DNA of 64,000 bases from a virus. The stretch spans positions 1 to 64,000 of IMG/VR virus record IMGVR_UViG_3300030060_002972; one strand, written 5' to 3'. Positions 1 through 64,000 of the stretch are shown in pieces. Position 1 is the first letter of the stretch. Each line of letters opens with the position of its first letter. The notes beneath the pieces were generated by a model. It was not told the DNA's origin and did no database searches. It was given only the letters and a program-made list of their open reading frames with translations. The translations under genes and the position numbers were made by a program.

Positions 1-1
1 A

Positions 2-211
2 TCTATGCAATATAGACAGCATTGTCTTAACAGACATTTTGTAGATTCACCCAATACTACTTCTGCAACAACATATAAGATACAAGGTAAAAATGCTTAT
101 ACAGCAGGTGGTGCAAATATAGTTTACGTTAATAGGTCTCATAATGATGGAGACAATTTGTATGCAGGATGCTGTCAAAGTGAATTAGTTTTAATGGAGG
201 TAGCTGGATAG
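2..211 (+). CDS. Tail fibre tip protein, C-terminal fragment cut by window edge
   Basis: Only the last 69 or so residues are present. They match residues 105-172 of the protein at 42,661-43,179 almost residue for residue, and end in the same LMEVAG motif. The family looks like a small beta-rich tail fibre or receptor-binding tip. The upstream part lies outside the window, or, if unit A is circular, is supplied by the 42,661-42,972 segment. The DNA for LMEVAG contains a GGAGG that serves as ribosome binding site for the next gene. Function is inferred from position and paralogues only. Confidence 0.7.
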   Translation, partial: SMQYRQHCLNRHFVDSPNTTSATTYKIQGKNAYTAGGANIVYVNRSHNDGDNLYAGCCQSELVLMEVAG

Positions 212-660
212 TGAGTAAAGCAAGAGAATTAGGAACGTATACAGGAAAAATATTACAGACAGTGCAAATGGAAACTGACTCACTTACTTCATCTAATAGC
301 ACTACTTATGTAAATACTTCAGTAACACTTAATATAACACCATCAAGTACATCTAATAAAATTTTAGGTATAGCAACAACAGCTGTGGGTACTGACAGTG
401 ATATTGTAGCTTTAACAAGAGTTTATAATTCTACATCTACAACAGTTGTTTCAGACGTTAACCGTTATACACCACGAAGTAGTGCCCTTGTTGTAAATCA
501 CGGTTCACATACTTTTGTAGACTCACCATCATCTACAGATGCACAAACTTATGTTGTTCAAATTGCTTCTGATAGAAGTGCAGTAAGTTACTTTAACAGT
601 AGAGGTGGTGGAAGCATAGCATCACATTCATCAATAGTTCTAATGGAGGTAGCAGGGTAA
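211..660 (+). CDS. Tail fibre tip paralogue
   Basis: A 149-residue protein starting at GTG, with GGAGG about 10 bases upstream inside the preceding gene. It shares the N-terminal RELGxYTGKILQTV motif, a central ITPxSTSNKI motif and the terminal LMEVAG with the 42,661 protein and with the C-terminal domain of the 41,306 protein. These are therefore tandem paralogues of one fibre domain. The middle is Ser/Thr-rich and differs from the paralogues, as expected for a receptor-binding surface. Unit B has no counterpart at this place. Role in host recognition is inferred. Confidence 0.75.
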   Translation: MSKARELGTYTGKILQTVQMETDSLTSSNSTTYVNTSVTLNITPSSTSNKILGIATTAVGTDSDIVALTRVYNSTSTTVVSDVNRYTPRSSALVVNHGSHTFVDSPSSTDAQTYVVQIASDRSAVSYFNSRGGGSIASHSSIVLMEVAG

Positions 661-980
661 TGCCAGTAACAAGTATAGCGACAGGGACAGTAACCACAGA
701 TGGCACTGAACAGACCGTAGGTTCTGCACAAACAGGAGATTTCTTTTTCTCTGGTTACATAGATTTATCAAACAATGCAGCTGGAGATACAGTTGTAATA
801 AAAATAAAAGTAAGGGTAGATAGTAGTGATATTATATGTATACAAGATACATTTACTGGTGCACAAGCTGAACCATTATATTACTTTCCACCACTACCTA
901 GTACAGAAAATTTTGTAGTAACAATACAAAAAACAGGTGGAACAAATAGAGCATATAAATTTAGGATATTTACAGCGTAG
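660..980 (+). CDS. Small conserved tail or fibre protein
   Basis: A 106-residue protein beginning MPVTSIATGTVTTDG, with ATG one base into the previous stop codon and the preceding GGAGG as ribosome binding site. It is nearly identical to the unit B protein at 43,179-43,499, differing mainly in the first 35 residues. It is predicted beta-rich with no transmembrane segment. It always sits between the fibre tips and the 20-residue-repeat protein, so a structural or fibre-assembly role is likely, but I do not recognise a named family. Confidence 0.7.
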   Translation: MPVTSIATGTVTTDGTEQTVGSAQTGDFFFSGYIDLSNNAAGDTVVIKIKVRVDSSDIICIQDTFTGAQAEPLYYFPPLPSTENFVVTIQKTGGTNRAYKFRIFTA

Positions 981-1607
981 ATGGCATTAGGTAGTTTTTC
1001 AGGATTTAGACTTTATCAAGCTTCAATAAGTGCAGCACCGCCTGTATTAGAAGTTGAGCCTGATTCTGTTACAACAACTAACGCTTTTGGTACACCAGTT
1101 GCTAAGTTACAAGTTAATGGTACAGGATTAGCAAGTGCAGTAGCATTTGGTACATCTGTTACTAAGTTAGAATTAACAGCTACTGGATTTGCTGATGCAG
1201 ATAACTTTGGTACAAGTGTTGCTAAGTTACAAGCTAGTAACACAGGTATATCTGATGCTGATGCATTTGGTACACCGACAAGTACATTACAAGTTAGTGC
1301 AACAGGATTAGCTAGTGGTCTAGCGTTTGGTACAAGCAGTCCTGAATTAGAGGCTAATGCTACAAGTGCTACAACAACAAATGCATTTGGAACACTAGGT
1401 GCTACATTAAATATAACACTTAGTGGGTTTGCAGAAACAGACGCTGTAGGTAATGCGTTAATAGTATTTAAGGATTGGGAAGTAGTAGTTGCACCTACAA
1501 GCACAGACATGTCATTAGTAGCAGCTGCAAGTAGTACAGACTTTAGTGAAGTAACTGCAGCAAGTAGTACAGATTTTACACAAGTGGAGAACGAAGGTAG
1601 TTTATGA
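981..1607 (+). CDS. Tail fibre-like protein with six 20-residue repeats
   Basis: A 208-residue protein starting directly after the previous stop. Residues about 34-153 form six tandem repeats of about 20 residues, each starting (A/N)FGT and followed by a KLQ-like strand and a T-G turn. This suggests a repetitive beta-fibre shaft. The tail has three S-T-D-F/M style repeats and ends NEGSL. Unit B (43,500-44,129) also has six repeats, but their sequences have shifted. It overlaps the next gene by four bases. A thin fibre or fibre-shaft role is inferred. Confidence 0.7.
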   Translation: MALGSFSGFRLYQASISAAPPVLEVEPDSVTTTNAFGTPVAKLQVNGTGLASAVAFGTSVTKLELTATGFADADNFGTSVAKLQASNTGISDADAFGTPTSTLQVSATGLASGLAFGTSSPELEANATSATTTNAFGTLGATLNITLSGFAETDAVGNALIVFKDWEVVVAPTSTDMSLVAAASSTDFSEVTAASSTDFTQVENEGSL

Positions 1608-3049
1608 GAAGGTTTATAAAAGATTTATCTGGTGGCTTAAATTTAGCTAGACCACCACACTTAATAGAAGATAACCAGTGTTCTGTTGCAACTGATTGTG
1701 TATACAGGTCAGGTAAATGGCAGAAACGTGATGGTTTTGCAAACTTAACTGCAACAACAGACACTGCAAAAGTATTAGAAATAACTGACCAGATAAGAAA
1801 TGATGGTACAGCTAGAAGATTTCATGCTACTACAAATAATATATATGAGTGGAATGGTAGTAGTTATACAGCTAGATTAGCTGCAAGTAGTAATAGATTA
1901 TCAACAGAAAAATTATTCTTTACAGAAATAAACAATGAGATATATGTAACAGATAGTAAGAACAATATAGCTAAATCTAGTACAGGAGCATTTAGTAATG
2001 TATCTTGGGACACAAGTAGTTCTGGTAGAAATGTAACAGCTGCTCATGTGATATTAGCATTTAATTCTAGATTATTATTATTTAATACAACAGATGGTAC
2101 AGATGGAGAAGTACCATTTAGAATGTTGTACACTGATGTTTTAGATTTTGACCGAGTGTCTAATTTAAATTTTCTAGATTTAGATTATTCTGGTAGCCCT
2201 ATTGTTACAGCAAAGAGACTAGGTCAAAACTTTATAGCAGTGTATAAATCAGACTCTATTGTAACATTACAAGACCAAGGTAGTCCATTATTTTTTGTAC
2301 CTAAAGCTAGACAGACTATAGGTATTATAGGACCTAAAGCTCTAACAGATATACCTAATGGGCAGGTGTTTGTAAGTAATGATGGTATTTACGTATTTAA
2401 CGGAGCTAATGTAGAACCTATAGCAGATAGAACTGTAGTAAGTGAACTATTTAATAATTTAAATTATACATACAAAGACAACATATATTGTTGGACAGAT
2501 TTAAAAAACAGAGAAGTAATAATCCATTACCCTACAGGTAGTAATGAAGAACCAGATAAATGTATTGTTTGGAACTATCAATCTAATGTTTGGAGTCAAT
2601 GGAATTTTAATGCATACGCAGGATTCTACAGATACAGAACTGTAGCCGTACCAGAAGTTTATTTTGGTTCTGCATCAGGAATAGTAAAACAGAGAGATAC
2701 ATCAGGAACAGATGGCAGCTCTGCTATAGCTAGTACACTGGCAACCAAAGCATTTCACAGTGTGTTTGGTGGCACAGTTTTAGGAGCATCAGCTGAGAAA
2801 GCTACAGATTACGTGCAGGTGTTAAGAGTACAAACTGATGCCACACCAGCAAGTACCTTGATATCTGTAGGAACTGCAGACTTAGGAACAGACAGTCCTA
2901 GTTATACAGACCAGACTATTACAGATACAGACGGTAAAGCACCAAGAGCAGACTTTAATAATTATGGTAGATACACAACAATCAAAGCTACAAACTTTAC
3001 AAGTTTGTCAGAGTTTGTAATAGACCTAGAATCTGGAGGAGATAGTTAG
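1604..3049 (+). CDS. Tail stabilisation/hub-like protein
   Basis: A 481-residue protein that is nearly all short beta strands, with motifs such as FVSNDGIYVFNG and VWNYQSNVWSQW. These resemble the propeller-like packaged-DNA stabilisation and tail-hub proteins of short-tailed phages (P22 gp10-like in style). The unit B copy (44,126-45,571) has exactly the same length and is about 90 percent identical by eye, making it one of the most conserved genes shared by the units. It sits in the tail operon, sharing ATGA-type overlaps with both neighbours. The specific family is inferred from motif style, not from a search. Confidence 0.65.
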   Translation: MRRFIKDLSGGLNLARPPHLIEDNQCSVATDCVYRSGKWQKRDGFANLTATTDTAKVLEITDQIRNDGTARRFHATTNNIYEWNGSSYTARLAASSNRLSTEKLFFTEINNEIYVTDSKNNIAKSSTGAFSNVSWDTSSSGRNVTAAHVILAFNSRLLLFNTTDGTDGEVPFRMLYTDVLDFDRVSNLNFLDLDYSGSPIVTAKRLGQNFIAVYKSDSIVTLQDQGSPLFFVPKARQTIGIIGPKALTDIPNGQVFVSNDGIYVFNGANVEPIADRTVVSELFNNLNYTYKDNIYCWTDLKNREVIIHYPTGSNEEPDKCIVWNYQSNVWSQWNFNAYAGFYRYRTVAVPEVYFGSASGIVKQRDTSGTDGSSAIASTLATKAFHSVFGGTVLGASAEKATDYVQVLRVQTDATPASTLISVGTADLGTDSPSYTDQTITDTDGKAPRADFNNYGRYTTIKATNFTSLSEFVIDLESGGDS

Positions 3050-4305
3050 TGGCTATAAATCAGTACACGTTTGATGATATAGTTTTACCAGTGCCTCCTG
3101 TATTTGTACCTGGAGAAGTGTTTGACTATACTACTAACAAATTACCTAAGTATTTAAAATCACAATATACATCTATGCTAGATTTAATTTCTGCTATACA
3201 AAATGCATTTCTTGTAAGCAATGAACAAATATCTGGATTAGATGCAGATAAGATTACAAACAATACACAGTTTACGCAAAGTGTATTTGTAGGTGCAGAA
3301 AGTAAAATAAAACTAGATGGCACTAATAATCAAATAACTATTACAGACAATCAGGGCTCACCAGTTACAAGAGTTATACTTGGTAAATTAAGTTCTGCTT
3401 CAGATGATTATGGATTAAAAGTTATTGATGCTAGTGGTACTGTATCTTTTCAAACTGGGTCAACTACATTTATAGATGGAGGTATTATAACTGCAAACAC
3501 AGTTACAGCTACACAAATTGCAGCAGATACAATCACAGCAAGTCAAATAGCTGCAGATACTATAACAGCTAGTGAACTTGCAGCAAACTCTGTAACAGCT
3601 AGTGAAATAGATGTAGCTAATTTGTCAGCTATATCAGCTGACTTAGGAACTGTTACAGCAGGTACTATTACAGGTGGGACAATACAAACTGCATCTAGTG
3701 GTCAAAGATTAGTTGTAAGTAACACAGGATTACAAGCTATTAATAGTAGTGGCACTACAGTAGCTACTATTGGAAATGATGGACAATTTAGATTTGGTCC
3801 AAGTACTGGTGATAATGTTTCATGGAATAATACAACTTTATCTGTAACTGGAGATATAATAGCTACAGGCAATATACAAGATGGAGCTATTACAGTACCT
3901 ACTGTAACAACAGGTACATCTTCTGATGGTAGTAATATAAATTTAGTTGTATCTACTAAAGGTGGAAATGTTATAGGAACTATATCTGTTGTAGCTGTAG
4001 TAAGAGGTTTGACTTCAGTAGGCACAGGCATTGGTAATATGAGAGTGCAAATAGATGGAAACACATTTAAGAATAGTGTAGGTTCTAAGGCTACATCTGG
4101 TGGTGGTAGTGTAGTGGTAGGACAAAATACTGATGGACAAACATGCACTGGTACATTCTTAGACGGAGACCCAGCAGGTAGTATAAGTAGTGCAGCTGAT
4201 ACAACATACACTGTAGCAGTTGATATTACGGATGTGATAACTGATACCACGTTAAGTATAGTAAGTTATACAGCAACTTTAGTAACATTGGAGACATTTA
4301 AATGA
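3049..4305 (+). CDS. Tail fibre/tip protein with T-I-T-A repeats
   Basis: A 418-residue protein with a GTG start overlapping the previous stop and a GGAGGA ribosome binding site; the unit B copy starts with ATG at the same place. Residues about 145-225 carry repeats of the form ADTITASQIA, typical of the trimeric stalk of phage tail tip proteins. The C-terminal 130 residues form a beta-rich domain nearly identical between units. It is likely a host-contacting tail component. The N-terminal region is more conserved than the middle, consistent with attachment to the tail. Confidence 0.7.
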   Translation: MAINQYTFDDIVLPVPPVFVPGEVFDYTTNKLPKYLKSQYTSMLDLISAIQNAFLVSNEQISGLDADKITNNTQFTQSVFVGAESKIKLDGTNNQITITDNQGSPVTRVILGKLSSASDDYGLKVIDASGTVSFQTGSTTFIDGGIITANTVTATQIAADTITASQIAADTITASELAANSVTASEIDVANLSAISADLGTVTAGTITGGTIQTASSGQRLVVSNTGLQAINSSGTTVATIGNDGQFRFGPSTGDNVSWNNTTLSVTGDIIATGNIQDGAITVPTVTTGTSSDGSNINLVVSTKGGNVIGTISVVAVVRGLTSVGTGIGNMRVQIDGNTFKNSVGSKATSGGGSVVVGQNTDGQTCTGTFLDGDPAGSISSAADTTYTVAVDITDVITDTTLSIVSYTATLVTLETFK

Positions 4306-4478
4306 GTAATTGTGAATGTAAAAGTAAAAAATTATTACAAGATAAATTAGAAGAAGCACAGAAAAACTTTGAACAGATGAAAGCTAGTATACAATTTATA
4401 TCTGGTCAAATAAAATTATTAGAAGAACTAATAGAATGTGCATGTAAGGAAGACGAATGCGAATGCAAAACTGGATAG
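4302..4478 (+). CDS. Small cysteine-flanked coiled-coil protein
   Basis: A 58-residue gene overlapping the previous stop as ATGA. It begins MSNCECKSKK and ends CACKEDECECKTG, so two clusters of Cys-x-Cys flank a 35-residue helix rich in K, E, Q and L that looks like a coiled coil. Unit B has the same gene at 46,854-47,024 with all six cysteine positions kept although the rest has changed, so it is a real gene. The cysteines could bind zinc or form disulfides. It could be a tail-assembly factor; function unknown. Confidence 0.8.
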   Translation: MSNCECKSKKLLQDKLEEAQKNFEQMKASIQFISGQIKLLEELIECACKEDECECKTG

Positions 4479-4825
4479 ATGAATATACCAGAGAGGCGAA
4501 GCCCTGTGTTGATGTCAAAGAGTTTATTAGCACTAATGGGGTTACTCAAAATATATGGGTAGACAATATACCCATAGGTATTTTTGTATATACATTTTGT
4601 ATAGATACAATATCTATTCATATTATGTGGATAAAACCAAAGTATAGACACAAATTTAGACAAGCTGCTAAGTACATAGCAGAATGGTCTATAGAAGAAG
4701 GATACAGGGAAGTAGAACTAATAGTGGATACAAGAGCGTGTGCAATAGTAGAAAGATACTTAAAATTAAAACCTGTACAAAAAATTTATTTAAGCAAATT
4801 AGATAGAATATTGGAGGTTCTATAA
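4457..4825 (+). CDS. GNAT-like acetyltransferase fold protein
   Basis: A 122-residue protein. The segment IHIMWIKPKYRHKFRQAAKY and the following EEGYREVELIV resemble the beta4-alpha3-beta5 core of GCN5-related N-acetyltransferases, where acetyl-CoA is bound. The usual Q/RxxGxG loop is not clear (RHKFRQA), so activity is uncertain. Start ATG has AAGGAAG upstream and overlaps the Cys-rich gene by 22 bases; two Met codons are available (residues 1 and 3). The unit B copy (47,012-47,422) is strongly diverged. Small GNAT-like proteins occur among tail genes of many phages, with unknown substrates. Confidence 0.6.
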   Translation: MRMQNWIDEYTREAKPCVDVKEFISTNGVTQNIWVDNIPIGIFVYTFCIDTISIHIMWIKPKYRHKFRQAAKYIAEWSIEEGYREVELIVDTRACAIVERYLKLKPVQKIYLSKLDRILEVL

Positions 4826-6066
4826 TGGGATTGAGTAAAAGTAAGTCTAAACAGAAAAGTGTTTCTGGACCATCTAGACAACAAACAACAGCAGCAAATA
4901 TTTTGCTAGAATCTATTGTTCCAGGAAGTGTAGGAACACGAGGATATAGTAGACAACAACCTGTTCAACAAATGCAAACACAAACAGGATTGCCTGTTGA
5001 AGGGTTTAGTACCCCAAGAGCAGGTGGTGGGGGAGGATATTTTTCTGGTGGTACATTTCAACCTGGTCAAACACCTGATGCTAATAAAGTAGGACAAGGT
5101 ACGCTTGAAGGATTTATGGCAACACAGAACTTAGCAGACCAAGGACCTTATACTTCTGTACTAGGAACTGGTAGAGAGTTTAGTGGGCAACCATTAGGTC
5201 CAGACCCAGTAACCAGAACATTGTTACCTAGTCTAGAAGAGATGAAATTTAAAGGTACATTTGACCAGCTTGATAAAGGTCAGCTGTCTCCAACAGCTGC
5301 AGGTGTAGTAGAAACTGGTGCTGCATTAGCTAGTGACCCACTTGGACAAGCTCAACAAGCAGCTGCTCAGATAGACCAAGCAGTAAACCAAGGTCAAGTA
5401 ACTACGTTACCTGAGTTACCAGAAATAACTGATTATATAAGTAAGGTGTACGAAGATATGCCTGGACCACTTAAAAATGTTATAGATGATTTCTTACAAG
5501 GTGGTACAACAGAAAAGATAGAAGAGAGTATACAGAAGAATGTAGCTGCAATTAAAACACAAGCAGAAGATATATTACAAAGTCAATTAGATATTACGTT
5601 TGGTAAGTTTGCATCTGCAGGAGCAACAGGTGGTGCAATGTTTGCAGCAGCAGGAGATGTGACTACACAAGTCATGGGTAATGTATCTGCAAGTATAGCA
5701 GGATTCTATGCACAAGCATTAACTCAAGCACAGCAACAACAACAGGTTGCATTACAAACACTAAGTACTGTAATAGGAACAGCAGGACAACAACAAGCTT
5801 TAGATGCACAAAGACAAGCTATAGAGTTAGACACAACTACAAAACTTATAACTGCAAAATACAATCTGTATGCAGGTATGACACAAGAATTTTTAAGACA
5901 AAATCAGTTTTACACTGATATAGTAAGACAAGAAACTAGTGCTGCTAATCAGCAAGAGTTTCAAGCATTAAGTATGTTTTACGAAATACTTACAAGTTTA
6001 GCAACAGGAGGACCAGGAGTAAGTGCAGGTGAGCAAAAAAGTTCATCATTTACTTTTGGAGCATAG
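4825..6066 (+). CDS. Virion-associated protein, Gln-rich
   Basis: A 413-residue protein, start overlapping the previous stop. The N-terminus is SKSKSKQKSVSGPSRQQT, followed by a Gly/Gln-rich segment with QQPVQQMQTQTGLP, then helical regions with Gln runs (residues about 295-340) and a Ser/Phe C-terminus. The unit B protein (47,432-48,709) shares the N-terminal motif and the overall plan with much substitution. It stands before the large virion proteins and is probably an internal or tail-tube component ejected with DNA, by analogy with podoviral internal proteins. No catalytic motif seen. Confidence 0.6.
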   Translation: MGLSKSKSKQKSVSGPSRQQTTAANILLESIVPGSVGTRGYSRQQPVQQMQTQTGLPVEGFSTPRAGGGGGYFSGGTFQPGQTPDANKVGQGTLEGFMATQNLADQGPYTSVLGTGREFSGQPLGPDPVTRTLLPSLEEMKFKGTFDQLDKGQLSPTAAGVVETGAALASDPLGQAQQAAAQIDQAVNQGQVTTLPELPEITDYISKVYEDMPGPLKNVIDDFLQGGTTEKIEESIQKNVAAIKTQAEDILQSQLDITFGKFASAGATGGAMFAAAGDVTTQVMGNVSASIAGFYAQALTQAQQQQQVALQTLSTVIGTAGQQQALDAQRQAIELDTTTKLITAKYNLYAGMTQEFLRQNQFYTDIVRQETSAANQQEFQALSMFYEILTSLATGGPGVSAGEQKSSSFTFGA

Positions 6067-6069
6067 AGC

Positions 6070-8418
6070 ATGGCACAACCAACAGATAGATTTAGATTAA
6101 GAAACTTTGGTAATAGAACCAATCAACAACAGACTACAGCACCGCAGTTTGAAGACACATCTGCAGACCAAGCAGAGCAAGGAGCTACTGTACTAGAAAA
6201 ATTTTTAGGTAAAGCTGGTGATATTGGTGGGGGTATTAAGCTAGAAAAACAAAGTCCTTTAAAAGCTTTTGGTAGCCAGTTAATGGGTAGAACTAAAATA
6301 GGTAGTGCTATAAATGCATACCAAGACCAAGTTAAAATAAACCAAGCAGCTGATATACAAGAAGGTCTAAGCACTGGAGGTCAATTTAAATATGAAAGAG
6401 CTAATAATCCTGTGTATACAGATGAAATGGGGAATGCTATTACAGACAAAGAAACTTTACAAAAATTAAATGCACAAACTGGTTTTTCAGATTCTGATAT
6501 GACTTTAACTGCAGCAGCAGCTAAAGGTAAAGGATTGGTTAAGCTAGTAGACAATGTAACAGGTGAAGTTTTAAATGAGAAAAAAGTTACTATTGACATG
6601 CCTACATCAGAGATAGGACCAGATGGTATGGCTGTAACAAAAAAGATAACACAAACTGTATATGTAAATCCAGATGCTTACTTGTCAGACCCTAGCGTAA
6701 GAAAAGAATTAATACTTAAAAAGACAGAAGAGAATATGAAAAACATAGGGCTTGACCAAGATGTAATAGACCGAACTATAAACAATTTACGTAACACAGT
6801 AAATAGTAAAGAGCTACAGATAGCTCAAGCAAACATGAAATTAAAAACACTTAAGTCTGATTTCTTTTTAGCAAATCTAGGCACATCACTAGGTGGAGGA
6901 ACAAAAGCTGGAACTAGCAGTAGTAGTCAAACAGACACTGTTATAGATACTTATAATAAATCTAAAAATGTAAAAGATGCTGCATTACCAGAAAAAATAT
7001 TTACTATAATTGGAAGCACTGGTGATAAGGTTAGTAATGATTCTGATTATGTTTTACCTTTAACAGCTGACAAAGCATTGCAAAATGCTGGTATAAAAGA
7101 TGCAGACACTGTTGCTAACCTTAAAGGATTTATAAATGTACAAACACAAGCAAAAGCAGGTGACCCTAAAGGTACATTAGGTATAGCTAGTTCAGCTAAC
7201 ATAGGTACAGCTATTGGAGTTTATCTAAAAAGTGACGGAGATAACATACAAGAAACTAATTTTGATGATGATAACTGGGCAGAGAGTAAAGATACTCATA
7301 AGAAAATGAAAATGGCAGTTGAGTTAGGAATAATAAATAACAACTATACAAACCTGCCTTATGCAGAAAGAATACAACTTATGAAAACTGCTGTAACTTT
7401 AATGGATGAAGCTGTGCTACCTCAACTTAGAGCATTTCAAGTAGGTTTTAGTGAAACAGACAGATTAAAATATATGAAAAGTTATGATGCTTTAAAAGGA
7501 CTAGCAGCAGAAAAAGTTAGATTAATGGGAGAAATAAAGAAGATATCTAAAATGAGTATGTTAACTGGTGAAGGAGCAAACATACAACAGAACGGAGAAA
7601 GACTAGAAGGTTCAGGTATATTTGTAAACAAAGAAGCTCCACAAACTCCTGTGTACTCAGTAGAAATGGATGAAGACGGATATGCTGAAACATTAACTTT
7701 TGATGTAATAGATGAAAGACTTATTAGTATGAGTAGAGAAGAGGCAGGTAGTTATTTAAGTAATTTAGTAGACAGAGAAATATTAAAACCAGAAGCTGCA
7801 CAATTCTTTGCTGACAAGTTAAATTACCAAAGAAGTAGAACAGCTGGTTTACAAAAAGATTTAGAAAAAATAAATTCTTTAGGTAGATTTGGGTCAGTGC
7901 AATCTGCAGCAAATGCAGAAGTACCAGGTCCAGGGCAAGATAGAACTGGCATACTTGGAATGGATTATGTGTCAGATGTAGCTGATTTAAAATTAAAAAA
8001 AGGTCAACTAGTATTTAATGAAGAGACAGGCAAATTTACTAGTACATCTTCAGGAAGCCAGACAGCAATTGGGTTTGGTTTAGGAGATGCTTCTGAAACT
8101 ATAGTAAGAGCAAATGCTGGGCAAAGATTAAATGTAGATTATGGAAAACTTAGAGACAAGGGATACAATGATGTTACTAAAGCAGAGTATATTGAAGTTA
8201 TTAAGAGAAAAGCAAACAGTGATGACCCAGAAGTCTTAAACAAAATGCAGACTAGACTAGGAGTAGATGACGGAGAGTTTGAAATTATTAAAACTTTCCT
8301 AAGACAAAACAACACAGAAGAATTAATGGAATTTTTAGATGAGGTACAATCCTCAGCTAAGGAAAGAAAAAGCGGAGAACCGGGTGCAGTAGAGGCATTA
8401 TCAGGATTCTTTGGATAA
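6070..8418 (+). CDS. Large putative internal virion protein (782 aa)
   Basis: A 782-residue, mostly hydrophilic, helix-rich protein in the position normally taken by ejected internal core proteins of podoviruses, directly before the 2,264-residue protein. No signal peptide, transmembrane segment or peptidoglycan-hydrolase motif was visible. The positional equivalent in unit B (48,725-50,935, 736 residues) shows no convincing similarity by eye although genes on both sides match, so this may be a replaced gene. Function is inferred from position and size only. Confidence 0.6.
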   Translation: MAQPTDRFRLRNFGNRTNQQQTTAPQFEDTSADQAEQGATVLEKFLGKAGDIGGGIKLEKQSPLKAFGSQLMGRTKIGSAINAYQDQVKINQAADIQEGLSTGGQFKYERANNPVYTDEMGNAITDKETLQKLNAQTGFSDSDMTLTAAAAKGKGLVKLVDNVTGEVLNEKKVTIDMPTSEIGPDGMAVTKKITQTVYVNPDAYLSDPSVRKELILKKTEENMKNIGLDQDVIDRTINNLRNTVNSKELQIAQANMKLKTLKSDFFLANLGTSLGGGTKAGTSSSSQTDTVIDTYNKSKNVKDAALPEKIFTIIGSTGDKVSNDSDYVLPLTADKALQNAGIKDADTVANLKGFINVQTQAKAGDPKGTLGIASSANIGTAIGVYLKSDGDNIQETNFDDDNWAESKDTHKKMKMAVELGIINNNYTNLPYAERIQLMKTAVTLMDEAVLPQLRAFQVGFSETDRLKYMKSYDALKGLAAEKVRLMGEIKKISKMSMLTGEGANIQQNGERLEGSGIFVNKEAPQTPVYSVEMDEDGYAETLTFDVIDERLISMSREEAGSYLSNLVDREILKPEAAQFFADKLNYQRSRTAGLQKDLEKINSLGRFGSVQSAANAEVPGPGQDRTGILGMDYVSDVADLKLKKGQLVFNEETGKFTSTSSGSQTAIGFGLGDASETIVRANAGQRLNVDYGKLRDKGYNDVTKAEYIEVIKRKANSDDPEVLNKMQTRLGVDDGEFEIIKTFLRQNNTEELMEFLDEVQSSAKERKSGEPGAVEALSGFFG

Positions 8419-8427
8419 GGAGACACA

Positions 8428-11400
8428 ATGGCAGAAGAAAGAGACACGGGCATATTAGACCCAACGGACTTTACAGAACCAGATGAATTATTTGACTACA
8501 CTGATTATGTTAGTAGCAGACCAGATGTAGACCCTATAGACTATGTAATAACTTCACAGCATACTGCATATAGTAATGCACCAGAAACTGAGATAGATTC
8601 TAATTTAGCAGAATCTTTTTTACATGGATTAACTTTACACAACGTAGGCTCAGCACCAGAAAACTTATTTTCTACTGAAGGAGCAATGTATCTTTTAGGT
8701 AGTTTTGTACCTCTTGTTACAATTAACAGAATGGCAGTTGCACAAACACCTAAGCTTTTAGCAGGACTACGTAATATAGTAGGAGGTAAACCTACTGGAT
8801 TAACAAAAGCATTACAATCACAACAAGTAGAGTTTGGTAGCCGAGTTGCTTTAGAAGCAGGACTTTGGGCAGGAGTTGACCCTAACCTTGAAGGAGTAGA
8901 TGGGTACAAAGAAGCTCTAGCTTATACCTTCTTAGGAGAAGGTTTATTTTTAGGTATACAACAAGGAATAAAATCTAAATTAAAACTTAAGAATGGTGTA
9001 GGTTTAGAAGAGCCTGGACCTACAGAGGTAACAACTAGAGCAGTATTAGATGATGTTTTTGGTGGACCAATTAAAAACATAGATGAAAAAGGTGTAAAAG
9101 ATTTTTACAGTATGAAAGCTAGGTATGATGAAAACTTAACAGATGAACTAGAAGAGTTAATACTACAAAGTAAACAAATTCAAAATGCTAAATTAGCTCA
9201 AGCTAGAGGTATGTACTCAAATACAATAAGACATACTTCAGATGAATTACCTAATATAAGTTTAAATGTAGATGATTCAGTGAGTGTAATGACTCCTGAT
9301 GGTGTGTACAAAATTAGTAAAGATGATATCAAGAATTGGAAAGCTAACCCTGTTATAAAACAACCTGTAGCTAAGAAAGATTTAAAAGTTATGAGAGCTA
9401 CACAACCTAATAAAAAATTAAAAGATGTATTAACTGAAGAACAGGCAGACAGTATTATAGAACAAATGAGTAATAGGGCTAACTTCTTAAAACCTAAAGA
9501 CATAAAGAAATTTAATCCATTCTATTACTACTCAAAGTTTGGAGCTAAGGATACTGTTACTAAAAAGAAACAAGTTAGAAGAGTTAAACGAGCTACAAAA
9601 AAACAAGAAGCACAAAAAGAAAGAGGTACTATTACTAGTGATAAGTTAATAACTTATCATGCAACTATACGTGGACTAAGAGGTAGTCCTGATGAGAAAA
9701 ACTTTAATGACGTACTAGGAGATTTTATTGCTGGTAGAAGTGCTAAAACTCCAGCAGGAAAGTTACAAGATTTTAAACGACTAGAATCACTACGTTATCT
9801 AGACAAGAGTTCACAAGGTAGATTAAGAAAAGCTCCTACCCCTGACCCTATACTAACACAACTAGGTAAAGGTAGACGTAAGCAAGAAGTAATTACAGGG
9901 TTAGGTCCAGAACCTGTTAGAAAAGAAATAGCAGCTGCAGCAGCTGAGGGTAGACGAGCAGAAGCAGACCCACTTATTCAAGCCTGGAAAGCAAAAAACA
10001 AAGTAAAAGTTATAGACCCAGCAGTAGACCCACTAGGCAGTAAACAAACTGCTAGAGCTAGAAAATCTAAATTACCTACAGAAGAACAAGCTGTAAAAGC
10101 AGCTGAGATATTAGAAGAAGGTAGAATACAATCTAGACAAATAAGTTATAACAGATACAAGTCTACTTATGAAACGGATGCTAGAGCATTTATGGATACT
10201 TTTAATATTAATAACTTAGTAAAAGAAAAAGCACAAGCTGCAGGATTGTCAATGTCTAAAACAGTTCCAGATGTTATTAGAGGTAAAAACTTAGATGTAG
10301 AAATACCTGCTATAGATGATTTAATAGCTAAGAATCCAAAAAGATTAAGCACTGTTAAACGAGTAGTATTAGAAGCTGAAGAAGAATACAATAAAATACT
10401 AGCAGAACATGATACTATTGTACAACAATTTGACCCATACGTAACAGGTAGAGCTAGATTACCAGAACCAGAAGGTCCATTAACAAAAGAAAGTGTACAA
10501 ATAGAATTACCAGAAACTGTACTAAGGTCACCTCATGATACTTTTATGCAAAGAGAAATGTTTGCATTTAAAGATTATGTAGATAACGTGTTAAAAGACA
10601 CAAAAGCAGCAGGTCAAAAGAAACCTATAGTAGATGTAGACCCAGATACAGTAACACCTAAGTCTGACAAGTTAACATTTACAGAAAGAGTTACAGGCAT
10701 AAAGTTTGCTAGAACTGTAAAACCTAAACAAAGAACAGACATAGAAGATATGATGGAGCAATTCCAAGGTAAAGGTAATTCATATACTTTTATAATGGGT
10801 AAGAAAAAATATGCACCATACAAAGAAATAACATTAGGTAAAAGAAAATATCATACAGTTCCTGTGCCTAAAGATTTACAAGATACTGTAGAGTTTATGC
10901 CTACTGGTATATTTAAACCAGTAGATATGCCTATAGAAGCATATGTAAAACAACACAGAAAATATATAAGAACAGTAGTACTAGACAATACACTATCAGA
11001 CCCTGGACTTCGTAGATACATAGACAGTCCAGAAGATATAAACAAACAACAAGTAGAAGTAACAGGTAATACAACTTCTGTAAGTTTAAGTGAAGCTAAA
11101 CATGCAGATGGCTACAATAATTTTATGGGACAAGCTATGGATATAGTTAATAATGCTGTACCTCAAGCTACTTACAAAACCTTAAGTGCTGCTAGAAAAG
11201 CACAAAGTATACCTCTAAACAAAAATATGTTTGTAGCATTAGATAATGCTTTACAAGATGTGTTTGTTAGACTAGGGCACGGTGCATACAATAAAAATGT
11301 ATATATGGATATACTAAAGAAAGCACTTAAAACCAGAGGTATAGACTTAGAAAAACTACCTAAAGGTCCTATACCTCCTGCAGGTAAAAGAGCTATTCAA

Positions 11401-14400
11401 AACACAGTAAACACTATAGAAGAAAACAATATACTTAGTGGCTTAGGAGTATCTCCTGGTAAGAAGGGTAGCTGGGTAGAATACAATAAGAAACAAAAGA
11501 TACTAAAAGATAGACTAGAAGTTATTGATTCAGTAGATAATAGTTTAGCTGCACAAGAAGATGCATTAGCTAAACAAATACTAGCTAAGTTAGAATCTTT
11601 AGTAGAAAATAAAAAGAACTTTGAGTTTGCTAATGAAGACATGCTTGTACAGTTAAACAAACTAGCTAGTGGTCTACAAGCTGTAAATCAGAATGTATCT
11701 TATAACACAAGAAGAGTTTTAAATATGATAGCTGAGGATGCTAAAGCTTTAGCTGTAGATGATACTGCGTTTGGACAACTAACAAAACAAAAAAGAAGTA
11801 GAAAGAGTAAAGCAGGTATTAAAGGTGTAGACAAAGGAGTTGATTTTGAAACAGCAGCACACCAGAAAATAACTAAAGCTCTAGAAAGACTTATGAATCC
11901 TAAGATAGAAAGTAAGTTGTTAAATGAAATAGACTTAACAAACATAAAAAAATTAATTGATGACCCTAAGGCAGGTTCTAAGCACAGAGCAGCTATACAG
12001 AATACTTTGTATAGAAACATACTAAATGAAATAGATGCTTGGGTGTACAACTCACCAAGACGTGCATTTAAAAGTGAGTATGAAACTATAGTAAGAGATG
12101 TAACTAATAACAAAAAATCACAACAAGAATTACTACAGTTTCAAAAACTGTTTATAGCAGACATACTAGCTAACCCAGATGATTTTGTAAAACAAGCTGT
12201 AGCAATTAACAAATATGGTAGAAGTGACCATAAACTATATCTAGCTTTACGAAGTATGTTTGGAGATGACAACGCTAGAATAAAACTACACTCACTTATA
12301 GGTAGACAAGAACTAACTAACAACTTAACTTTACAAAAGTATCTTAGAAGATTAGACGGAGACCCAGAAACAGTTGTAGCTAATCAAACAGATGAGGCTG
12401 CTGAAGCCTCTGCTAAGAAAAAACATGATGGTGATGAAGACCCACCTGGTTCAGATGATGGTACGTCTTCAGGTGACGGTGGTGATGCAGTAGTAGAATC
12501 AGCTCTAGGTAAAATAGAAGAAAGAAATACTCTTGCTGATGCCTTAATAAATGACCCTGTAAATGAGCTAAGAAAGATAGCTACAAAAACAGGAGACTAT
12601 ATATTTTTAGAACTAGCAGATAAAACAAAACTAGCTGTACAAAAACTAAAAAGAAAATTATCTAATGACCCAGCTATTGCAGGAGCAGATGAAGACAGTT
12701 TGTACAGTGTACTAAGAAGAGATGGTAGATATAGTAAAGTAGTAGAAGAAATTGTAGAAGAGGTAGGTGGTGACAAAAGATTTAGAGAACTAGTTATTGG
12801 ACCTGCTAGAGCTAAAGCAGATGAGATACAAAAAGTAGTTAATGATATACAATTTGACAAAAGTCTTAGTGAAGCAGCTGGTATGCAGAAAGCTAGAGAT
12901 GCAGTAAAAACAATGCTTAATGCTAAACTAGTTCCTGTAAATGTACGTAAATTTTTACAGTCTATATATGACACTTTAGATGACCTTAGAAGAATTAGTA
13001 ATAATAAAATTAGAGAAGCTAACATAAAAAGAAAAGAGTTAGGGTTACCTCTGTTAAAAGAAACTAGATATCTACCAGGGTATCTACCTGTAGTACATGA
13101 TGGAGTGTTTGATGTGTACATAGGTGGAGTGTTGCATGGTAACTTTGCAAGTAAAACAGAAGTAAGAGAAGCTCTACTTAAATATTTTAAAGAGAATCCA
13201 CAATCACAAAAAGATATAAGAATACAACCTATTAATTCAGACCTAGATGCAGCAGCAGATATTAAGACTGCTGATGCTTTGATACGTGATGCAGAAATAG
13301 GAGCTCAAGATGCTAAGAAATTTTTAGAAGAATCTACTCCAGAGACTTATACTGACTTATTATTTAGACATGCAAGAAGCAGACAAGAAGGTTTGCTAGA
13401 AACAACTCAACGAACATTCGAGGATTTAGTACAAAGATATTCTTACCAAGCATACAAGTATGGAGAATATGCTGATGTAGCTACATCATTTAAACAGGCA
13501 CATGATTTCTTAGTAAAGAATGGTTATACTGCTGATTCTAATTATATAAAAGCATACCAAGATTATTTCTTAGGTAGACCAGATAAAGTAGAAAGACTCT
13601 TTGATGGTTTTCTTAAGAACTCAGTAGCTAACATATCCAAGATACCTGGAGTAGGGAGTGCATTAGCACACTTTAATATTACACCAGGGTCATCTTCATT
13701 CCGTAAACTATCTGGAATGATTACATCTTTTGGTTCATTTGCTGCTCTAGGATTTAACTTAGCTACAGCTGGATTACAGTTAAGTATTGTTGGTATGAAC
13801 GTAGTACCTGTGCTAGGATTTAGAGCTACAATAAAAGGAATACGTAATGCTAGACTTGCTATGAAACCAGGTACAGAAGCAAACAAAAAGTATGGAAAGA
13901 TTCTACAAGACTTAGGATTAGATATGAATACTAATGATGGTAGAGTACAAGAAATATATGAGAATGCTTTAAAAGTAGCTAATCAATCTGGCACTAGAGT
14001 AAATTTAAAAAGAGTAAAAGATGCATCTCTATTCTTATTTAATAAGATGGATAAAATGGGTAGAGTCATAACTGCTATTGCTGCTAAAGAACATGGAATT
14101 AATATAGCAAGACGTATTGCACAAAAACAATCAAGGTATAATTTTACTAGTATTACAGAAGCTCAAAAGTATTTGAAGAGAGAAGAGAGAATACTGTTTG
14201 AACAATACATGAGATTAGGTGGTCCAAATAAAATAAGTATGACAGATGATGCTGTACTAGATGCTTTCTCTAGAAATATGGTAGATGAAACTAACTTTGT
14301 ATACAACACATCTAATGTGCCTTTTGCATTTAACAATGCTGTAGCAGCACCGTTGTTACAATTTAAAACATGGGTACAAAAAGAAACTATGTTTGTTCTG

Positions 14401-15222
14401 CAAAGTATTTTTGATGCACCTAAGAACTTGCCTTTAGCTCAACGTTACGAAGAGTTTATAAAAATTACAGGAGCTTTTACAGCACTAGGTGGTATATTCT
14501 CTATGCCTGGTGGACAAGAAATGGACTTGTTTATGAGAACAGTATTTGGTGTATCTCCAAAAGCATACTTCTATGAAAAAGATTCACCATTCATGGACAT
14601 ACTAGCAGGTGGTATAGGTATGGGTATGGGTGTATCTTTAGAAGGTAGAATGGGTGCAGGTGATGTATTTACTATTGTTGATACAGAAAACATTTTTGGT
14701 ATATATCCAACAAGATTATTTAAAGCAGCAACTGCATTTAAAGAAGGTAGAGTAGACAAAGGTATAAATTATTTACTACCAAGAGCTATACAAAATTTAA
14801 AACAAGGACTAGAAATAGTAGACTCTGGTAGGTTAATGAGTAGTTATAGTGGAGATTTAGTATTTGATTATGATGAGATGGATAGTAACCCAATGTATGC
14901 TGCTGTTCTTAAGATGGCAGGGTTTGAATCTCCTGATGAAACTAGAAACAGAATTCTTAAATATGCTCTGTATGATAAATCAAGAAAGACAGGTAATGAA
15001 GTACGACTAGCTAAGTGGAGAGCTTTTAGAAACATGGATGATGGTGACTTTGAAGAAGCATACGCAATACTAGCAGCATACAACATCAGTAGAAACGAAG
15101 CTGTAGAGTTATGGAAGAAATCTAGATTTGAAACTGAAGCAGATAGAACGACTATAGGTAACACTACTAGAAGTGATGAACTTCTAGCAGATGTTCAGAA
15201 CTATAGAAATAAATTTAGATAG
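8428..15222 (+). CDS. Giant internal virion protein (2,264 aa)
   Basis: One uninterrupted 2,264-residue reading frame with GGAGACACA before its ATG. It is rich in Lys, Glu and Asp, with a low-complexity acidic Gly/Asp/Ser linker near residue 1,330. The C-terminal third has hydrophobic stretches (about 1,765-1,800), a conserved-looking module around MDKMGRV, and FKTWVQKE further on. The unit B protein (50,943-57,395, 2,150 residues) shares the architecture and C-terminal plan but little of the first half. Proteins of this size in podoviruses are usually packaged in the capsid and ejected to form the DNA channel. No transglycosylase motif was recognised. Confidence 0.7.
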   Translation: MAEERDTGILDPTDFTEPDELFDYTDYVSSRPDVDPIDYVITSQHTAYSNAPETEIDSNLAESFLHGLTLHNVGSAPENLFSTEGAMYLLGSFVPLVTINRMAVAQTPKLLAGLRNIVGGKPTGLTKALQSQQVEFGSRVALEAGLWAGVDPNLEGVDGYKEALAYTFLGEGLFLGIQQGIKSKLKLKNGVGLEEPGPTEVTTRAVLDDVFGGPIKNIDEKGVKDFYSMKARYDENLTDELEELILQSKQIQNAKLAQARGMYSNTIRHTSDELPNISLNVDDSVSVMTPDGVYKISKDDIKNWKANPVIKQPVAKKDLKVMRATQPNKKLKDVLTEEQADSIIEQMSNRANFLKPKDIKKFNPFYYYSKFGAKDTVTKKKQVRRVKRATKKQEAQKERGTITSDKLITYHATIRGLRGSPDEKNFNDVLGDFIAGRSAKTPAGKLQDFKRLESLRYLDKSSQGRLRKAPTPDPILTQLGKGRRKQEVITGLGPEPVRKEIAAAAAEGRRAEADPLIQAWKAKNKVKVIDPAVDPLGSKQTARARKSKLPTEEQAVKAAEILEEGRIQSRQISYNRYKSTYETDARAFMDTFNINNLVKEKAQAAGLSMSKTVPDVIRGKNLDVEIPAIDDLIAKNPKRLSTVKRVVLEAEEEYNKILAEHDTIVQQFDPYVTGRARLPEPEGPLTKESVQIELPETVLRSPHDTFMQREMFAFKDYVDNVLKDTKAAGQKKPIVDVDPDTVTPKSDKLTFTERVTGIKFARTVKPKQRTDIEDMMEQFQGKGNSYTFIMGKKKYAPYKEITLGKRKYHTVPVPKDLQDTVEFMPTGIFKPVDMPIEAYVKQHRKYIRTVVLDNTLSDPGLRRYIDSPEDINKQQVEVTGNTTSVSLSEAKHADGYNNFMGQAMDIVNNAVPQATYKTLSAARKAQSIPLNKNMFVALDNALQDVFVRLGHGAYNKNVYMDILKKALKTRGIDLEKLPKGPIPPAGKRAIQNTVNTIEENNILSGLGVSPGKKGSWVEYNKKQKILKDRLEVIDSVDNSLAAQEDALAKQILAKLESLVENKKNFEFANEDMLVQLNKLASGLQAVNQNVSYNTRRVLNMIAEDAKALAVDDTAFGQLTKQKRSRKSKAGIKGVDKGVDFETAAHQKITKALERLMNPKIESKLLNEIDLTNIKKLIDDPKAGSKHRAAIQNTLYRNILNEIDAWVYNSPRRAFKSEYETIVRDVTNNKKSQQELLQFQKLFIADILANPDDFVKQAVAINKYGRSDHKLYLALRSMFGDDNARIKLHSLIGRQELTNNLTLQKYLRRLDGDPETVVANQTDEAAEASAKKKHDGDEDPPGSDDGTSSGDGGDAVVESALGKIEERNTLADALINDPVNELRKIATKTGDYIFLELADKTKLAVQKLKRKLSNDPAIAGADEDSLYSVLRRDGRYSKVVEEIVEEVGGDKRFRELVIGPARAKADEIQKVVNDIQFDKSLSEAAGMQKARDAVKTMLNAKLVPVNVRKFLQSIYDTLDDLRRISNNKIREANIKRKELGLPLLKETRYLPGYLPVVHDGVFDVYIGGVLHGNFASKTEVREALLKYFKENPQSQKDIRIQPINSDLDAAADIKTADALIRDAEIGAQDAKKFLEESTPETYTDLLFRHARSRQEGLLETTQRTFEDLVQRYSYQAYKYGEYADVATSFKQAHDFLVKNGYTADSNYIKAYQDYFLGRPDKVERLFDGFLKNSVANISKIPGVGSALAHFNITPGSSSFRKLSGMITSFGSFAALGFNLATAGLQLSIVGMNVVPVLGFRATIKGIRNARLAMKPGTEANKKYGKILQDLGLDMNTNDGRVQEIYENALKVANQSGTRVNLKRVKDASLFLFNKMDKMGRVITAIAAKEHGINIARRIAQKQSRYNFTSITEAQKYLKREERILFEQYMRLGGPNKISMTDDAVLDAFSRNMVDETNFVYNTSNVPFAFNNAVAAPLLQFKTWVQKETMFVLQSIFDAPKNLPLAQRYEEFIKITGAFTALGGIFSMPGGQEMDLFMRTVFGVSPKAYFYEKDSPFMDILAGGIGMGMGVSLEGRMGAGDVFTIVDTENIFGIYPTRLFKAATAFKEGRVDKGINYLLPRAIQNLKQGLEIVDSGRLMSSYSGDLVFDYDEMDSNPMYAAVLKMAGFESPDETRNRILKYALYDKSRKTGNEVRLAKWRAFRNMDDGDFEEAYAILAAYNISRNEAVELWKKSRFETEADRTTIGNTTRSDELLADVQNYRNKFR

Positions 15223-15231
15223 GAGGTTAAC

Positions 15232-15426
15232 ATGGAAGCAATATCAGAATATATTCCTTGGTTACTATCAGGTGTACTTACAGTAGCAGGATATTTATTT
15301 AAAAATAAATACCAGCAACTAAAGAAAACTGTTGATGTCTTCACAAAAATGTGGGAAGACGACAAAGTAACACAAGAAGAATGGAAAGAATTTGTTGGTG
15401 AAGCAAAGAAATTATTAGGTAAGTAA
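15232..15426 (+). CDS. Small membrane protein, possible holin
   Basis: A 64-residue protein with a strong GGAGG ribosome binding site. Residues about 8-24 (WLLSGVLTVAGYLF) form one transmembrane helix, followed by a charged helical tail ending KKLLGK. Unit B has a clear orthologue (57,395-57,589) of the same length. It opens the cassette of membrane and exported proteins after the virion genes, where lysis genes usually lie. A holin or holin-regulator role is possible but unproven. Confidence 0.6.
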   Translation: MEAISEYIPWLLSGVLTVAGYLFKNKYQQLKKTVDVFTKMWEDDKVTQEEWKEFVGEAKKLLGK

Positions 15427-15454
15427 CGGAAAATGCGTAACACGAGGAGGTTAT

Positions 15455-15832
15455 ATGTTTGGGTTATTAGCAGGTGTAGTATCAACAGCTGTAGATTGTT
15501 TTAAACAAAGACAAGAAACTAAACGACTTGAAGCCACTGCACAGAGAAATCATATGTACAGAATGGCTCAAGGTGAAATAGAATATCAAGCACAGGTACG
15601 AGCAGACAACCAAAATGGTTGGAAGGATGAGTTCGTTCTTGTAATAGTATCCTTACCTATACTAGTCCTAGCATATGCTGTATTCTTTGGGGATGCCATG
15701 ATGAAAGAAAAACTAGATATATTCTTTCAATACTTTAATGGCTTACCACAATGGTATCAATGGTTACTCATAGGTATCTTTGGTGCAATCTATGGTCTTA
15801 AACCAGCAGCAGGGATGTTTGGCAAAAAATGA
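15455..15832 (+). CDS. Holin-like membrane protein
   Basis: A 125-residue protein with GAGGAGG upstream of its ATG. It has an amphipathic N-terminus, a polar helix (residues 15-55), and two hydrophobic segments (about 60-80 and 97-120, the second ending YGLKPAAGMFGKK). The polar linker, WKDEF motif and C-terminal pair of helices resemble three-TM holin-type proteins of marine phages and gene transfer agents. It is present only in unit A; unit B passes directly from the 64-residue protein to the exported protein. A role in lysis timing is inferred. Confidence 0.6.
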   Translation: MFGLLAGVVSTAVDCFKQRQETKRLEATAQRNHMYRMAQGEIEYQAQVRADNQNGWKDEFVLVIVSLPILVLAYAVFFGDAMMKEKLDIFFQYFNGLPQWYQWLLIGIFGAIYGLKPAAGMFGKK

Positions 15833-16458
15833 GGATACTAACAATAATTATATTAACATTATATGGATGGATAGCTTATGCGACAGATAATAGTACGTCT
15901 AATCAGACCAATACTTCAGGCAGTAACACGTCTATATCGGGTGGTTACACGTCAACAACCACGAACACATACTCAGGAGGTCAGACTAACACCACGACCA
16001 ATAGCACGAGTAACACGACAGAAAGTCAAAGAATACCAGTAGGCTCAGCTATTGCTCCTAGTATGAGTAGTTACTCTCAAGACCTGTGTATAGTAGGAGT
16101 AGCAGGTAGTGTACAAGTCACTGGCTTTGGGGTAGCTGGAGGCACATACGTAGTAGATGAAAACTGTGAGAGAATGAAACTAAGTAAACTATTGTATGAC
16201 TTTAACATGCGTGTAGCTAGTATAGCTATACTGTGTCAGGATGATAGAGTTTTTTCTGCTATGGAGAACGCTGGTACACCTTGCCCATTTGAGGGCAAGA
16301 TAGGTGAAGAGGCTAAAGAACAGTGGAAGAAGTATGACATAGAAAGACCAGACTATGACAAGTATGTACAGAAGCTTAAACGAAGAGCAGCTATAGATAA
16401 CAAGTCAGAATTTAAACCTATACAAACGGAGTATCAACTATATGGAGACGATAATTAA
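15829..16458 (+). CDS. Exported Cys-containing protein of the lysis cassette
   Basis: A 209-residue protein with an N-terminal signal peptide (hydrophobic residues 2-17, then AYATDN). A Ser/Thr/Asn/Gly-rich linker (residues 20-70) leads to a conserved domain with four cysteines (LCIVG, ENCER, ILCQDD, TPCPF). Export suggests disulfide bonding in the periplasm. The unit B copy (57,592-58,239) keeps all four cysteines and the whole domain. It overlaps the preceding gene by four bases. Position suggests lysis or envelope modification, but no hydrolase motif is recognisable, so the function is unknown. Confidence 0.7.
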   Translation: MRILTIIILTLYGWIAYATDNSTSNQTNTSGSNTSISGGYTSTTTNTYSGGQTNTTTNSTSNTTESQRIPVGSAIAPSMSSYSQDLCIVGVAGSVQVTGFGVAGGTYVVDENCERMKLSKLLYDFNMRVASIAILCQDDRVFSAMENAGTPCPFEGKIGEEAKEQWKKYDIERPDYDKYVQKLKRRAAIDNKSEFKPIQTEYQLYGDDN

Positions 16459-17815
16459 ATGTGGTTACTTATTGTTAATTGCATTCTTGATAACGTGGGC
16501 AGCCACTGCAGGAAACGTAACCACAGAAAACCTGTTACCAAATGGTACAGGCAACTCAAGTTCTTACCAAAACGTAGACAACACAATACCTAGTGTATCT
16601 ACAAATGGATTTAATGTAGTAGGAACTGTAAGAGACTGGGGTGGTGAGTTAGAAACTACAGGTACAGGTAGTATTAATTATACTGGTAACCTAACTGACT
16701 ACGCTACCCAACAGCAACTAGACAATGGTATTACACTTGACTCTACTACCATAGTGCAGAACTGTGAGTGGCAAGGGTCTGCCTGGCAATGTGGTCAATC
16801 TAGAGCAGGGCAAGACAGTTACACAACAACAGTAAAGATATTAGATGATGAAGGCAATACTTTAGCCATAGTAAATCAAACTAGAAACAATGATGCTGGA
16901 TATGGTAACAATGCTTTTAAGTATGAGGATTCTGTTAGCTACACAGGTACAGGCAGTAACCAGTTCTACTGGGAATGGGAAGGTGTAGACGAAGGTAGCT
17001 ATGTAAACCTAGGTGGACCTAATCTTTTGGGTGCTAAACTTACTATGACCTATGATGATACTGTTATAGAAGAAGAAACTATAGAACAAATAGAAGAAGT
17101 TATAGAACAGTTTGAAGAATGGGAAGAATCATTTACAGAACCTGTACCTATAGAAGAGTTCATCCCTGTTCCTATTGCATTAGAGGAATTTGGTATGATA
17201 CCATTAGAAGAAGAAATAGTATTTGAAGAAATAAATACTACCTTAGAAGAAGAGTTTGAAGAGGTAGAGATATTACAAGTATTCGGAGGACCAGAGATTG
17301 TTGAAGAAGAGACAGAGGTTACAGAAGAGACACCTACTGAAACTGCTACAGTTACAGAAGAACTCGTGGAAGAACAACCTGAACAGACTGAAACCACCAC
17401 TGTGGCAACAGTTCAGGAAGAACCTGCGAGTGAACAACCTAAGACAGACAGTGTGGGAGTAATAGATGTACAAGATGTACAGGCACAGGTAGCAGTCAAA
17501 GTAAAAGGCATAGACAAACAACTAGCTGCAACTAATATAATTGTAGCAGAGGCTATGGAGAAACAGCAGGTAGATATATCTAGTTACTACAAACAGTACA
17601 CAGATACTAGACAGTTGTATGAAGGTAATGTATATGAAGACTTACGTGTACTAGAAGGATATGATGTGCAAATATATCAGAATAATAATAAGTTCTTTGC
17701 TATATCAGTAGATGACCCTGTACTTAAATACCAGATAAACTTTCAAAAAGCTAAACAGAATAGACTAATAAAAGAAAAAGAACTAGAAGTTCTGAGGAGA
17801 CAATATGCTAGATAA
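16442..17815 (+). CDS. Exported Glu-rich protein
   Basis: A 457-residue protein with a signal peptide (CGYLLLIAFLITWAATA). Residues about 30-200 form a beta-rich domain with Cys in VQNCEW and WQCGQ. A long Glu-rich and Thr/Pro stretch (about 205-330) follows, then a helical C-terminal domain. The start ATG is chosen because the unit B copy has the same METxIKCGYLL start and both have CGGAG upstream. It overlaps the previous gene by 17 bases. The two secreted proteins are always paired. It could act at the outer envelope during release; the function is unknown. Confidence 0.7.
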   Translation: METIIKCGYLLLIAFLITWAATAGNVTTENLLPNGTGNSSSYQNVDNTIPSVSTNGFNVVGTVRDWGGELETTGTGSINYTGNLTDYATQQQLDNGITLDSTTIVQNCEWQGSAWQCGQSRAGQDSYTTTVKILDDEGNTLAIVNQTRNNDAGYGNNAFKYEDSVSYTGTGSNQFYWEWEGVDEGSYVNLGGPNLLGAKLTMTYDDTVIEEETIEQIEEVIEQFEEWEESFTEPVPIEEFIPVPIALEEFGMIPLEEEIVFEEINTTLEEEFEEVEILQVFGGPEIVEEETEVTEETPTETATVTEELVEEQPEQTETTTVATVQEEPASEQPKTDSVGVIDVQDVQAQVAVKVKGIDKQLAATNIIVAEAMEKQQVDISSYYKQYTDTRQLYEGNVYEDLRVLEGYDVQIYQNNNKFFAISVDDPVLKYQINFQKAKQNRLIKEKELEVLRRQYAR

Positions 17816-18038
17816 ATTACAAAAGTATGCCATGATAGTGGGTGTTGTATCTGCCATTGGTGGTGGGTTCTATGCGTGGGGTGTGTTTAACAACAGACTA
17901 GATGCAGTGTCAGCAGCAGTAGGTTCTGATACAGTAGAAAAATTACAACAACAAGTAAATCTACTAGACAAAAGAGTAGAGGTATTGGATGCTAAGCTAG
18001 ATGAATTTAGGTCTGGGCTAGACAATCCACTAAGATAA
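17805..18038 (+). CDS. Small membrane-anchored coiled-coil protein
   Basis: A 77-residue protein with one N-terminal transmembrane helix (MIVGVVSAIGGGFYAW) and a C-terminal coiled coil with heptads such as LQQQVNLLDKRVEVLDAKL. It overlaps the end of the previous gene by 11 bases, with AGGAGA upstream. The unit B copy (59,595-59,831) is nearly identical. The topology recalls small spanin-like or holin-antagonist proteins, but no lipobox or named family is visible. Confidence 0.65.
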   Translation: MLDKLQKYAMIVGVVSAIGGGFYAWGVFNNRLDAVSAAVGSDTVEKLQQQVNLLDKRVEVLDAKLDEFRSGLDNPLR

Positions 18039-18298
18039 TGGATTTTATACCTATAATAAAAGAACTAGGATTTCCTATAGTAGTAGCATTCTTTGTACTA
18101 CTTAGGTTAAATGGTAGTTTGGATAAACTAAAGGTATCTATTGATACCTTATCTGAGAAGATGTCTGACAAGGACAATACTCTAACTAAACTTACTAGTA
18201 AAGTAGACATGCTAGAAAGAACTATATATAGGATGGCTAGGAATAAAAGGAGACAGACTAAGTCTGCCTCCCCAGTCCAGCACATGGAGAAAGAATAA
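18038..18298 (+). CDS. Small membrane-anchored coiled-coil protein, last late gene
   Basis: An 86-residue protein starting at the base that ends the previous stop codon. A transmembrane helix (residues about 10-25) is followed by a heptad-rich helix (LDKLKVSIDTLSEKM) and a basic tail. It resembles the preceding gene in plan and has an orthologue in unit B (61,132-61,374), there separated from its partner by a 432-residue insertion. The last 50 bases contain the terminator of the convergent early operon. A role in lysis is inferred from context only. Confidence 0.65.
   Translation: MDFIPIIKELGFPIVVAFFVLLRLNGSLDKLKVSIDTLSEKMSDKDNTLTKLTSKVDMLERTIYRMARNKRRQTKSASPVQHMEKE
18244..18271 (-). terminator. 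Early operon terminator (unit A), nested in late gene
   Basis: Read on the minus strand, an 11-bp stem (18,261-18,271 with 18,249-18,259, one G-T pair) with a minimal loop is followed by TTTTATTC. This is a good intrinsic terminator, 44 bases or more downstream of the last early gene (stop at 18,315) and inside the coding end of the convergent late gene. Unit B has an unrelated hairpin plus T-run at the same relative place, which supports function. Confidence 0.75.
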
Positions 18299-18314
18299 GG
18301 GAGTATGTGCCAGA

Positions 18315-18803
18315 CTAATTTAATGTCGTATCTTCTTCTTTTTTCTCGAATAATTCTGGAAACTCATCATGTACATAATTAGTCCATGTGGTTTCCTGTA
18401 AGTTAATAATAGAATACCCCTCCTTACTATGTTTATCAACTTCTGCTATAAATCTATTTTCTTTACTTAGTAACTCATGCTCTTTAGCGTACATTAAGTT
18501 AGTCTTTAACAGGCTATTAGTTACATCATGAGGTAATATCATGTTAATCAAAGCAGCAAGAGCCATTCTACATTTAAAGAAAACGGGTTCTTCCCAGCCA
18601 TCAATGACTAATAATTTAGTCTTACCTAATGACATAAGGGCAGCAAGTGAGGGTATAGCTTTCTCTACAAAATCTGTCTGGCTAAAGTTCAGCATAAATT
18701 GTAACGAGATAAGTTCTCGTTCTTCTGGGTCTATAGTGTAATAGTCTGGCAGATTATATATCTGCTGTAATTCACAGAGTATTAATCTTTTTTTGTTGCT
18801 CAT
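18315..18803 (-). CDS. Unknown early protein, last gene of early operon
   Basis: A 162-residue soluble protein. The core around AALMSLGKTKLLVIDGW resembles IALIALEEAKLIFIDGY in the unit B protein 61,419-61,907, and both end with an acidic tail and TTLN or STLN. Overall similarity is low, so this is a fast-evolving family. It overlaps the next upstream gene by 32 bases and is always its partner. I do not recognise the family. Confidence 0.65.
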   Translation of the reverse strand: MSNKKRLILCELQQIYNLPDYYTIDPEERELISLQFMLNFSQTDFVEKAIPSLAALMSLGKTKLLVIDGWEEPVFFKCRMALAALINMILPHDVTNSLLKTNLMYAKEHELLSKENRFIAEVDKHSKEGYSIINLQETTWTNYVHDEFPELFEKKEEDTTLN

Positions 18804-19290
18804 TTTTTATTTCTCTCTTGTAGCTCTCCTCTACTAATTCATGCAAGTTAGCTTCTACATAGATAGAAAACTTACATGGAAACACAGGTACAATAGGCAT
18901 ACGCTGTGTAATGTATAATACTCTAGATGGGGAGAGATTGTAATATAAATACAGAGTATTATTAGACTGAGGGTCTAGTTGATAATAGTGTAGACCTGTT
19001 AGTTCTTTCATCTGACTAAGAAATGGGATAGATATATACATGTCTTTAGTTGTATACTCTATTAGTTGTTCTTCTATCCAGTGTACAAACTGTGACTCAT
19101 CTGTGTCACCTATGAATCTGTGTAGTCTTAGTGTATCCCACTTAGCATTTACTTGTTCTAACATTCTAGACCAGAGGGTAGTTCTAGTGTCATTAAATAA
19201 AGAGGCAGAGGCAATAGAACTCTCTGTAACAGCAGTGCTAAGCACAGACAGAACACTTAGTTTTTTTACTAGATTTATATATGCATCCAT
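18772..19290 (-). CDS. Unknown early protein
   Basis: A 172-residue protein. The start at 19,290 (MDAYINLVKKL) is chosen because it aligns with the start of the unit B orthologue; a Met four codons upstream is not matched there. Shared motifs include SLFNDTRTT against SMFQDSRIT, and VNAKWDTLRLHRFI against VNNNWLPLQLSRFI. No catalytic motif is seen. It overlaps the resolvase-like gene upstream by 16 bases and the last early gene downstream, so translation is probably coupled. Confidence 0.65.
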   Translation of the reverse strand: MDAYINLVKKLSVLSVLSTAVTESSIASASLFNDTRTTLWSRMLEQVNAKWDTLRLHRFIGDTDESQFVHWIEEQLIEYTTKDMYISIPFLSQMKELTGLHYYQLDPQSNNTLYLYYNLSPSRVLYITQRMPIVPVFPCKFSIYVEANLHELVEESYKREIKNEQQKKINTL

Positions 19291-19658
19291 GCATCCACCC
19301 ATTGTCCTAAACTAGGATAAAAATTACAAGGCACAGACCTATCATCACTAGAAGTAGCAAAGAACATAATCATACCATTATCTTTTAGTGCCGCTTGTAT
19401 TTCTCTTTTTTGTTGTGGCTTAGAGATGTAGCCCTTTTTACATTGTATTCCAAACCATATCCTTGACCCCGTTGCCAAGTTAAACAGACCAAAAACAATA
19501 TCTGCTTTACCTTTACTACCTCTAGATTCTATTGAGTAATGCAGTAAGTTATCATACTTAGATAGCATAGAAGTAATAACAGCTCTTGTTTTCTTTTCAA
19601 ACATGTAGCCTTTTCTGTACATTCTTTTAAATCTTGGTGTTTTATTTAGGCGTGACAT
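19275..19658 (-). CDS. Hjc-like PD-(D/E)XK nuclease (Holliday junction resolvase-like)
   Basis: A 127-residue protein. ESRGSKGKADIVFG followed about 15 residues later by WFGIQCKKGY gives the E...D...QxK arrangement of the Hjc/PD-(D/E)XK resolvase fold. An N-terminal YMFEKK helix supplies the usual first Glu. I place the start at ATG 19,658, with AGGGAT upstream, because the 20 residues before it are hydrophobic and absent from the unit B copy (62,438-62,818). It would cut branched DNA arising in replication or before packaging. It directly follows the Cas4-like exonuclease, as in unit B. Confidence 0.75.
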   Translation of the reverse strand: MSRLNKTPRFKRMYRKGYMFEKKTRAVITSMLSKYDNLLHYSIESRGSKGKADIVFGLFNLATGSRIWFGIQCKKGYISKPQQKREIQAALKDNGMIMFFATSSDDRSVPCNFYPSLGQWVDAWMHI

Positions 19659-20457
19659 TACTATCCCTATTACATAAATCAAGATAGGTACAACTTTTAC
19701 AAAGGTAGGAAGGTACATCAGTGGGTCGTGGAGGTAAGGTGTTATTCTGGATAGACTGCTTTATAGTCTGAACATGGTTGTCTAACCATGGTTTCCAGTA
19801 ATCGTACTTTTGTACCTCCCTACTCATCTTTTCAAATCTAGTATCACAAGATATAATTACATATTTATTTTCCATGCTACTACGTTTAGTATACATAAGT
19901 ACACCATAAGGTATATTAAGTTTTAGCTTTTCTTTCCCGTAATACATCCAGAGTAGGATTTGTTTAAGGTGGTATGGATGATACCTGAACTCATTCCATT
20001 TCCATAACTCTGTAGATTTTAACTCCATAGGGATGTAGAAAGTTCTATCTCTGTACTCATACTCATGTACAAAATCCGTAGTTGCAGTACACACTACGTC
20101 TTCTTCTACTCTTATGTGTACAGGAAACTGGTTTTGTTCTATAGACTCCACACCATGTAGTTTACTATTCATTCTAGCTAGAAATTTAGCTTGAGTTTCT
20201 TCATTAATAAAACCCATGTACATTCTCTTCTTTGCAAACAAATCATCTATTGGAGCAGACTCTCTGTCAGAGAAGAAACCATAATAAGATTGTCTTATAC
20301 ATGTACCCAAAGAAGAACTTCTAACTGCTTTACTCTTACCTCTAGCTTTCCATTCCTCAGTACGTGCAGACATGTAAGAGTTTATCTCATCTTCACAAGA
20401 TTTTTCTAAACTCTCTAGAAAAAACTCTGGGTCATATATCAAATCTTTTGCATTCAT
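19642..20457 (-). CDS. Cas4/RecB-like iron-sulfur exonuclease
   Basis: A 271-residue PD-(D/E)XK nuclease. C53 (SLGTCIRQ) together with C253, C256 and C262 (CKSCTYLDLC) form the four-cysteine set that holds a 4Fe-4S cluster in Cas4/AddB-type nucleases. D128 (ATTDF) and E145-x-K147 (MELKST) are the metal-binding motif. Such phage proteins degrade DNA ends during recombination or host DNA breakdown. There are no cas1/cas2 genes nearby, so no CRISPR role is implied. Neighbours are the Hjc-like nuclease and the polymerase, suggesting a recombination/replication set. Unit B has a close orthologue with all motif residues. Confidence 0.85.
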   Translation of the reverse strand: MNAKDLIYDPEFFLESLEKSCEDEINSYMSARTEEWKARGKSKAVRSSSLGTCIRQSYYGFFSDRESAPIDDLFAKKRMYMGFINEETQAKFLARMNSKLHGVESIEQNQFPVHIRVEEDVVCTATTDFVHEYEYRDRTFYIPMELKSTELWKWNEFRYHPYHLKQILLWMYYGKEKLKLNIPYGVLMYTKRSSMENKYVIISCDTRFEKMSREVQKYDYWKPWLDNHVQTIKQSIQNNTLPPRPTDVPSYLCKSCTYLDLCNRDSNVTPK

Positions 20458-20498
20458 AATTCTATAGGCAGTTTAAGGTCTATGCCTAGGACACATGT

Positions 20499-20798
20499 TT
20501 ATCCTTGTTCTTGTTCTTGTATTAAGATGTCATGTAGTTCCTCTGGAATCTCTTCTTTTGGAATAGTAAAAGTAACATCAGCAGGATTCTTAGACTGACT
20601 TTTTGATTTGTCTGTCCAGAAAGCTCTGACTTTTAGACCATGTCCTGCTATATTTATTATAGCATTCATAGCCAGTTTACTTCCACTAGGTCTGTTCCAT
20701 CCAACACCAAGGGTAACCCATTCTTGTTTGCCTTTGCTCTGTTGAGGAGCTGAGCTTTTGTTAAGACTAGGTCTTTTGTATTGTGCTTGATAAGCCAT
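20499..20798 (-). CDS. Small beta-rich early protein
   Basis: A 99-residue protein with GGAGGTAAT upstream. After a basic, Gln/Ser-rich N-terminal tail, a beta-rich core (GVGWNRP, AIINIAGHGLKVRAFW) is followed by an acidic Glu/Gln-rich C-terminus. A basic tail, small beta core and acidic tail recall phage single-stranded DNA-binding proteins in layout, but no specific OB motif is recognisable. Unit B has an orthologue (63,652-63,924) with matching GGGWKK and KVLAFWNK. It sits between polymerase and exonuclease genes, fitting a replication accessory role. Confidence 0.65.
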   Translation of the reverse strand: MAYQAQYKRPSLNKSSAPQQSKGKQEWVTLGVGWNRPSGSKLAMNAIINIAGHGLKVRAFWTDKSKSQSKNPADVTFTIPKEEIPEELHDILIQEQEQG

Positions 20799-20822
20799 GT
20801 GTATTACCTCCTTTATAGTTTT

Positions 20823-22997
20823 TTAATTCCAATTATTACCTGTGTTTTTAATATCTAATGGTAGGTCTAACTCAATACCATAGTTGTATACATCTGGTAT
20901 TTGAGTATCTATTCTACCTATCAGCTCATGTACCTTTTCTAACTCTGGAGTATATACATCTATCTCCATAGCATCATGAAACTCTAACCATATTCTAGAC
21001 ATTAGCTTTTCTTGACGGAGCATGTTGAACATTTGGATAATCCTTATCTTATTCAAGTCAGCACTGAATGATTGTATTGGAAAATTAACTATCTGTGTTG
21101 GATTCATCCTATCTCCGATTCTCCCATATGCACTATAAGTATAGCCTATTTTTTCTGCTGATGTCAATAACTGTTTCTGGTAAGTACCTATACCTATCTT
21201 GTCCATAGCTGTAATATATTTCTTAACAGTACTCTTAGCTACTCTGCTAGTAAGACCTGCTTTGATTAGCTCGTTAGTAAGCCTGAACTCCGTAGCTCCA
21301 TACACATATGCAAAGTTTAATATCTTTGCATTCTTCCTTGTTATGCCTGTCATTTCAGAAGTCAAAGTGTGCATATCACTGCCCTTGTTGTAAGCATCTA
21401 TTAGATATTTACTCTTAGCTAGATAAGCTAAGCATCTTAGTTCTGATTGACTGGCATCCACTGTGAGGAGTGTACCATCATCCTCAAAGGTAGAACGAAA
21501 GCATGGGCGAACACGAGGAGGTATGTTCTGCATGTTAGGTTTCGTACTAGTCATTCTACCTGTTGTAGTAGATGCCAGTTGTAGATTACAATGTAACCTA
21601 CCAGAAGGAGTTACTAGCTCTGGTATTTTTGTAGTGTATGTAGTATTTAATTTAGAATACTTCCTGTAGTCTAGTACTAACTTTGCTAATGGGTGATTAA
21701 TACCTTTGAGTATAGTTTCTCCAGTGCCTTCTAGGTCAAACCCAAGACCTTGAAATGTTTCTAGAACTTGAGCAGGGCTAGAAGGGTTGATGTCATACTC
21801 TCTGTTGATTTCTTTTATTATATTATCTAGTTGTTCTGTGTTTTCTTTTGTATAAGTTTTTAACATTTCTAAATCTACACCTATACCAGAGTTCATCATC
21901 ACTGATACAGGTAGTATCATATTCATATCAATTAGTCTTGCATTTTGCATCATGTCCCAATGGTTAGCATAATCATCCTTAAACATATAGTACAACTGCA
22001 CTCCTGCATAGGCATCACCTGCACAGTAGTCCCTTAGTTTCTGAGTTGATTTAGCAAAGTCTTCTATCTCTATTTCTTTTGCATAGTCTACAAGATGTAG
22101 GTAATTATGAGCAAAGAACTTAAGACCCCCTACGGGTAGGTGTGGGGCAAGTTGTCGCTTGAGTATCAGAGTGTCCATAAAGTTACACTTTAATTTATCC
22201 ACACCCACCAGTCTTATTAATCTAATTACATCTACTACTATGTTGTGTCCTACAATAGTTAGCTCTGAGTCTTGTACTATTTCTCTAAGTTTTTTTCTAA
22301 CATCCCAATCTATTTCAAGAGCAATGCAGGATTTGCTAGAACTAAATCCAACTGTATGAGTTACCTGTGTTTCAATGTTCCATTCAAAGTCTAGACCTAA
22401 CAAGCCTTCTTCCTTGCTTTCTTCCATGACTTGGTCAAGTGAGGTAGTTAAAGGAATAGAATGTAACTCTTGTCTTAGCTCTGCCCCTGTTCTACAAAAA
22501 CTTTCTATAATAGTTCTATCTAATGCTTTTTGTTTTAGTTGCTCTGGATGTATACTAGATTCATACTCTTGGTTTATCTCTTTACATACCATTCTAGCTA
22601 CATCACCCATAGCAATAACTTTATCTGGTTTTGTTTCTTCTATATCCTCTTTAAGATAGGGAGAACACCACCTTGCCTCATGAGTTTTAACTTGATAATC
22701 TTTTGGATGACATCTAATACCACAGGTTATCCAGACTTCACAACCACCTAGATATTCTTTCATGTACTTCTTAACTACACTACCTGTACTATCTCCCCCA
22801 ATCATCTTCTTAACATCCTCTGCTTGAGATGGTGTACCTAATACAATAAGTACCCTACCACGCTGTCCATCTTGCAGTTTCAATCTAGAAAGATTGGGGG
22901 ACTGACAGTGTTCAAATAATCCACACCTAAGACAATTATCCTTTAGATTCTGGCTCTTGTATTTCTTCTTTCTTTCTGTGTAAGTTCTCGTTAGCAT
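20823..22997 (-). CDS. polA: Family A DNA polymerase with N-terminal UDG-like domain
   Basis: A 724-residue polymerase with GGAGGAGAA before ATG. Residues 1-150 are like family 4 uracil-DNA glycosylase, with the four cluster cysteines (C22, C25, C96, C111), but the usual GExPG catalytic loop reads GTPSQAE, so glycosylase activity may be lost. The 3'-5' exonuclease motifs are intact: D203-x-E205, N in GHNIVVD, and YCAGD. Polymerase motifs A (DASQSELR) and B (NAKILNFAYVYGA) are normal; motif C is HDA at 674-676 rather than HDE. A UDG-like/PolA fusion is known in phage SPO1. This is the replicative polymerase of the phage. Confidence 0.92.
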   Translation of the reverse strand: MLTRTYTERKKKYKSQNLKDNCLRCGLFEHCQSPNLSRLKLQDGQRGRVLIVLGTPSQAEDVKKMIGGDSTGSVVKKYMKEYLGGCEVWITCGIRCHPKDYQVKTHEARWCSPYLKEDIEETKPDKVIAMGDVARMVCKEINQEYESSIHPEQLKQKALDRTIIESFCRTGAELRQELHSIPLTTSLDQVMEESKEEGLLGLDFEWNIETQVTHTVGFSSSKSCIALEIDWDVRKKLREIVQDSELTIVGHNIVVDVIRLIRLVGVDKLKCNFMDTLILKRQLAPHLPVGGLKFFAHNYLHLVDYAKEIEIEDFAKSTQKLRDYCAGDAYAGVQLYYMFKDDYANHWDMMQNARLIDMNMILPVSVMMNSGIGVDLEMLKTYTKENTEQLDNIIKEINREYDINPSSPAQVLETFQGLGFDLEGTGETILKGINHPLAKLVLDYRKYSKLNTTYTTKIPELVTPSGRLHCNLQLASTTTGRMTSTKPNMQNIPPRVRPCFRSTFEDDGTLLTVDASQSELRCLAYLAKSKYLIDAYNKGSDMHTLTSEMTGITRKNAKILNFAYVYGATEFRLTNELIKAGLTSRVAKSTVKKYITAMDKIGIGTYQKQLLTSAEKIGYTYSAYGRIGDRMNPTQIVNFPIQSFSADLNKIRIIQMFNMLRQEKLMSRIWLEFHDAMEIDVYTPELEKVHELIGRIDTQIPDVYNYGIELDLPLDIKNTGNNWN

Positions 22998-23214
22998 CTT
23001 TCTCCTCCAGCACTACTCTAAATAATTCATCTAAGTTTCTTTGTAGTACCCTCTGTATAATTAAATAAGCAGACACAGAATAGCTATCTGTTGTATTTGG
23101 TTTATCTAATTCTAAGCCAGTTATTATTTCTTTAGCTACCTTCTCAATATAAAATGTCATGATTTCTTTCTGGTCTTCCTCCTGTTCTATTGCTAAGTTT
23201 TTGTAGTATCCCAT
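22936..23214 (-). CDS. Small early protein between primase and polymerase
   Basis: A 92-residue, predicted helical, strongly charged protein ending in a Lys/Glu-rich tail (RKKEEIQEPESKG). Its start overlaps the primase stop and its end overlaps the polymerase start by 62 bases, so the three genes are translationally coupled. This suggests a replisome accessory protein. No recognisable family. Confidence 0.6.
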   Translation of the reverse strand: MGYYKNLAIEQEEDQKEIMTFYIEKVAKEIITGLELDKPNTTDSYSVSAYLIIQRVLQRNLDELFRVVLEEKDANENLHRKKEEIQEPESKG

Positions 23215-23978
23215 TATAGTACCTCGTTGATTAAAGATTCCAAGTCATCATCATCGTATTCATATGGTTTCAAGTCTGTGTATATTTCAACAACTCTGAC
23301 TCCATATCCAGAGAGCTTGGTTGCTAGTAATTTAGATATTACTTTGGCATCAGGGTCAAAGTATAATACCCAAGTAGTTGCAAACTGTCTACTTAAGACA
23401 GAGAGTTTCATAAATAAATCCATCCTCATACTTGTTCCAAGTATAGCAATGCTAGGTAAACTGGTAGCTTGATATAGTTTCATAGCATCATATACTGATT
23501 CAACTAGAAAACAGTAATACTTTAATGGCTCGTGTGGTAAACACCTAGAATAACTAGGGTACACATCCTCACCACTAACTCTCTTAGGTAACAGTTTATA
23601 TTTAGGTTTTCTATTTATGTATCTTATCTGTTGTCCAGATGGATTCCCATAAATATCATATGTGTCTACAAGCAGAGTGCCATTGTGATACTTACACTTA
23701 AAATCCTCTGCAATGTCTAGTCTAATATTTCTTTTCTCAAAGAAATCTTTGGCATCATCACCGTACATGTATGAGTAACTATCCAAATTTTTTTTAGCAC
23801 GTCCTTTGTGTAACGCACTGTCCGTAACAGGTTTCTCATGTGCTAGGTCTATCATCCATTGTTCTAGTTTGCCAGACTTATGACAACCAAAGCAGTAGTA
23901 TCCATTATCATATATAGCTAGAGATGGGTCTGTGTCCCCATGAAAAGGACACCTAGTCATAGCAACAACCTTACCCAT
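23214..23978 (-). CDS. DNA primase, zinc finger plus Toprim
   Basis: A 254-residue primase resembling the primase half of T7 gp4. An N-terminal zinc finger has C10-x2-H13 and C29-x2-C32 (CPFH and CFGC). The Toprim core has VESVYDAM (metal-binding Glu) and YFDPDAK (DxD). The helicase is a separate gene (25,444-26,511), unlike T7 where both are fused. It would make RNA primers on the lagging strand. GAGGAAG precedes the ATG. Confidence 0.85.
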   Translation of the reverse strand: MGKVVAMTRCPFHGDTDPSLAIYDNGYYCFGCHKSGKLEQWMIDLAHEKPVTDSALHKGRAKKNLDSYSYMYGDDAKDFFEKRNIRLDIAEDFKCKYHNGTLLVDTYDIYGNPSGQQIRYINRKPKYKLLPKRVSGEDVYPSYSRCLPHEPLKYYCFLVESVYDAMKLYQATSLPSIAILGTSMRMDLFMKLSVLSRQFATTWVLYFDPDAKVISKLLATKLSGYGVRVVEIYTDLKPYEYDDDDLESLINEVL

Positions 23979-24162
23979 TATCTTCCTCTACATACTCTGC
24001 ATGTCCAAACATAGATTCATCTCTATGTTCTTCATCTGGAAATGGCTCATCTTTATCAAACTTAGACTCTGCCATTTGTTGTGCAGTTTCTCTGTTGTAT
24101 CCTCTTTCCATGTATGCTTCTACTAGTGCCTCTAGTAAAGTATCATTATTTATATTACTCAT
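23971..24162 (-). CDS. Small acidic early protein
   Basis: A 63-residue acidic protein starting MSNINNDTLLEAL. I choose ATG at 24,162 because it overlaps the previous gene's stop, has GAGTGG upstream, and the longer frame would run 46 residues into the previous gene with unlikely composition. It has a helical LVEAYMERGYNRETAQQMAE motif and an Asp/Glu-rich tail. It overlaps the primase start. Function unknown. Confidence 0.6.
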   Translation of the reverse strand: MSNINNDTLLEALVEAYMERGYNRETAQQMAESKFDKDEPFPDEEHRDESMFGHAEYVEEDNG

Positions 24163-24631
24163 TGTCCACTCCTCTATACCATCTTGGTTTTTTAGCAGGG
24201 TATTTCCAAGTGGCAAACTTTGCTTTCTCATGCATATAAAAGTTCCTGTATGCAATAACAGGATTGTCGTGCTTGTACTTCTCTGGCATTGCCTGTGCAA
24301 AAGGTGTCATACCTATGTCTTCAATAGGTGGATTAGGTAGTTTCTCAACTACTTCCCATGATTTGTGATGACCTTTATCATATCTGTATATGTACTCATT
24401 GTCTAGAAACTTTGTAAGTTCTTTGAGCCACAACCAATTAGATAGTGATTCACCTGCCCAGATGGTACATGGGTGTTTAGGATGTACTGGTAAGTAGGGG
24501 GTATCTACTTCGTTCTGATGTAGAACGGTACATAACATTTGTGCAGACTCTAGTATCATCTTTATAACATGCTTATCACAATGATACATAGCTGCAATAG
24601 GTGCTTCTCTATGTAGTACAAAAATGTTCAT
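24155..24631 (-). CDS. Conserved phage protein of the YHCDKHV family
   Basis: A 158-residue protein beginning MNIFVLHREAP, with the hallmark motif YHCDKHVIKMILESAQMLCT, later HPCTIWAGES, QAMPEKYK and AYRNFYMHEKAKFATW. I know this family from many phages, where it is often labelled pyrimidine-dimer glycosylase without firm proof. Conserved His, Cys, Asp and Trp suggest an enzyme. I start at 24,631, where AGGGAG precedes ATG; the nine upstream residues are likely untranslated. Its place beside primase fits DNA repair or metabolism, but the reaction is unknown. Confidence 0.75.
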   Translation of the reverse strand: MNIFVLHREAPIAAMYHCDKHVIKMILESAQMLCTVLHQNEVDTPYLPVHPKHPCTIWAGESLSNWLWLKELTKFLDNEYIYRYDKGHHKSWEVVEKLPNPPIEDIGMTPFAQAMPEKYKHDNPVIAYRNFYMHEKAKFATWKYPAKKPRWYRGVDNE

Positions 24632-24658
24632 GACTTTCTCCCTAATGTTTTTTAACAT

Positions 24659-24720
24659 TTTTTACAATGTTTGTAAAGTATTGTTGTACTGCTTTATGTG
24701 TTCCTACATCCCAACGACAT
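24659..24720. other. Short intergenic spacer with inverted repeats
   Basis: A gap between two early genes. It holds AT-rich inverted repeats (for example TTTACA and TGTAAA on the minus strand). A 7-bp stem, CAACGAC with GTCGTTG at 24,712-24,730, overlaps the stop of the nuclease gene and lacks a T-run. It could process or stabilise mRNA; I see no convincing promoter. Confidence 0.4.
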
Positions 24721-25182
24721 CTAGTCGTTGTTAGATGTATCCACATTCTTCTCCATATTTTTGGTAGATTTATCAACATCTTCTTCTCCTCCTTTGTGGT
24801 CAATAAAATATTTGAAGCCTGTTTCTGGGTGTACTGCTAAGTAACTCACATTCATTTCTTTTTGTTTTTGTGTTCTACTTAGAGGCACATCCCAGTATAG
24901 AACAGTCTGACCTTTCTTGTTTGTTCTTTTGTAGTTCTTACACATAGTTTTTACATCAACCATTTCTATCTTACCATTTGGATACATAATAATCATATCA
25001 ACAGGTCCGACAGGGGACATGTTCTTGAATATAGTACAACCTTTTTTCATAAGAAAAGTTGCAACCTCATACTCATGTATACTTCCAAGATTACTATGAC
25101 TCTTGGTTTGTAGCTTGTCTGGTTTTAGATTCTCCTTAAACCTCTTTTGTTTATGGAGTGGTATTCTTCTTGAGCCTCTCAT
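24721..25182 (-). CDS. PD-(D/E)XK family nuclease
   Basis: A 153-residue protein. The order E in SIHEYEVATFL, D in GPVDMIIM and D-x-K in EMVDVKT fits the PD-(D/E)XK nuclease core. A Lys/Arg-rich N-terminus would aid DNA binding, and the C-terminus is low-complexity. The start at 25,182 is chosen for AAGGAG eight bases upstream; an earlier Met at 25,206 has none. Such enzymes act as host-DNA or junction nucleases in phages. Exact substrate unknown. Confidence 0.65.
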   Translation of the reverse strand: MRGSRRIPLHKQKRFKENLKPDKLQTKSHSNLGSIHEYEVATFLMKKGCTIFKNMSPVGPVDMIIMYPNGKIEMVDVKTMCKNYKRTNKKGQTVLYWDVPLSRTQKQKEMNVSYLAVHPETGFKYFIDHKGGEEDVDKSTKNMEKNVDTSNND

Positions 25183-25447
25183 TAAACATTCTCCTTTGTT
25201 TCTCAAAGTAATTTTTTGTGCTTACCTTGTATTGTTCAAAGTCATAAGCGTGTTGTTTTACAACCACCTCTGCTTTTTGCATACAAGAACTTCTAAGTGC
25301 CTGTCCTGTTTCATCTAGTTTATCTGGAACTACATAGGTTATGTTGTTTTGCTTAACCTTCTTCCATTCCATACAAGACTGTGGTATGTCTACACTGCAC
25401 ACAAGTCCATCTTGTGAGTAGACAGAAAATTTGAATGTATCTTTCAT
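25151..25447 (-). CDS. Unknown early protein
   Basis: A 98-residue protein, N-terminal half beta-rich (FKFSVYSQDGLVCSVDIP), C-terminal half a basic helix (KNYFEKQRRMFNERLKK). It overlaps the helicase gene by four bases and the nuclease by 32. It may be an accessory of replication genes. No recognised family. Confidence 0.6.
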   Translation of the reverse strand: MKDTFKFSVYSQDGLVCSVDIPQSCMEWKKVKQNNITYVVPDKLDETGQALRSSCMQKAEVVVKQHAYDFEQYKVSTKNYFEKQRRMFNERLKKNTTP

Positions 25448-26511
25448 TGATTCTCCTCATAATTTTCATAGTCAAATGTCAAACTATTGAAGTTGAAATT
25501 TATCAGAAACTCTGCAAGAGCAGGGTGTCTTCTAGCTTTAATAGTAGTAACATTTCTAAAGTCTGACTGGATATCTCCACCTACACCTAGCACTAGGTCA
25601 GCATGTGATATGATTCCAGCTTTTGCCTCAAGCAAGTCATCAGCTTTGGGAAACGCCTCATCCTTGTTAAGTTGGTGAGCTGTAACAATGATGATGTTCT
25701 TGTCTTGAGCTAATCGTTTCAACTCAGATGTAATATTTTCTAGGTCATATCTTCTTTGGTCTGACCTCTTGTGTGAAGTCATGACACCAAGATAATCTAG
25801 GAATACTATGTCTGGTTTGATAGTATCAATCTCCAACTCTAGCTGTGTTGTACTAAAATCTGAGTAACAACAAGCATAGAAATCTGGGAAGTCATCTACG
25901 GAAGACAACCTCTTTCTCAGCATGGTTTCACTAAAGTCCTTGATAGATATGTACAAGGTCTTTAGATTGTTGACACATGCATCTCTGATAAATGATAACA
26001 TGATACTAGTCTTACCACGCCCAGTAAATGCACAGATAACAGCTAGTTCTTCCTTAGTCAGTCCATAGTGAAACAGATAGAACAAGTCTGTGGTTTCTGT
26101 TATCTCCATATCAGAAAACTTTTTAGATTTACTTGTCCCATATTTTAGATTGGTGGTGGAGTAATTAGCAATCTGTTCTAGTTTCTTATCTGGGTTGTCA
26201 TCAGATTGAATGATTTGGTTTATCCTATGGATTCTGTTATTAGAATACAGAGTATTGATTGCTCTATATCCAACAGTATTAGATACAGACTCATCCATAT
26301 CTTTGAAGAAGATAAACTCATCACCACTGAGTGTGTCTTTTACAATAGACAGGAAGTCTGTCTTTGTAATATCTTCTGGCAACTTCTTGATTTCTTCCCA
26401 CAGAACATCATACGGATACTCTAGATAGAACGAATCAAGTAGCTTAGTTAGCTGTTGTCTTCTACTAGCAGACAACAAGAATGTAAATACATTTAAGTAG
26501 ATATTCTCCAC
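25444..26511 (-). CDS. DnaB/RepA-type replicative helicase
   Basis: A 355-residue RecA-fold helicase. Walker A is GRGKT at 164-168 and Walker B is DIVFLDY at 234-240. The helicase motif IIIVTAHQLNKD and the RNVTTIKARRHP arginine region complete the family signature. The N-terminal 130 residues would form the primase-interacting and oligomerising part. The start is GTG with AGGGAG upstream. A promoter-like sequence lies directly ahead of it, so helicase and downstream replication genes may be transcribed apart from the MoxR region. Confidence 0.88.
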   Translation of the reverse strand: MENIYLNVFTFLLSASRRQQLTKLLDSFYLEYPYDVLWEEIKKLPEDITKTDFLSIVKDTLSGDEFIFFKDMDESVSNTVGYRAINTLYSNNRIHRINQIIQSDDNPDKKLEQIANYSTTNLKYGTSKSKKFSDMEITETTDLFYLFHYGLTKEELAVICAFTGRGKTSIMLSFIRDACVNNLKTLYISIKDFSETMLRKRLSSVDDFPDFYACCYSDFSTTQLELEIDTIKPDIVFLDYLGVMTSHKRSDQRRYDLENITSELKRLAQDKNIIIVTAHQLNKDEAFPKADDLLEAKAGIISHADLVLGVGGDIQSDFRNVTTIKARRHPALAEFLINFNFNSLTFDYENYEENQ

Positions 26512-26534
26512 AAGTATACTCCCTAGTCTAAACT

Positions 26535-26564
26535 AGTATATAATAATTGACTATATAAAGTCAA
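26535..26564 (-). promoter_or_regulatory. Putative internal early promoter before helicase
   Basis: On the minus strand, TTGACT (26,559-26,564) and TATACT (26,535-26,540) are separated by 18 bases, a good sigma70-like pair. The predicted start is about 17 bases before the GTG of the helicase. The -35 lies inside an 11-bp perfect inverted repeat, suggesting operator control. Functional status is inferred. Confidence 0.55.
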
Positions 26565-26569
26565 TTATT
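26542..26569. repeat. Perfect 11-bp inverted repeat at promoter
   Basis: AATAATTGACT at 26,542-26,552 is repeated inverted at 26,559-26,569 around a six-base loop. It spans the stop codon of the vWA gene and the -35 of the putative helicase promoter. It could be a repressor operator or an mRNA 3' end hairpin. Confidence 0.7.
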
Positions 26570-27703
26570 TACTAGAATAACCTTTCCTAGTTTAGACAGT
26601 TCTCGTTTATACCAGTCATCTGTAAGAACAAAGTGGATAAGGTTGTGTTTAGATACATCCAACTTGAATGATGACAAGCCACCATCTGTAAAGACAATAA
26701 GACTATCATGTGGTGATACATAGTCAAGAACAGGTTTAAGATTAGTACCACCCCAAAACTTTTTGATACTGCTTAGGATACCTGCTTTGTCCTTGAGTTT
26801 GTAAACATCAGTAATCTTGGTATCAAACAACAAGACTTCACTGTCTGGAACATGACATATAAGTTGTCCCAATGCTTTGTCCACAACTTCTCTGTCCATA
26901 GAGCCAGAACAATCTACTGCAAACAACAGCTTGGGTTTAGCAGGAGTATTGCCATAACCTTTGGACAAGATAGTATCACACACTGGATTCCTATGTTCTC
27001 TCCTGTATGTCCTTTCTCGCTCTTGATTGTCAAAGTTACGCACAACTCGTAACAGCTCATCTAGCCACTCAGCCATCTTCTCTGGTTGTATAAGGAAATC
27101 ATAGTCTATATCAATAGTACTATGTTGTGTCCCACCTGCACAGAAGGATGAACTAGGCACTGCCCCAGCTTTCTTAGCTTCTTCTAGCCCTTGCTCAATA
27201 TTGGCTTGAATAATCTGTGTTTCTATCTTAGGGGCTGAGTGTTGCCATAGTTTCTCATTGTTGGGTAGAGTGTTACTGATGTACTGCTCAAGCTTGGATA
27301 ACTCCTTGTTCAGCTTGTCGTACAGCAGCTCTGGTGGCAGCTGTGGTAGATTGGTATTCTCATAGGTCAAACCACCCAAGTACTTGCCATCTGCTAGATT
27401 GACATGGATACTGCAATCAGCAACAATATTGAATAGCTTTCTTTGTTGTTCACTCTTGCCTACATTGAAGGATAGATGTCCAAACATGCCATGCCCTAGC
27501 TCATGCTTGATAAGCTCTAGCTTGTACTTGTTATCCTTACACAAGAGGTCATCCGATATGTAGATACTGAATCTACCTTTATCACTCCAACAATATGCAG
27601 TGTCTTTCTCATCACCAGAGTAGAAGTTTATCTTGTCTACTTGGTATATCAACCATGGCTCATCATCAAATGATACATGGTCATGTATGTTGATAGTATT
27701 CAT
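26561..27703 (-). CDS. HExxH-motif/von Willebrand A protein (DUF2201-like)
   Basis: A 380-residue protein. H67-E-x-x-H71 (KHELGHGMFGH) with a following VADCSIH helix is the zinc-metallopeptidase-like domain of the DUF2201 family. A C-terminal von Willebrand A domain carries the MIDAS motif DCSGS near residue 261, and VFTDGG later. Such proteins work with MoxR-type AAA+ ATPases in metal insertion, complex assembly or disassembly (compare RavA-ViaA, CbbQ-CbbO). The MoxR partner is two genes upstream in the same operon. GGAGAG precedes ATG. The target inside the infected cell is unknown. Confidence 0.8.
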   Translation of the reverse strand: MNTINIHDHVSFDDEPWLIYQVDKINFYSGDEKDTAYCWSDKGRFSIYISDDLLCKDNKYKLELIKHELGHGMFGHLSFNVGKSEQQRKLFNIVADCSIHVNLADGKYLGGLTYENTNLPQLPPELLYDKLNKELSKLEQYISNTLPNNEKLWQHSAPKIETQIIQANIEQGLEEAKKAGAVPSSSFCAGGTQHSTIDIDYDFLIQPEKMAEWLDELLRVVRNFDNQERERTYRREHRNPVCDTILSKGYGNTPAKPKLLFAVDCSGSMDREVVDKALGQLICHVPDSEVLLFDTKITDVYKLKDKAGILSSIKKFWGGTNLKPVLDYVSPHDSLIVFTDGGLSSFKLDVSKHNLIHFVLTDDWYKRELSKLGKVILVNN

Positions 27704-28563
27704 TTGGCTCTCCTCTCTCTACGGCTTCTGTATGTAGAGATTTGTTTTGGTTTCTTGTAACTAGATTTGTGTGGTCTGTTAAACACCTTCAAGTTACGGT
27801 GGTCGCCCCACTTGTCAAATGGTAGATACCATGAAAACTTCTTGGCATTTCTACATCTGTCAAAGTCAGTGAAGTATGTGTTTCTAGTCTTGTCATTCTT
27901 AAGACTAGGTCGCATTGGTTTGTCAATGACACATATGTCATTCTCTAGAACAGTGTGCTTGAGTTGCTCTGGAAAGGGTAACTTGGTTTCAGCACACCAG
28001 TTGTAGTATGTATCATTACATAACCTACCATCCTTTCTTGATATGTAGATAACAGACATGACTTCCTTGGGTTTGAAGCTGTGGACAAAGTTGTTCCAAG
28101 CCCTCTCTGGTCTAGGATAGTCTGCATTGAATTGCCTTGAGCTTGTGAAATCCCGAGTGTTGATGATACGAATGCCTACAACACATTGGAAATCATCTGC
28201 ATTTGGTAGCTTCTCTTGGAACTTACCAATACATTTGTATCCTTTCTCCCATTGATATTCATGCTCATCTGTTATCTCTGGATTGAACTTGTGAAACCAT
28301 TTGTATTCTTTGGCGTTTTTACTTCTAGTAATCTTCTGAGGTTGCATAACCTTCTGTCTATCTGCAATAGCCGTAGAATACTCTTGAGTAACAGGCATGA
28401 AATGGCTAGATAAATAGAATCGCCACATACAATCGTCAACATCTTGTTGTAGATGATACGAGTATGGTTTTCTAGTATCATAGGTTTTCTTTGGATACTG
28501 TGTTCGTTTGGTTGTATCTCTGTGATAGTTTAGACTGAGGTAGTTTGGATTTGCTTTTCTCAT
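27700..28563 (-). CDS. Unknown protein between MoxR and vWA genes
   Basis: A 287-residue protein rich in Tyr, Trp, Arg and Lys, with a very basic C-terminus (STYRSRRERRAK). I start at MRKANPNY (28,563), which overlaps the MoxR stop; an earlier in-frame Met is five codons upstream. It overlaps the vWA gene by four bases. Its fixed place between the ATPase and the vWA protein suggests it is a substrate or adaptor of that pair. No family recognised. Confidence 0.6.
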   Translation of the reverse strand: MRKANPNYLSLNYHRDTTKRTQYPKKTYDTRKPYSYHLQQDVDDCMWRFYLSSHFMPVTQEYSTAIADRQKVMQPQKITRSKNAKEYKWFHKFNPEITDEHEYQWEKGYKCIGKFQEKLPNADDFQCVVGIRIINTRDFTSSRQFNADYPRPERAWNNFVHSFKPKEVMSVIYISRKDGRLCNDTYYNWCAETKLPFPEQLKHTVLENDICVIDKPMRPSLKNDKTRNTYFTDFDRCRNAKKFSWYLPFDKWGDHRNLKVFNRPHKSSYKKPKQISTYRSRRERRAK

Positions 28564-29612
28564 CTGTCCACATCCCATGAGTAGTAGAGTGTATCTACCT
28601 CATTAGTAAACCCAGACAAGACACCTGCTAGACTTTTACCTAGCTGACGGACAAACTCAGGACTGAACTCATGTCTGCTCAGGTTTGGATACTGGTCTAT
28701 TAGGATGTCATGTGTGTTCTTGTACAGTGCAATAAGGTCATCTGCATTGGTACTAGCAAACTTAGATAGCAGTGCAGTCAACCTCTGAGCATGTTTAGTA
28801 CTCTTGCCTACCTTGATAAACTCTACGTAGTGTCTAGCAATCTGTTCTACTGACTGCTGAGTTGCCATGAAGTTGGTGAAGTAGTCTTCATTGTCAAGCA
28901 CTTGTTGATAGTTAACTTCTTCTACACCGCATAACATGTCATAGATACTAGGCACTTGTTTCTTGGGGAAGATACCCATAAGCAACTGTCTTAGTACCTC
29001 TGGTTGTTGAGTCAGTACTGGATTGATTTGTTGATACAATTCTAGAAAGTGTACACTCTCCATGTTCTGTATCTGGTCTGGCATTTCTGGATACAGTGTC
29101 CATGACTCTTGTAGATACTGAGCTACATTGTTAAGAGTAGTATCTCTTGGCTCATACTGGAATGGTAAGAACACAGACCTAGCCTTTAGTGGCTCTGATA
29201 GGTTGTCATCCTCATTCATAGCACAGATGATAACACTTCCAGTAGGCAACGACTCGCCTCTGACTGTGCCTTCTCTGAGCAATGTAAGGATACTTGCATG
29301 AAGGTCATCCCTTGCCTTGTCTATCTCATCAAAGAAGAAGATAGAAGGTTGGTCTGTCCACCATGCAGGTTTAAGATAGCTCAAGCCATCACCCTCTTTG
29401 TATCTAGGATAACCCATGACCTCATCTGGTTGCTCGTTCTGTAATAGAACTTTGACAACAGGTAATCGTAGAGCATTGGATAGCTCGTTCTGAATCCAGT
29501 AGGTTTTACCAGAACTGGTCTTACCTACAAGGACAGGAACTTTAGCATTAACAAGCCCTACCTTTCTTTGTAGTTTGCAGATGTCCTCTGCTATTTGCTT
29601 TGAACTAAGCAT
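28560..29612 (-). CDS. MoxR-type AAA+ ATPase
   Basis: A 350-residue ATPase. Walker A is GKTSSGKT at 30-37, Walker B IFFFDEID at 91-98, sensor-1 Asn at about 133 (AMNEDD), and an arginine finger in PLKARSVF. GxxxGES-like and LLREGTVRGE segments are typical of the MoxR group. These chaperone-like motors remodel target proteins together with a vWA partner, here encoded at 26,561-27,703. GAGGAG precedes ATG. An early-gene role in taking over or reshaping host complexes is plausible but inferred. Confidence 0.85.
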   Translation of the reverse strand: MLSSKQIAEDICKLQRKVGLVNAKVPVLVGKTSSGKTYWIQNELSNALRLPVVKVLLQNEQPDEVMGYPRYKEGDGLSYLKPAWWTDQPSIFFFDEIDKARDDLHASILTLLREGTVRGESLPTGSVIICAMNEDDNLSEPLKARSVFLPFQYEPRDTTLNNVAQYLQESWTLYPEMPDQIQNMESVHFLELYQQINPVLTQQPEVLRQLLMGIFPKKQVPSIYDMLCGVEEVNYQQVLDNEDYFTNFMATQQSVEQIARHYVEFIKVGKSTKHAQRLTALLSKFASTNADDLIALYKNTHDILIDQYPNLSRHEFSPEFVRQLGKSLAGVLSGFTNEVDTLYYSWDVDR

Positions 29613-29615
29613 ATG

Positions 29616-30488
29616 TTACTCCTCAATCAACTCGGCTTTACACCAAGTGATTTGTATTGCCTTGAAATTTCCCTGTGGCATATCAATGTCAAGGGATTGC
29701 AATACTTGTTCTAATGCCTCATCAGAGGCAAAGTCTTCTGGATAGAGGTCTAAGACCTGTTCATCAACATTCTGAGGTTTGGACTCAGTAGGTGTCAACG
29801 AGGGGGGAAGGACATTAGACAGTATCTCCACTGGACTAGATTGCTCAGTGGGTGTTACTTCTATTGTCTTGGTTGGTGTTGTACTACTAGATGTTGTGGT
29901 AGTGTTAGTAGTAGTAGAAGTCTTCTTTACTACTGCTTTCTTAGCAGGAACTGTAAACTTAGCGTACTCTGTTTCTAGTTTCTGCTTGGTATCTGGATGT
30001 AGGTTGCCATGTCTTCTCAGGAAGTCATTGCCCTGTCTGGCAAGGAATCCCTCAGTGTAACTATCAACCATGTGGTCAAGGATGTCATCTTCTAGGTCAT
30101 CATTGAGTAGGTCAGTCTTGGTATCAATATCCAAGAACTCATAGTTGTACCAACTCTGTGATTCTATCCACTTACCTTGTTTCTTGTACTTGGTAACCTT
30201 GTCCTTCTTGAAACCTGTCAGTTCTTCCATCTTATCTTGGTATGCTTTCCTTTTCTTCTCATCACCTGATGAGTTAGCATACTTCTTCTTATCCTTGAGT
30301 ACCTCATGGCTCATGTTTAGAACGAGCAATGACATCTTCAACTCATAGAAGATAGTGGATACTTCTGACCTTAGCCTCTTGGCTAGACAAGAATCCCATT
30401 GTTTCTTCCACCCATCCAGTGCCTTCTGGCTAAACTTGTTAGATATAACAAGAGTTGCAGGGTTTTTTGCTATTGCTTTCTTACTCAT
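29616..30488 (-). CDS. Unknown early protein with Thr-rich linker
   Basis: A 290-residue protein. I start at MSKKAIAKNPA (30,488) because AAGGAGG lies just upstream and a hairpin stands before it. The N-terminal 180 residues are helical and charged, followed by a Thr/Ser-rich linker (about 190-215) and an acidic C-terminal segment (DLYPEDFASDEALEQVLQSL). It is directly upstream of the MoxR gene, three bases away, so it may feed into that system. No family recognised. Confidence 0.6.
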   Translation of the reverse strand: MSKKAIAKNPATLVISNKFSQKALDGWKKQWDSCLAKRLRSEVSTIFYELKMSLLVLNMSHEVLKDKKKYANSSGDEKKRKAYQDKMEELTGFKKDKVTKYKKQGKWIESQSWYNYEFLDIDTKTDLLNDDLEDDILDHMVDSYTEGFLARQGNDFLRRHGNLHPDTKQKLETEYAKFTVPAKKAVVKKTSTTTNTTTTSSSTTPTKTIEVTPTEQSSPVEILSNVLPPSLTPTESKPQNVDEQVLDLYPEDFASDEALEQVLQSLDIDMPQGNFKAIQITWCKAELIEE

Positions 30489-30508
30489 AATTTCCTCCTT
30501 GTCAGGGA

Positions 30509-30543
30509 TACACCCTAACCTCATTACATGAGGGTTAGGTGTA
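30509..30543. repeat. TAC-loop hairpin, third early gene leader
   Basis: An imperfect inverted repeat (stem CTCAT/ATGAG, then CTAACC-like arms to TACAC/GTGTA) around the loop TAC at 30,525-30,527. It lies 21 bases upstream of the ATG at 30,488, just before its ribosome binding site. It shares loop and inner stem style with three other hairpins upstream of the early genes. Confidence 0.7.
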
Positions 30544-30573
30544 TAAACTCTGACTGTTACGGACAAACCGTAA

Positions 30574-31104
30574 CTATTGCATGATTCTGTTTAGAATCTG
30601 CTCTGGTGTTTTTGGTTTACCAACTGGTTGTTTTCTAGCTGGTTTCTCCACTGTGTCAACGGAGTTGAGTCTGAGGTACTGTTCTCTGTAATTGTTAAGT
30701 ACCATGACAAGACCTTCTACAAAGTCTATGACATTTGCCTCTGACTTGCCATACTTACTGGCAAATCTCCCAACATGTCGGTTGACAAACCTGTTAAGGT
30801 TTTTCTCCAACTCTGAGCTGACTGGTATATCCATTCCAGACTCAATTTGTTTGGCAAGATAATTCCATTTGCCTGGAGTTAGACAGTATCTAGTATCATC
30901 TTTGGAATACTGAAATACTCCTGATTTGTTAGAACAAGTAGCTAGGATATCTAGTACTAACTCCTTGGGGGGTAGAAAACACTGAACAAACTTTCTATTG
31001 AAAGTTTTGTGGTTGCCATCTTCCCTCATCTTACTTGCCACAGTTACTTTGTGGTCTTGTGTTGTACTCCATTTGTCTTGAAGTAATGTTGCTGATTTAC
31101 TCAT
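30574..31104 (-). CDS. Unknown early protein
   Basis: A 176-residue basic protein. Motif-like stretches are FVQCFLPPKELVLDIL and NRFVNRHVGRFASKYGKS; the latter helix is Arg/Lys-rich and could bind nucleic acid. The C-terminal 25 residues are low-complexity Lys/Pro. AAGGAGAA precedes ATG. It is second in the early operon, so a host-takeover or regulatory role is possible; no family recognised. Confidence 0.65.
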   Translation of the reverse strand: MSKSATLLQDKWSTTQDHKVTVASKMREDGNHKTFNRKFVQCFLPPKELVLDILATCSNKSGVFQYSKDDTRYCLTPGKWNYLAKQIESGMDIPVSSELEKNLNRFVNRHVGRFASKYGKSEANVIDFVEGLVMVLNNYREQYLRLNSVDTVEKPARKQPVGKPKTPEQILNRIMQ

Positions 31105-31148
31105 AGTAAATTCTCCTTTGGCGAGTCGCCACCTTGTTTTTGGGTTAT

Positions 31149-31180
31149 AACCCTGTACTCACTACGTGAGGTACAGGGTT
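31149..31180. repeat. TAC-loop hairpin, second early gene leader
   Basis: AACCCTGTAC (31,149-31,158) pairs with GTACAGGGTT (31,171-31,180), continued by TCAC/GTGA around the loop TAC, with one bulged G. It is a very stable hairpin 45 bases upstream of the ATG at 31,104. No T-run follows on the minus strand, so it is not a plain intrinsic terminator. Confidence 0.8.
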
Positions 31181-31193
31181 AAATTTGGGATTG

Positions 31194-31409
31194 TTAGCCT
31201 TGTACCATTGGGATTATTTCCTTTAGATAAGTGTCATAACCCATGATATCTTGATAGTGTACTTCATAGTCTTCAATGTCTTCCTTGAAGTTACGATAGT
31301 ATATATCTTGATGTATCCAGAAGGTATCTGTACCTTCCTCTGGAATTTGTATGTTGTTTACTTCACACCAAACTCTAAAGTAATCTTGTTTTTCATAATG
31401 CTCTTGCAT
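31194..31409 (-). CDS. First early gene, small acidic protein
   Basis: A 71-residue acidic protein rich in Tyr, Glu, Asp and Ile (FKEDIEDYEVHYQDIMGYD). It has AAGGAGAG upstream of ATG. As the first gene after the divergent control region, it is probably expressed immediately on infection. Small acidic first-expressed phage proteins often bind host proteins or mimic DNA, but nothing here identifies the target. Confidence 0.65.
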   Translation of the reverse strand: MQEHYEKQDYFRVWCEVNNIQIPEEGTDTFWIHQDIYYRNFKEDIEDYEVHYQDIMGYDTYLKEIIPMVQG

Positions 31410-31437
31410 AATTCACTCTCCTTGAGGACTCGTTTAT

Positions 31438-31469
31438 AACTTGTACCTCACTACGTGAGGGTACAAGTT
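31438..31469. repeat. TAC-loop hairpin, first early gene leader
   Basis: AACTTGTAC (31,438-31,446) pairs with GTACAAGTT (31,461-31,469), continued by CTCAC/GTGAG around the loop TAC, with one bulged G. It is 29 bases upstream of the first early ATG. It is almost the same design as the hairpin at 31,149-31,180, with different outer arms but the same inner stem and loop. Confidence 0.8.
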
Positions 31470-31495
31470 AAAAGGGGGACAGGTTTTTCCATTTC

Positions 31496-31520
31496 CAAGT
31501 ATTTACTACGTAAATACTTG
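31496..31520. repeat. TAC-loop hairpin, perfect 11-bp stem
   Basis: CAAGTATTTAC (31,496-31,506) and its exact inverted copy (31,510-31,520) flank the loop TAC. It lies 27 bases upstream of the first-gene hairpin and would be at the 5' part of the early leader. It may be an operator or an RNA element. Confidence 0.8.
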
Positions 31521-31629
31521 TTTGTACCCTCTCTCCACCACTAGAAAAAACATCCCCCCCATGTGCCCACCCACACCCCGTGTATATATATATATTGCTA
31601 GGTTTTTTCCCTGTTATGTGTGTTTGTAT

Positions 31630-31706
31630 ACCCATGTTTACTAGTTATATACCCACAATCACTAGTTTTATCCCCACTATTACCCAGTTTTTACCCACAA
31701 TCTAGT
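31630..31706. repeat. Helically phased CCCA/ACTAGT iterons
   Basis: CCCA begins at 31,631, 31,652, 31,673, 31,683 and 31,694, that is at steps of 21, 21, 10 and 11 bases, so all fall on the same face of the helix. ACTAGT at 31,640 and 31,661 repeats with the same 21-base step. This is the pattern of an iteron or cooperative protein-binding array, for an origin binder, activator or repressor. It is followed by an AT-rich stretch and the rightward promoters. Confidence 0.7.
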
Positions 31707-31749
31707 ATAATATATAATGTAATAATATCAGTTAGTTACGTCACGGCAC

Positions 31750-31779
31750 TTGACATGCCCACTGTGTACAGTGTATATA
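31750..31779 (+). promoter_or_regulatory. Rightward sigma70-like promoter 1
   Basis: TTGACA at 31,750-31,755 and TATATA at 31,774-31,779 with an 18-base spacer. The spacer contains CACTG-TGTA-CAGTG inverted repeat, and the -10 is the left half of a perfect 16-bp palindrome (31,774-31,789), a possible operator. A transcript would have a leader of about 115 bases before the first late gene. Confidence 0.6.
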
Positions 31780-31860
31780 CATGTATATAGTACAAGTGTA
31801 TACATAATATATACTTTGCAGTATATATTATAGTATAATCTACGTAGTATATACTAGTAC

Positions 31861-31889
31861 TTGACATTGCAAGTCCTGAGCTATATACA
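31861..31889 (+). promoter_or_regulatory. Rightward sigma70-like promoter 2, short leader
   Basis: TTGACA at 31,861-31,866 and TATACA at 31,884-31,889 with the ideal 17-base spacer. The expected start point is near 31,896, only a few bases before ATG at 31,902, so the message would be almost leaderless. AAAGGG just before ATG could still act as ribosome binding site for transcripts from promoter 1. Confidence 0.65.
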
Positions 31890-31901
31890 TATAAAGGGCA
31901 C

Positions 31902-32141
31902 ATGACTGACCACAACTATAACAAACTACGTATGTATACATATAAATGTGCTAGTACTTATGATTTTAAATTACAAGATGCAGAAGATATACTCCATGAT
32001 GCCCTGTTAGATTTTATAGAATCAGGGGTTGACATTACAAAGCTAATATGGAAGTATATAGGAAAGCACAGAGAACGTAGACATAGAGAAGGCAAACGTC
32101 AGATTAGCATGTCACACTTTGAAAACAAGGGGGAAGTATGA
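31902..32141 (+). CDS. Sigma-factor region 2-like small protein
   Basis: A 79-residue protein. The stretch from KLQDAEDILHDALLDFIESG to IWKYIGKHRERRHREGK resembles region 2 of ECF-type sigma factors (AEDxxQ-like helix, then WLxxIxRNxxxDxxR-like helix). No region 4 is in this protein. It is the first gene of the rightward operon and overlaps the next gene by ATGA. It could redirect host RNA polymerase to late promoters, which would fit the lack of any phage RNA polymerase. Homology is by eye and modest. Confidence 0.5.
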   Translation: MTDHNYNKLRMYTYKCASTYDFKLQDAEDILHDALLDFIESGVDITKLIWKYIGKHRERRHREGKRQISMSHFENKGEV

Positions 32142-32623
32142 ATAAAACATTACAGACACTATTCCCAGATATTCCTGTATATGAAAACAAAATAACTAAA
32201 TTTTTAGAAGTATGTTACAACCTAGCCTGGTCATACAGAGCAGCTGGTAAAGAACTAAGCATAAACCACAAGACAGTAAAAAACATATTAGACAGTGTAA
32301 AAAACACGCCACAATATCATACATTTATGGGCAAACTAGAAGTACAGATTAAAAATTTTGCTGACCCAAAATTTTCTCACACAGTATTTGACAGATATGA
32401 ACAGCAACTAGCTGATATAGAAACAAGATTAAAACGTGCTGATAGACAGAATGATAAGGCACAATCCCTGCAATTATTAAAATTAAAACAAGTCATACTT
32501 AAAGACCAGCTTAGAGCTAGTATGGTAGCAAGTAAAGATAAAGAAGAAATAGCTACTGTGCATGATGCAATATCTAGTCTGTCAGAAACAGCTTGGGAGG
32601 AAATGAATGAAAAAGTCCAATGA
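32138..32623 (+). CDS. HTH/coiled-coil protein, candidate small terminase
   Basis: A 161-residue protein. Residues about 28-52 (AWSYRAAGKELSINHKTVKNIL) look like a helix-turn-helix; residues 85-135 form a long charged coiled coil. This is the usual plan of phage small terminase subunits (DNA-binding head, oligomerising helices, C-terminal tail), and it lies upstream of the large terminase. An alternative is that the HTH acts as the region 4 partner of the preceding sigma-like protein. It starts inside the previous gene's last codons. Confidence 0.5.
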   Translation: MNKTLQTLFPDIPVYENKITKFLEVCYNLAWSYRAAGKELSINHKTVKNILDSVKNTPQYHTFMGKLEVQIKNFADPKFSHTVFDRYEQQLADIETRLKRADRQNDKAQSLQLLKLKQVILKDQLRASMVASKDKEEIATVHDAISSLSETAWEEMNEKVQ

Positions 32624-32828
32624 TGCACTTCCTGGCAGTGATAATGTGTTAAACCAAATAAACGGTCCTGCTAATAGATACTTACCTGCATGGATAGCCC
32701 GTGAAGGTACGGACATACCAAAATTAAATAAAGGAGAATTACAACGTGCTAGAAAAAATAATAATGGGACTCGCAACAAAAAAACTAAAAGGCAAGAACC
32801 GAGGAACAGGGTCAAGACCTCTGACTGA
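32607..32828 (+). CDS. Small basic protein 1
   Basis: A 73-residue protein, starting 17 bases inside the end of the previous gene. The N-terminal half has LNQINGPANRYLPAWIAREG and the C-terminal half is a Lys/Arg/Asn-rich tail. It opens a run of six tiny basic proteins before the terminase. Possibly a DNA-binding or packaging accessory; no family recognised. Confidence 0.6.
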   Translation: MKKSNDALPGSDNVLNQINGPANRYLPAWIAREGTDIPKLNKGELQRARKNNNGTRNKKTKRQEPRNRVKTSD

Positions 32829-32907
32829 AATATATATGGAAGAAAGAGAAAAGATTGCTAAAAACATAGGTAAAAAATTAAAATCTAGGTTTATGAAGAA
32901 AAAATGA
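32764..32907 (+). CDS. Small basic protein 2 (47 aa)
   Basis: A 47-residue frame starting at ATG 32,764, overlapping the previous gene by 65 bases in another frame and ending ATGA-style on the next gene. Composition is strongly basic (KKLKGKNRGTGSRPL, then KKLKSRFMKKK). The ribosome binding site is poor, so translation may be coupled; a shorter start at 32,836 is possible. It fits the run of basic proteins around it but is the least certain of them. Confidence 0.5.
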   Translation: MGLATKKLKGKNRGTGSRPLTEIYMEEREKIAKNIGKKLKSRFMKKK

Positions 32908-33176
32908 GAAAGGTACACAAAAGTAAAACAGGTGGACTTACTGCTGCAGGTAGAGCCCACTTTAAAAGAACAGAAGGAGCTAACTTAAAAGCTCCTGTTA
33001 GCAAAGGCACAAATCCAAGACGTGTTAGCTTTGCTGCAAGATTTGCTGGTATGAAAGGTCCTATGAAAGATAGCAAGGGTCGTCCAACCAGAAAAGCACT
33101 AGCCCTAAAAAAATGGGGCTTTGGCAGTGTTGAGGCTGCACGTAAGTTTGCAGCTACACATAAAAAGAAAAAATAG
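32904..33176 (+). CDS. DUF6321-like small basic phage protein
   Basis: A 90-residue protein with GGLTAAGRAHFKRTEGANLK, RRVSFAARFAGMKGPMKD and KGRPTRKALALKKW. I recognise this as the DUF6321-type family found in many phages close to terminase genes. The function is unknown. The high Lys/Arg content and conserved motifs suggest nucleic-acid contact. It overlaps the previous gene by four bases. Confidence 0.75.
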   Translation: MRKVHKSKTGGLTAAGRAHFKRTEGANLKAPVSKGTNPRRVSFAARFAGMKGPMKDSKGRPTRKALALKKWGFGSVEAARKFAATHKKKK

Positions 33177-33186
33177 GAGATTTATT

Positions 33187-33351
33187 ATGCCAATGGGTAA
33201 AGGAACATACGGAAGTAAAAGAGGAAGACCAAAGAAAAAGAAGACTGGTACTTTAAAAGGTAGACAAAATAACTTACCAGCAGCACTAAAAAAAGCTATA
33301 GGTGCAAAAGGTCCTCGTGGTAAAAATATGAAAAAGAGTTACGGGAGATAA
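33187..33351 (+). CDS. Small basic protein 4 (MPMGKGTYG family)
   Basis: A 54-residue protein starting MPMGKGTYGSKRGRPKKKK. The start at 33,187 has AGGAG seven bases upstream; the longer frame from 33,121 overlaps the previous gene for 56 bases without need. Short proteins beginning this way occur in many marine phages. RGRPKKKK resembles an AT-hook, so minor-groove DNA binding is possible. Confidence 0.7.
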   Translation: MPMGKGTYGSKRGRPKKKKTGTLKGRQNNLPAALKKAIGAKGPRGKNMKKSYGR

Positions 33352-33358
33352 GAATATA

Positions 33359-33574
33359 ATGGCTATAGTAGGAATGGTAGGCAGACAATTAATAAAACTA
33401 GGTCTTTCTAAAGAAGCCCGTAAAAAAGTTAAAAAGGGTATACAGCAAGGTCATCTTAAAGTTTCTGGTAAAGAAATAAAAATGACTCCTAAAGGTAGTT
33501 ATAAACAACAACAGACTAATAACCGAGAACTAAAAAAACTTAATCAGAAAGATAAAAAACGAGGTAAAAAATAA
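33359..33574 (+). CDS. Small basic protein 5
   Basis: A 71-residue Lys-rich protein (KEARKKVKKGIQQGHLKVSG), with GGGAGATAAG upstream. It ends on the first base of the next gene's ATG. No family recognised; probable member of the packaging-associated basic cluster. Confidence 0.6.
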   Translation: MAIVGMVGRQLIKLGLSKEARKKVKKGIQQGHLKVSGKEIKMTPKGSYKQQQTNNRELKKLNQKDKKRGKK

Positions 33575-33957
33575 TGGCAAAATTAAAGTCTAAAGTTGTA
33601 GAAAGAGCTAAAAAATATGAAACTAAGAAAAAATTACAGAAAAAACGTACTCTCATGGGTAAGGGCAAAGGCAGAGGTATTAAAGCAGATAAACCTTTAA
33701 AAAAACTAGATAAGTCTTTGCGTAGAATACGTAAAAACCCAGGTGGTTTTGCAGCATCTGTTGTTGACGCTGGTTCAGTAGTAGCACCTGCAAGTATTGC
33801 TAGGAAAGGAATTAAAATTGTAGGTAAGACTGATGTGGGTAAAAGATTACTAAAAGACATAGAAAGATTAATGAAAAAAAATCCAAGAAAAACTGCTGAG
33901 GTAATAATGAAAAGAAATAAATTAGCAAATGTTCCTAGTAGTAAAAAAAGAAAATAA
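33574..33957 (+). CDS. Small basic protein 6
   Basis: A 127-residue protein with a basic N-terminal helix (KSKVVERAKKYETKKKLQKK), a hydrophobic middle (FAASVVDAGSVVAPASIARK) and a basic C-terminus ending SSKKRK. It may associate with DNA or membrane. It lies 27 bases before the terminase gene. No family recognised. Confidence 0.6.
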   Translation: MAKLKSKVVERAKKYETKKKLQKKRTLMGKGKGRGIKADKPLKKLDKSLRRIRKNPGGFAASVVDAGSVVAPASIARKGIKIVGKTDVGKRLLKDIERLMKKNPRKTAEVIMKRNKLANVPSSKKRK

Positions 33958-33984
33958 AACGGGTTGTGGCACAGGCAATGAGAA

Positions 33985-35529
33985 TTGCAGCCAGTACAAC
34001 CTGTTTGGAATAGTATGATAAGAGACTGGTGGTACAAAGATGAAAAGATGTTAGCGTTGTGGCGTAAAATCCACAGCATGACATCTGAGGAATTTGCTAA
34101 TCTTGATAAAAAAGTTAAAGCAGAGTTACAATACTGGTACGGGAATCTTTTCTTTTTTAAACCGTATCCTGCTCAGAAGCCTATCGTGGACGATAATCAC
34201 TTTAGTGTGTACGTACATGGTAATAATAGTTCTGGGAAGTCTTATTGTTGTGCTGCTAAAACGGCTTACAATGTTATAGGTTGGCATCCTAACTATACTA
34301 TAGATAAACCTAAGTATGGTAATAGAATTATCTGGGCATTTAGTCCTTCATTTGATATTCAAAGAACTTCAAGTCAGGTACATTTGTTCTCAACTGATAC
34401 GCCCAATGATATAGGACTACTGCCCTCTATAGAAAGTATAGAAAAACGTGGTGGTAAAGTAGCCTGGGGTAAAAACAGATGTATTGACTTTGTTAGATTC
34501 TGGGACGGTACAGTCTTAGAATTTAAATCTGCTGAGATGAAAACACAAAACCTACAAGCGTCTGGTATTGACTATTGTTGGTTTGATGAGTGTCCATCAC
34601 ACACTATGCATGATGAGATTCTTGCTAGGTTGTTAAGAAAATCTGGTAAGATGGTTATGAGTTTTATTGTAGAAGATACTACTAGTAATTACATAGTACA
34701 AGATATCTATGGTAGAAACGAAGAAGATGAAGATACTTCGTTTCACTTTATAGATGTATATGACAATCTATCTTTAGAAAAAGAAGAGATAGAAAGATAT
34801 AAGAAAAGATTTACAGAATCAGCTATGCACTGGAGATTCAGTGAAGGTGGTAAGTTTCAGTTACAACCAAGGGGTGCACTAGTTTATTCTGATTTTTGTG
34901 AAACTCATATGGTAGATGATTTAGCAGAACAATACGACCCACTAAGAACTTTGTGGAGAAGTTGGGACATGGGGTTTGTTAGACCTGCATGTGTAGGTTT
35001 TCAAATTGACAAACACGGTAGAAAGAATGTATTATTCAGCATGATGGGGCACAATATACAGCTTACAGATTTTATAGACGAAGTGGAGAGTTATTGCAAT
35101 GAAATATTACCTAAAGTTGTTGAAAAAATGGATATACTCCCACATGATGCTAATAGAAAATATGATGTATCTCCTCACAGTGCTCTTGATATATTTGATG
35201 GTAAAAAGTTAAAAGCAGATACTATATATGTAAAAAGAGACATGTCACATGCACAAGTTAATGAGGAGCTTAAAAAATTTACAAAGGGAGAACCAATGCT
35301 TAGGTTAGATTCTAAACACTGTGTATTACTAGCACAATGCTTAGCTGGTTATACTAGACATGAGCAAACAGGTCAACCTAGGAAAGATAATTATTATGAG
35401 CACATATCTGATGCATTTAAGTTAGGGTGTTTCTATGTGTCAAGAAAATTAACAGAAACAAATACCGAGCTAAAAGAACCACAGTATTTTGGTCTAGAGT
35501 TTGGTGGAGGAAGTAATAGGATATTATGA
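33985..35529 (+). CDS. terL: Terminase large subunit
   Basis: A 514-residue packaging motor. Walker A-like GNNSSGKSY at 79-87, Walker B WFDE near 197-200, and the nuclease Asp in WDMGFVRP near 326, with later Asp/His residues of the RNase H-like fold (LPHDANRKYD, ISDAFKL). It pumps DNA into the prohead and cuts concatemers. The frame opens after a stop at 33,979, so the start is TTG 33,985 or ATG 34,015; neither has a strong ribosome binding site, and I keep the longer one. It overlaps the portal gene by four bases. Confidence 0.9.
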   Translation: MQPVQPVWNSMIRDWWYKDEKMLALWRKIHSMTSEEFANLDKKVKAELQYWYGNLFFFKPYPAQKPIVDDNHFSVYVHGNNSSGKSYCCAAKTAYNVIGWHPNYTIDKPKYGNRIIWAFSPSFDIQRTSSQVHLFSTDTPNDIGLLPSIESIEKRGGKVAWGKNRCIDFVRFWDGTVLEFKSAEMKTQNLQASGIDYCWFDECPSHTMHDEILARLLRKSGKMVMSFIVEDTTSNYIVQDIYGRNEEDEDTSFHFIDVYDNLSLEKEEIERYKKRFTESAMHWRFSEGGKFQLQPRGALVYSDFCETHMVDDLAEQYDPLRTLWRSWDMGFVRPACVGFQIDKHGRKNVLFSMMGHNIQLTDFIDEVESYCNEILPKVVEKMDILPHDANRKYDVSPHSALDIFDGKKLKADTIYVKRDMSHAQVNEELKKFTKGEPMLRLDSKHCVLLAQCLAGYTRHEQTGQPRKDNYYEHISDAFKLGCFYVSRKLTETNTELKEPQYFGLEFGGGSNRIL

Positions 35530-37238
35530 GAGAATCAGATATATTAAGATATTTTAATTATATACAGAAAGAAGCTGAAGATGGCTTTACACCTGTAAGA
35601 AAAGACTGGCAAGAAAACATGAAGTTTTACATGGATGAATACCAGTTTGAAAACAAGTTATCTTGGCAAACTAAAATAAAAGACCCTATAGTAGATAACT
35701 TAATAGTTAGAATGACTAACTTTTTTGTAAGAATACTAATGTCTGCTGATAATAAATACTTTACAGTAGAACATCCTAATCCATCTATCAAAACTGGATT
35801 ATCAAAACTTGTAGAAGCTGTATTAAAAACTAATAAGTTTCCTATGATTTTTGGTGATTCATTAAAGATGGCTTTACTTACAAGCCCTTATATAACAAAA
35901 GTAAACTATAATTATAAATCTGAAAGTTACCCTACATATGACCAGGGAACTGGTGAGTATGGTACAGAGAATAGTATTGTAGGTAAAACAGAAATACACT
36001 CTGTAGACCCTATGCAAATACGTTTAGACCCAGTGGGTAATCAGTATATTATAGAGAAAAAAGAATGTGATGTAGGTGATTTCATAAACATGGCAGAAGT
36101 CAACGGTTGGAAAAACGGTGATAAAGTTATGAGAAGTCTCTACAAAGTCTCAGATTCTGAGGATACAAGCTATAGACCTACAGTCAGTTTAGACTATGTT
36201 TTTAGTAAGTGTTTAACAGATGAGCGAGGTAAAATCTTAGACGAGCATGTTCACTTTATTATTGCTAATAAACAGCATGTCGTTTATTACGGTAAGAATA
36301 TCTTACCAAAAGGTCAGTTTCCTTACATTGTAGGATTTCCTATGAAGGTACTAAAAGGAAGATATGGTAGAGGGTACATAACAAAGCTAAGGTCTTTGTT
36401 AAGTTCCTATGTTGAATCAATGAACCTGCTACTGGATGCTTTTACATTAAATACGCTAGGTGTATACGAAGTAGTAACTAGTAATATTGAAACAGGGAAA
36501 GCACATTTATTCGGGTCAGTAGTACCAGGTAGACTTTACCCAGTCTCCTCTACTGGAACTATAAACCAAGTTTATAATAACTCGGTTAATCCTAATGCCA
36601 CAAACCTTTTATTTGTACTTGATAGACTTATACAAAATAGGTCGTTCCAAAACGAGTTCTTTCAGGGACAACCAACAAGTAAAGGCAGACCAACAGCTTC
36701 TGAAATAAGTCAAAAATCCCAAGAAACATCTGGGTTTTTTGCAGATATAGCTAATGAGATTGAGAGGTCAATCATAGAACCTACTCTAGAATTAATTCTA
36801 CATACAGAATTAATCTACATGAATGATGAATCTCATTTTGATTACAGCAAGTCCCTTGAAGATTCAGAAGCACTCAATGCGTTAAAGACACTTAGCTTCA
36901 ATGAGCGTATCAACGCAATTAAAGACGCTACTTTAACAGTCAAGGGCATCTCTGGCAAAGTTCTGAAGATGACTAATTTTCAGAAGTTGATGCAGATTAT
37001 CAACGTAATTGGTAACATGCCTCAAGTTGCACAGGCAGTTGACCCTGCTAAGTTTGTTTCAAGGATATTTGAATCATTTGATGAGAACCCTGAAGACATT
37101 CTTAACATGGATAACTTGACTCAAGGTGGACCAGGTGCAACGCCAACGGGTGCAGAGGGAGCTTCACCTACTCAACCTCAATCACCAGAACAACTCATGG
37201 AGGTTTTAAACAATGTCAGAAGAAACGAAACAGGATAA
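35526..37238 (+). CDS. Portal protein
   Basis: A 570-residue protein directly after terminase and before scaffold and capsid genes, at the usual portal size for podoviruses. Features are an N-terminal helical region, a beta-rich wing (YRPTVSLDYVFSKC, HFIIANKQHVVYYGKN), and a stem/crown with FQNEFFQGQPTSKGRPTA, a motif style common in podoviral portals. The C-terminal tail is Pro/Gln-rich. It forms the twelve-fold DNA gate and packaging motor base. It overlaps the scaffold gene by 26 bases. Confidence 0.85.
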   Translation: MRESDILRYFNYIQKEAEDGFTPVRKDWQENMKFYMDEYQFENKLSWQTKIKDPIVDNLIVRMTNFFVRILMSADNKYFTVEHPNPSIKTGLSKLVEAVLKTNKFPMIFGDSLKMALLTSPYITKVNYNYKSESYPTYDQGTGEYGTENSIVGKTEIHSVDPMQIRLDPVGNQYIIEKKECDVGDFINMAEVNGWKNGDKVMRSLYKVSDSEDTSYRPTVSLDYVFSKCLTDERGKILDEHVHFIIANKQHVVYYGKNILPKGQFPYIVGFPMKVLKGRYGRGYITKLRSLLSSYVESMNLLLDAFTLNTLGVYEVVTSNIETGKAHLFGSVVPGRLYPVSSTGTINQVYNNSVNPNATNLLFVLDRLIQNRSFQNEFFQGQPTSKGRPTASEISQKSQETSGFFADIANEIERSIIEPTLELILHTELIYMNDESHFDYSKSLEDSEALNALKTLSFNERINAIKDATLTVKGISGKVLKMTNFQKLMQIINVIGNMPQVAQAVDPAKFVSRIFESFDENPEDILNMDNLTQGGPGATPTGAEGASPTQPQSPEQLMEVLNNVRRNETG

Positions 37239-37746
37239 TCCTGTCGAAGAACAAGCAGCTACTGAGGTGGATGATAGAATCCAAATCAAAGCAAAAGATG
37301 CAGCTGAACAGTTATTACCAGGTGGTAAATCTGTTAATGAAATGTCAAATGAAGAGATGGCTCAGTACACTGCTAACATGGCTAAGGCAGATAGACTATA
37401 TGCAAAACATACAGATGGTCTAGCTGATTTAGACAAAGAAGTATTTGATGCTTTACTTCTTGCTAGTGACCCATCTAATTCTGTAGAGGAACGATTCAAG
37501 TCTACTGTAAGTAAGTTTGAATCTATCAAGAAGGGTAAAGATGAGGACAAGAAGGACGAAGAAGCAGTTAAAGAAGTTCCCCCAAAAGGGAATATGGAGA
37601 CAACCAGCAGAGCTACTGGTAATCCAATAAACAAATTAGAGCCTGAGAATGATGCTCCTCTAGGGGATGACCAAGATTACTTTGATTTCATGCTCAAGAG
37701 ATATCGTCAACAGGCTACTGTTAAAAGAAAAGAAACAATAAATTAA
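37213..37746 (+). CDS. Scaffold/capsid assembly protein
   Basis: A 177-residue acidic, helical protein with high Glu, Asp and Lys and no Cys or Trp, ending in a basic tail (KRYRQQATVKRKETIN). Scaffolds of podoviruses have just this form, acidic coil plus basic C-terminus contacting the coat protein, and this position between portal and major capsid. GGAGG precedes ATG inside the portal gene. Confidence 0.75.
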   Translation: MSEETKQDNPVEEQAATEVDDRIQIKAKDAAEQLLPGGKSVNEMSNEEMAQYTANMAKADRLYAKHTDGLADLDKEVFDALLLASDPSNSVEERFKSTVSKFESIKKGKDEDKKDEEAVKEVPPKGNMETTSRATGNPINKLEPENDAPLGDDQDYFDFMLKRYRQQATVKRKETIN

Positions 37747-37765
37747 TAACTAGGAGGAATAAGTT

Positions 37766-38710
37766 ATGCCACAAGGAGCAGTAAGTTTTCTTAATGAATC
37801 CGATAGACTTGCCAAGTTAAAAATGGACAGTGATATTAGATTCGTTGCAGGAAACATGATGCAATTCAGAAACTTGGCAAAACCAATTCAAGCATTTGGT
37901 AGAAACAAAGGCTCAACGATTGAAATTGAAAAATATCAGAAGTTAACAAAAGCTACTGGTACTATCTCAGAACTACAATCATTGCCTATGAATAAACCTA
38001 ACGTAGGTTTTGTACAGGTAACTGTAGCAGAGTATGGTAATGGTGTATCATACACTAAAAAATCACAAACATTAGCAGAATATTCTGTGGATGAAACTCT
38101 TAAAAAGATATTAGCTATGAACGTAGCTGAATCTATGGACCAGGTTGCTGGTACAGAGTTCCAAAACTCAGACGTATTCTACACACCAACTTCAACAAGT
38201 GCAGGGACATTAGACAAAGATGGAACTGTAAGTACAGGTGCTGGAGCAGCTATTACAGCAGCCCACATCAGAGACATAATCAGAAATCTAAAAACTGATA
38301 ATGTACCAAAATGGGATGGAAATTCTTATTTAGGAATCTTCTCCCCATTTGCAATGGCTAAACTGTTTGAAGACACAGCAACAGGAGGCATTATAGACTT
38401 ACACAAATATGACCAACCAGAGAATTTAATCAATGGTGAAATTGGTCAATACTTTGGAATGAGAATGATAGAAGAGAACAACGTTCTTTCTAACACAATC
38501 GGTGGGTCATCACATAATGGTGAAGTAATAGTCTGTGGCTTTGAGCCAGTAGTTGAAGCTCTTGTAGAACCAGAATCTACTATGGTAGAAAACTGGGACT
38601 TCAACAGATTCACAGGTATTGCATGGAACGCATTGACAGGGTTCAAAAAAGTTTGGACTAATTCAACTGACAATGAGTATCACTTAGTTAGAATTCATTC
38701 TAACGACTAG
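37766..38710 (+). CDS. Major capsid protein, N4-gp56-like
   Basis: A 314-residue HK97-fold coat protein, with a strong AGGAGG ribosome binding site. FVQVTVAEYGNGVSYTKKSQ, HIRDIIRNLKTDNVP and the C-terminal GIAWNALTGFKKVW are typical of the N4-gp56 family major capsid proteins. It follows the scaffold and precedes small head genes. It should be the most abundant virion protein. Confidence 0.85.
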   Translation: MPQGAVSFLNESDRLAKLKMDSDIRFVAGNMMQFRNLAKPIQAFGRNKGSTIEIEKYQKLTKATGTISELQSLPMNKPNVGFVQVTVAEYGNGVSYTKKSQTLAEYSVDETLKKILAMNVAESMDQVAGTEFQNSDVFYTPTSTSAGTLDKDGTVSTGAGAAITAAHIRDIIRNLKTDNVPKWDGNSYLGIFSPFAMAKLFEDTATGGIIDLHKYDQPENLINGEIGQYFGMRMIEENNVLSNTIGGSSHNGEVIVCGFEPVVEALVEPESTMVENWDFNRFTGIAWNALTGFKKVWTNSTDNEYHLVRIHSND

Positions 38711-38723
38711 GAGGTAAAATAAC

Positions 38724-39131
38724 ATGGCGTTTAATAGTAAACTTCAATTTGCTATAATCCCAGTATCAGCAGACCTTGACGGCTCAGCTGGTGATGATTT
38801 TACTTTCAAAGTGAATCATCCTATGGTAGTCCATAGATTTGAGTTTATAGTACAGACTGCAGTTGTAGCTACGTCTACTGACCCAGTAGTATCATTAGAT
38901 TATACTGACACAGTAAACAGCGTATCTAGAGCTGAGAAAGTAACATTGACAGTTCCAAATACTACAGCAGCTGGTGTTACAATAGAAGCGAGTTTAACTC
39001 CTTTCTTTGTATCCGACACTGACATTCTACATTTTGAGCGTAAGACTCAAGGTGCTGGAGGTTCAACAGCTGGTGATGGGTTTTATATCATGTATTATGA
39101 GTTAATCCCAGATAGCAATGGAGTTGCCTAA
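38724..39131 (+). CDS. Probable head decoration protein
   Basis: A 135-residue beta-rich protein with AGGAGG upstream, directly after the coat gene. Small beta proteins at this place usually cement or decorate the capsid. Composition is rich in Thr, Val, Asp and Ala with no Cys. Specific family not recognised. Confidence 0.55.
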   Translation: MAFNSKLQFAIIPVSADLDGSAGDDFTFKVNHPMVVHRFEFIVQTAVVATSTDPVVSLDYTDTVNSVSRAEKVTLTVPNTTAAGVTIEASLTPFFVSDTDILHFERKTQGAGGSTAGDGFYIMYYELIPDSNGVA

Positions 39132-39608
39132 ATGTGGTATAGAGTGCACTTAAACAGAGTACACTTTAACCCTTTGGACAAAGAGGGCAAGATGGTTAGA
39201 GTCTTGTCCTCTGGTCCTACGTTTAACTGTCATACATCAACAGATTTAGAATTAGAACTGTTATATATGTTAGCAGAAACTAACTCTGAGTTGATGCAGT
39301 TTATTAAATCCTGGACTGAGCAAGATAACTCTTGGTATCAACTAGTATTTACTAAACTGTCTAGTGCTACAAGAGCTGGATTTACAGGTAAAGCAAAAGT
39401 GTTTAGCTACATGGGGTATGCCCTATGTCAACGTGTAGCAGACCATATAATATTTGAAACTAAGTATATGAACATAGGCAGTCTTAGTGACTATAATATA
39501 GGAGCAAGTAGAGACGTAAGAGAAGAAGTTAGAAATACAAATAATCATCTCGTACCTGGTGCAGAAAAAGTAGGTAAAGACTGGGTTGAGAAGAATGGTG
39601 GCAAATGA
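39132..39608 (+). CDS. Head-region protein of unknown role
   Basis: A 158-residue protein starting directly after the previous stop. It is helical in the middle (TDLELELLYMLAETNSELMQ), Trp/Tyr-containing and basic at the C-terminus. It overlaps the adaptor gene by four bases. It could be a head-completion protein or an assembly factor; no family recognised. Confidence 0.55.
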   Translation: MWYRVHLNRVHFNPLDKEGKMVRVLSSGPTFNCHTSTDLELELLYMLAETNSELMQFIKSWTEQDNSWYQLVFTKLSSATRAGFTGKAKVFSYMGYALCQRVADHIIFETKYMNIGSLSDYNIGASRDVREEVRNTNNHLVPGAEKVGKDWVEKNGGK

Positions 39609-40366
39609 GAAGTGAATTAAATTATGACAGAAGTAACATTCGTACTAAAGTAAAAAGTATAATAGGTAGAAACTTTAGTGGTATAGATGATGTTTTAAAT
39701 GACTTAATAAATATAGCAGTAGAGCTATTTGGTAATACTGTGCAGTCAGTATATGATGAGTTTGTATATACACATACAATTACAAGTGGAGAAGTAACTG
39801 CAAAAACAGATGAGTACAATTTACCTAACAGAACAAAAGTAATACTAGATGCATATTATATAGATGTATCAGGAAGTGATGATGTTTATTATCCTATACA
39901 TTTAAGAAGTCCTATAGATTTTAATGAAGCAGGTAATTATACTCCAAGTGTTAAGTATGGTAGACCTACATTTGATTACTCTACAGATACTATAAAGTTT
40001 GGTGTAAGTTATAACACATCAGGAGCTACTCGTGCAGATTATACAGGTATACCTCAGCAAGGGTATAGAGTAAACAATGCATTTCATGTATACCCTAGAC
40101 CTGGTAGTTCAGAACAAGATAATAAAATAAGACTTATGCTGGGATTATTTCCAGCAGATTTACAGTCTGATAGTGATAAGAATAGTATAACAAAGAGCTA
40201 CCCACAGGCATTGATTACTTATACAGCAGCAATGTTTTGGGGAATGCATATGAATGATGCTCAAAGAGCAGCACAGTATTTAACAACAGCACAGTTGTTG
40301 TTAGCAAGTTTTGCTAAGCAAGACGAAATAAACAAACTCGTGAATATAACCATGAAGTTACAATAG
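39605..40366 (+). CDS. Head-tail adaptor-like protein
   Basis: A 253-residue protein. The N-terminal helical part, the beta-rich core with YNLPNRTKVILDAYYID and GYRVNNAFHVYPRP, and the C-terminal helices (PQALITYTAAMFWGMHM) resemble podoviral adaptor or tail-tube A proteins that dock under the portal. Position after the coat and decoration genes agrees. The match is by style, not by a firm motif. Confidence 0.6.
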   Translation: MRSELNYDRSNIRTKVKSIIGRNFSGIDDVLNDLINIAVELFGNTVQSVYDEFVYTHTITSGEVTAKTDEYNLPNRTKVILDAYYIDVSGSDDVYYPIHLRSPIDFNEAGNYTPSVKYGRPTFDYSTDTIKFGVSYNTSGATRADYTGIPQQGYRVNNAFHVYPRPGSSEQDNKIRLMLGLFPADLQSDSDKNSITKSYPQALITYTAAMFWGMHMNDAQRAAQYLTTAQLLLASFAKQDEINKLVNITMKLQ

Positions 40367-40374
40367 GAGGAAAC

Positions 40375-40776
40375 ATGGCAAACGCAATATACCCAAAGGC
40401 AAAAGAATCATTCTTAAAAGGTGAGATTGATTTAGTAGATGATACAATCAAGATTGCTTTGGTAGATACAGGTACATATACCTACAATGCAGCTCATGAC
40501 TTTTACAATGATTTATCTGGAGTGTTAGGTACACCCGTAGCATTAGGAAGTAAGACTGTAACTGATGGAGTATTTGATGCAGCAGATGCTACATTTACAA
40601 CACCATCAGCAGGTACAAGTATTGAAGCATTAGTTATCTACAAAGACACAGGTAATACAGCTACAAGTAATTTGATTGCATACATTGATACAGGTACAGG
40701 GTTACCTTTTACATCTAACGGAGCAGACATAGATATAGTCTTTGATTCAGGTAGTAATAAAATCTTTGCATTATGA
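40375..40776 (+). CDS. Structural protein of the ANAIYPKAKE family
   Basis: A 133-residue protein with AGGAGG upstream. The N-terminus (ANAIYPKAKESFLKGEIDL, then IKIALVDTGTYTYNAAHDFY) belongs to a small beta-rich family I know from many phages, usually found in virions as head or tail component of unproven role. It ends at an ATGA overlap with the next small gene. Confidence 0.65.
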   Translation: MANAIYPKAKESFLKGEIDLVDDTIKIALVDTGTYTYNAAHDFYNDLSGVLGTPVALGSKTVTDGVFDAADATFTTPSAGTSIEALVIYKDTGNTATSNLIAYIDTGTGLPFTSNGADIDIVFDSGSNKIFAL

Positions 40777-40970
40777 GAAAGTTTAAGAAAGTACCAAAGA
40801 CAAAAGGCGGAGTACCAAAGAAATATGTTGCAGGTACTAAGAGTCCATCAGCTAGAGAAAAAGAGATAAAAAATACTCGTAAGCTCTACAAAGCAGGTAA
40901 GTTAACTCCAGCTATGATGGATAAGATAAGTAAATCAAGAGCAAAGGATAGGAGGAAAAAACGTGCCTAG
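40773..40970 (+). CDS. Small basic protein 7
   Basis: A 65-residue Lys/Arg-rich protein (KKYVAGTKSPSAREKEIKNT, ending SRAKDRRKKRA). It overlaps its neighbours by four and eight bases. First of a second run of three tiny basic proteins between head and fibre genes. Function unknown. Confidence 0.6.
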   Translation: MRKFKKVPKTKGGVPKKYVAGTKSPSAREKEIKNTRKLYKAGKLTPAMMDKISKSRAKDRRKKRA

Positions 40971-41181
40971 TTTTAGTGGAATACCTGGAGCATCTAAGTT
41001 CAGCAAAGAGACACTTCGTAAGGTGTACAAGCGTGGAATGGGAGCTTACTATAGTTCAGGTTCTAGAAATGTACCAGCTCATGCATGGGCTATGGGTAGA
41101 GTAAAAAGTTTTGTATCAGGTAAAGGTGGTGCAAGAAAAGCTGACAAAGATTTATTAAGTAAAGGAAAGAAAAAGAAATGA
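40963..41181 (+). CDS. DUF5824-like small protein
   Basis: A 72-residue protein with GTG start and GGAGG upstream. SKETLRKVYKRGMGAYYSSG, the HAWAMGRVKSFV motif and the Lys-rich end match the small DUF5824-like family known from marine and T4-like cyanophages. Its biochemical role is unknown. It overlaps the next gene as ATGA. Confidence 0.7.
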   Translation: MPSFSGIPGASKFSKETLRKVYKRGMGAYYSSGSRNVPAHAWAMGRVKSFVSGKGGARKADKDLLSKGKKKK

Positions 41182-41309
41182 AAAAAGGATTATATGCAAA
41201 CATACATGCCAAGCGTAAGCGTGGTGAAAAGATGAGAAAGAAAGGTGCAAAAGGTGCACCTACAGCAAAGCAATTTGCTAGAGCTAAACAAACAGCGAGG
41301 AAAAAATGA
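41178..41309 (+). CDS. Small basic protein of the MKKGLYANIHAKRKR family
   Basis: A 43-residue gene overlapping both neighbours by four bases. It begins MKKGLYANIHAKRKRGEKMR and continues KGAPTAKQFARAKQTARKK. Short proteins with this opening are widespread in phages of marine bacteria. The function is unknown. It is too short to be caught by ordinary gene finding but the sequence is unmistakable. Confidence 0.85.
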   Translation: MKKGLYANIHAKRKRGEKMRKKGAKGAPTAKQFARAKQTARKK

Positions 41310-42364
41310 GTATAGCAGGAAGTTTAACAGATGCTATAAATTTTAGATATGTGTTTACTATTAGTGGTACTCCTACAACTGTTAGTGGTGCAGATGATAA
41401 TAGTAAAACTTTAGCTTACAATGTAGGTTTCGTAGACGTATATCTTAATGGTGTAAAACAAGTAGTGGGTACAGACGTAACAGCTACATCAGGCAGTACC
41501 CTTGTATTTGCTAGTGCACTTGCAGCTAATGATATAGTAGAAGCTGTAACTTTTGATACGTTTACTTCTGCTACTGCAGCTATAGTTGGCACACGTTCAG
41601 AATTTAATTATGTAATAAGTGGTACACCTACTACAGTAAGTGGAGCTGATGCAGGTGGTAGTACATTATCTTATACAGCAGGATTAGTAGATGTATTCTT
41701 AAATGGAGTACGTATGAAAGTGGGCACTGATGTTACAGCAAGTAATGGTACTGAAGTAGTATTTGCTAGTGCGTTAGCAGCAGGAGATTTAGTAGATATT
41801 GTAGCACATCAAAATTTTAGTATAGCTAATCTACCTGCTAGTTCTATAGGCTCTGGCACATTGTCTAATGATAGATTACCTACTATAGATGATAGTAAGT
41901 TAGGAGCTGGTGCTATACTACAGGTTGTAAATTCAATTAAAACAGATACATTAGCAAGTTCAGGTGCAGGTTCATGGAATGATATTGGTTTATCTGTTGC
42001 AATTACACCTAGAAGCACATCATCTAAAATTTTAGTAAATGTTAATGTAAGTGGTGCATTAAACAATTCTAATACTTGGTTAAAAATTGTAAGAGGTTCA
42101 ACAGACATAGGTATTGGTGATGCTGGAAGTTCAAGACTACAATGTACCTTTGGAAATCTTTACACATTTGGAGATGCCAATATTATGAAAACACATAGTT
42201 TTCAACTGTTAGATTCACCATCAAGCACATCAGAACTTACTTACAAAGTGCAAGTTAGAAGTGCAGCAAACACATATTACATTAATAGAACTGTAAATGA
42301 TACAGATAGTGTAGACCATGGTAGAGCATCATCAACAATAACATTAATGGAGGTTCAAGGATAA
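41306..42364 (+). CDS. Tail fibre protein with duplicated module
   Basis: A 352-residue protein. Residues about 14-88 and 98-170 are tandem copies of one module, each with ISGTPTTVSGAD, VDV(Y/F)LNGV and VFASALAA. The C-terminal domain (ILQVVNS, ITPRSTSSKI, LMEVQG) is the same fibre-tip domain as in the 42,661 and 211 proteins. It is probably the main fibre carrying the receptor-binding tip. The DNA for LMEVQG supplies GGAGG for the next gene. Confidence 0.75.
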   Translation: MSIAGSLTDAINFRYVFTISGTPTTVSGADDNSKTLAYNVGFVDVYLNGVKQVVGTDVTATSGSTLVFASALAANDIVEAVTFDTFTSATAAIVGTRSEFNYVISGTPTTVSGADAGGSTLSYTAGLVDVFLNGVRMKVGTDVTASNGTEVVFASALAAGDLVDIVAHQNFSIANLPASSIGSGTLSNDRLPTIDDSKLGAGAILQVVNSIKTDTLASSGAGSWNDIGLSVAITPRSTSSKILVNVNVSGALNNSNTWLKIVRGSTDIGIGDAGSSRLQCTFGNLYTFGDANIMKTHSFQLLDSPSSTSELTYKVQVRSAANTYYINRTVNDTDSVDHGRASSTITLMEVQG

Positions 42365-42657
42365 TGGACATAATATCAGCAATTTTAGCTTTAGACCCAA
42401 ATGCACAAGTAAGTGTAAATGCAGAGAGTCTTGACCAGATTACATGGCATGATGGTAATCCTAATAACATTACCAATGACCAGATAACTGCAAAACAAGC
42501 AGAGTTAAAAACAGCTTACGACAATAAAAAATATCAAAGAGATAGAGCTGCAGAATATCCTAGTTGGCAAGACCAGTTAGACAAGATATACCATGACGGT
42601 ATTGATGCATGGAAAGCAGATATAAAAGCAGTAAAAGACAAATATCCAAAGGGGTAA
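42364..42657 (+). CDS. Fibre-associated small protein
   Basis: A 97-residue protein. The C-terminal half (AAEYPSWQDQLDKIYHDGID, then IKAVKDKYPKG) matches the small family that follows tail fibre genes in marine phages, which may act as fibre assembly chaperones. It starts at the last base of the previous stop. Confidence 0.65.
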   Translation: MDIISAILALDPNAQVSVNAESLDQITWHDGNPNNITNDQITAKQAELKTAYDNKKYQRDRAAEYPSWQDQLDKIYHDGIDAWKADIKAVKDKYPKG

Positions 42658-42660
42658 TAT

Positions 42661-43179
42661 ATGGGTAGACGAAGAGAATTAGGTAACTATACAGGTAAGA
42701 TATTACAAACAGTAAGAGGCGAGTTGACTACAAAATTTGCATCTTCTGCTACTGCTAGTTATGTAGACATAGGTCTAAGTGCTGCAATTACTCCAGCATC
42801 AACAAGTAATAAAATAATTATACATGCTACAATTTGGAGTGGTGGACAAAATGATGCTTATCCTTTCTTTAGATTACTTAGAGGTTCTACAGAAATAGGA
42901 AGTGGTACAGGTAATAGTGGTAGTAATAATGTTAACGCTTTTGCAGGTGGATTTTTTACAGCAATAGGTGCAATGCAATATAGACAGCATTGTCTTAACA
43001 GACATTTTGTAGATTCACCCAATACTACTTCTGCAACAACATATAAGATACAAGGTAAAAATCCTTATGTAGCTGGTGGTGCAGGAATAGTTTACATTAA
43101 TAGGGCTCATAATGATGGAGACAATTTATTTGCAGGATGCTTGCAAAGTGAATTAGTTTTAATGGAGGTAGCAGGGTAA
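42661..43179 (+). CDS. Tail fibre tip protein spanning the unit A/B join
   Basis: A 172-residue fibre-tip domain protein (RELGNYTGKILQTV at the start, ITPASTSNKI in the middle, LMEVAG at the end). The 90-base segment 42,973-43,062 is identical to positions 5-94, and Met-105 of this protein is the same codon as the first Met in the fragment at the window start. Whether the first 104 codons belong to unit A or unit B cannot be decided from the sequence. The preceding bases end GGGGTAATAT, giving a weak ribosome binding site. Confidence 0.7.
   Translation: MGRRRELGNYTGKILQTVRGELTTKFASSATASYVDIGLSAAITPASTSNKIIIHATIWSGGQNDAYPFFRLLRGSTEIGSGTGNSGSNNVNAFAGGFFTAIGAMQYRQHCLNRHFVDSPNTTSATTYKIQGKNPYVAGGAGIVYINRAHNDGDNLFAGCLQSELVLMEVAG
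42973..43062. repeat. 90-bp exact direct repeat at the unit join
   Basis: The 90 bases from ATGCAATATAGACAGC onward are identical to positions 5-94. The next bases differ (G against C), and the four bases before differ too (ATCT against TGCA). It lies inside a fibre-tip gene in the same frame in both places. It defines a 42,968-bp unit and is long enough to mislead a short-read assembler or to serve in homologous recombination. Confidence 0.9.
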
Positions 43180-43499
43180 TGCCAGTAACAAGTATATTAA
43201 ATGGAACAGTAACCACAGATGGCACAGAGCAGACCGTAGGTTCTGCACAAACTAGTGATAACTTTTTTACAGGTTATATAGATTTATCAAACAATGCATC
43301 GGGTGATACCATTGTAATAAAAATAAAAGTAAGGGTAGATAGTAGTGATATTATATGTATACAAGATACATTTACTGGTGCACAAGCTGAACCACTATAT
43401 CACTTTCCACCACTGCCTAGTACAGAAAATTTTGTAGTAACAATACAAAAAACAGGTGGAACAAATAGAGCATACAAATATAGGATATTTACAGCGTAG
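43179..43499 (+). CDS. Small conserved tail or fibre protein (unit B)
   Basis: A 106-residue orthologue of the 660-980 protein, identical over most of its C-terminal 70 residues and different in the first third (SILNGT for SIATGT, TSDNFFTGY for TGDFFFSGY). Start and ribosome binding site are in the same arrangement. The high identity next to the join, compared with lower identity further on, may reflect recent exchange. Confidence 0.7.
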   Translation: MPVTSILNGTVTTDGTEQTVGSAQTSDNFFTGYIDLSNNASGDTIVIKIKVRVDSSDIICIQDTFTGAQAEPLYHFPPLPSTENFVVTIQKTGGTNRAYKYRIFTA

Positions 43500-44129
43500 A
43501 TGGCATTAGGACGTTTTTCAGGAAGATTAAATCAATTTAGTGCAGGTGCTGCAGGAGTACCTGTATTAGAAATTGAAGTAAGTGCAGTTACAACAACTAA
43601 TGCATTTGGTACACCTATTGCTAAATTACAAGCTAGCAATACAGGTTTAGCTGATGGGTTTGCATTTGGTACTACGGTAGTCAAGTTAGAAGTTAATACA
43701 CTAACTGGATTTGAAGATACATTTGTATTTGGTACAAGTGTTGCTAAGTTACAAGCTAGTAACACAGGTATATCAGATGGTTTTGCTTTTGGTACACCAA
43801 TAGGAAAGTTACAAGCAAGTAACACAGGATTGTCTGACCCGTTTGCTTTTGGTACGGCTATAGCAAAACTAGAAGCTGGTACTACTGGTATCTCAGACAG
43901 TTTTGTATTTGGAACATTAGCCTCTAAGATGAATGTAACACTTAGTGGCTTTGCAGAAACAGACGCTGTAGGTAATGCGTTAGTAGTATTTAAGGATTGG
44001 TCAGTAATAGTTGCACCTACAAGCACAGACTTTAGCGAAGTAACAGCTGCAAGTAGTACAGACTTTAGTGCCGTAGCTGCAGCAAGTAGTAGTGATTTTA
44101 CACAAGTAGATAACGAAGGTAGTTTATGA
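43500..44129 (+). CDS. Six-repeat tail fibre-like protein (unit B)
   Basis: A 209-residue orthologue of the 981-1607 protein. It keeps six repeats of about 20 residues with FGTxxAKLQ cores, but their order and sequence are more uniform here (three copies of KLQASNTG). One repeat is 21 residues long. The C-terminal part (AETDAVGNALVVFKDW and the S-T-D-F repeats) is highly conserved. This suggests repeat homogenisation within a fixed-length fibre. Confidence 0.7.
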   Translation: MALGRFSGRLNQFSAGAAGVPVLEIEVSAVTTTNAFGTPIAKLQASNTGLADGFAFGTTVVKLEVNTLTGFEDTFVFGTSVAKLQASNTGISDGFAFGTPIGKLQASNTGLSDPFAFGTAIAKLEAGTTGISDSFVFGTLASKMNVTLSGFAETDAVGNALVVFKDWSVIVAPTSTDFSEVTAASSTDFSAVAAASSSDFTQVDNEGSL

Positions 44130-45571
44130 AAAGATTTATAAAAGATTTATCAGGTGGGTTAAATTTATCTAGACCACCACATTTAATACAAGATAATCAA
44201 TTATCTGTTGCTACCGATTGCGTGTACAGGTCAGGCAAATGGCAAAAACGTGATGGCTTTGCAAACTTAACTGCAACTACAGATACTGCAAAAGTATTAG
44301 AAATAGCAGACCAAGTACGTAATGATGGCACAGCTAGAAGATTTCATGCTACAACCAATAACATATACGAATGGAATGGCAGTAGTTATACAGCAAGATT
44401 AGCTGCTAGTAGTAATAGACTATCAACAGAAAAATTATTCTTTACAGAAATAAATAATGAAATATATGTAACAGATGGTAAAAACAATATAGCTAAATCT
44501 AGCACAGGAGCATTTAGTAATATATCTTGGGATACTAGTAGCTCTGGTAGAAATGTAACTGCTGCACATATAATTTTAGCATTTAATTCTAGATTATTAT
44601 TATTTAATACAACAGATGGTACTGACGGAGAAGTGCCTTATAGATTGTTATTTACAGACGTATTAGATTTTGACCGTGTATCAACTAATAATTTTCTAGA
44701 CTTAAGTTATTCATCATCACCTATAGTAAGTGCAAAACGATTAGGACAAAATTTTATAGCAGTATATAAATCAGATTCTATTGTAACATTACAAGACCAA
44801 GGTAGCCCATTATTCTTTGTACCTAAAGCTAGACAGACTATAGGTATCATAGGACCAAAGGCTGTAACAGATATACCTAATGGACATTTATTTGTTAGTA
44901 ATGATGGCATCTATGTATTTAATGGTGGTGCAGTAGAACCTGTAGCAGATAGAACAGTTGTAAATAATTTCTTTAATAACCTAAATTATACATACAAAGA
45001 TAATATATATTGTTGGACAGATTTAAGAAATAGAGAAGTAATAATACATTACCCTACTGGTAGTAACGAAGAACCCGATAAATGTTTAGTTTGGAATTAT
45101 CAATCTAATGTATGGAGTCAATGGAATTTTGCAGCATACTCTGGGTTCTATAGATATAGAGCTATCAATACACCAGAAGTATATTTTGGTTCTGGGTCAG
45201 GCATAGTAAAACAAAGAGATACGTCAGGCACTGATGGTAGTTCTGCTATAGCTAGTACATTAGCAACCAAAGCATTTCACAGTGTATTTGATGGACAGAT
45301 ATTAGGCGGTAGTCCTGAGTCTGCCACAGACTATGTACAAATATTAAGAGTGCAAACAGATGCTACACCTACTAGCACAACTATATCTGTAGGTGCGGCA
45401 GATTTGGGTACAGATACCCCAACTTATTCTGACAGTACAATTACTGATGAAGACGGTAAAGCACCTAGAGCAGATTTTAATTCGTTTGGCAGATACATAA
45501 CAATTAAAGCTACCAACTTTACAAGTCTATCCGAGTTTGTAGTAGACTTAGAATCTGGAGGTGATAGTTAA
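44126..45571 (+). CDS. Tail stabilisation/hub-like protein (unit B)
   Basis: A 481-residue orthologue of the 1604-3049 protein, equal in length and about 90 percent identical by eye. Substitutions are scattered and conservative, for example ARPPHLIED to SRPPHLIQD. The strong conservation marks it as a core tail part. It overlaps the six-repeat gene by four bases. Confidence 0.65.
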   Translation: MKRFIKDLSGGLNLSRPPHLIQDNQLSVATDCVYRSGKWQKRDGFANLTATTDTAKVLEIADQVRNDGTARRFHATTNNIYEWNGSSYTARLAASSNRLSTEKLFFTEINNEIYVTDGKNNIAKSSTGAFSNISWDTSSSGRNVTAAHIILAFNSRLLLFNTTDGTDGEVPYRLLFTDVLDFDRVSTNNFLDLSYSSSPIVSAKRLGQNFIAVYKSDSIVTLQDQGSPLFFVPKARQTIGIIGPKAVTDIPNGHLFVSNDGIYVFNGGAVEPVADRTVVNNFFNNLNYTYKDNIYCWTDLRNREVIIHYPTGSNEEPDKCLVWNYQSNVWSQWNFAAYSGFYRYRAINTPEVYFGSGSGIVKQRDTSGTDGSSAIASTLATKAFHSVFDGQILGGSPESATDYVQILRVQTDATPTSTTISVGAADLGTDTPTYSDSTITDEDGKAPRADFNSFGRYITIKATNFTSLSEFVVDLESGGDS

Positions 45572-46857
45572 TGTCTATAAATAATTATTCTTTTGATGAC
45601 ATAACCATACCTCAACCACCTGTATATATAGAAGGTCAAGTATTAGATTATGTTACAGAAAAAATACCACAGTTTTTTAATTCACAATATATAGCGTTAC
45701 TTGATTTTGTAGGTGCAGTACAAAATGCATTTCTAATAGATAGCGACCAAGTTAATTCATTAGACGCAGATAAAATAACTAGCAATACACAATTTACACA
45801 AAGTGTGTTTGTTGGTGCAGAAAGTAAAATAAAATTAGATGGAGCCAATAATTTAATTACTGTTGATGATAGCCAAGGCACACCAGTAACTAGAGTGAAA
45901 ATTGGTAAAGTAGGTACCGGCACTAACGAGTATGGTATACAAATAATAGATGCAGGCGGTACTATAAGATTTCAGACAGGTAGTAGCACTTTTATTGACG
46001 GAGGCATAATATCTGCTGATAGTGTTACAGCTACACAAATAGCAGCTAGCACAATAACAACTACACAGTTAGCAGCTAATACGATTACAGCTGATGATAT
46101 TGCATCTAGTACAATCACTGCTACAGAATTAGCAGCAGGTGCCGTTACAGCTGGTAAAATAAATGTAAGTGAATTATCTGCTATAGTAGCAGACTTAGGA
46201 ACAATTACTGCTGGTACAATTACCGGTGGTACAATACAAACTGCGGCATCGGGTGCTAGAGTTGAATTAGCATCATCTGGTTTAAATGCATACAAATCAG
46301 ATGGTACACAAACTGTAGATGTAAATGTAGATGGTACGTTTAGATTTGGTCCTAGCAGTGGTGATAACGTTGCGTGGGATAATAGTAACTTAACTGTTAG
46401 TGGTGATATTATTGCTACAGGTAATATACAAGATGGAGCTGTGACAGTACCGACTGTGACAACAGGTACATCTTCTGATGGTAGCAATGTAAATTTAGTT
46501 GTGTCTACAAAGGGTGGAAACATTGTAGCCACTATTTCTGTTGTAGCTGTTGTACGAGGTCTTACTGCTGTAGGTACAGGATTAGGAAATATGAGAGTGC
46601 AAATAGATGGCAACACGTTTAAAAATGTTGTAGGTTCTAAGGCTACATCTGGTGGTGGTAGTGTAGTAGTACCACAAAATACTGATGGGCAAACATGCAC
46701 TGGCACATTCTTAGATGGAGACCCAGCAGGAAGTATAGGTAGTGCAGCTAATACAACATATACAGTAGCAGTTGATATTACAGATGTAATAACTGATACT
46801 ACATTAAGTGTACAAAGTTATAGTGTAAAATTAGTAACATTGGAGACATTTAAATGA
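45571..46857 (+). CDS. Tail fibre/tip protein with T-I-T-A repeats (unit B)
   Basis: A 428-residue orthologue of the 3049-4305 protein. The extra ten residues are in the TITA-type stalk, which has more repeats (for example ASTITTTQLA, ANTITADDIA). The C-terminal 130 residues are nearly identical to unit A. Length change in the stalk with a fixed tip is usual for trimeric phage fibres. Confidence 0.7.
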   Translation: MSINNYSFDDITIPQPPVYIEGQVLDYVTEKIPQFFNSQYIALLDFVGAVQNAFLIDSDQVNSLDADKITSNTQFTQSVFVGAESKIKLDGANNLITVDDSQGTPVTRVKIGKVGTGTNEYGIQIIDAGGTIRFQTGSSTFIDGGIISADSVTATQIAASTITTTQLAANTITADDIASSTITATELAAGAVTAGKINVSELSAIVADLGTITAGTITGGTIQTAASGARVELASSGLNAYKSDGTQTVDVNVDGTFRFGPSSGDNVAWDNSNLTVSGDIIATGNIQDGAVTVPTVTTGTSSDGSNVNLVVSTKGGNIVATISVVAVVRGLTAVGTGLGNMRVQIDGNTFKNVVGSKATSGGGSVVVPQNTDGQTCTGTFLDGDPAGSIGSAANTTYTVAVDITDVITDTTLSVQSYSVKLVTLETFK

Positions 46858-47024
46858 ACAAGTGTGAATGTAAAAATAAAGAAATATTAGAAAAAAAATT
46901 AGAAGACTTAGAGATTCGTTATGAACAATCTAAGGCTGCAAGTGCATACTTACAAGGGCAAGTTATGTTAATAAAAGAATTGTTAGAATGTGTTTGTGAG
47001 GAGGATTGTAATTGCAAAAAGTAA
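46854..47024 (+). CDS. Small cysteine-flanked coiled-coil protein (unit B)
   Basis: A 56-residue orthologue of 4302-4478, overlapping the previous gene as ATGA. It starts MNKCECKNKE and ends LECVCEEDCNCKK. All six cysteine positions match unit A while the helix between has changed heavily, which shows selection on the cysteines. Its end overlaps the next gene by 13 bases and holds that gene's ribosome binding site. Function unknown. Confidence 0.8.
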   Translation: MNKCECKNKEILEKKLEDLEIRYEQSKAASAYLQGQVMLIKELLECVCEEDCNCKK

Positions 47025-47422
47025 TATATGATTACCAAGAGTATTATGTTGATAAATACATAGAAGAAGTAAAACCTAAAGAAACCAGAGACATACTAAC
47101 TCACGGATTAACATGGCATATATTAACTGAAGGCAGTTGGGATTCTGAACCTATGGGGATGATAGGTTATCAAATAGTAACAGATGGTCATGAGAATAAA
47201 TTGTACATAGAATTTATATACATTGACCCTAAATATAGAAGGAGACCTAACTTATGGTTTAGCAAAATTGTACAGTTTTGTAGAAAATGGAAATTTAAGA
47301 CTGTAGAAATATCAGCAAGCCAAAAAACAAAAAGATGGGTAGAAAAATTAGCAAATAAAAAACCTTATGTTTTAATTTATGACGTAGATGTATCACGTTT
47401 AGAAAAAAAATATGGGTGGTAG
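47012..47422 (+). CDS. GNAT-like fold protein (unit B)
   Basis: A 136-residue counterpart of 4457-4825. The core LYIEFIYIDPKYRRRPNLWF and the following FKTVEISA fit the acetyl-CoA binding region of the GNAT fold, but the loop is unusual here too. The start is TTG with GAGGAGG seven bases upstream; no ATG is available nearby. Sequence is much diverged from unit A, unlike its neighbours. Confidence 0.6.
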   Translation: MQKVIYDYQEYYVDKYIEEVKPKETRDILTHGLTWHILTEGSWDSEPMGMIGYQIVTDGHENKLYIEFIYIDPKYRRRPNLWFSKIVQFCRKWKFKTVEISASQKTKRWVEKLANKKPYVLIYDVDVSRLEKKYGW

Positions 47423-47431
47423 GAGAACACA

Positions 47432-48709
47432 ATGGCTAGTAGAAGTAAATCAAGAAGTAAACAAGAATCTGTACAAGGACCAAGTACAACGCAAACTATA
47501 GCAGCTAATGCAATATTAGAATCATTAATGCCAGGTAGTACACAAGCAGGCACAGGATATGTGCAACAACCTGTTCAACAAATGCAAACACAAACAGGTT
47601 TACCTTACGAAGGTCCTGGAGGAACACCACAGGGACAAGCAGTGGGTTCTAGAGCAACAGATGCTAGTAAAGAAGGTTATGGAGTAAAACAAGGACGAGA
47701 TATCATGTCACAATTTTTAAGTACAGTTCCCGCATATTCATCATCATTACCTGGAGACAGTAATCGTATGGTAACACAAAGTCCTACAGGTTTAGAAGCT
47801 GGGCAAGAAGCGTTAAAATTATTACCTGATTTTGATGACGCTGCTTATGTAGATTTTTTTGAAAAATACGATTCAGGTACATTGTCAGAGTCTTCTAATC
47901 AAGTTGTAACAAATATTCTGGATATTGTAAATAATCCAGTGGCTGCAAGCCAAGAACAAATGGCAGAGATATACAGAGTATCTAATATGGAAGAAGCACT
48001 AAGTGTGCCAGAACCCCCAGTGTTAACAGAAGTTGTTGGACAGATTGTAGAAAATTTACCAACACCAATGACTAATTTTATGAATAACATTTTTATTGCA
48101 GGAACCCAAGAGGCAATGGAAGCAGAGATAGAAAACTTAAGTCAAAAATTACTTGATTTTGGTAATGAAACCGCAAGTGATTTTATGGATGCTACATTAG
48201 GTAGAGTTGCTGCACAAACTGGTGGTGCAATGTCTGGAGCAGCTTTAGCGGCTATACAAGAGGGCGTAGTAGATATTGCCAAAGGTGTTAATACACAAAT
48301 AGCCCAAGCAAGATTAAGTGCTATGGGTACTTTACTGCAAGCTAGAGAACAAGGTATAAGTTTAATTACACAGCTATTAGATGACGGTCAACAACAACAA
48401 GCTATGGAGTTAAGTAGAGGTATTAAAGATGTAGAGTTAGCTTTGGCTACACAACAAAGTAAATTAAATGCCCATACACAAATGCAGATGCAAATGAATC
48501 AATCACTACAAAATATACTACCAATTATTGTAGATGAAGAAAGACAAGTAGAAGCAAACAAAGAAAGAACACAACAATTTATTTATAACTTAATGGCACA
48601 ACTAGCTACAGCTGGTCCATCGTCTAGTTACAGTTATGGTAAATCAAGGTCATCATCATTTAGTCTAGGTGGTCAAGTAGGAATTACTTACGCTATGGGT
48701 CCAAAATAA
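47432..48709 (+). CDS. Virion-associated protein, Gln-rich (unit B)
   Basis: A 425-residue counterpart of 4825-6066. They share the SKSRSKQESVQGPSTTQT-type N-terminus and the exact QQPVQQMQTQTGLP motif, then drift apart; both contain a GGAM motif near two-thirds and Gln-rich helices afterwards. AGGAGA precedes ATG. Probable internal virion or tail-tube component. Confidence 0.6.
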   Translation: MASRSKSRSKQESVQGPSTTQTIAANAILESLMPGSTQAGTGYVQQPVQQMQTQTGLPYEGPGGTPQGQAVGSRATDASKEGYGVKQGRDIMSQFLSTVPAYSSSLPGDSNRMVTQSPTGLEAGQEALKLLPDFDDAAYVDFFEKYDSGTLSESSNQVVTNILDIVNNPVAASQEQMAEIYRVSNMEEALSVPEPPVLTEVVGQIVENLPTPMTNFMNNIFIAGTQEAMEAEIENLSQKLLDFGNETASDFMDATLGRVAAQTGGAMSGAALAAIQEGVVDIAKGVNTQIAQARLSAMGTLLQAREQGISLITQLLDDGQQQQAMELSRGIKDVELALATQQSKLNAHTQMQMQMNQSLQNILPIIVDEERQVEANKERTQQFIYNLMAQLATAGPSSSYSYGKSRSSSFSLGGQVGITYAMGPK

Positions 48710-48724
48710 AATTAGGAGAATAAT

Positions 48725-50935
48725 ATGGGAAGATTAACAGGTATAAATTTAGGTCCACTTTCAATTAAATTTGATAGAGACAAAACAGCACAGCGTAAAA
48801 GTGATAGATTCAAAGCGCAAGATATTGTATCCAAACTTACTAGGGATGCATTAAAAGGTGTTAATACTGATAGTACCAATAATATAATACGTAAAGGTAT
48901 TGCAGATTTAGAATCAGGTAGTGATAAAATTATTAATAGTAAAAGAGATTTGGGTACAAGTACCCTAACTACTAGTGGATTAGAAGGTGCTAATATTAAA
49001 GGTAGCACTACTTTAAGTGATGATGTTTTAACTCAAGCCAAAGAAGACTCTGGAGGTTTTGTAGACGAAGCATCTAAGTTAGCCGTAGAAACTCACATAA
49101 AAAAATTAACTGATTTTAATAAAAATATTACTGAAAAAGAAAGAGTAGTAGCAGAAAATATAGACAATGTTATAAATCACCCGTCTGTAGGCGGCAGTGT
49201 TAAAACAATATTAGGCAATGAAAATATTACTGATACACAAAAAGTAGATTACATATATGGATTAATAAATGATTTAGCATCTATTAAACCACAGAGTGAG
49301 AGAAGTAAAACTAGATTACAAGAAGCAGATAAAGCCTTAAATACCACGTTAAAAAATAAAACTGTTCAAGATACATTTTTAGCGTTTAAACCAGCTGCAG
49401 GTGGTGGTTTCCAATTTGAAGCAAGTGATGGTTCTGCTATTACTTTCGGTAGTGATGAAAGGACGCCTTTACCTGGCATAGGTATGGGTGCCTATACTCC
49501 AGATGTAGCAGCTAGTCATACTTATATTGATAACAAAAGTTTGAAGTTAGATGAAGATTATCATTTTTTGGATAACACTGTTAGAGTTGCAGTGCCTGGC
49601 GACCCTACTGTAATAGAAACTAAAGATGACGGTACTCAAATAACATCATCAGTAGAAGATTATATAGATTTTGATGGTCTAACATATAGTGCGTTATATC
49701 CTAAATATTTACGTACTAAATATGATGACAATTATACTGTAGAAGATTTTAATAATGATGTTAGTCAATATATGAAAAGTCAAATTTTTGGCGGGTCTAG
49801 TGCAGATTATGATGACGAGTTAGCTAATACTATTGATGAGGCTATCGGTAACAGTATGGGTCAACAGCTGTATGACCAATTAGCATCTTTTGATGCAAAT
49901 GCTAAAATAGGAGCATATAATAAATACAAAGAAGACGCTGGTGTAGGAGGTGGACTTGAAGCCTTAAACCAAATTAGGACAAAAGACGCTGAACGTATTA
50001 CAGAAGATGCATTTTTCAGAATGTATGAAAAAGAACAAGAAGAAATGTACCGTGCAGGTTCAACCTATAGCTCGTATATGAAAGAACACAGAGTAGCATC
50101 ACAAGATAAATTTTTACGTGCAGCATCTAGTCAATTTAGTGGATATAGACAAAGATTTAATGACATACTTAATAGATACGGAGATGATGACGGTAGTTTA
50201 CACGACCAGCTTAGCAAAAAACTAGGTTATGACACAGAAGAATATTTTGAACATTTATTATTAAACGGAGATTTATCACAAATTCAAAACACCTTAATAC
50301 AAATAGGTAGATTCTTAGAATTAGGTGATAATGAAAATGCTGATATGATAAAATATATTATTGGTGATACAACTACATTTGGTAATTTTGTAAAACTTAG
50401 AGATAAAATCTACACAGATGATGCAAATACAATAAACCCAAACATATCTGGTATGAAAGCCATGTTTGGCAACTTTGCTTCACTAAATAGAAGTCTTAAT
50501 TTTTCTGGTGACGAAGTAATATTTGAAGATGTTAGACAAGAAATTAAAGGTGATAAGAAAACTTTGTTAGATGCTTTGTATAAAGAAGTAACTACAAATA
50601 GTAAACTAGGTAATTTAATTAGTGCTGTAGAAGAATCTTACACTCAATCTGAGGGTAACGCATTTACTATAGGTGGTGCTGATGAGGTAGATGCACAAGA
50701 TGCAGATGTATTAGCGGGACAAATTGCAGAGATAGATACAGAAACTAGTGAACTTAACGCTTCTAGTACAGAAGTAGCGTCTGTTGTTAACGCACTGTTA
50801 CCAGATTTAGCTAGTGCTGGTATAGATGTAGATACATACTTAGAAGCTTTATTGGAAGATATGAAATATGTTGCAAGAGACAGAGCAAAATTTAAACGAG
50901 ATATAATTAATCAATTAAACTTTGATTTAGGATAG
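48725..50935 (+). CDS. Large putative internal virion protein (736 aa, unit B)
   Basis: A 736-residue charged protein with AGGAGAAT upstream. It sits exactly where unit A has its 782-residue protein but shows no clear similarity by eye. The C-terminus is acidic (ADEVDAQDADVLAGQIAEID). No enzymatic motif, signal or membrane segment was seen. It was either replaced by another gene or diverged past recognition. Confidence 0.6.
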   Translation: MGRLTGINLGPLSIKFDRDKTAQRKSDRFKAQDIVSKLTRDALKGVNTDSTNNIIRKGIADLESGSDKIINSKRDLGTSTLTTSGLEGANIKGSTTLSDDVLTQAKEDSGGFVDEASKLAVETHIKKLTDFNKNITEKERVVAENIDNVINHPSVGGSVKTILGNENITDTQKVDYIYGLINDLASIKPQSERSKTRLQEADKALNTTLKNKTVQDTFLAFKPAAGGGFQFEASDGSAITFGSDERTPLPGIGMGAYTPDVAASHTYIDNKSLKLDEDYHFLDNTVRVAVPGDPTVIETKDDGTQITSSVEDYIDFDGLTYSALYPKYLRTKYDDNYTVEDFNNDVSQYMKSQIFGGSSADYDDELANTIDEAIGNSMGQQLYDQLASFDANAKIGAYNKYKEDAGVGGGLEALNQIRTKDAERITEDAFFRMYEKEQEEMYRAGSTYSSYMKEHRVASQDKFLRAASSQFSGYRQRFNDILNRYGDDDGSLHDQLSKKLGYDTEEYFEHLLLNGDLSQIQNTLIQIGRFLELGDNENADMIKYIIGDTTTFGNFVKLRDKIYTDDANTINPNISGMKAMFGNFASLNRSLNFSGDEVIFEDVRQEIKGDKKTLLDALYKEVTTNSKLGNLISAVEESYTQSEGNAFTIGGADEVDAQDADVLAGQIAEIDTETSELNASSTEVASVVNALLPDLASAGIDVDTYLEALLEDMKYVARDRAKFKRDIINQLNFDLG

Positions 50936-50942
50936 GTGTTAC

Positions 50943-53900
50943 TTGGGTATTAAAAAACAGTTAACTATAGACAAACTAAAAAATTACAAGAAGGTTCCTA
51001 TAGGAGGACAGGATACTATTACTGCTCCTCAAGTAGATTTACAATCTATAACACAAAATACTTTTAACAAATTAAATACTCAGAAACAAGAAGAAGAACT
51101 TAATACTGATTTAAACTTAGAGATTAACGCTCCTACTATAGTTAAACCTGATACATATATTAGTGACAATGAATTAAATGCATCTAGTTTATTTAGTCTA
51201 GAAAATTTAGTTGGTAGAGAAAATAGTGATTATATAAATAACGCTATAGACGAGTTTTTACCTAACTTTCATATTGACCCTGGAGAAATTATTTATGGGC
51301 GTAAAAATTCTTATGAAAATCCTACAGCAGCACAAGCATTTTATAATGGTCTTATGCCTGGGCGTGACCGTGACATAGCAGATTTTGCAGAACGTGTAGA
51401 GTTTGCCAGAGCAAATGGTATTAATCCACTAGATACTTACATAGATAGTTTTATGTGGGGTTTAGGTGAAGCATTACAATTTTATGGATACTGGAGAATG
51501 TCAGGTGCGTTTGCAAAAAATCTATTAATACCAGCATTAACTCGTATAGGTATATTAAGTAAAAGTAAACGTATTGCAGAATTAGGTGAAGGTACAGAAA
51601 AAGTTGTAAATAGATTACCTAAAGTATTACAACAAGATGCTAAGAAATTTTTAACAGACAATAAATACAGACAACAATTAATAGGAACAATTGGCGTTGA
51701 ATCAAGTATTGTAACGGCAGTAGAAGACGATATTGTAGACGGCATATTGTACACTGTGGGTTATCCAGCTGCATTTAAGTACGGTTTTATTCCTGGATTC
51801 AAAGGGTTTATAGATGTTGCCGGTAAAGGGCTAACTAAGGTTGTAGATAAAGGTAAAAATTTAGTTATTAAATCTCAAACAGAAGATGATATTCCTAAAC
51901 CATTAAATAAAATTACATCACTAATACAAAAAGTATTAGATGGCACTCAAAAAGATGGTATAGAAAACTTGGGTACAAATACCCAAAAAGTTATTAAAGA
52001 GCTAGAAAATATTAGTGTTGAAGGACAAAAAAATTTAGGTGATTTAATAAAAACATCTGCAGCATTACAAAATGATGTGCAAAAATTATTAAAAGTATTT
52101 AACACAAAAGTAGTAGGTATTATCAACAACATTGGTAACACTACAGCTACAAAAAATATTAAAGCATTACTAGATTCTCCTGACTTAAAAAATGGAGATT
52201 TTGAAACACTAATTAAATTTACAAAATTAATTGCTAATGAAAGCAAACACGGGCATAAACAAAATAGAAAAAAATTCTTTGTTAGTGTGTTAGATGAAGC
52301 AGATGATATGCTAAGTAAGTTTGGTAATAGTGATGTAGCAACTATTGTAGCACCCGGCAAAATACCTTTAACTAAAGATAATTCAAGAATACTTTATAGT
52401 AAAATTAAAACTAAGTTACAAGATTTAGTTGGTCACACAAAAGGACAAGCTGCGGATGTAGATAGCACATTACGTCAAGCATTAGGTTTTAACACAAGTC
52501 AAAGCCCAGACGCTATATTCAAAAACTTATTGCATAAATTACAGGGAAAATTTGCAAACAAAGTAAATAAAAATTCTCAAACAGATTTAGGGACGTTGTT
52601 AAATTTAGCTAAAGAAAACCCTAAAGGCATAACAAAATTAATAGACAATATATCAGCTCTTAATGACTACAAAAAATTTATATCAAATGAAACTTTTGAT
52701 AACCAAAGTAGAAATTGGAAAAAATTAGTATACCACATAAAAAATGTACAAGCTGTAACCGGCATGACCGGAGTTAAAAGAAAAATTAATAAAATCTTAG
52801 ACACCAAAAGAGATTATAACAAGTTGTTTGATGTAGCCGGACGTAAAACTAGTGAAGTTAAAATTCAAAAAGGTAAAAAAGGAAAAACAGAAACTGTTAC
52901 TATTATAGAACAAGAAGATAGATTTGGTTATAAGCAAGACATTGCTAGAAAACAACGTCTTAGACAAGAGCTAGGCATACCTATTACTCGTTCAGTTAGT
53001 CTACGTCAGTTATTAAATCGTTCTCAGAAAGGGTTTACAAGAGAAGAATATGATACAGCATTAACTTTATTGAGAAAAGAAATAGAAGAAGCAGGTCTAT
53101 TGCCACAAGACTTAAGTAAAGAATTAGGTAGACAATTAACTAGACGTAATAGAATTAAACGTAGTGCATTTAATACAAGAGTAAGAAATGATTTAGCTAG
53201 TGATGAAGCATTAGATGAAATAGCACAGCGTTTTGTAGATGATATACAAATAAAAGCAGAGATGGCTAAATATGGTATAGACCCTAGTATTGTTAACAGA
53301 AGTAGTTTAGACAAATTAACTAAACGTAAAAAACGATTAAGAGAATTACATACAGATTTAAACAATCAGTTATTTAAGTCTAATACTAAAATACAAACTC
53401 ACATCAACAAAATTGGCAGCATTGTAAATAAAATAAGTAACGGTAAAGAAACTCTGGCTATGTTAAACCCATTCAAAAACATACAAGAAATTAATCAGGG
53501 TATTAAATTTGTTAGTAGATACCAACAAGGGCAGTCTCTAGAAGTAGGTGACGGGTTAGCAAATGCAACTAAAATGTTTGCTGCCATGGAAAAAAATATT
53601 TCTAACACTATTAAAAGTGGTGCTCAAAATTCTAACAATTTGAACAAAGAATTCTTTAGGTTTATGAATGATTACCTAAATGAGAAAAACTTAAATACCC
53701 CTGAGTTACGTGACGTACAAGAAGTTATTGCCAGCGTATTAACTAGCGGGCGAACTACAGCAGAGATTAAAACTAAAGCAAGAACTGGTTTATACAAAAC
53801 ATTAGTAGCTCATGTGTATGATGATTTGCCTGGTATAGGACACATACTGCAAGTTAGGGGTAAAAAAGAAGATGCTCAGTTTATTAAAAAACTAATTAGT

Positions 53901-56900
53901 GGTACAAAACAAGATAAAATAAAAGGTGCATATGAATTAACTAGACGAATTTTAACTGATGAACAATTAATGATGGATGTTATAAATAAAAATACACAAA
54001 CACAAACATTATTTTTGTTAATGAAATCTATAGATAATCCTAAATTAAAACCTGTAGTAAAACAAATTTTGCAAGCAAACAAAACACAAACATCTGTAGT
54101 AGATTTATTACATAACATGGCTAAACAAGAAAACGCTACTAACAAACCAAGCGTATCACTTACTAGCACTGGAGATACACGATTAGTTAATGAAGAATTA
54201 CAAGACGCTACCGGTGGTGAAAGCGGTGTTATAAAACGTGTTTACAATTATTTCTTTAAGGAATATCAACAAATAATGAGAGACAGTGGTTTTGAACCAG
54301 GTGTAGCTATACAAAAATTAGCATCTAATGCAGAACAATCATACACAAGAGAAGCTAGTAAAGGCGGATTAATAGAAACTACAGTATTAGAAGTAAAACA
54401 AAAATTAAAAAATACACTAGATGAAGTAAATAGTGGGTTAGCACCAGGCGCTGATAAATATACCAAAGATGATATTGATAATATTTTGGTTCAATTAGAT
54501 AGATTAGCTAGTGGAGATAATGGTAAAGCAGCTGCAACTAAAATATTTAATGCGTTGCCAGGACCTGTACAAAGATATGTAGGTGAATATCATTCTACAT
54601 TACGTAAAGCCTTGGAACGTTTTAATAGCAAAGTAGATGACATAAATCTTATGGTAGAAAAAGGTGAAGTGTTTCCTGATACAGGTATAAATGTACCTTG
54701 GAAAGACCTTAGTCTAGAACGAGTTGACCCGTTAGATTTTTATTTTCCTAGATTTAGTAACGTAGAAAAAATGAACATAGAAAGATTTGATGTTTTTGCT
54801 ACAATTAAATATGCAGACGGACACACTCAACGTGTACGTGTAGTTAATGAAGCTGTAGATACCTTAGAAGATGTGCATAGAAAAATTATTGACCATGCAG
54901 ATGTAGGTTTACCACCAGGAGCCGTATCATTAAATTACAATGTATCACCTACACAACCATTGTTACGAAGTATTGACCAATACAATCCTACATCACAAGC
55001 ACAGCAAGTTGTAGACGACATTGAAAATTTATTTCAAGTTGATTACAAAACCGTTAAGTCTGCATTAGACAAAGGCGGTTATAATTATCAAACTTTTTAT
55101 AACGATGCGTTTATTGCTGGTCCAACATTTGCAAAACAAAGAACAGGTTTTGCTGCTAATTATGACACTGACCATTTAACAGTATTAAATACATATTTAA
55201 TGAAAGAATCTAGATATAGAAATTTTATTGAACCTGTAATAAAACATGACGCATTAAAAAGATACATGAAAGATACTCCGTTAGTAGATAAAAATGGCAA
55301 CACTATGACAGGCACTATGGATTACGTTAGTCACATAGTAGATAACATGTTAGGTAGACCACAACCAGCTACAGTTATGTTTAACAAATTACTACAAGGC
55401 ATTATTAAAGGTGGCAAGTTATACAAAATACCTGGCATATCTAAGGATGCTGATGTTAGAAGTTTCATAGATGCTAACTCTACATTTAACTATTATCTAC
55501 AGTTTGCAGTAGACATACCAGCATCGTTAATACAAAGCACCATGGCAGTTACTTCTGTGTTACCGGCAGCGGGTAGGTATGCTTTTAGTATGCAACCTAT
55601 GAAAGATGCTACAAATTTATTGTTAAGGTCATTAGTAAAAAATGACAGAGTTGCAAAAAATCCTATATTAAAACGTGTGCATAAAAGTTTCAAAAATAAA
55701 TTAGATAAATTAGACACACAAACTAAACAAAAATATGATGACTTAGAACAAGTATTTGTAGACATGAATCTTGAAATAGATAGTGCTCATGCTGTGCATA
55801 TGGCAGACCAATATACAGCACAATTTGGTGTTGAAGCTAGTAATTTCTTAAAACGTAGCTATCACACAATAGGTAATGCTGTGACATATGCATTTAGAAA
55901 AGGTGATATTATCCCTAGACGTTTAGCTGCTACTTTAGCCTATGAAAATGCCGATGCAGCTTTCAATAATGTTGCTAAAAAATTAAATAAAGCTGAAGTA
56001 GATTGGTTAGCTGGACCATTAAACACAGAAAAAGTTAGAAGTTTATTAAGACAAAAAGGTTTAACATTGAATCCATTGGAAGAAGAAACTATGAAACTTA
56101 TGGTTAATTCTTCTAACCGTCAATACACTAATACTGGGCGTACTTATGCAACTAAGACACAAGGTGCGTTTTACACTAAAGAAAAAGTAGGGATGCAATG
56201 GAAATACAAAGCTAACAGAAACTTTAAGAAAGATTTAGCTAAAAATTTTAGTGAAGAAACTAACCACAAATACAACTCAGCTAACAACACTGGATTTATG
56301 AATGAAGGATTGTTAAAAAACTTTAACTTGTACAAAAAATTTGCAGTAAAAGAATTTAGTAGGTTAGTGGGTTATGGTAAAAAAGGACAATACCCGGCAC
56401 TAGCTGCTAGTCTGTTAGCGTATCAACAGATTGCAGGAAGTGTAGGATTACCTTTTGCAAGAGACTTAAAACAATTATTAGAATGGGCATACTACGGGTC
56501 AGAAGTAATAGCTAAACCAAAAACAGAAGCTAATCCAGCTTTATTAGATATGGAATCTAACTTAAGAGCCTATGCAGCAGACAGCCCACTAAGAAAATAT
56601 GCGTTGTTTGGTCTTGCATCTACAGCGGGTATTGATTTAACACAAAGTGCATCTGTTAATATGGAAGGTTACTTTAGTCCAAGAACACCTATAAATGGAT
56701 TTGGTGATGTTGTAGGTAATTTAGTGTTAGGAGATACTTATAGACGTATGAAATCTATGTTTAATCGTATAGCTAACTTAAAATCACAAGGCAACTTATA
56801 CGAACTAGGCGGAGAAACTGGATTACAAAAATACATTAGAGGTTTTGAGGCTGCGGCACCTTTTATTCCAATGGGTGAACAAGCAGTAGACGCCTTACAA

Positions 56901-57395
56901 GTAATCAACGGTATGCAACCTAGAGATTATAGTGGACGACTTATGGATGTGTATGGTAGACAGGATGAGTTAAGCCAAGGTAACGAAGCTATACTAAAAT
57001 TATTAGGATTTAATACTATGGATGAGGTATTATATAAACAAACATCTTCATTAATTAGTGGAAAAACTGGTAAAGAGTTAAGAGAAATAGACAAAATAAA
57101 ACGAAGACATTTTGTTAATGATGCTTTTGGATTAATTACAGATTACATAAATGCAACTAACGAAGGTGAAGTTGATGCAGAAGAAGTTGATGACATTATA
57201 GAAGAATTGTCTGAGATTGTCACTTATTTTGGTGGGGATAAACAACTGTTAAATGCTATGAATTATGCATTTGTGACAAACAATGTGCCTAGAGATATAT
57301 TAAAATTAAAACGAGGCACAGCTAAACAGAAACAATTAATTATAAACAACTTAGATATTTTATTACGCCAAACTAACAAAGGAGGACAAGACTAA
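50943..57395 (+). CDS. Giant internal virion protein (2,150 aa, unit B)
   Basis: A 2,150-residue counterpart of the 8428-15222 protein. It starts at TTG with only a weak upstream AGG; no other start exists for more than 100 codons. It is Lys/Asn-rich. Hydrophobic segments near residue 1,515-1,540 (FAVDIPASLIQSTMAVTSVL) and a conserved C-terminal plan match unit A. Amino-acid conservation is low in the first half. Probably packed in the capsid and ejected with DNA. Confidence 0.7.
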   Translation: MGIKKQLTIDKLKNYKKVPIGGQDTITAPQVDLQSITQNTFNKLNTQKQEEELNTDLNLEINAPTIVKPDTYISDNELNASSLFSLENLVGRENSDYINNAIDEFLPNFHIDPGEIIYGRKNSYENPTAAQAFYNGLMPGRDRDIADFAERVEFARANGINPLDTYIDSFMWGLGEALQFYGYWRMSGAFAKNLLIPALTRIGILSKSKRIAELGEGTEKVVNRLPKVLQQDAKKFLTDNKYRQQLIGTIGVESSIVTAVEDDIVDGILYTVGYPAAFKYGFIPGFKGFIDVAGKGLTKVVDKGKNLVIKSQTEDDIPKPLNKITSLIQKVLDGTQKDGIENLGTNTQKVIKELENISVEGQKNLGDLIKTSAALQNDVQKLLKVFNTKVVGIINNIGNTTATKNIKALLDSPDLKNGDFETLIKFTKLIANESKHGHKQNRKKFFVSVLDEADDMLSKFGNSDVATIVAPGKIPLTKDNSRILYSKIKTKLQDLVGHTKGQAADVDSTLRQALGFNTSQSPDAIFKNLLHKLQGKFANKVNKNSQTDLGTLLNLAKENPKGITKLIDNISALNDYKKFISNETFDNQSRNWKKLVYHIKNVQAVTGMTGVKRKINKILDTKRDYNKLFDVAGRKTSEVKIQKGKKGKTETVTIIEQEDRFGYKQDIARKQRLRQELGIPITRSVSLRQLLNRSQKGFTREEYDTALTLLRKEIEEAGLLPQDLSKELGRQLTRRNRIKRSAFNTRVRNDLASDEALDEIAQRFVDDIQIKAEMAKYGIDPSIVNRSSLDKLTKRKKRLRELHTDLNNQLFKSNTKIQTHINKIGSIVNKISNGKETLAMLNPFKNIQEINQGIKFVSRYQQGQSLEVGDGLANATKMFAAMEKNISNTIKSGAQNSNNLNKEFFRFMNDYLNEKNLNTPELRDVQEVIASVLTSGRTTAEIKTKARTGLYKTLVAHVYDDLPGIGHILQVRGKKEDAQFIKKLISGTKQDKIKGAYELTRRILTDEQLMMDVINKNTQTQTLFLLMKSIDNPKLKPVVKQILQANKTQTSVVDLLHNMAKQENATNKPSVSLTSTGDTRLVNEELQDATGGESGVIKRVYNYFFKEYQQIMRDSGFEPGVAIQKLASNAEQSYTREASKGGLIETTVLEVKQKLKNTLDEVNSGLAPGADKYTKDDIDNILVQLDRLASGDNGKAAATKIFNALPGPVQRYVGEYHSTLRKALERFNSKVDDINLMVEKGEVFPDTGINVPWKDLSLERVDPLDFYFPRFSNVEKMNIERFDVFATIKYADGHTQRVRVVNEAVDTLEDVHRKIIDHADVGLPPGAVSLNYNVSPTQPLLRSIDQYNPTSQAQQVVDDIENLFQVDYKTVKSALDKGGYNYQTFYNDAFIAGPTFAKQRTGFAANYDTDHLTVLNTYLMKESRYRNFIEPVIKHDALKRYMKDTPLVDKNGNTMTGTMDYVSHIVDNMLGRPQPATVMFNKLLQGIIKGGKLYKIPGISKDADVRSFIDANSTFNYYLQFAVDIPASLIQSTMAVTSVLPAAGRYAFSMQPMKDATNLLLRSLVKNDRVAKNPILKRVHKSFKNKLDKLDTQTKQKYDDLEQVFVDMNLEIDSAHAVHMADQYTAQFGVEASNFLKRSYHTIGNAVTYAFRKGDIIPRRLAATLAYENADAAFNNVAKKLNKAEVDWLAGPLNTEKVRSLLRQKGLTLNPLEEETMKLMVNSSNRQYTNTGRTYATKTQGAFYTKEKVGMQWKYKANRNFKKDLAKNFSEETNHKYNSANNTGFMNEGLLKNFNLYKKFAVKEFSRLVGYGKKGQYPALAASLLAYQQIAGSVGLPFARDLKQLLEWAYYGSEVIAKPKTEANPALLDMESNLRAYAADSPLRKYALFGLASTAGIDLTQSASVNMEGYFSPRTPINGFGDVVGNLVLGDTYRRMKSMFNRIANLKSQGNLYELGGETGLQKYIRGFEAAAPFIPMGEQAVDALQVINGMQPRDYSGRLMDVYGRQDELSQGNEAILKLLGFNTMDEVLYKQTSSLISGKTGKELREIDKIKRRHFVNDAFGLITDYINATNEGEVDAEEVDDIIEELSEIVTYFGGDKQLLNAMNYAFVTNNVPRDILKLKRGTAKQKQLIINNLDILLRQTNKGGQD

Positions 57396-57589
57396 TGGAA
57401 TTAATTTCACAATATGCACCGTGGTTATTAACAGGTGTATTGTCTATAGCTGGATATTTGTTCAAAGGTAAATATGCACAACTTAAAGTGTGTGTTAAAA
57501 CTTTTATTGATATGATAGAAGATGATAAAATTACACCTGAAGAAATGAAACAGTTTATGACTGAAGCAAAAAAACTTATAGGTAAATAA
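57395..57589 (+). CDS. Small membrane protein, possible holin (unit B)
   Basis: A 64-residue orthologue of 15232-15426 with AAGGAGG upstream. The transmembrane segment (WLLTGVLSIAGYLF) and the C-terminal AKKLIGK are kept. In this unit it is followed at once by the exported protein gene; the 125-residue holin-like gene is missing, so this small protein would have to serve as holin if either does. Confidence 0.6.
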   Translation: MELISQYAPWLLTGVLSIAGYLFKGKYAQLKVCVKTFIDMIEDDKITPEEMKQFMTEAKKLIGK

Positions 57590-57591
57590 TT

Positions 57592-58239
57592 ATGCGTGTA
57601 CATATTTTAATATTATTAACATTATTGTTATTTGGATTAGTAGGTTGGGTCAAAGTATTTGCTACCGACAACAGCACATCTAACCAAACTAATACGTCTG
57701 GTTCAAACACCAGTATTAGTGGTGGGTACACATCTACTACTAACAATACGTACAGTGGTGGGCAAACCAACACGACCACTAACAGTACAACTAATAGTAC
57801 AAAAAATAGTAAAATACCTGTAGGCACCGCTACTGCACCTAGTATGTCATCGTACAGTCAAGATTTATGTATTGTAGGCGTATCTGGTGGAGTGCAAGTC
57901 ACCGGATTTGGGGTATCAGGTGGCACATATGTTACTGACGAGAATTGTGAACGAATGAAACTATCAAAACTTCTATATGATTTTAATATGCGAGTTGCAT
58001 CAATCGCAATTCTCTGTCAGGACGATAGAGTATTTTCTGCTATGGAACACGCAGGCACACCTTGCCCGTTTGAAGGTAAGATAGGAAAAGATGCAGAAGA
58101 CCAATGGAAAAAATATGACGTAGAAAGACCTGACTACGACAAATATGTACAAAAATTAAAACGAAGAGCGGCTATAGACAAAGAAACAGAATTTGTACCT
58201 ATAGACACGGAGTATGATTTATATGGAGACGATGATTAA
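57592..58239 (+). CDS. Exported Cys-containing protein (unit B)
   Basis: A 215-residue orthologue of 15829-16458. The signal peptide is longer (ILILLTLLLFGLVGWVKVFA), the Ser/Thr/Asn linker is nearly identical, and all four cysteines of the C-terminal domain are kept (LCIVG, ENCER, ILCQDD, TPCPF). The conservation is notably higher than in the giant virion genes just before it. Function unknown; probably periplasmic or outer-envelope. Confidence 0.7.
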   Translation: MRVHILILLTLLLFGLVGWVKVFATDNSTSNQTNTSGSNTSISGGYTSTTNNTYSGGQTNTTTNSTTNSTKNSKIPVGTATAPSMSSYSQDLCIVGVSGGVQVTGFGVSGGTYVTDENCERMKLSKLLYDFNMRVASIAILCQDDRVFSAMEHAGTPCPFEGKIGKDAEDQWKKYDVERPDYDKYVQKLKRRAAIDKETEFVPIDTEYDLYGDDD

Positions 58240-59605
58240 ATGTGGTTACTTATTGTTAATTGCATTCTTGATAGCGTGGGCAGCAACCGCAGAAGAGATA
58301 ACGACTGGAAACCTTTTGCCAAATGGTTCTGGAAACGCAAGTAACTACCAATCTGTAGATAATACTATACCTAACGTAACAACTAATGGTTTTAATGTGG
58401 TTGGTAATGTTAGAGATTGGGGACAAGAATTAGAAACAACAGGTACAGGTAGTATTAATTACACTGGTAATTTAACTGACCATGCTACACAGCAACAATT
58501 AGACAATGGTATTAGATTAGATTCTACTACTATAGTACAAAACTGTGAGTGGGTAGGGTCTAATTGGCAGTGCGGACAAGCTAGAGCAGGTCAAGACACA
58601 TATACTACTACCGTAAAAATATTAGATGATGAAGGTAATACATTAGCCATAGTAAATCAAACTAGAAATAATGACTCTGGGTATGGTGCAAACGCATACA
58701 AGTATGAAGATTCTGTTACATATACAGGTGCGGGCAGTAATCAATTTTACTGGGAATGGGAAGGTGTAGACGAAGGCAGTTATGTAAACTTAGGTGGACC
58801 TAATTTGCTTGGTGCAAAACTTACAATGACCTATGATGACACTGTAATACCGGAAGAAACTATAGAAGAAATATATGAAGTTATAGAAGAATTTGAGGAA
58901 TGGCAAGAGACATTTGTACCAGTAGAATTTATAGAAGAGTTTATTCCGTTACCTGTTTTAATAGAAAAATTTCCTATGTCAGTGTTAGAAGAAGAAATAG
59001 TTTTTGAAGAACTTAATGCTATTGAAGAAGAGTTTGAAGAAGTAGAAATACTACAAGTATTTGGTGGACCTGAAATAGTAGAGGAACCAGAAGAAGAAGT
59101 TGTAGAAGAACCAACACCTACACAAGCTGCAATAGAACCTACACAAGAAGAAACTGAAACGGAAAGTGAACCACAAGAAGTAAATAATGAACCAGCGTTA
59201 GTAGTAGCTGAAGAACCAGAACAGGGTACAGTACCCGAAAAAACACCTAGTGTAAGTGTAGATAATATACAAGCAGAAGTAAGTGTGACAGTTAAAGAAG
59301 TAGATAAACAATTAGCTGTAGTTAACGTAGTAGCGGCTAAGATGATAGAAGATAAACAAGTAGATATTTCTAGTTATTACAAACAATACACAGATAACCG
59401 TGAGATTTATGATAGTCGTATCTATGAAGATTTGCGTATATTAGATAATTATGATATACAAATATATAACAATAATAATAAATTTGTAGCTATATCTGTT
59501 AATGACCCTGTATTAAAATATCAAGTACAATTTCAGAAAGCTAGAAGTATACGTATACAAAAAGAAAAAGAATTAGAATATTTAAGGAGACAATATGCTA
59601 GATAA
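58223..59605 (+). CDS. Exported Glu-rich protein (unit B)
   Basis: A 460-residue orthologue of 16442-17815. I start at ATG 58,223, the codon matching unit A, with CGGAG upstream; a Met three codons earlier is less likely. The signal peptide, the beta-rich domain with NCEW and WQCGQ, and the C-terminal helical domain are conserved. The Glu-rich middle differs in length and sequence, as expected for a flexible spacer. Confidence 0.7.
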   Translation: METMIKCGYLLLIAFLIAWAATAEEITTGNLLPNGSGNASNYQSVDNTIPNVTTNGFNVVGNVRDWGQELETTGTGSINYTGNLTDHATQQQLDNGIRLDSTTIVQNCEWVGSNWQCGQARAGQDTYTTTVKILDDEGNTLAIVNQTRNNDSGYGANAYKYEDSVTYTGAGSNQFYWEWEGVDEGSYVNLGGPNLLGAKLTMTYDDTVIPEETIEEIYEVIEEFEEWQETFVPVEFIEEFIPLPVLIEKFPMSVLEEEIVFEELNAIEEEFEEVEILQVFGGPEIVEEPEEEVVEEPTPTQAAIEPTQEETETESEPQEVNNEPALVVAEEPEQGTVPEKTPSVSVDNIQAEVSVTVKEVDKQLAVVNVVAAKMIEDKQVDISSYYKQYTDNREIYDSRIYEDLRILDNYDIQIYNNNNKFVAISVNDPVLKYQVQFQKARSIRIQKEKELEYLRRQYAR

Positions 59606-59831
59606 ATTACAAAAATATGCAATGATAGTTGGTGTGGTATCTGCTATTGGTGGCGGTTTCTACGCATGGGGTGAGTTTAATACTAGATTAGATGCAGTAT
59701 CTCAAGCAATAGGCAGTGACAATGTAGAAAAACTACAACAACAAGTTAATTTGTTAGATAAAAAATTGGAAGTCTTAGAAGCTAAACTAGATGAGTTTAG
59801 GTCTGGACTAAATAATCCATTGGGGAAATAG
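59595..59831 (+). CDS. Small membrane-anchored coiled-coil protein (unit B)
   Basis: A 78-residue orthologue of 17805-18038, with the same transmembrane helix and coiled coil. It overlaps the exported protein gene by 11 bases. In this unit it is followed by the 432-residue insertion gene rather than by its usual partner. Confidence 0.65.
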   Translation: MLDKLQKYAMIVGVVSAIGGGFYAWGEFNTRLDAVSQAIGSDNVEKLQQQVNLLDKKLEVLEAKLDEFRSGLNNPLGK

Positions 59832-59833
59832 AT

Positions 59834-61132
59834 ATGGTAACACCTAAAATACGTATGATAAAAACAAAAGACGGTTATTACGCAGTTAGCCCTGTACGTT
59901 GGGATAGTGAACTACAAAAAAATCGTTTTATTACAGACGATGAGTGTGCTGCAGAGGCATTAGAATCTGCTAGTGCACATGTAATAGAATATTTTACTAA
60001 TGAAAAAGATGCAACAGCGTACACAAAAGCACAAATTGTTCCATATAATAAAAATATAGCAGGAACAGCCTATAAACAAATTGCAGGTTTTGATAAAAAA
60101 GACCAGCAAAGTATAGAGGACCATTTGTCTGGACGTTTAGCTCCAATCAGAATTACAAACAAATCAGATTTTAACAGATACAAAAAATTTATACCTGCAA
60201 CAGTACAAAACGCATTAATTAAAAGTAATTTTACTATGCCATTTTCTATTGCTAACCCGTATGACACCGGTAGTTTGGATGCAAACCACGGTAAATTAAA
60301 TAGAGAACAGGAATTACACAACGCTAATTCACGTTATTTTCCAGGTTATATTCCAGACTATAATTTTAGGGGTGCAGGTAATTTAGATATGGACACTATG
60401 GAATACACCGAAAGAGCAAATGTAGGTAGGACTTTTAGTTATGGTGATGATATGTTACAACTGTTTAGACATTCACATGGGTTAACTTATAAAGGTAAAT
60501 ACGATGCAACAAAACCTGGGTTTACCTGGAGAAATGCTTTTGCAGTATCAACTGATACAGATACGTACTTAAAAAAAGCTAATGGATTTATTAAACAAAT
60601 GCCTAAATTTTTGAACATGACCGGCAGTACGTTTACAGAAAATTGGAAACCTTACGGCAATGACAAAAGAACACCAGAAACTATGCAAGAATTATTGTAT
60701 ACACTTTTAGGAATAGGTCTTATGGAATCTGGATATAATGAAATGAATGAAGAAGAACAGCAACTAGCTTTGGCTGACTTAAAAACTCGTTACTCAATAC
60801 TACATCCAATGATGCAAAACTTTGATATGGTTCTTAGAAACCACGGATACCAACATGGGTACGTAGATTACTTAGCTGCGGATGACGACAAAAAAGATGC
60901 ATTTCGTAAAAGACTAACGGAGAAGTTGCGTACACCAGAGTATGAAATATCTCGTAACAATGGTGAGGCAATGAGAAAATTTATGATAAAACTTACAGAG
61001 ATACCTACAGAACAAAATGACAGAATACAAAAACAAATACAAAAAGACGGTACTATTAACACAGATAATTTATTAAGAACTAAACCAACAGAGGCTGATA
61101 TTACACTAACTAACCCGCCTCTAGGAGACTAA
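59834..61132 (+). CDS. Unit B-specific protein of unknown function (432 aa)
   Basis: A 432-residue soluble protein with GGGGAA before ATG. It has no counterpart in unit A, where the two flanking membrane-protein genes touch. The N-terminus contains YYAVSPVRWDSELQK, the middle is rich in aromatic residues (NSRYFPGYIPDYNFRG, FRHSHGLTYKGKY), and the last third is helical (LLYTLLGIGLMESGYNEMNE). There is no signal peptide. Its place in the lysis cassette suggests a release or envelope function, or a moron acquired by this phage. No family recognised. Confidence 0.65.
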   Translation: MVTPKIRMIKTKDGYYAVSPVRWDSELQKNRFITDDECAAEALESASAHVIEYFTNEKDATAYTKAQIVPYNKNIAGTAYKQIAGFDKKDQQSIEDHLSGRLAPIRITNKSDFNRYKKFIPATVQNALIKSNFTMPFSIANPYDTGSLDANHGKLNREQELHNANSRYFPGYIPDYNFRGAGNLDMDTMEYTERANVGRTFSYGDDMLQLFRHSHGLTYKGKYDATKPGFTWRNAFAVSTDTDTYLKKANGFIKQMPKFLNMTGSTFTENWKPYGNDKRTPETMQELLYTLLGIGLMESGYNEMNEEEQQLALADLKTRYSILHPMMQNFDMVLRNHGYQHGYVDYLAADDDKKDAFRKRLTEKLRTPEYEISRNNGEAMRKFMIKLTEIPTEQNDRIQKQIQKDGTINTDNLLRTKPTEADITLTNPPLGD

Positions 61133-61374
61133 TGGACGAATACGGAATGATAGAAAGTATGATTACAAATGTAGGTTTTCCTATAGCTGTAGCTTTCTTT
61201 GTTTTGTACAAACTAAATCAAAGTCTAGATAAACTACGTGGTAGTGTAGATAGATTATATGATTTAATGTCTGAAAAAGATGTAACTATGAAAGAACTAA
61301 CTTTGAAAGTAGATTACTTAGAACGTGCTGTACATAGATACAATAGAAATAATAGGAAAAAACCCCACCAGTAA
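61132..61374 (+). CDS. Small membrane-anchored protein, last late gene (unit B)
   Basis: An 80-residue orthologue of 18038-18298: transmembrane helix (FPIAVAFFVLYKL), then a heptad helix (LDKLRGSVDRLYDLM) and a basic end. It starts on the last base of the previous stop codon. Its final bases overlap the terminator of the convergent early operon. Confidence 0.65.
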   Translation: MDEYGMIESMITNVGFPIAVAFFVLYKLNQSLDKLRGSVDRLYDLMSEKDVTMKELTLKVDYLERAVHRYNRNNRKKPHQ

Positions 61375-61384
61375 TTAGTGGGGT
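61357..61384 (-). terminator. Early operon terminator (unit B), nested in late gene
   Basis: On the minus strand, ACCCCAC (61,378-61,384) pairs with GTGGGGT (61,362-61,368) around a nine-base loop, followed by TTTTTT. It is a clear intrinsic terminator about 35 bases past the last early stop at 61,419. The sequence is unrelated to the unit A terminator, but the place is the same. Confidence 0.8.
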
Positions 61385-61418
61385 ACCGCATGCAACTGAA
61401 CGCCATAGTTACAAGGGG

Positions 61419-61907
61419 TTAATTAAGTGTTGACGTATCATCATCTGGATATGGGTCGTATAAACTTGGTAGTATTTCCTTAGAATATACTTCCCATGGC
61501 ACTATACTTAAATCACAAGTATCATACCCTGCGTCTATAGACTCTTGTATAATTTTAATTTTAGTATTTGTTGCATCATTGTGTGTATCTACACGATTAT
61601 ATGTAATTCTGTTACGTATTAAACTTGTAGTTAAATCCTTAGGTAACATGTACGACATCATACTATTTATCATTTGAGAACAACGATTAAATATGTTATG
61701 ATGGTACCCGTCAATAAAAATTAACTTAGCTTCTTCTAGTGCTATCAAAGCAATTAAACTAGGAAAATGTTTATCTTGCAATGAGGCATACCCTGGATTA
61801 ACCATAAATTTTACGGTCTCACTTCTAATTAATTGAGGGTTAGAAACAATAGACCAGTAGTTGTGTATGCTAAACACATCAGATAAATTACTAACTACTA
61901 CTAACAT
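61419..61907 (-). CDS. Unknown early protein, last gene of early operon (unit B)
   Basis: A 162-residue counterpart of 18315-18803, the same length with low identity. Shared points are the IALIALEEAKLIFIDGY core, MLPKDLTTSLI against ILPHDVTNSLL, and the STLN end. GGAGAAGAG precedes ATG. Unknown function. Confidence 0.65.
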   Translation of the reverse strand: MLVVVSNLSDVFSIHNYWSIVSNPQLIRSETVKFMVNPGYASLQDKHFPSLIALIALEEAKLIFIDGYHHNIFNRCSQMINSMMSYMLPKDLTTSLIRNRITYNRVDTHNDATNTKIKIIQESIDAGYDTCDLSIVPWEVYSKEILPSLYDPYPDDDTSTLN

Positions 61908-62445
61908 TCTCTTCTCCGGTATATAAGAATTTTTTGTACGCTTCTAATACACTATTATGTATATCATCCCATTCACATGAGATACAAAAGAAATGAAATT
62001 TAGTTGGAAACATTGAACCTGGATGTTTAATTATATTATGCTGTAATATGTGCATAACAATATCAGGTATTAAATTATAATAAATACGTACTTTCATATT
62101 ACACAAACGTTCTATCTTACCTATTGTAGGCAACTCTATCATACGAGTAGAGTCATGTAATAAATTTTTATAAGTCATTGTTAAATAACTTTCTTTTCTT
62201 AAATAAGCTATTTTTGTTTCGTTCAACCATTCATGAAATAGCACCGGAGATATTTCTTCAGGTATAAATCTAGACAACTGCAAAGGCAACCAGTTATTGT
62301 TAACTAAAGTCAATAGTTTACTTATCATTGTAATTCTACTGTCTTGAAACATGCTAGGCATTAACATGCCTGCACCAAACTTATCTTTGTACATTAAACA
62401 AATAACACCTAAACGTTGTAGTACAAGTAAATATTCTTTATTCAC
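61891..62445 (-). CDS. Unknown early protein (unit B)
   Basis: A 184-residue counterpart of 18772-19290. I start at GTG 62,445 because CGGAGGG lies just upstream and the protein then aligns with the unit A start; an ATG five codons earlier would place the ribosome binding site inside the gene. Shared motifs include MFQDSRIT and LQLSRFI. It overlaps the resolvase-like gene by eight bases. Confidence 0.65.
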   Translation of the reverse strand: MNKEYLLVLQRLGVICLMYKDKFGAGMLMPSMFQDSRITMISKLLTLVNNNWLPLQLSRFIPEEISPVLFHEWLNETKIAYLRKESYLTMTYKNLLHDSTRMIELPTIGKIERLCNMKVRIYYNLIPDIVMHILQHNIIKHPGSMFPTKFHFFCISCEWDDIHNSVLEAYKKFLYTGEENVSSS

Positions 62446-62818
62446 TAGTGCCCTCCGCATAAGTTGGAATTGTTAAATGCAACTCAATCCAGTCATCAAA
62501 AGCAGGTGTCATAATAAAGTTTTTTTGTGCATCTAGAGTAGCATGATATAACATCATTCCTTTTTCTTTCATGGCTCTGTAAGCATCACGTTTCATTTGT
62601 GGTTTACTAATGTAACCTTTTTTACATTGCACACCAAACCAAAAACGTTCGCCTGTATCCATGTTATATACACCACACATAATATCTGCCATACCTTTAC
62701 TACCTCTAGATTCCATAATGTGATACTTAATGCGTTTTAAGGGAGCAAGCTGATTATTCAAATACTCAACAGTACGTTTTTCAAATCTATAACCAGCTTG
62801 ATATCTTTTGTTAACCAT
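62438..62818 (-). CDS. Hjc-like PD-(D/E)XK nuclease (unit B)
   Basis: A 126-residue orthologue of 19275-19658. The active-site elements are kept: YRFEKR near the N-terminus, ESRGSKGMADIMCG, then WFGVQCKKGYIS. Its ATG overlaps the stop of the exonuclease gene. Probably resolves branched replication or recombination intermediates. Confidence 0.75.
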   Translation of the reverse strand: MVNKRYQAGYRFEKRTVEYLNNQLAPLKRIKYHIMESRGSKGMADIMCGVYNMDTGERFWFGVQCKKGYISKPQMKRDAYRAMKEKGMMLYHATLDAQKNFIMTPAFDDWIELHLTIPTYAEGTSE

Positions 62819-63642
62819 TAATAGTTACCATCCCTATCACACACAGGTTTGTGAGGGCAAGATGCACAGATGTATTTAGGAACATCGGTTGGTAAAGCGG
62901 GTACTTGTTTACTCTGTGAGGAGTTTCGCAAGGTGTCCACCAGATGGTGAATGTATGGCTGCCAATGTTCGTAATTTTCTATTACCCTGCCCATTTTGCT
63001 GTATTTTGTATCTACAGGAATGATACAATGTTTCATATCCATAGAGCTACGTCTTGTATATAACAAGATAGCATAGGGTACGTTGTACCCAAGTTGCTTA
63101 GCTATGTATACCCACAACAATAATTGTTTTAGGTGATACTTCCAATATGTAAAATCTTTCCACTTGTAAATTTCTGTAGATTTTAATTCTAACGGTATTA
63201 AATATTTGTTACCGTCCTTGTCTTCAAATTCTTTAACAAAGTCTGTAGTAGCTGCAAATCCTATAGGTTTATCAGCATCCATTTCCACATGAATAGGAAA
63301 TTGATTCTGTTCCGCACTATCTAACCCATGGATTTTTCCAGGCATTTTGTCTATGATTCTTCCCATGGTTTGTTCGTTAACAAATCCCATAAACATTCTA
63401 CGTCTAGCCAATGGGTCAGATACCGGTGTTCTTTCCACATCAGATAGATAAGAATAATATGCTTGGCGTATGCATGTACCAAGACTTGAAGAACGTACTA
63501 AATGTTTCCTACCTTCGCCTCGTGCTTTCCATTCTTCAAATCTTAATGCAAACTCTTCGTCTAGTACAGACTCTGTTGAGTCGTGTAAAGCCTCCAGAAA
63601 CAACTCTGGGTCTGTCATTAGTTGTTTAACTGTGTAGCTCAT
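62818..63642 (-). CDS. Cas4/RecB-like iron-sulfur exonuclease (unit B)
   Basis: A 274-residue orthologue of 19642-20457. The cluster cysteines (SLGTCIRQ and CASCPHKPVC), the metal-binding ATTDF and the LELKSTE motif are all present. AGGAG precedes ATG. Identity to unit A is moderate outside the motifs, in line with the other early genes being more diverged than the tail genes. Confidence 0.85.
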   Translation of the reverse strand: MSYTVKQLMTDPELFLEALHDSTESVLDEEFALRFEEWKARGEGRKHLVRSSSLGTCIRQAYYSYLSDVERTPVSDPLARRRMFMGFVNEQTMGRIIDKMPGKIHGLDSAEQNQFPIHVEMDADKPIGFAATTDFVKEFEDKDGNKYLIPLELKSTEIYKWKDFTYWKYHLKQLLLWVYIAKQLGYNVPYAILLYTRRSSMDMKHCIIPVDTKYSKMGRVIENYEHWQPYIHHLVDTLRNSSQSKQVPALPTDVPKYICASCPHKPVCDRDGNY

Positions 63643-63651
63643 ACAAATCTC

Positions 63652-63924
63652 CTATCCTCTTGGCTCAGCTGGTTCTCCGTCTGTTTCTTCAGCACGTAAA
63701 CTAAATGCTAAATCAGGCGGATTGTTACCATCTCTGTATTTATTCCAAAATGCTAGAACTTTGTATTTTCTACCACCAACTGTAAGAACACATGAGTATC
63801 CCCAGTCTTTTTTCCAACCACCACCAATGTTAACTAGACTTTTCTTTTCACCATTGGTATTAGCTGGAGCACTGGATTCACTACGTCCTCCTACTCTTCC
63901 GGCTCTTGGTTCACCGTATGCCAT
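63652..63924 (-). CDS. Small beta-rich early protein (unit B)
   Basis: A 90-residue counterpart of 20499-20798. The start at 63,924 (MAYGEPRAG) has AGGAGG at good distance and matches MAYQ in unit A; an upstream Met at 63,966 would lie inside the polymerase gene. The core GGGWKK...KVLAFWNK is shared. Possible replication accessory. Confidence 0.65.
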   Translation of the reverse strand: MAYGEPRAGRVGGRSESSAPANTNGEKKSLVNIGGGWKKDWGYSCVLTVGGRKYKVLAFWNKYRDGNNPPDLAFSLRAEETDGEPAEPRG

Positions 63925-63934
63925 AAATGACCTC

Positions 63935-64000
63935 CTATTCCCAGTTGACGCCATGTTCTTTGACATCCAAAGGGAGCTGTAAATTTATGCCTTTACCCAA
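63935..64000 (-). CDS. DNA polymerase A, C-terminal fragment cut by window edge (unit B)
   Basis: The last 21 codons before a stop at 63,935-63,937 read GINLQLPLDVKEHGVNWE at the end, matching GIELDLPLDIKNTGNNWN at the end of the unit A polymerase. The rest of the gene lies beyond the window. This shows that the unit B genome continues with the same early gene order. Confidence 0.75.
   Translation of the reverse strand: MGKGINLQLPLDVKEHGVNWE

Follow-up and report, generated by a model that had tools for sequence, protein, structure and literature searches.

It may be asked whether the virus record IMGVR_UViG_3300030060_002972 describes the genome of one phage or of two. The whole record comprises 83,747 bp and the stretch of DNA that was analysed, here called the window, covers its positions 1-64,000. 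A first-pass annotation of the window had noted that the positions 5 to about 20,900 and 42,973-64,000 carry the same genes in the same order and orientation. This observation was borne out when the record was compared with itself, first within the window and then over its full length. At the DNA level, the window positions 5-204 match 42,973-43,172 with 93.5% identity, the positions 635-4,354 match 43,154-46,906 with 81% identity and the positions 16,032-18,029 match 57,813-59,819 with about 79% identity. Moreover, the positions 83,257-83,747 match 42,269-42,759 with 84% identity, which carries the collinearity beyond the window to the end of the record. Thus, the second unit is collinear with the first one and has the same orientation from its first to its last bases, and it represents a nearly full genome and not just 21 kb. 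The record is composed of the following units:

5-42,972 (42,968 bp; 1-42,972 of the window): unit A, a full lap of a tailed phage that has not been cultivated, with the circle cut open in the array of tail-fibre genes
42,973-83,747 (40,775 bp; 42,973-64,000 in the window): unit B, a related second phage, about 214 bp short of a closed circle

We consider it very probable (about 0.92) that the record is a chimeric metagenome assembly of A and B and that a molecule of 83,747 bp probably never existed. Both genomes are likely real; each half resembles a real phage. They belong to two different but related phages, which are uncultivated and probably of marine origin. A and B are better handled as separate genomes.

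The gene content of the two units carries the first part of this argument. The following genes of unit A have been compared with their counterparts in unit B:

33,985-35,529, plus strand: terminase large subunit (phrog_2), 79% identical to that of B
35,526-37,238, plus strand: portal-like head-tail adaptor (phrog_332), 60.5% identical to that of B
37,766-38,710, plus strand: major capsid protein (PF25209, phrog_1357), 86% identical to that of B
20,823-22,997, minus strand: family A DNA polymerase (PF00476, phrog_17), 45% identical to that of B (63,935-65,998)
25,444-26,511, minus strand: DnaB-like helicase (PF03796), 49% identical to that of B

A primase gene is also present in unit A. It had been proposed that unit A alone contains a full set of phage modules, and indeed one set each was found of the genes for the terminase, the portal-like protein, the capsid, the tail, the DNA polymerase, the primase and the helicase. 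For every structural and replication module of A, including the portal, the capsid and the polymerase, a counterpart exists in B, and the terminase, portal, capsid, polymerase and helicase genes are paired between units that are collinear and diverged. The identity of the paired proteins ranges from 92% (660-980 in A and 43,179-43,499 in B) down to undetectable, with 80-92% for the capsid, structural and some tail proteins, in keeping with the earlier impression of about 90% identity in some proteins and hardly any likeness elsewhere. The collinear but diverged units also support the view that the second unit is a different, related phage and not a duplicated segment.

The most distinctive genes of both units encode two huge adjacent proteins in the tail region, which have 782 and 2,264 amino acids in A (6,070-15,222) and 736 and 2,150 amino acids in B (48,725-57,395). 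In spite of their equal position and near-equal size, no similarity between the A and the B proteins could be detected. The A proteins matched nothing in Pfam or PHROGs and the B proteins, which were compared with Pfam only, matched nothing there. A search for relatives uncovered none for the 2,150-residue protein and a single one with 33% identity for the 2,264-residue protein. Thus, neither unit can be traced via its most distinctive gene. Unit A also contains a five-gene block with a raised G+C content of about 0.41 (26,561-31,104, minus strand), and none of the five genes was matched in B. One member of the block encodes an AAA ATPase (28,560-29,612; phrog_1297, with weak matches to AAA families of Pfam), and another one shows weak von Willebrand A-like matches (26,561-27,703).

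The second part of the argument is based on the positions at which the record starts, switches and ends:

5-94, plus strand: first copy of a 90-bp block, with the record start 4 bp upstream
42,973-43,062, plus strand: the join, a 90-bp exact match to 5-94, inside the tail-fibre gene 42,661-43,179
42,704-42,759, plus strand: 56 bp that recur without a mismatch as the final bases of the record (83,692-83,747)

The join therefore lies at a sequence that is exactly common to both genomes, and its 90 bp are the longest exact run shared by A and B in the whole record. Such long runs are scarce: there are five of at least 55 bp, which add up to 372 bp or about 0.9% of the length of B. The end of the record at 83,747 falls inside the 56-bp run, 214 bp before the position of the join one lap later, and the positions 42,704-42,759 are the probable point at which the path of B re-enters an edge common with A. 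The start, the join and the end thus belong to one circular phase and all of them touch exact identity between A and B, from which we infer a walk through an assembly graph rather than random ends of molecules. The first four bases of the record are ATCT, whereas TGCA precedes the second copy of the block. This mismatch speaks against a chimera of A and B alone and implies that another strain variant, or more than one, took part.

All these positions are located in a tail-fibre array, which contains the following genes at the end of unit A:

41,306-42,364, plus strand: tail-fibre gene (phrog_6942)
42,661-43,179, plus strand: tail-fibre gene (phrog_6942)

A gene for a protein of 97 amino acids lies in between. 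Cross-matches between paralogues revealed that the region 41,306-43,179 is part of a paralogue array, which continues at 5-660. In the compared units, the tail-fibre region spans about 1.7-3.0 kb and holds 44 of the 268 exact runs of at least 40 bp among five genomes (16%). Its share of the length is only about 6%, an enrichment that is modest and varies from pair to pair. Moreover, the local identity in the tail-fibre region reaches up to 97% in some pairs, against a background of 80-88%. The run enrichment together with the high local identity suggests that tail-fibre segments have recently been exchanged among the relatives. A diversity-generating reverse transcriptase was sought as a source of the tail-fibre variation and was not found.

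Given such an exchange, the assembly may have proceeded as follows. A and B would co-occur in the sample and the reads of each phage would give a circular map, as could be expected for tailed-phage genomes that are circularly permuted or replicate via concatemers. Recent exchange of tail fibres would have created short exact identity between A and B, giving rise to two loops of the graph with one edge in common. The assembler would have started in the common block, walked through the loop of A, returned to the common edge, taken the branch to B, walked through the loop of B and stopped at the edge that had already been used. The proposed edge is the following:

42,704-43,062, plus strand: common edge of A and B (359 bp), through which B would close

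A toy de Bruijn graph of the circles A and B with k=89 consisted of two loops with one common edge of 359 bp; the closure of B was assumed in this graph, the segment being absent from B in the record. The 56-bp end would fit an assembler k near 55. At an assembler k of 127, the 90-bp repeat alone is too short to bridge A and B. When exact overlaps between the ends of contigs were measured to infer k, the values were scattered.

Relatives of both phages provide the third part of the argument. Many contigs of the group were found by portal-based and other searches. Three of them, G002, G003 and G004, comprise one lap each (40,570, 42,323 and 40,483 bp), with an overlap of 298, 136 and 98 bp, respectively, between their two ends (98.5-100% identity). 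Each of them has been opened at a different phase, reads through the tail-fibre locus and closes elsewhere. This favours circular maps of one genome length and speaks against a fixed end at the tail-fibre locus. The single-lap relatives of 40.5-42.3 kb also suggest that a virion contains one lap and not two. Another contig, G001 (IMG/VR 3300030099_001444; L029/L037), is an independent record of 45,582 bp, which shows one of the two genomes outside the record with its own continuation. After the common block, G001 does not continue with B but with the start of A itself (positions 2-236 of A, 95.7% identity), including the start of the additional tail-fibre gene of A. Thus, A-type genomes close on themselves and the step from A to B is the unusual one. 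When IMG/VR was searched with the whole 90-bp block as a pattern, no match was obtained, and a 26-base part of the block matched G001 only. Among known phages, a DNA search for near-identity with the positions 1-20,000 yielded no match in the phage collection, and the portal-like protein had no match in 50,697 phage records. In these records, only remote relatives of the terminase and the polymerase were present (22-30% identity). Thus, no cultivated genome can be used as a reference.

The first 8.2 kb or so of G001 are of A type, and the remainder, up to 45.6 kb, is closest to G004 and its relatives. The switch between the two types is located in the same tail-fibre array as the join of A and B. 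The contig overlaps with itself by 5.3 kb, and this overlap comprises two versions of the portal-capsid region, with 83% identity in their best-matching 2.8 kb. The two portals are about 40.25 kb apart and are 99% and 64% identical to the portal of A. Moreover, the last 79 bases of G001 exactly match its own A-type part. As judged by its sequence, G001 is a second, shorter chimera that behaves in the same way as the A/B record.

The best of the other explanations is a real hybrid concatemer, which would have been formed by recombination between A and B at the common tail-fibre sequence during replication in co-infected cells and then been sequenced. Tailed phages commonly replicate through concatemers, the join lies at homologous sequence in a module that appears to have been recently exchanged, and the second hybrid, G001, switches in the same array. 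However, A-A and B-B junctions would supply far more reads than a rare recombinant junction, and a consensus assembly would not favour the latter. Random sampling of a concatemer also does not predict that the record starts and ends at the circular phase of the join, and the passage from the end of A to its start in the outside record G001 speaks against it, which makes the hybrid concatemer very improbable. Likewise, it is very improbable that phages of this group recombine so often in their tail-fibre array during co-infection that real A-B concatemers were abundant enough in cells of the sample to be assembled. The first-pass annotation had favoured a chimeric assembly of relatives, a view that is strengthened by the exact blocks at the breakpoints and by the A-end to A-start continuity found elsewhere. 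By contrast, the packaged or integrated hybrid concatemer that it had left open gained no support: neither an integrase nor a resolvase nor a host gene was found, and the relatives are single-lap genomes.

The tail-fibre block could also be a fixed terminus, i.e. a cos end or a direct terminal repeat, and two linear genomes could have been joined there by the assembler or in a natural concatemer. This idea takes into account that both units start at the same place and that a repeat common to related phages could be terminal. However, the block is part of the coding sequence of a tail gene, at a distance of about 9 kb from the terminase gene, its two 200-bp copies differ by 6.5%, and G002, G003 and G004 continue through the locus and close elsewhere. 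The fixed terminus was therefore rejected as highly improbable, and even if it were true, the join of A and B would still be artificial or part of a concatemer.

It is even harder to envisage that two related temperate phages were inserted one behind the other into a single attachment site, the core of which would be the 90-bp block. The head-to-tail arrangement, the same orientation and the short exact repeat with which each unit begins resemble such a tandem. However, the search of the record for an integrase, a resolvase, a tRNA and a recognisable host gene remained without result, with neither a tyrosine integrase (PF00589) nor a serine recombinase (PF00239) encoded, and both record ends consist of phage tail-fibre sequence instead of host DNA. 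Furthermore, the block is situated inside a tail-fibre gene and the circles of the relatives open at other phases. With the integrase or recombinase gene and the host flank both missing, the tandem of prophages is largely refuted and was rejected as extremely improbable. A single phage of about 84 kb whose entire genome is present in two diverged versions agrees with the record as assembled and was likewise rejected as extremely improbable, because every structural and replication module of A has a counterpart in B, the relatives consist of one lap of 40.5-42.3 kb each and the independent A-type continuation in G001 contradicts it.

The chimeric assembly of A and B falls into a known class of artefacts, the form of which is harder to see here, and the join has no biological meaning of its own. 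Chimeric contigs of co-occurring relatives were present in every virome assembly tested and made up less than 5% of the contigs of at least 10 kb (Roux et al. 2017, PMC5610896). As in these cases, the contig originates from two distinct genomes with highly similar regions; here, however, each genome amounts to an essentially complete lap and the switch can be placed at a single exact block of 90 bp. According to the authors of CheckV, a contig that reaches about twice the genome length or more is probably an artefact, and such contigs are found by k-mer frequency (PMC8116208). The record also has about two genome lengths, but its laps are diverged, whereas the same genome is repeated in the CheckV case. 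Its average k-mer frequency is 1.010 (k=21) or 1.005 (k=31), and not clearly above 1 as CheckV expects for concatemers. Contigs of double-stranded DNA viruses from the ocean have been screened for self-repeats that exceed 10 kb in length and 95% in identity, and contigs with such repeats were treated as chimeras (Luo et al. 2020, PMC7174320). The record likewise contains self-repeats, but its long matches reach only about 80% identity and are shorter. Thus, due to its diverged laps and a k-mer frequency of 1.01, the record would pass both the CheckV k-mer screen and the self-repeat screen of Luo et al. It also resembles the components resolved by Phables, in which related phages are tangled and have to be split into circular paths (PMC10563150). 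However, Phables uses the assembly graph, whereas only the finished contig is at hand here.

In a database, the record would stand for one virus of 84 kb, with an inflated genome size and doubled marker genes. Chimeras of two diverged laps, which slip through screens for duplicated k-mers or for self-repeats of high identity, can be caught by a simple check, namely a search for two collinear copies of single-copy genes, such as the portal and terminase genes, about one genome length apart. When the record is split at the join, two genomes are obtained, of which A seems to be complete and B is nearly so; both belong to a group without a close relative among the phage records searched. If the exchange of tail fibres is the cause, other chimeras of the group are predicted to switch in the same array.

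The tail-fibre paralogues of the record (41,306-43,179; 1-660; 82,540-83,747) have conserved ends (…LMEVAG) and variable middles, and A has one copy more than B. In comparison with A, several relatives (e.g. L015, L029 and L033) carry about 140-160 additional bases at an intergenic point, which corresponds to the positions 41,161-41,167.
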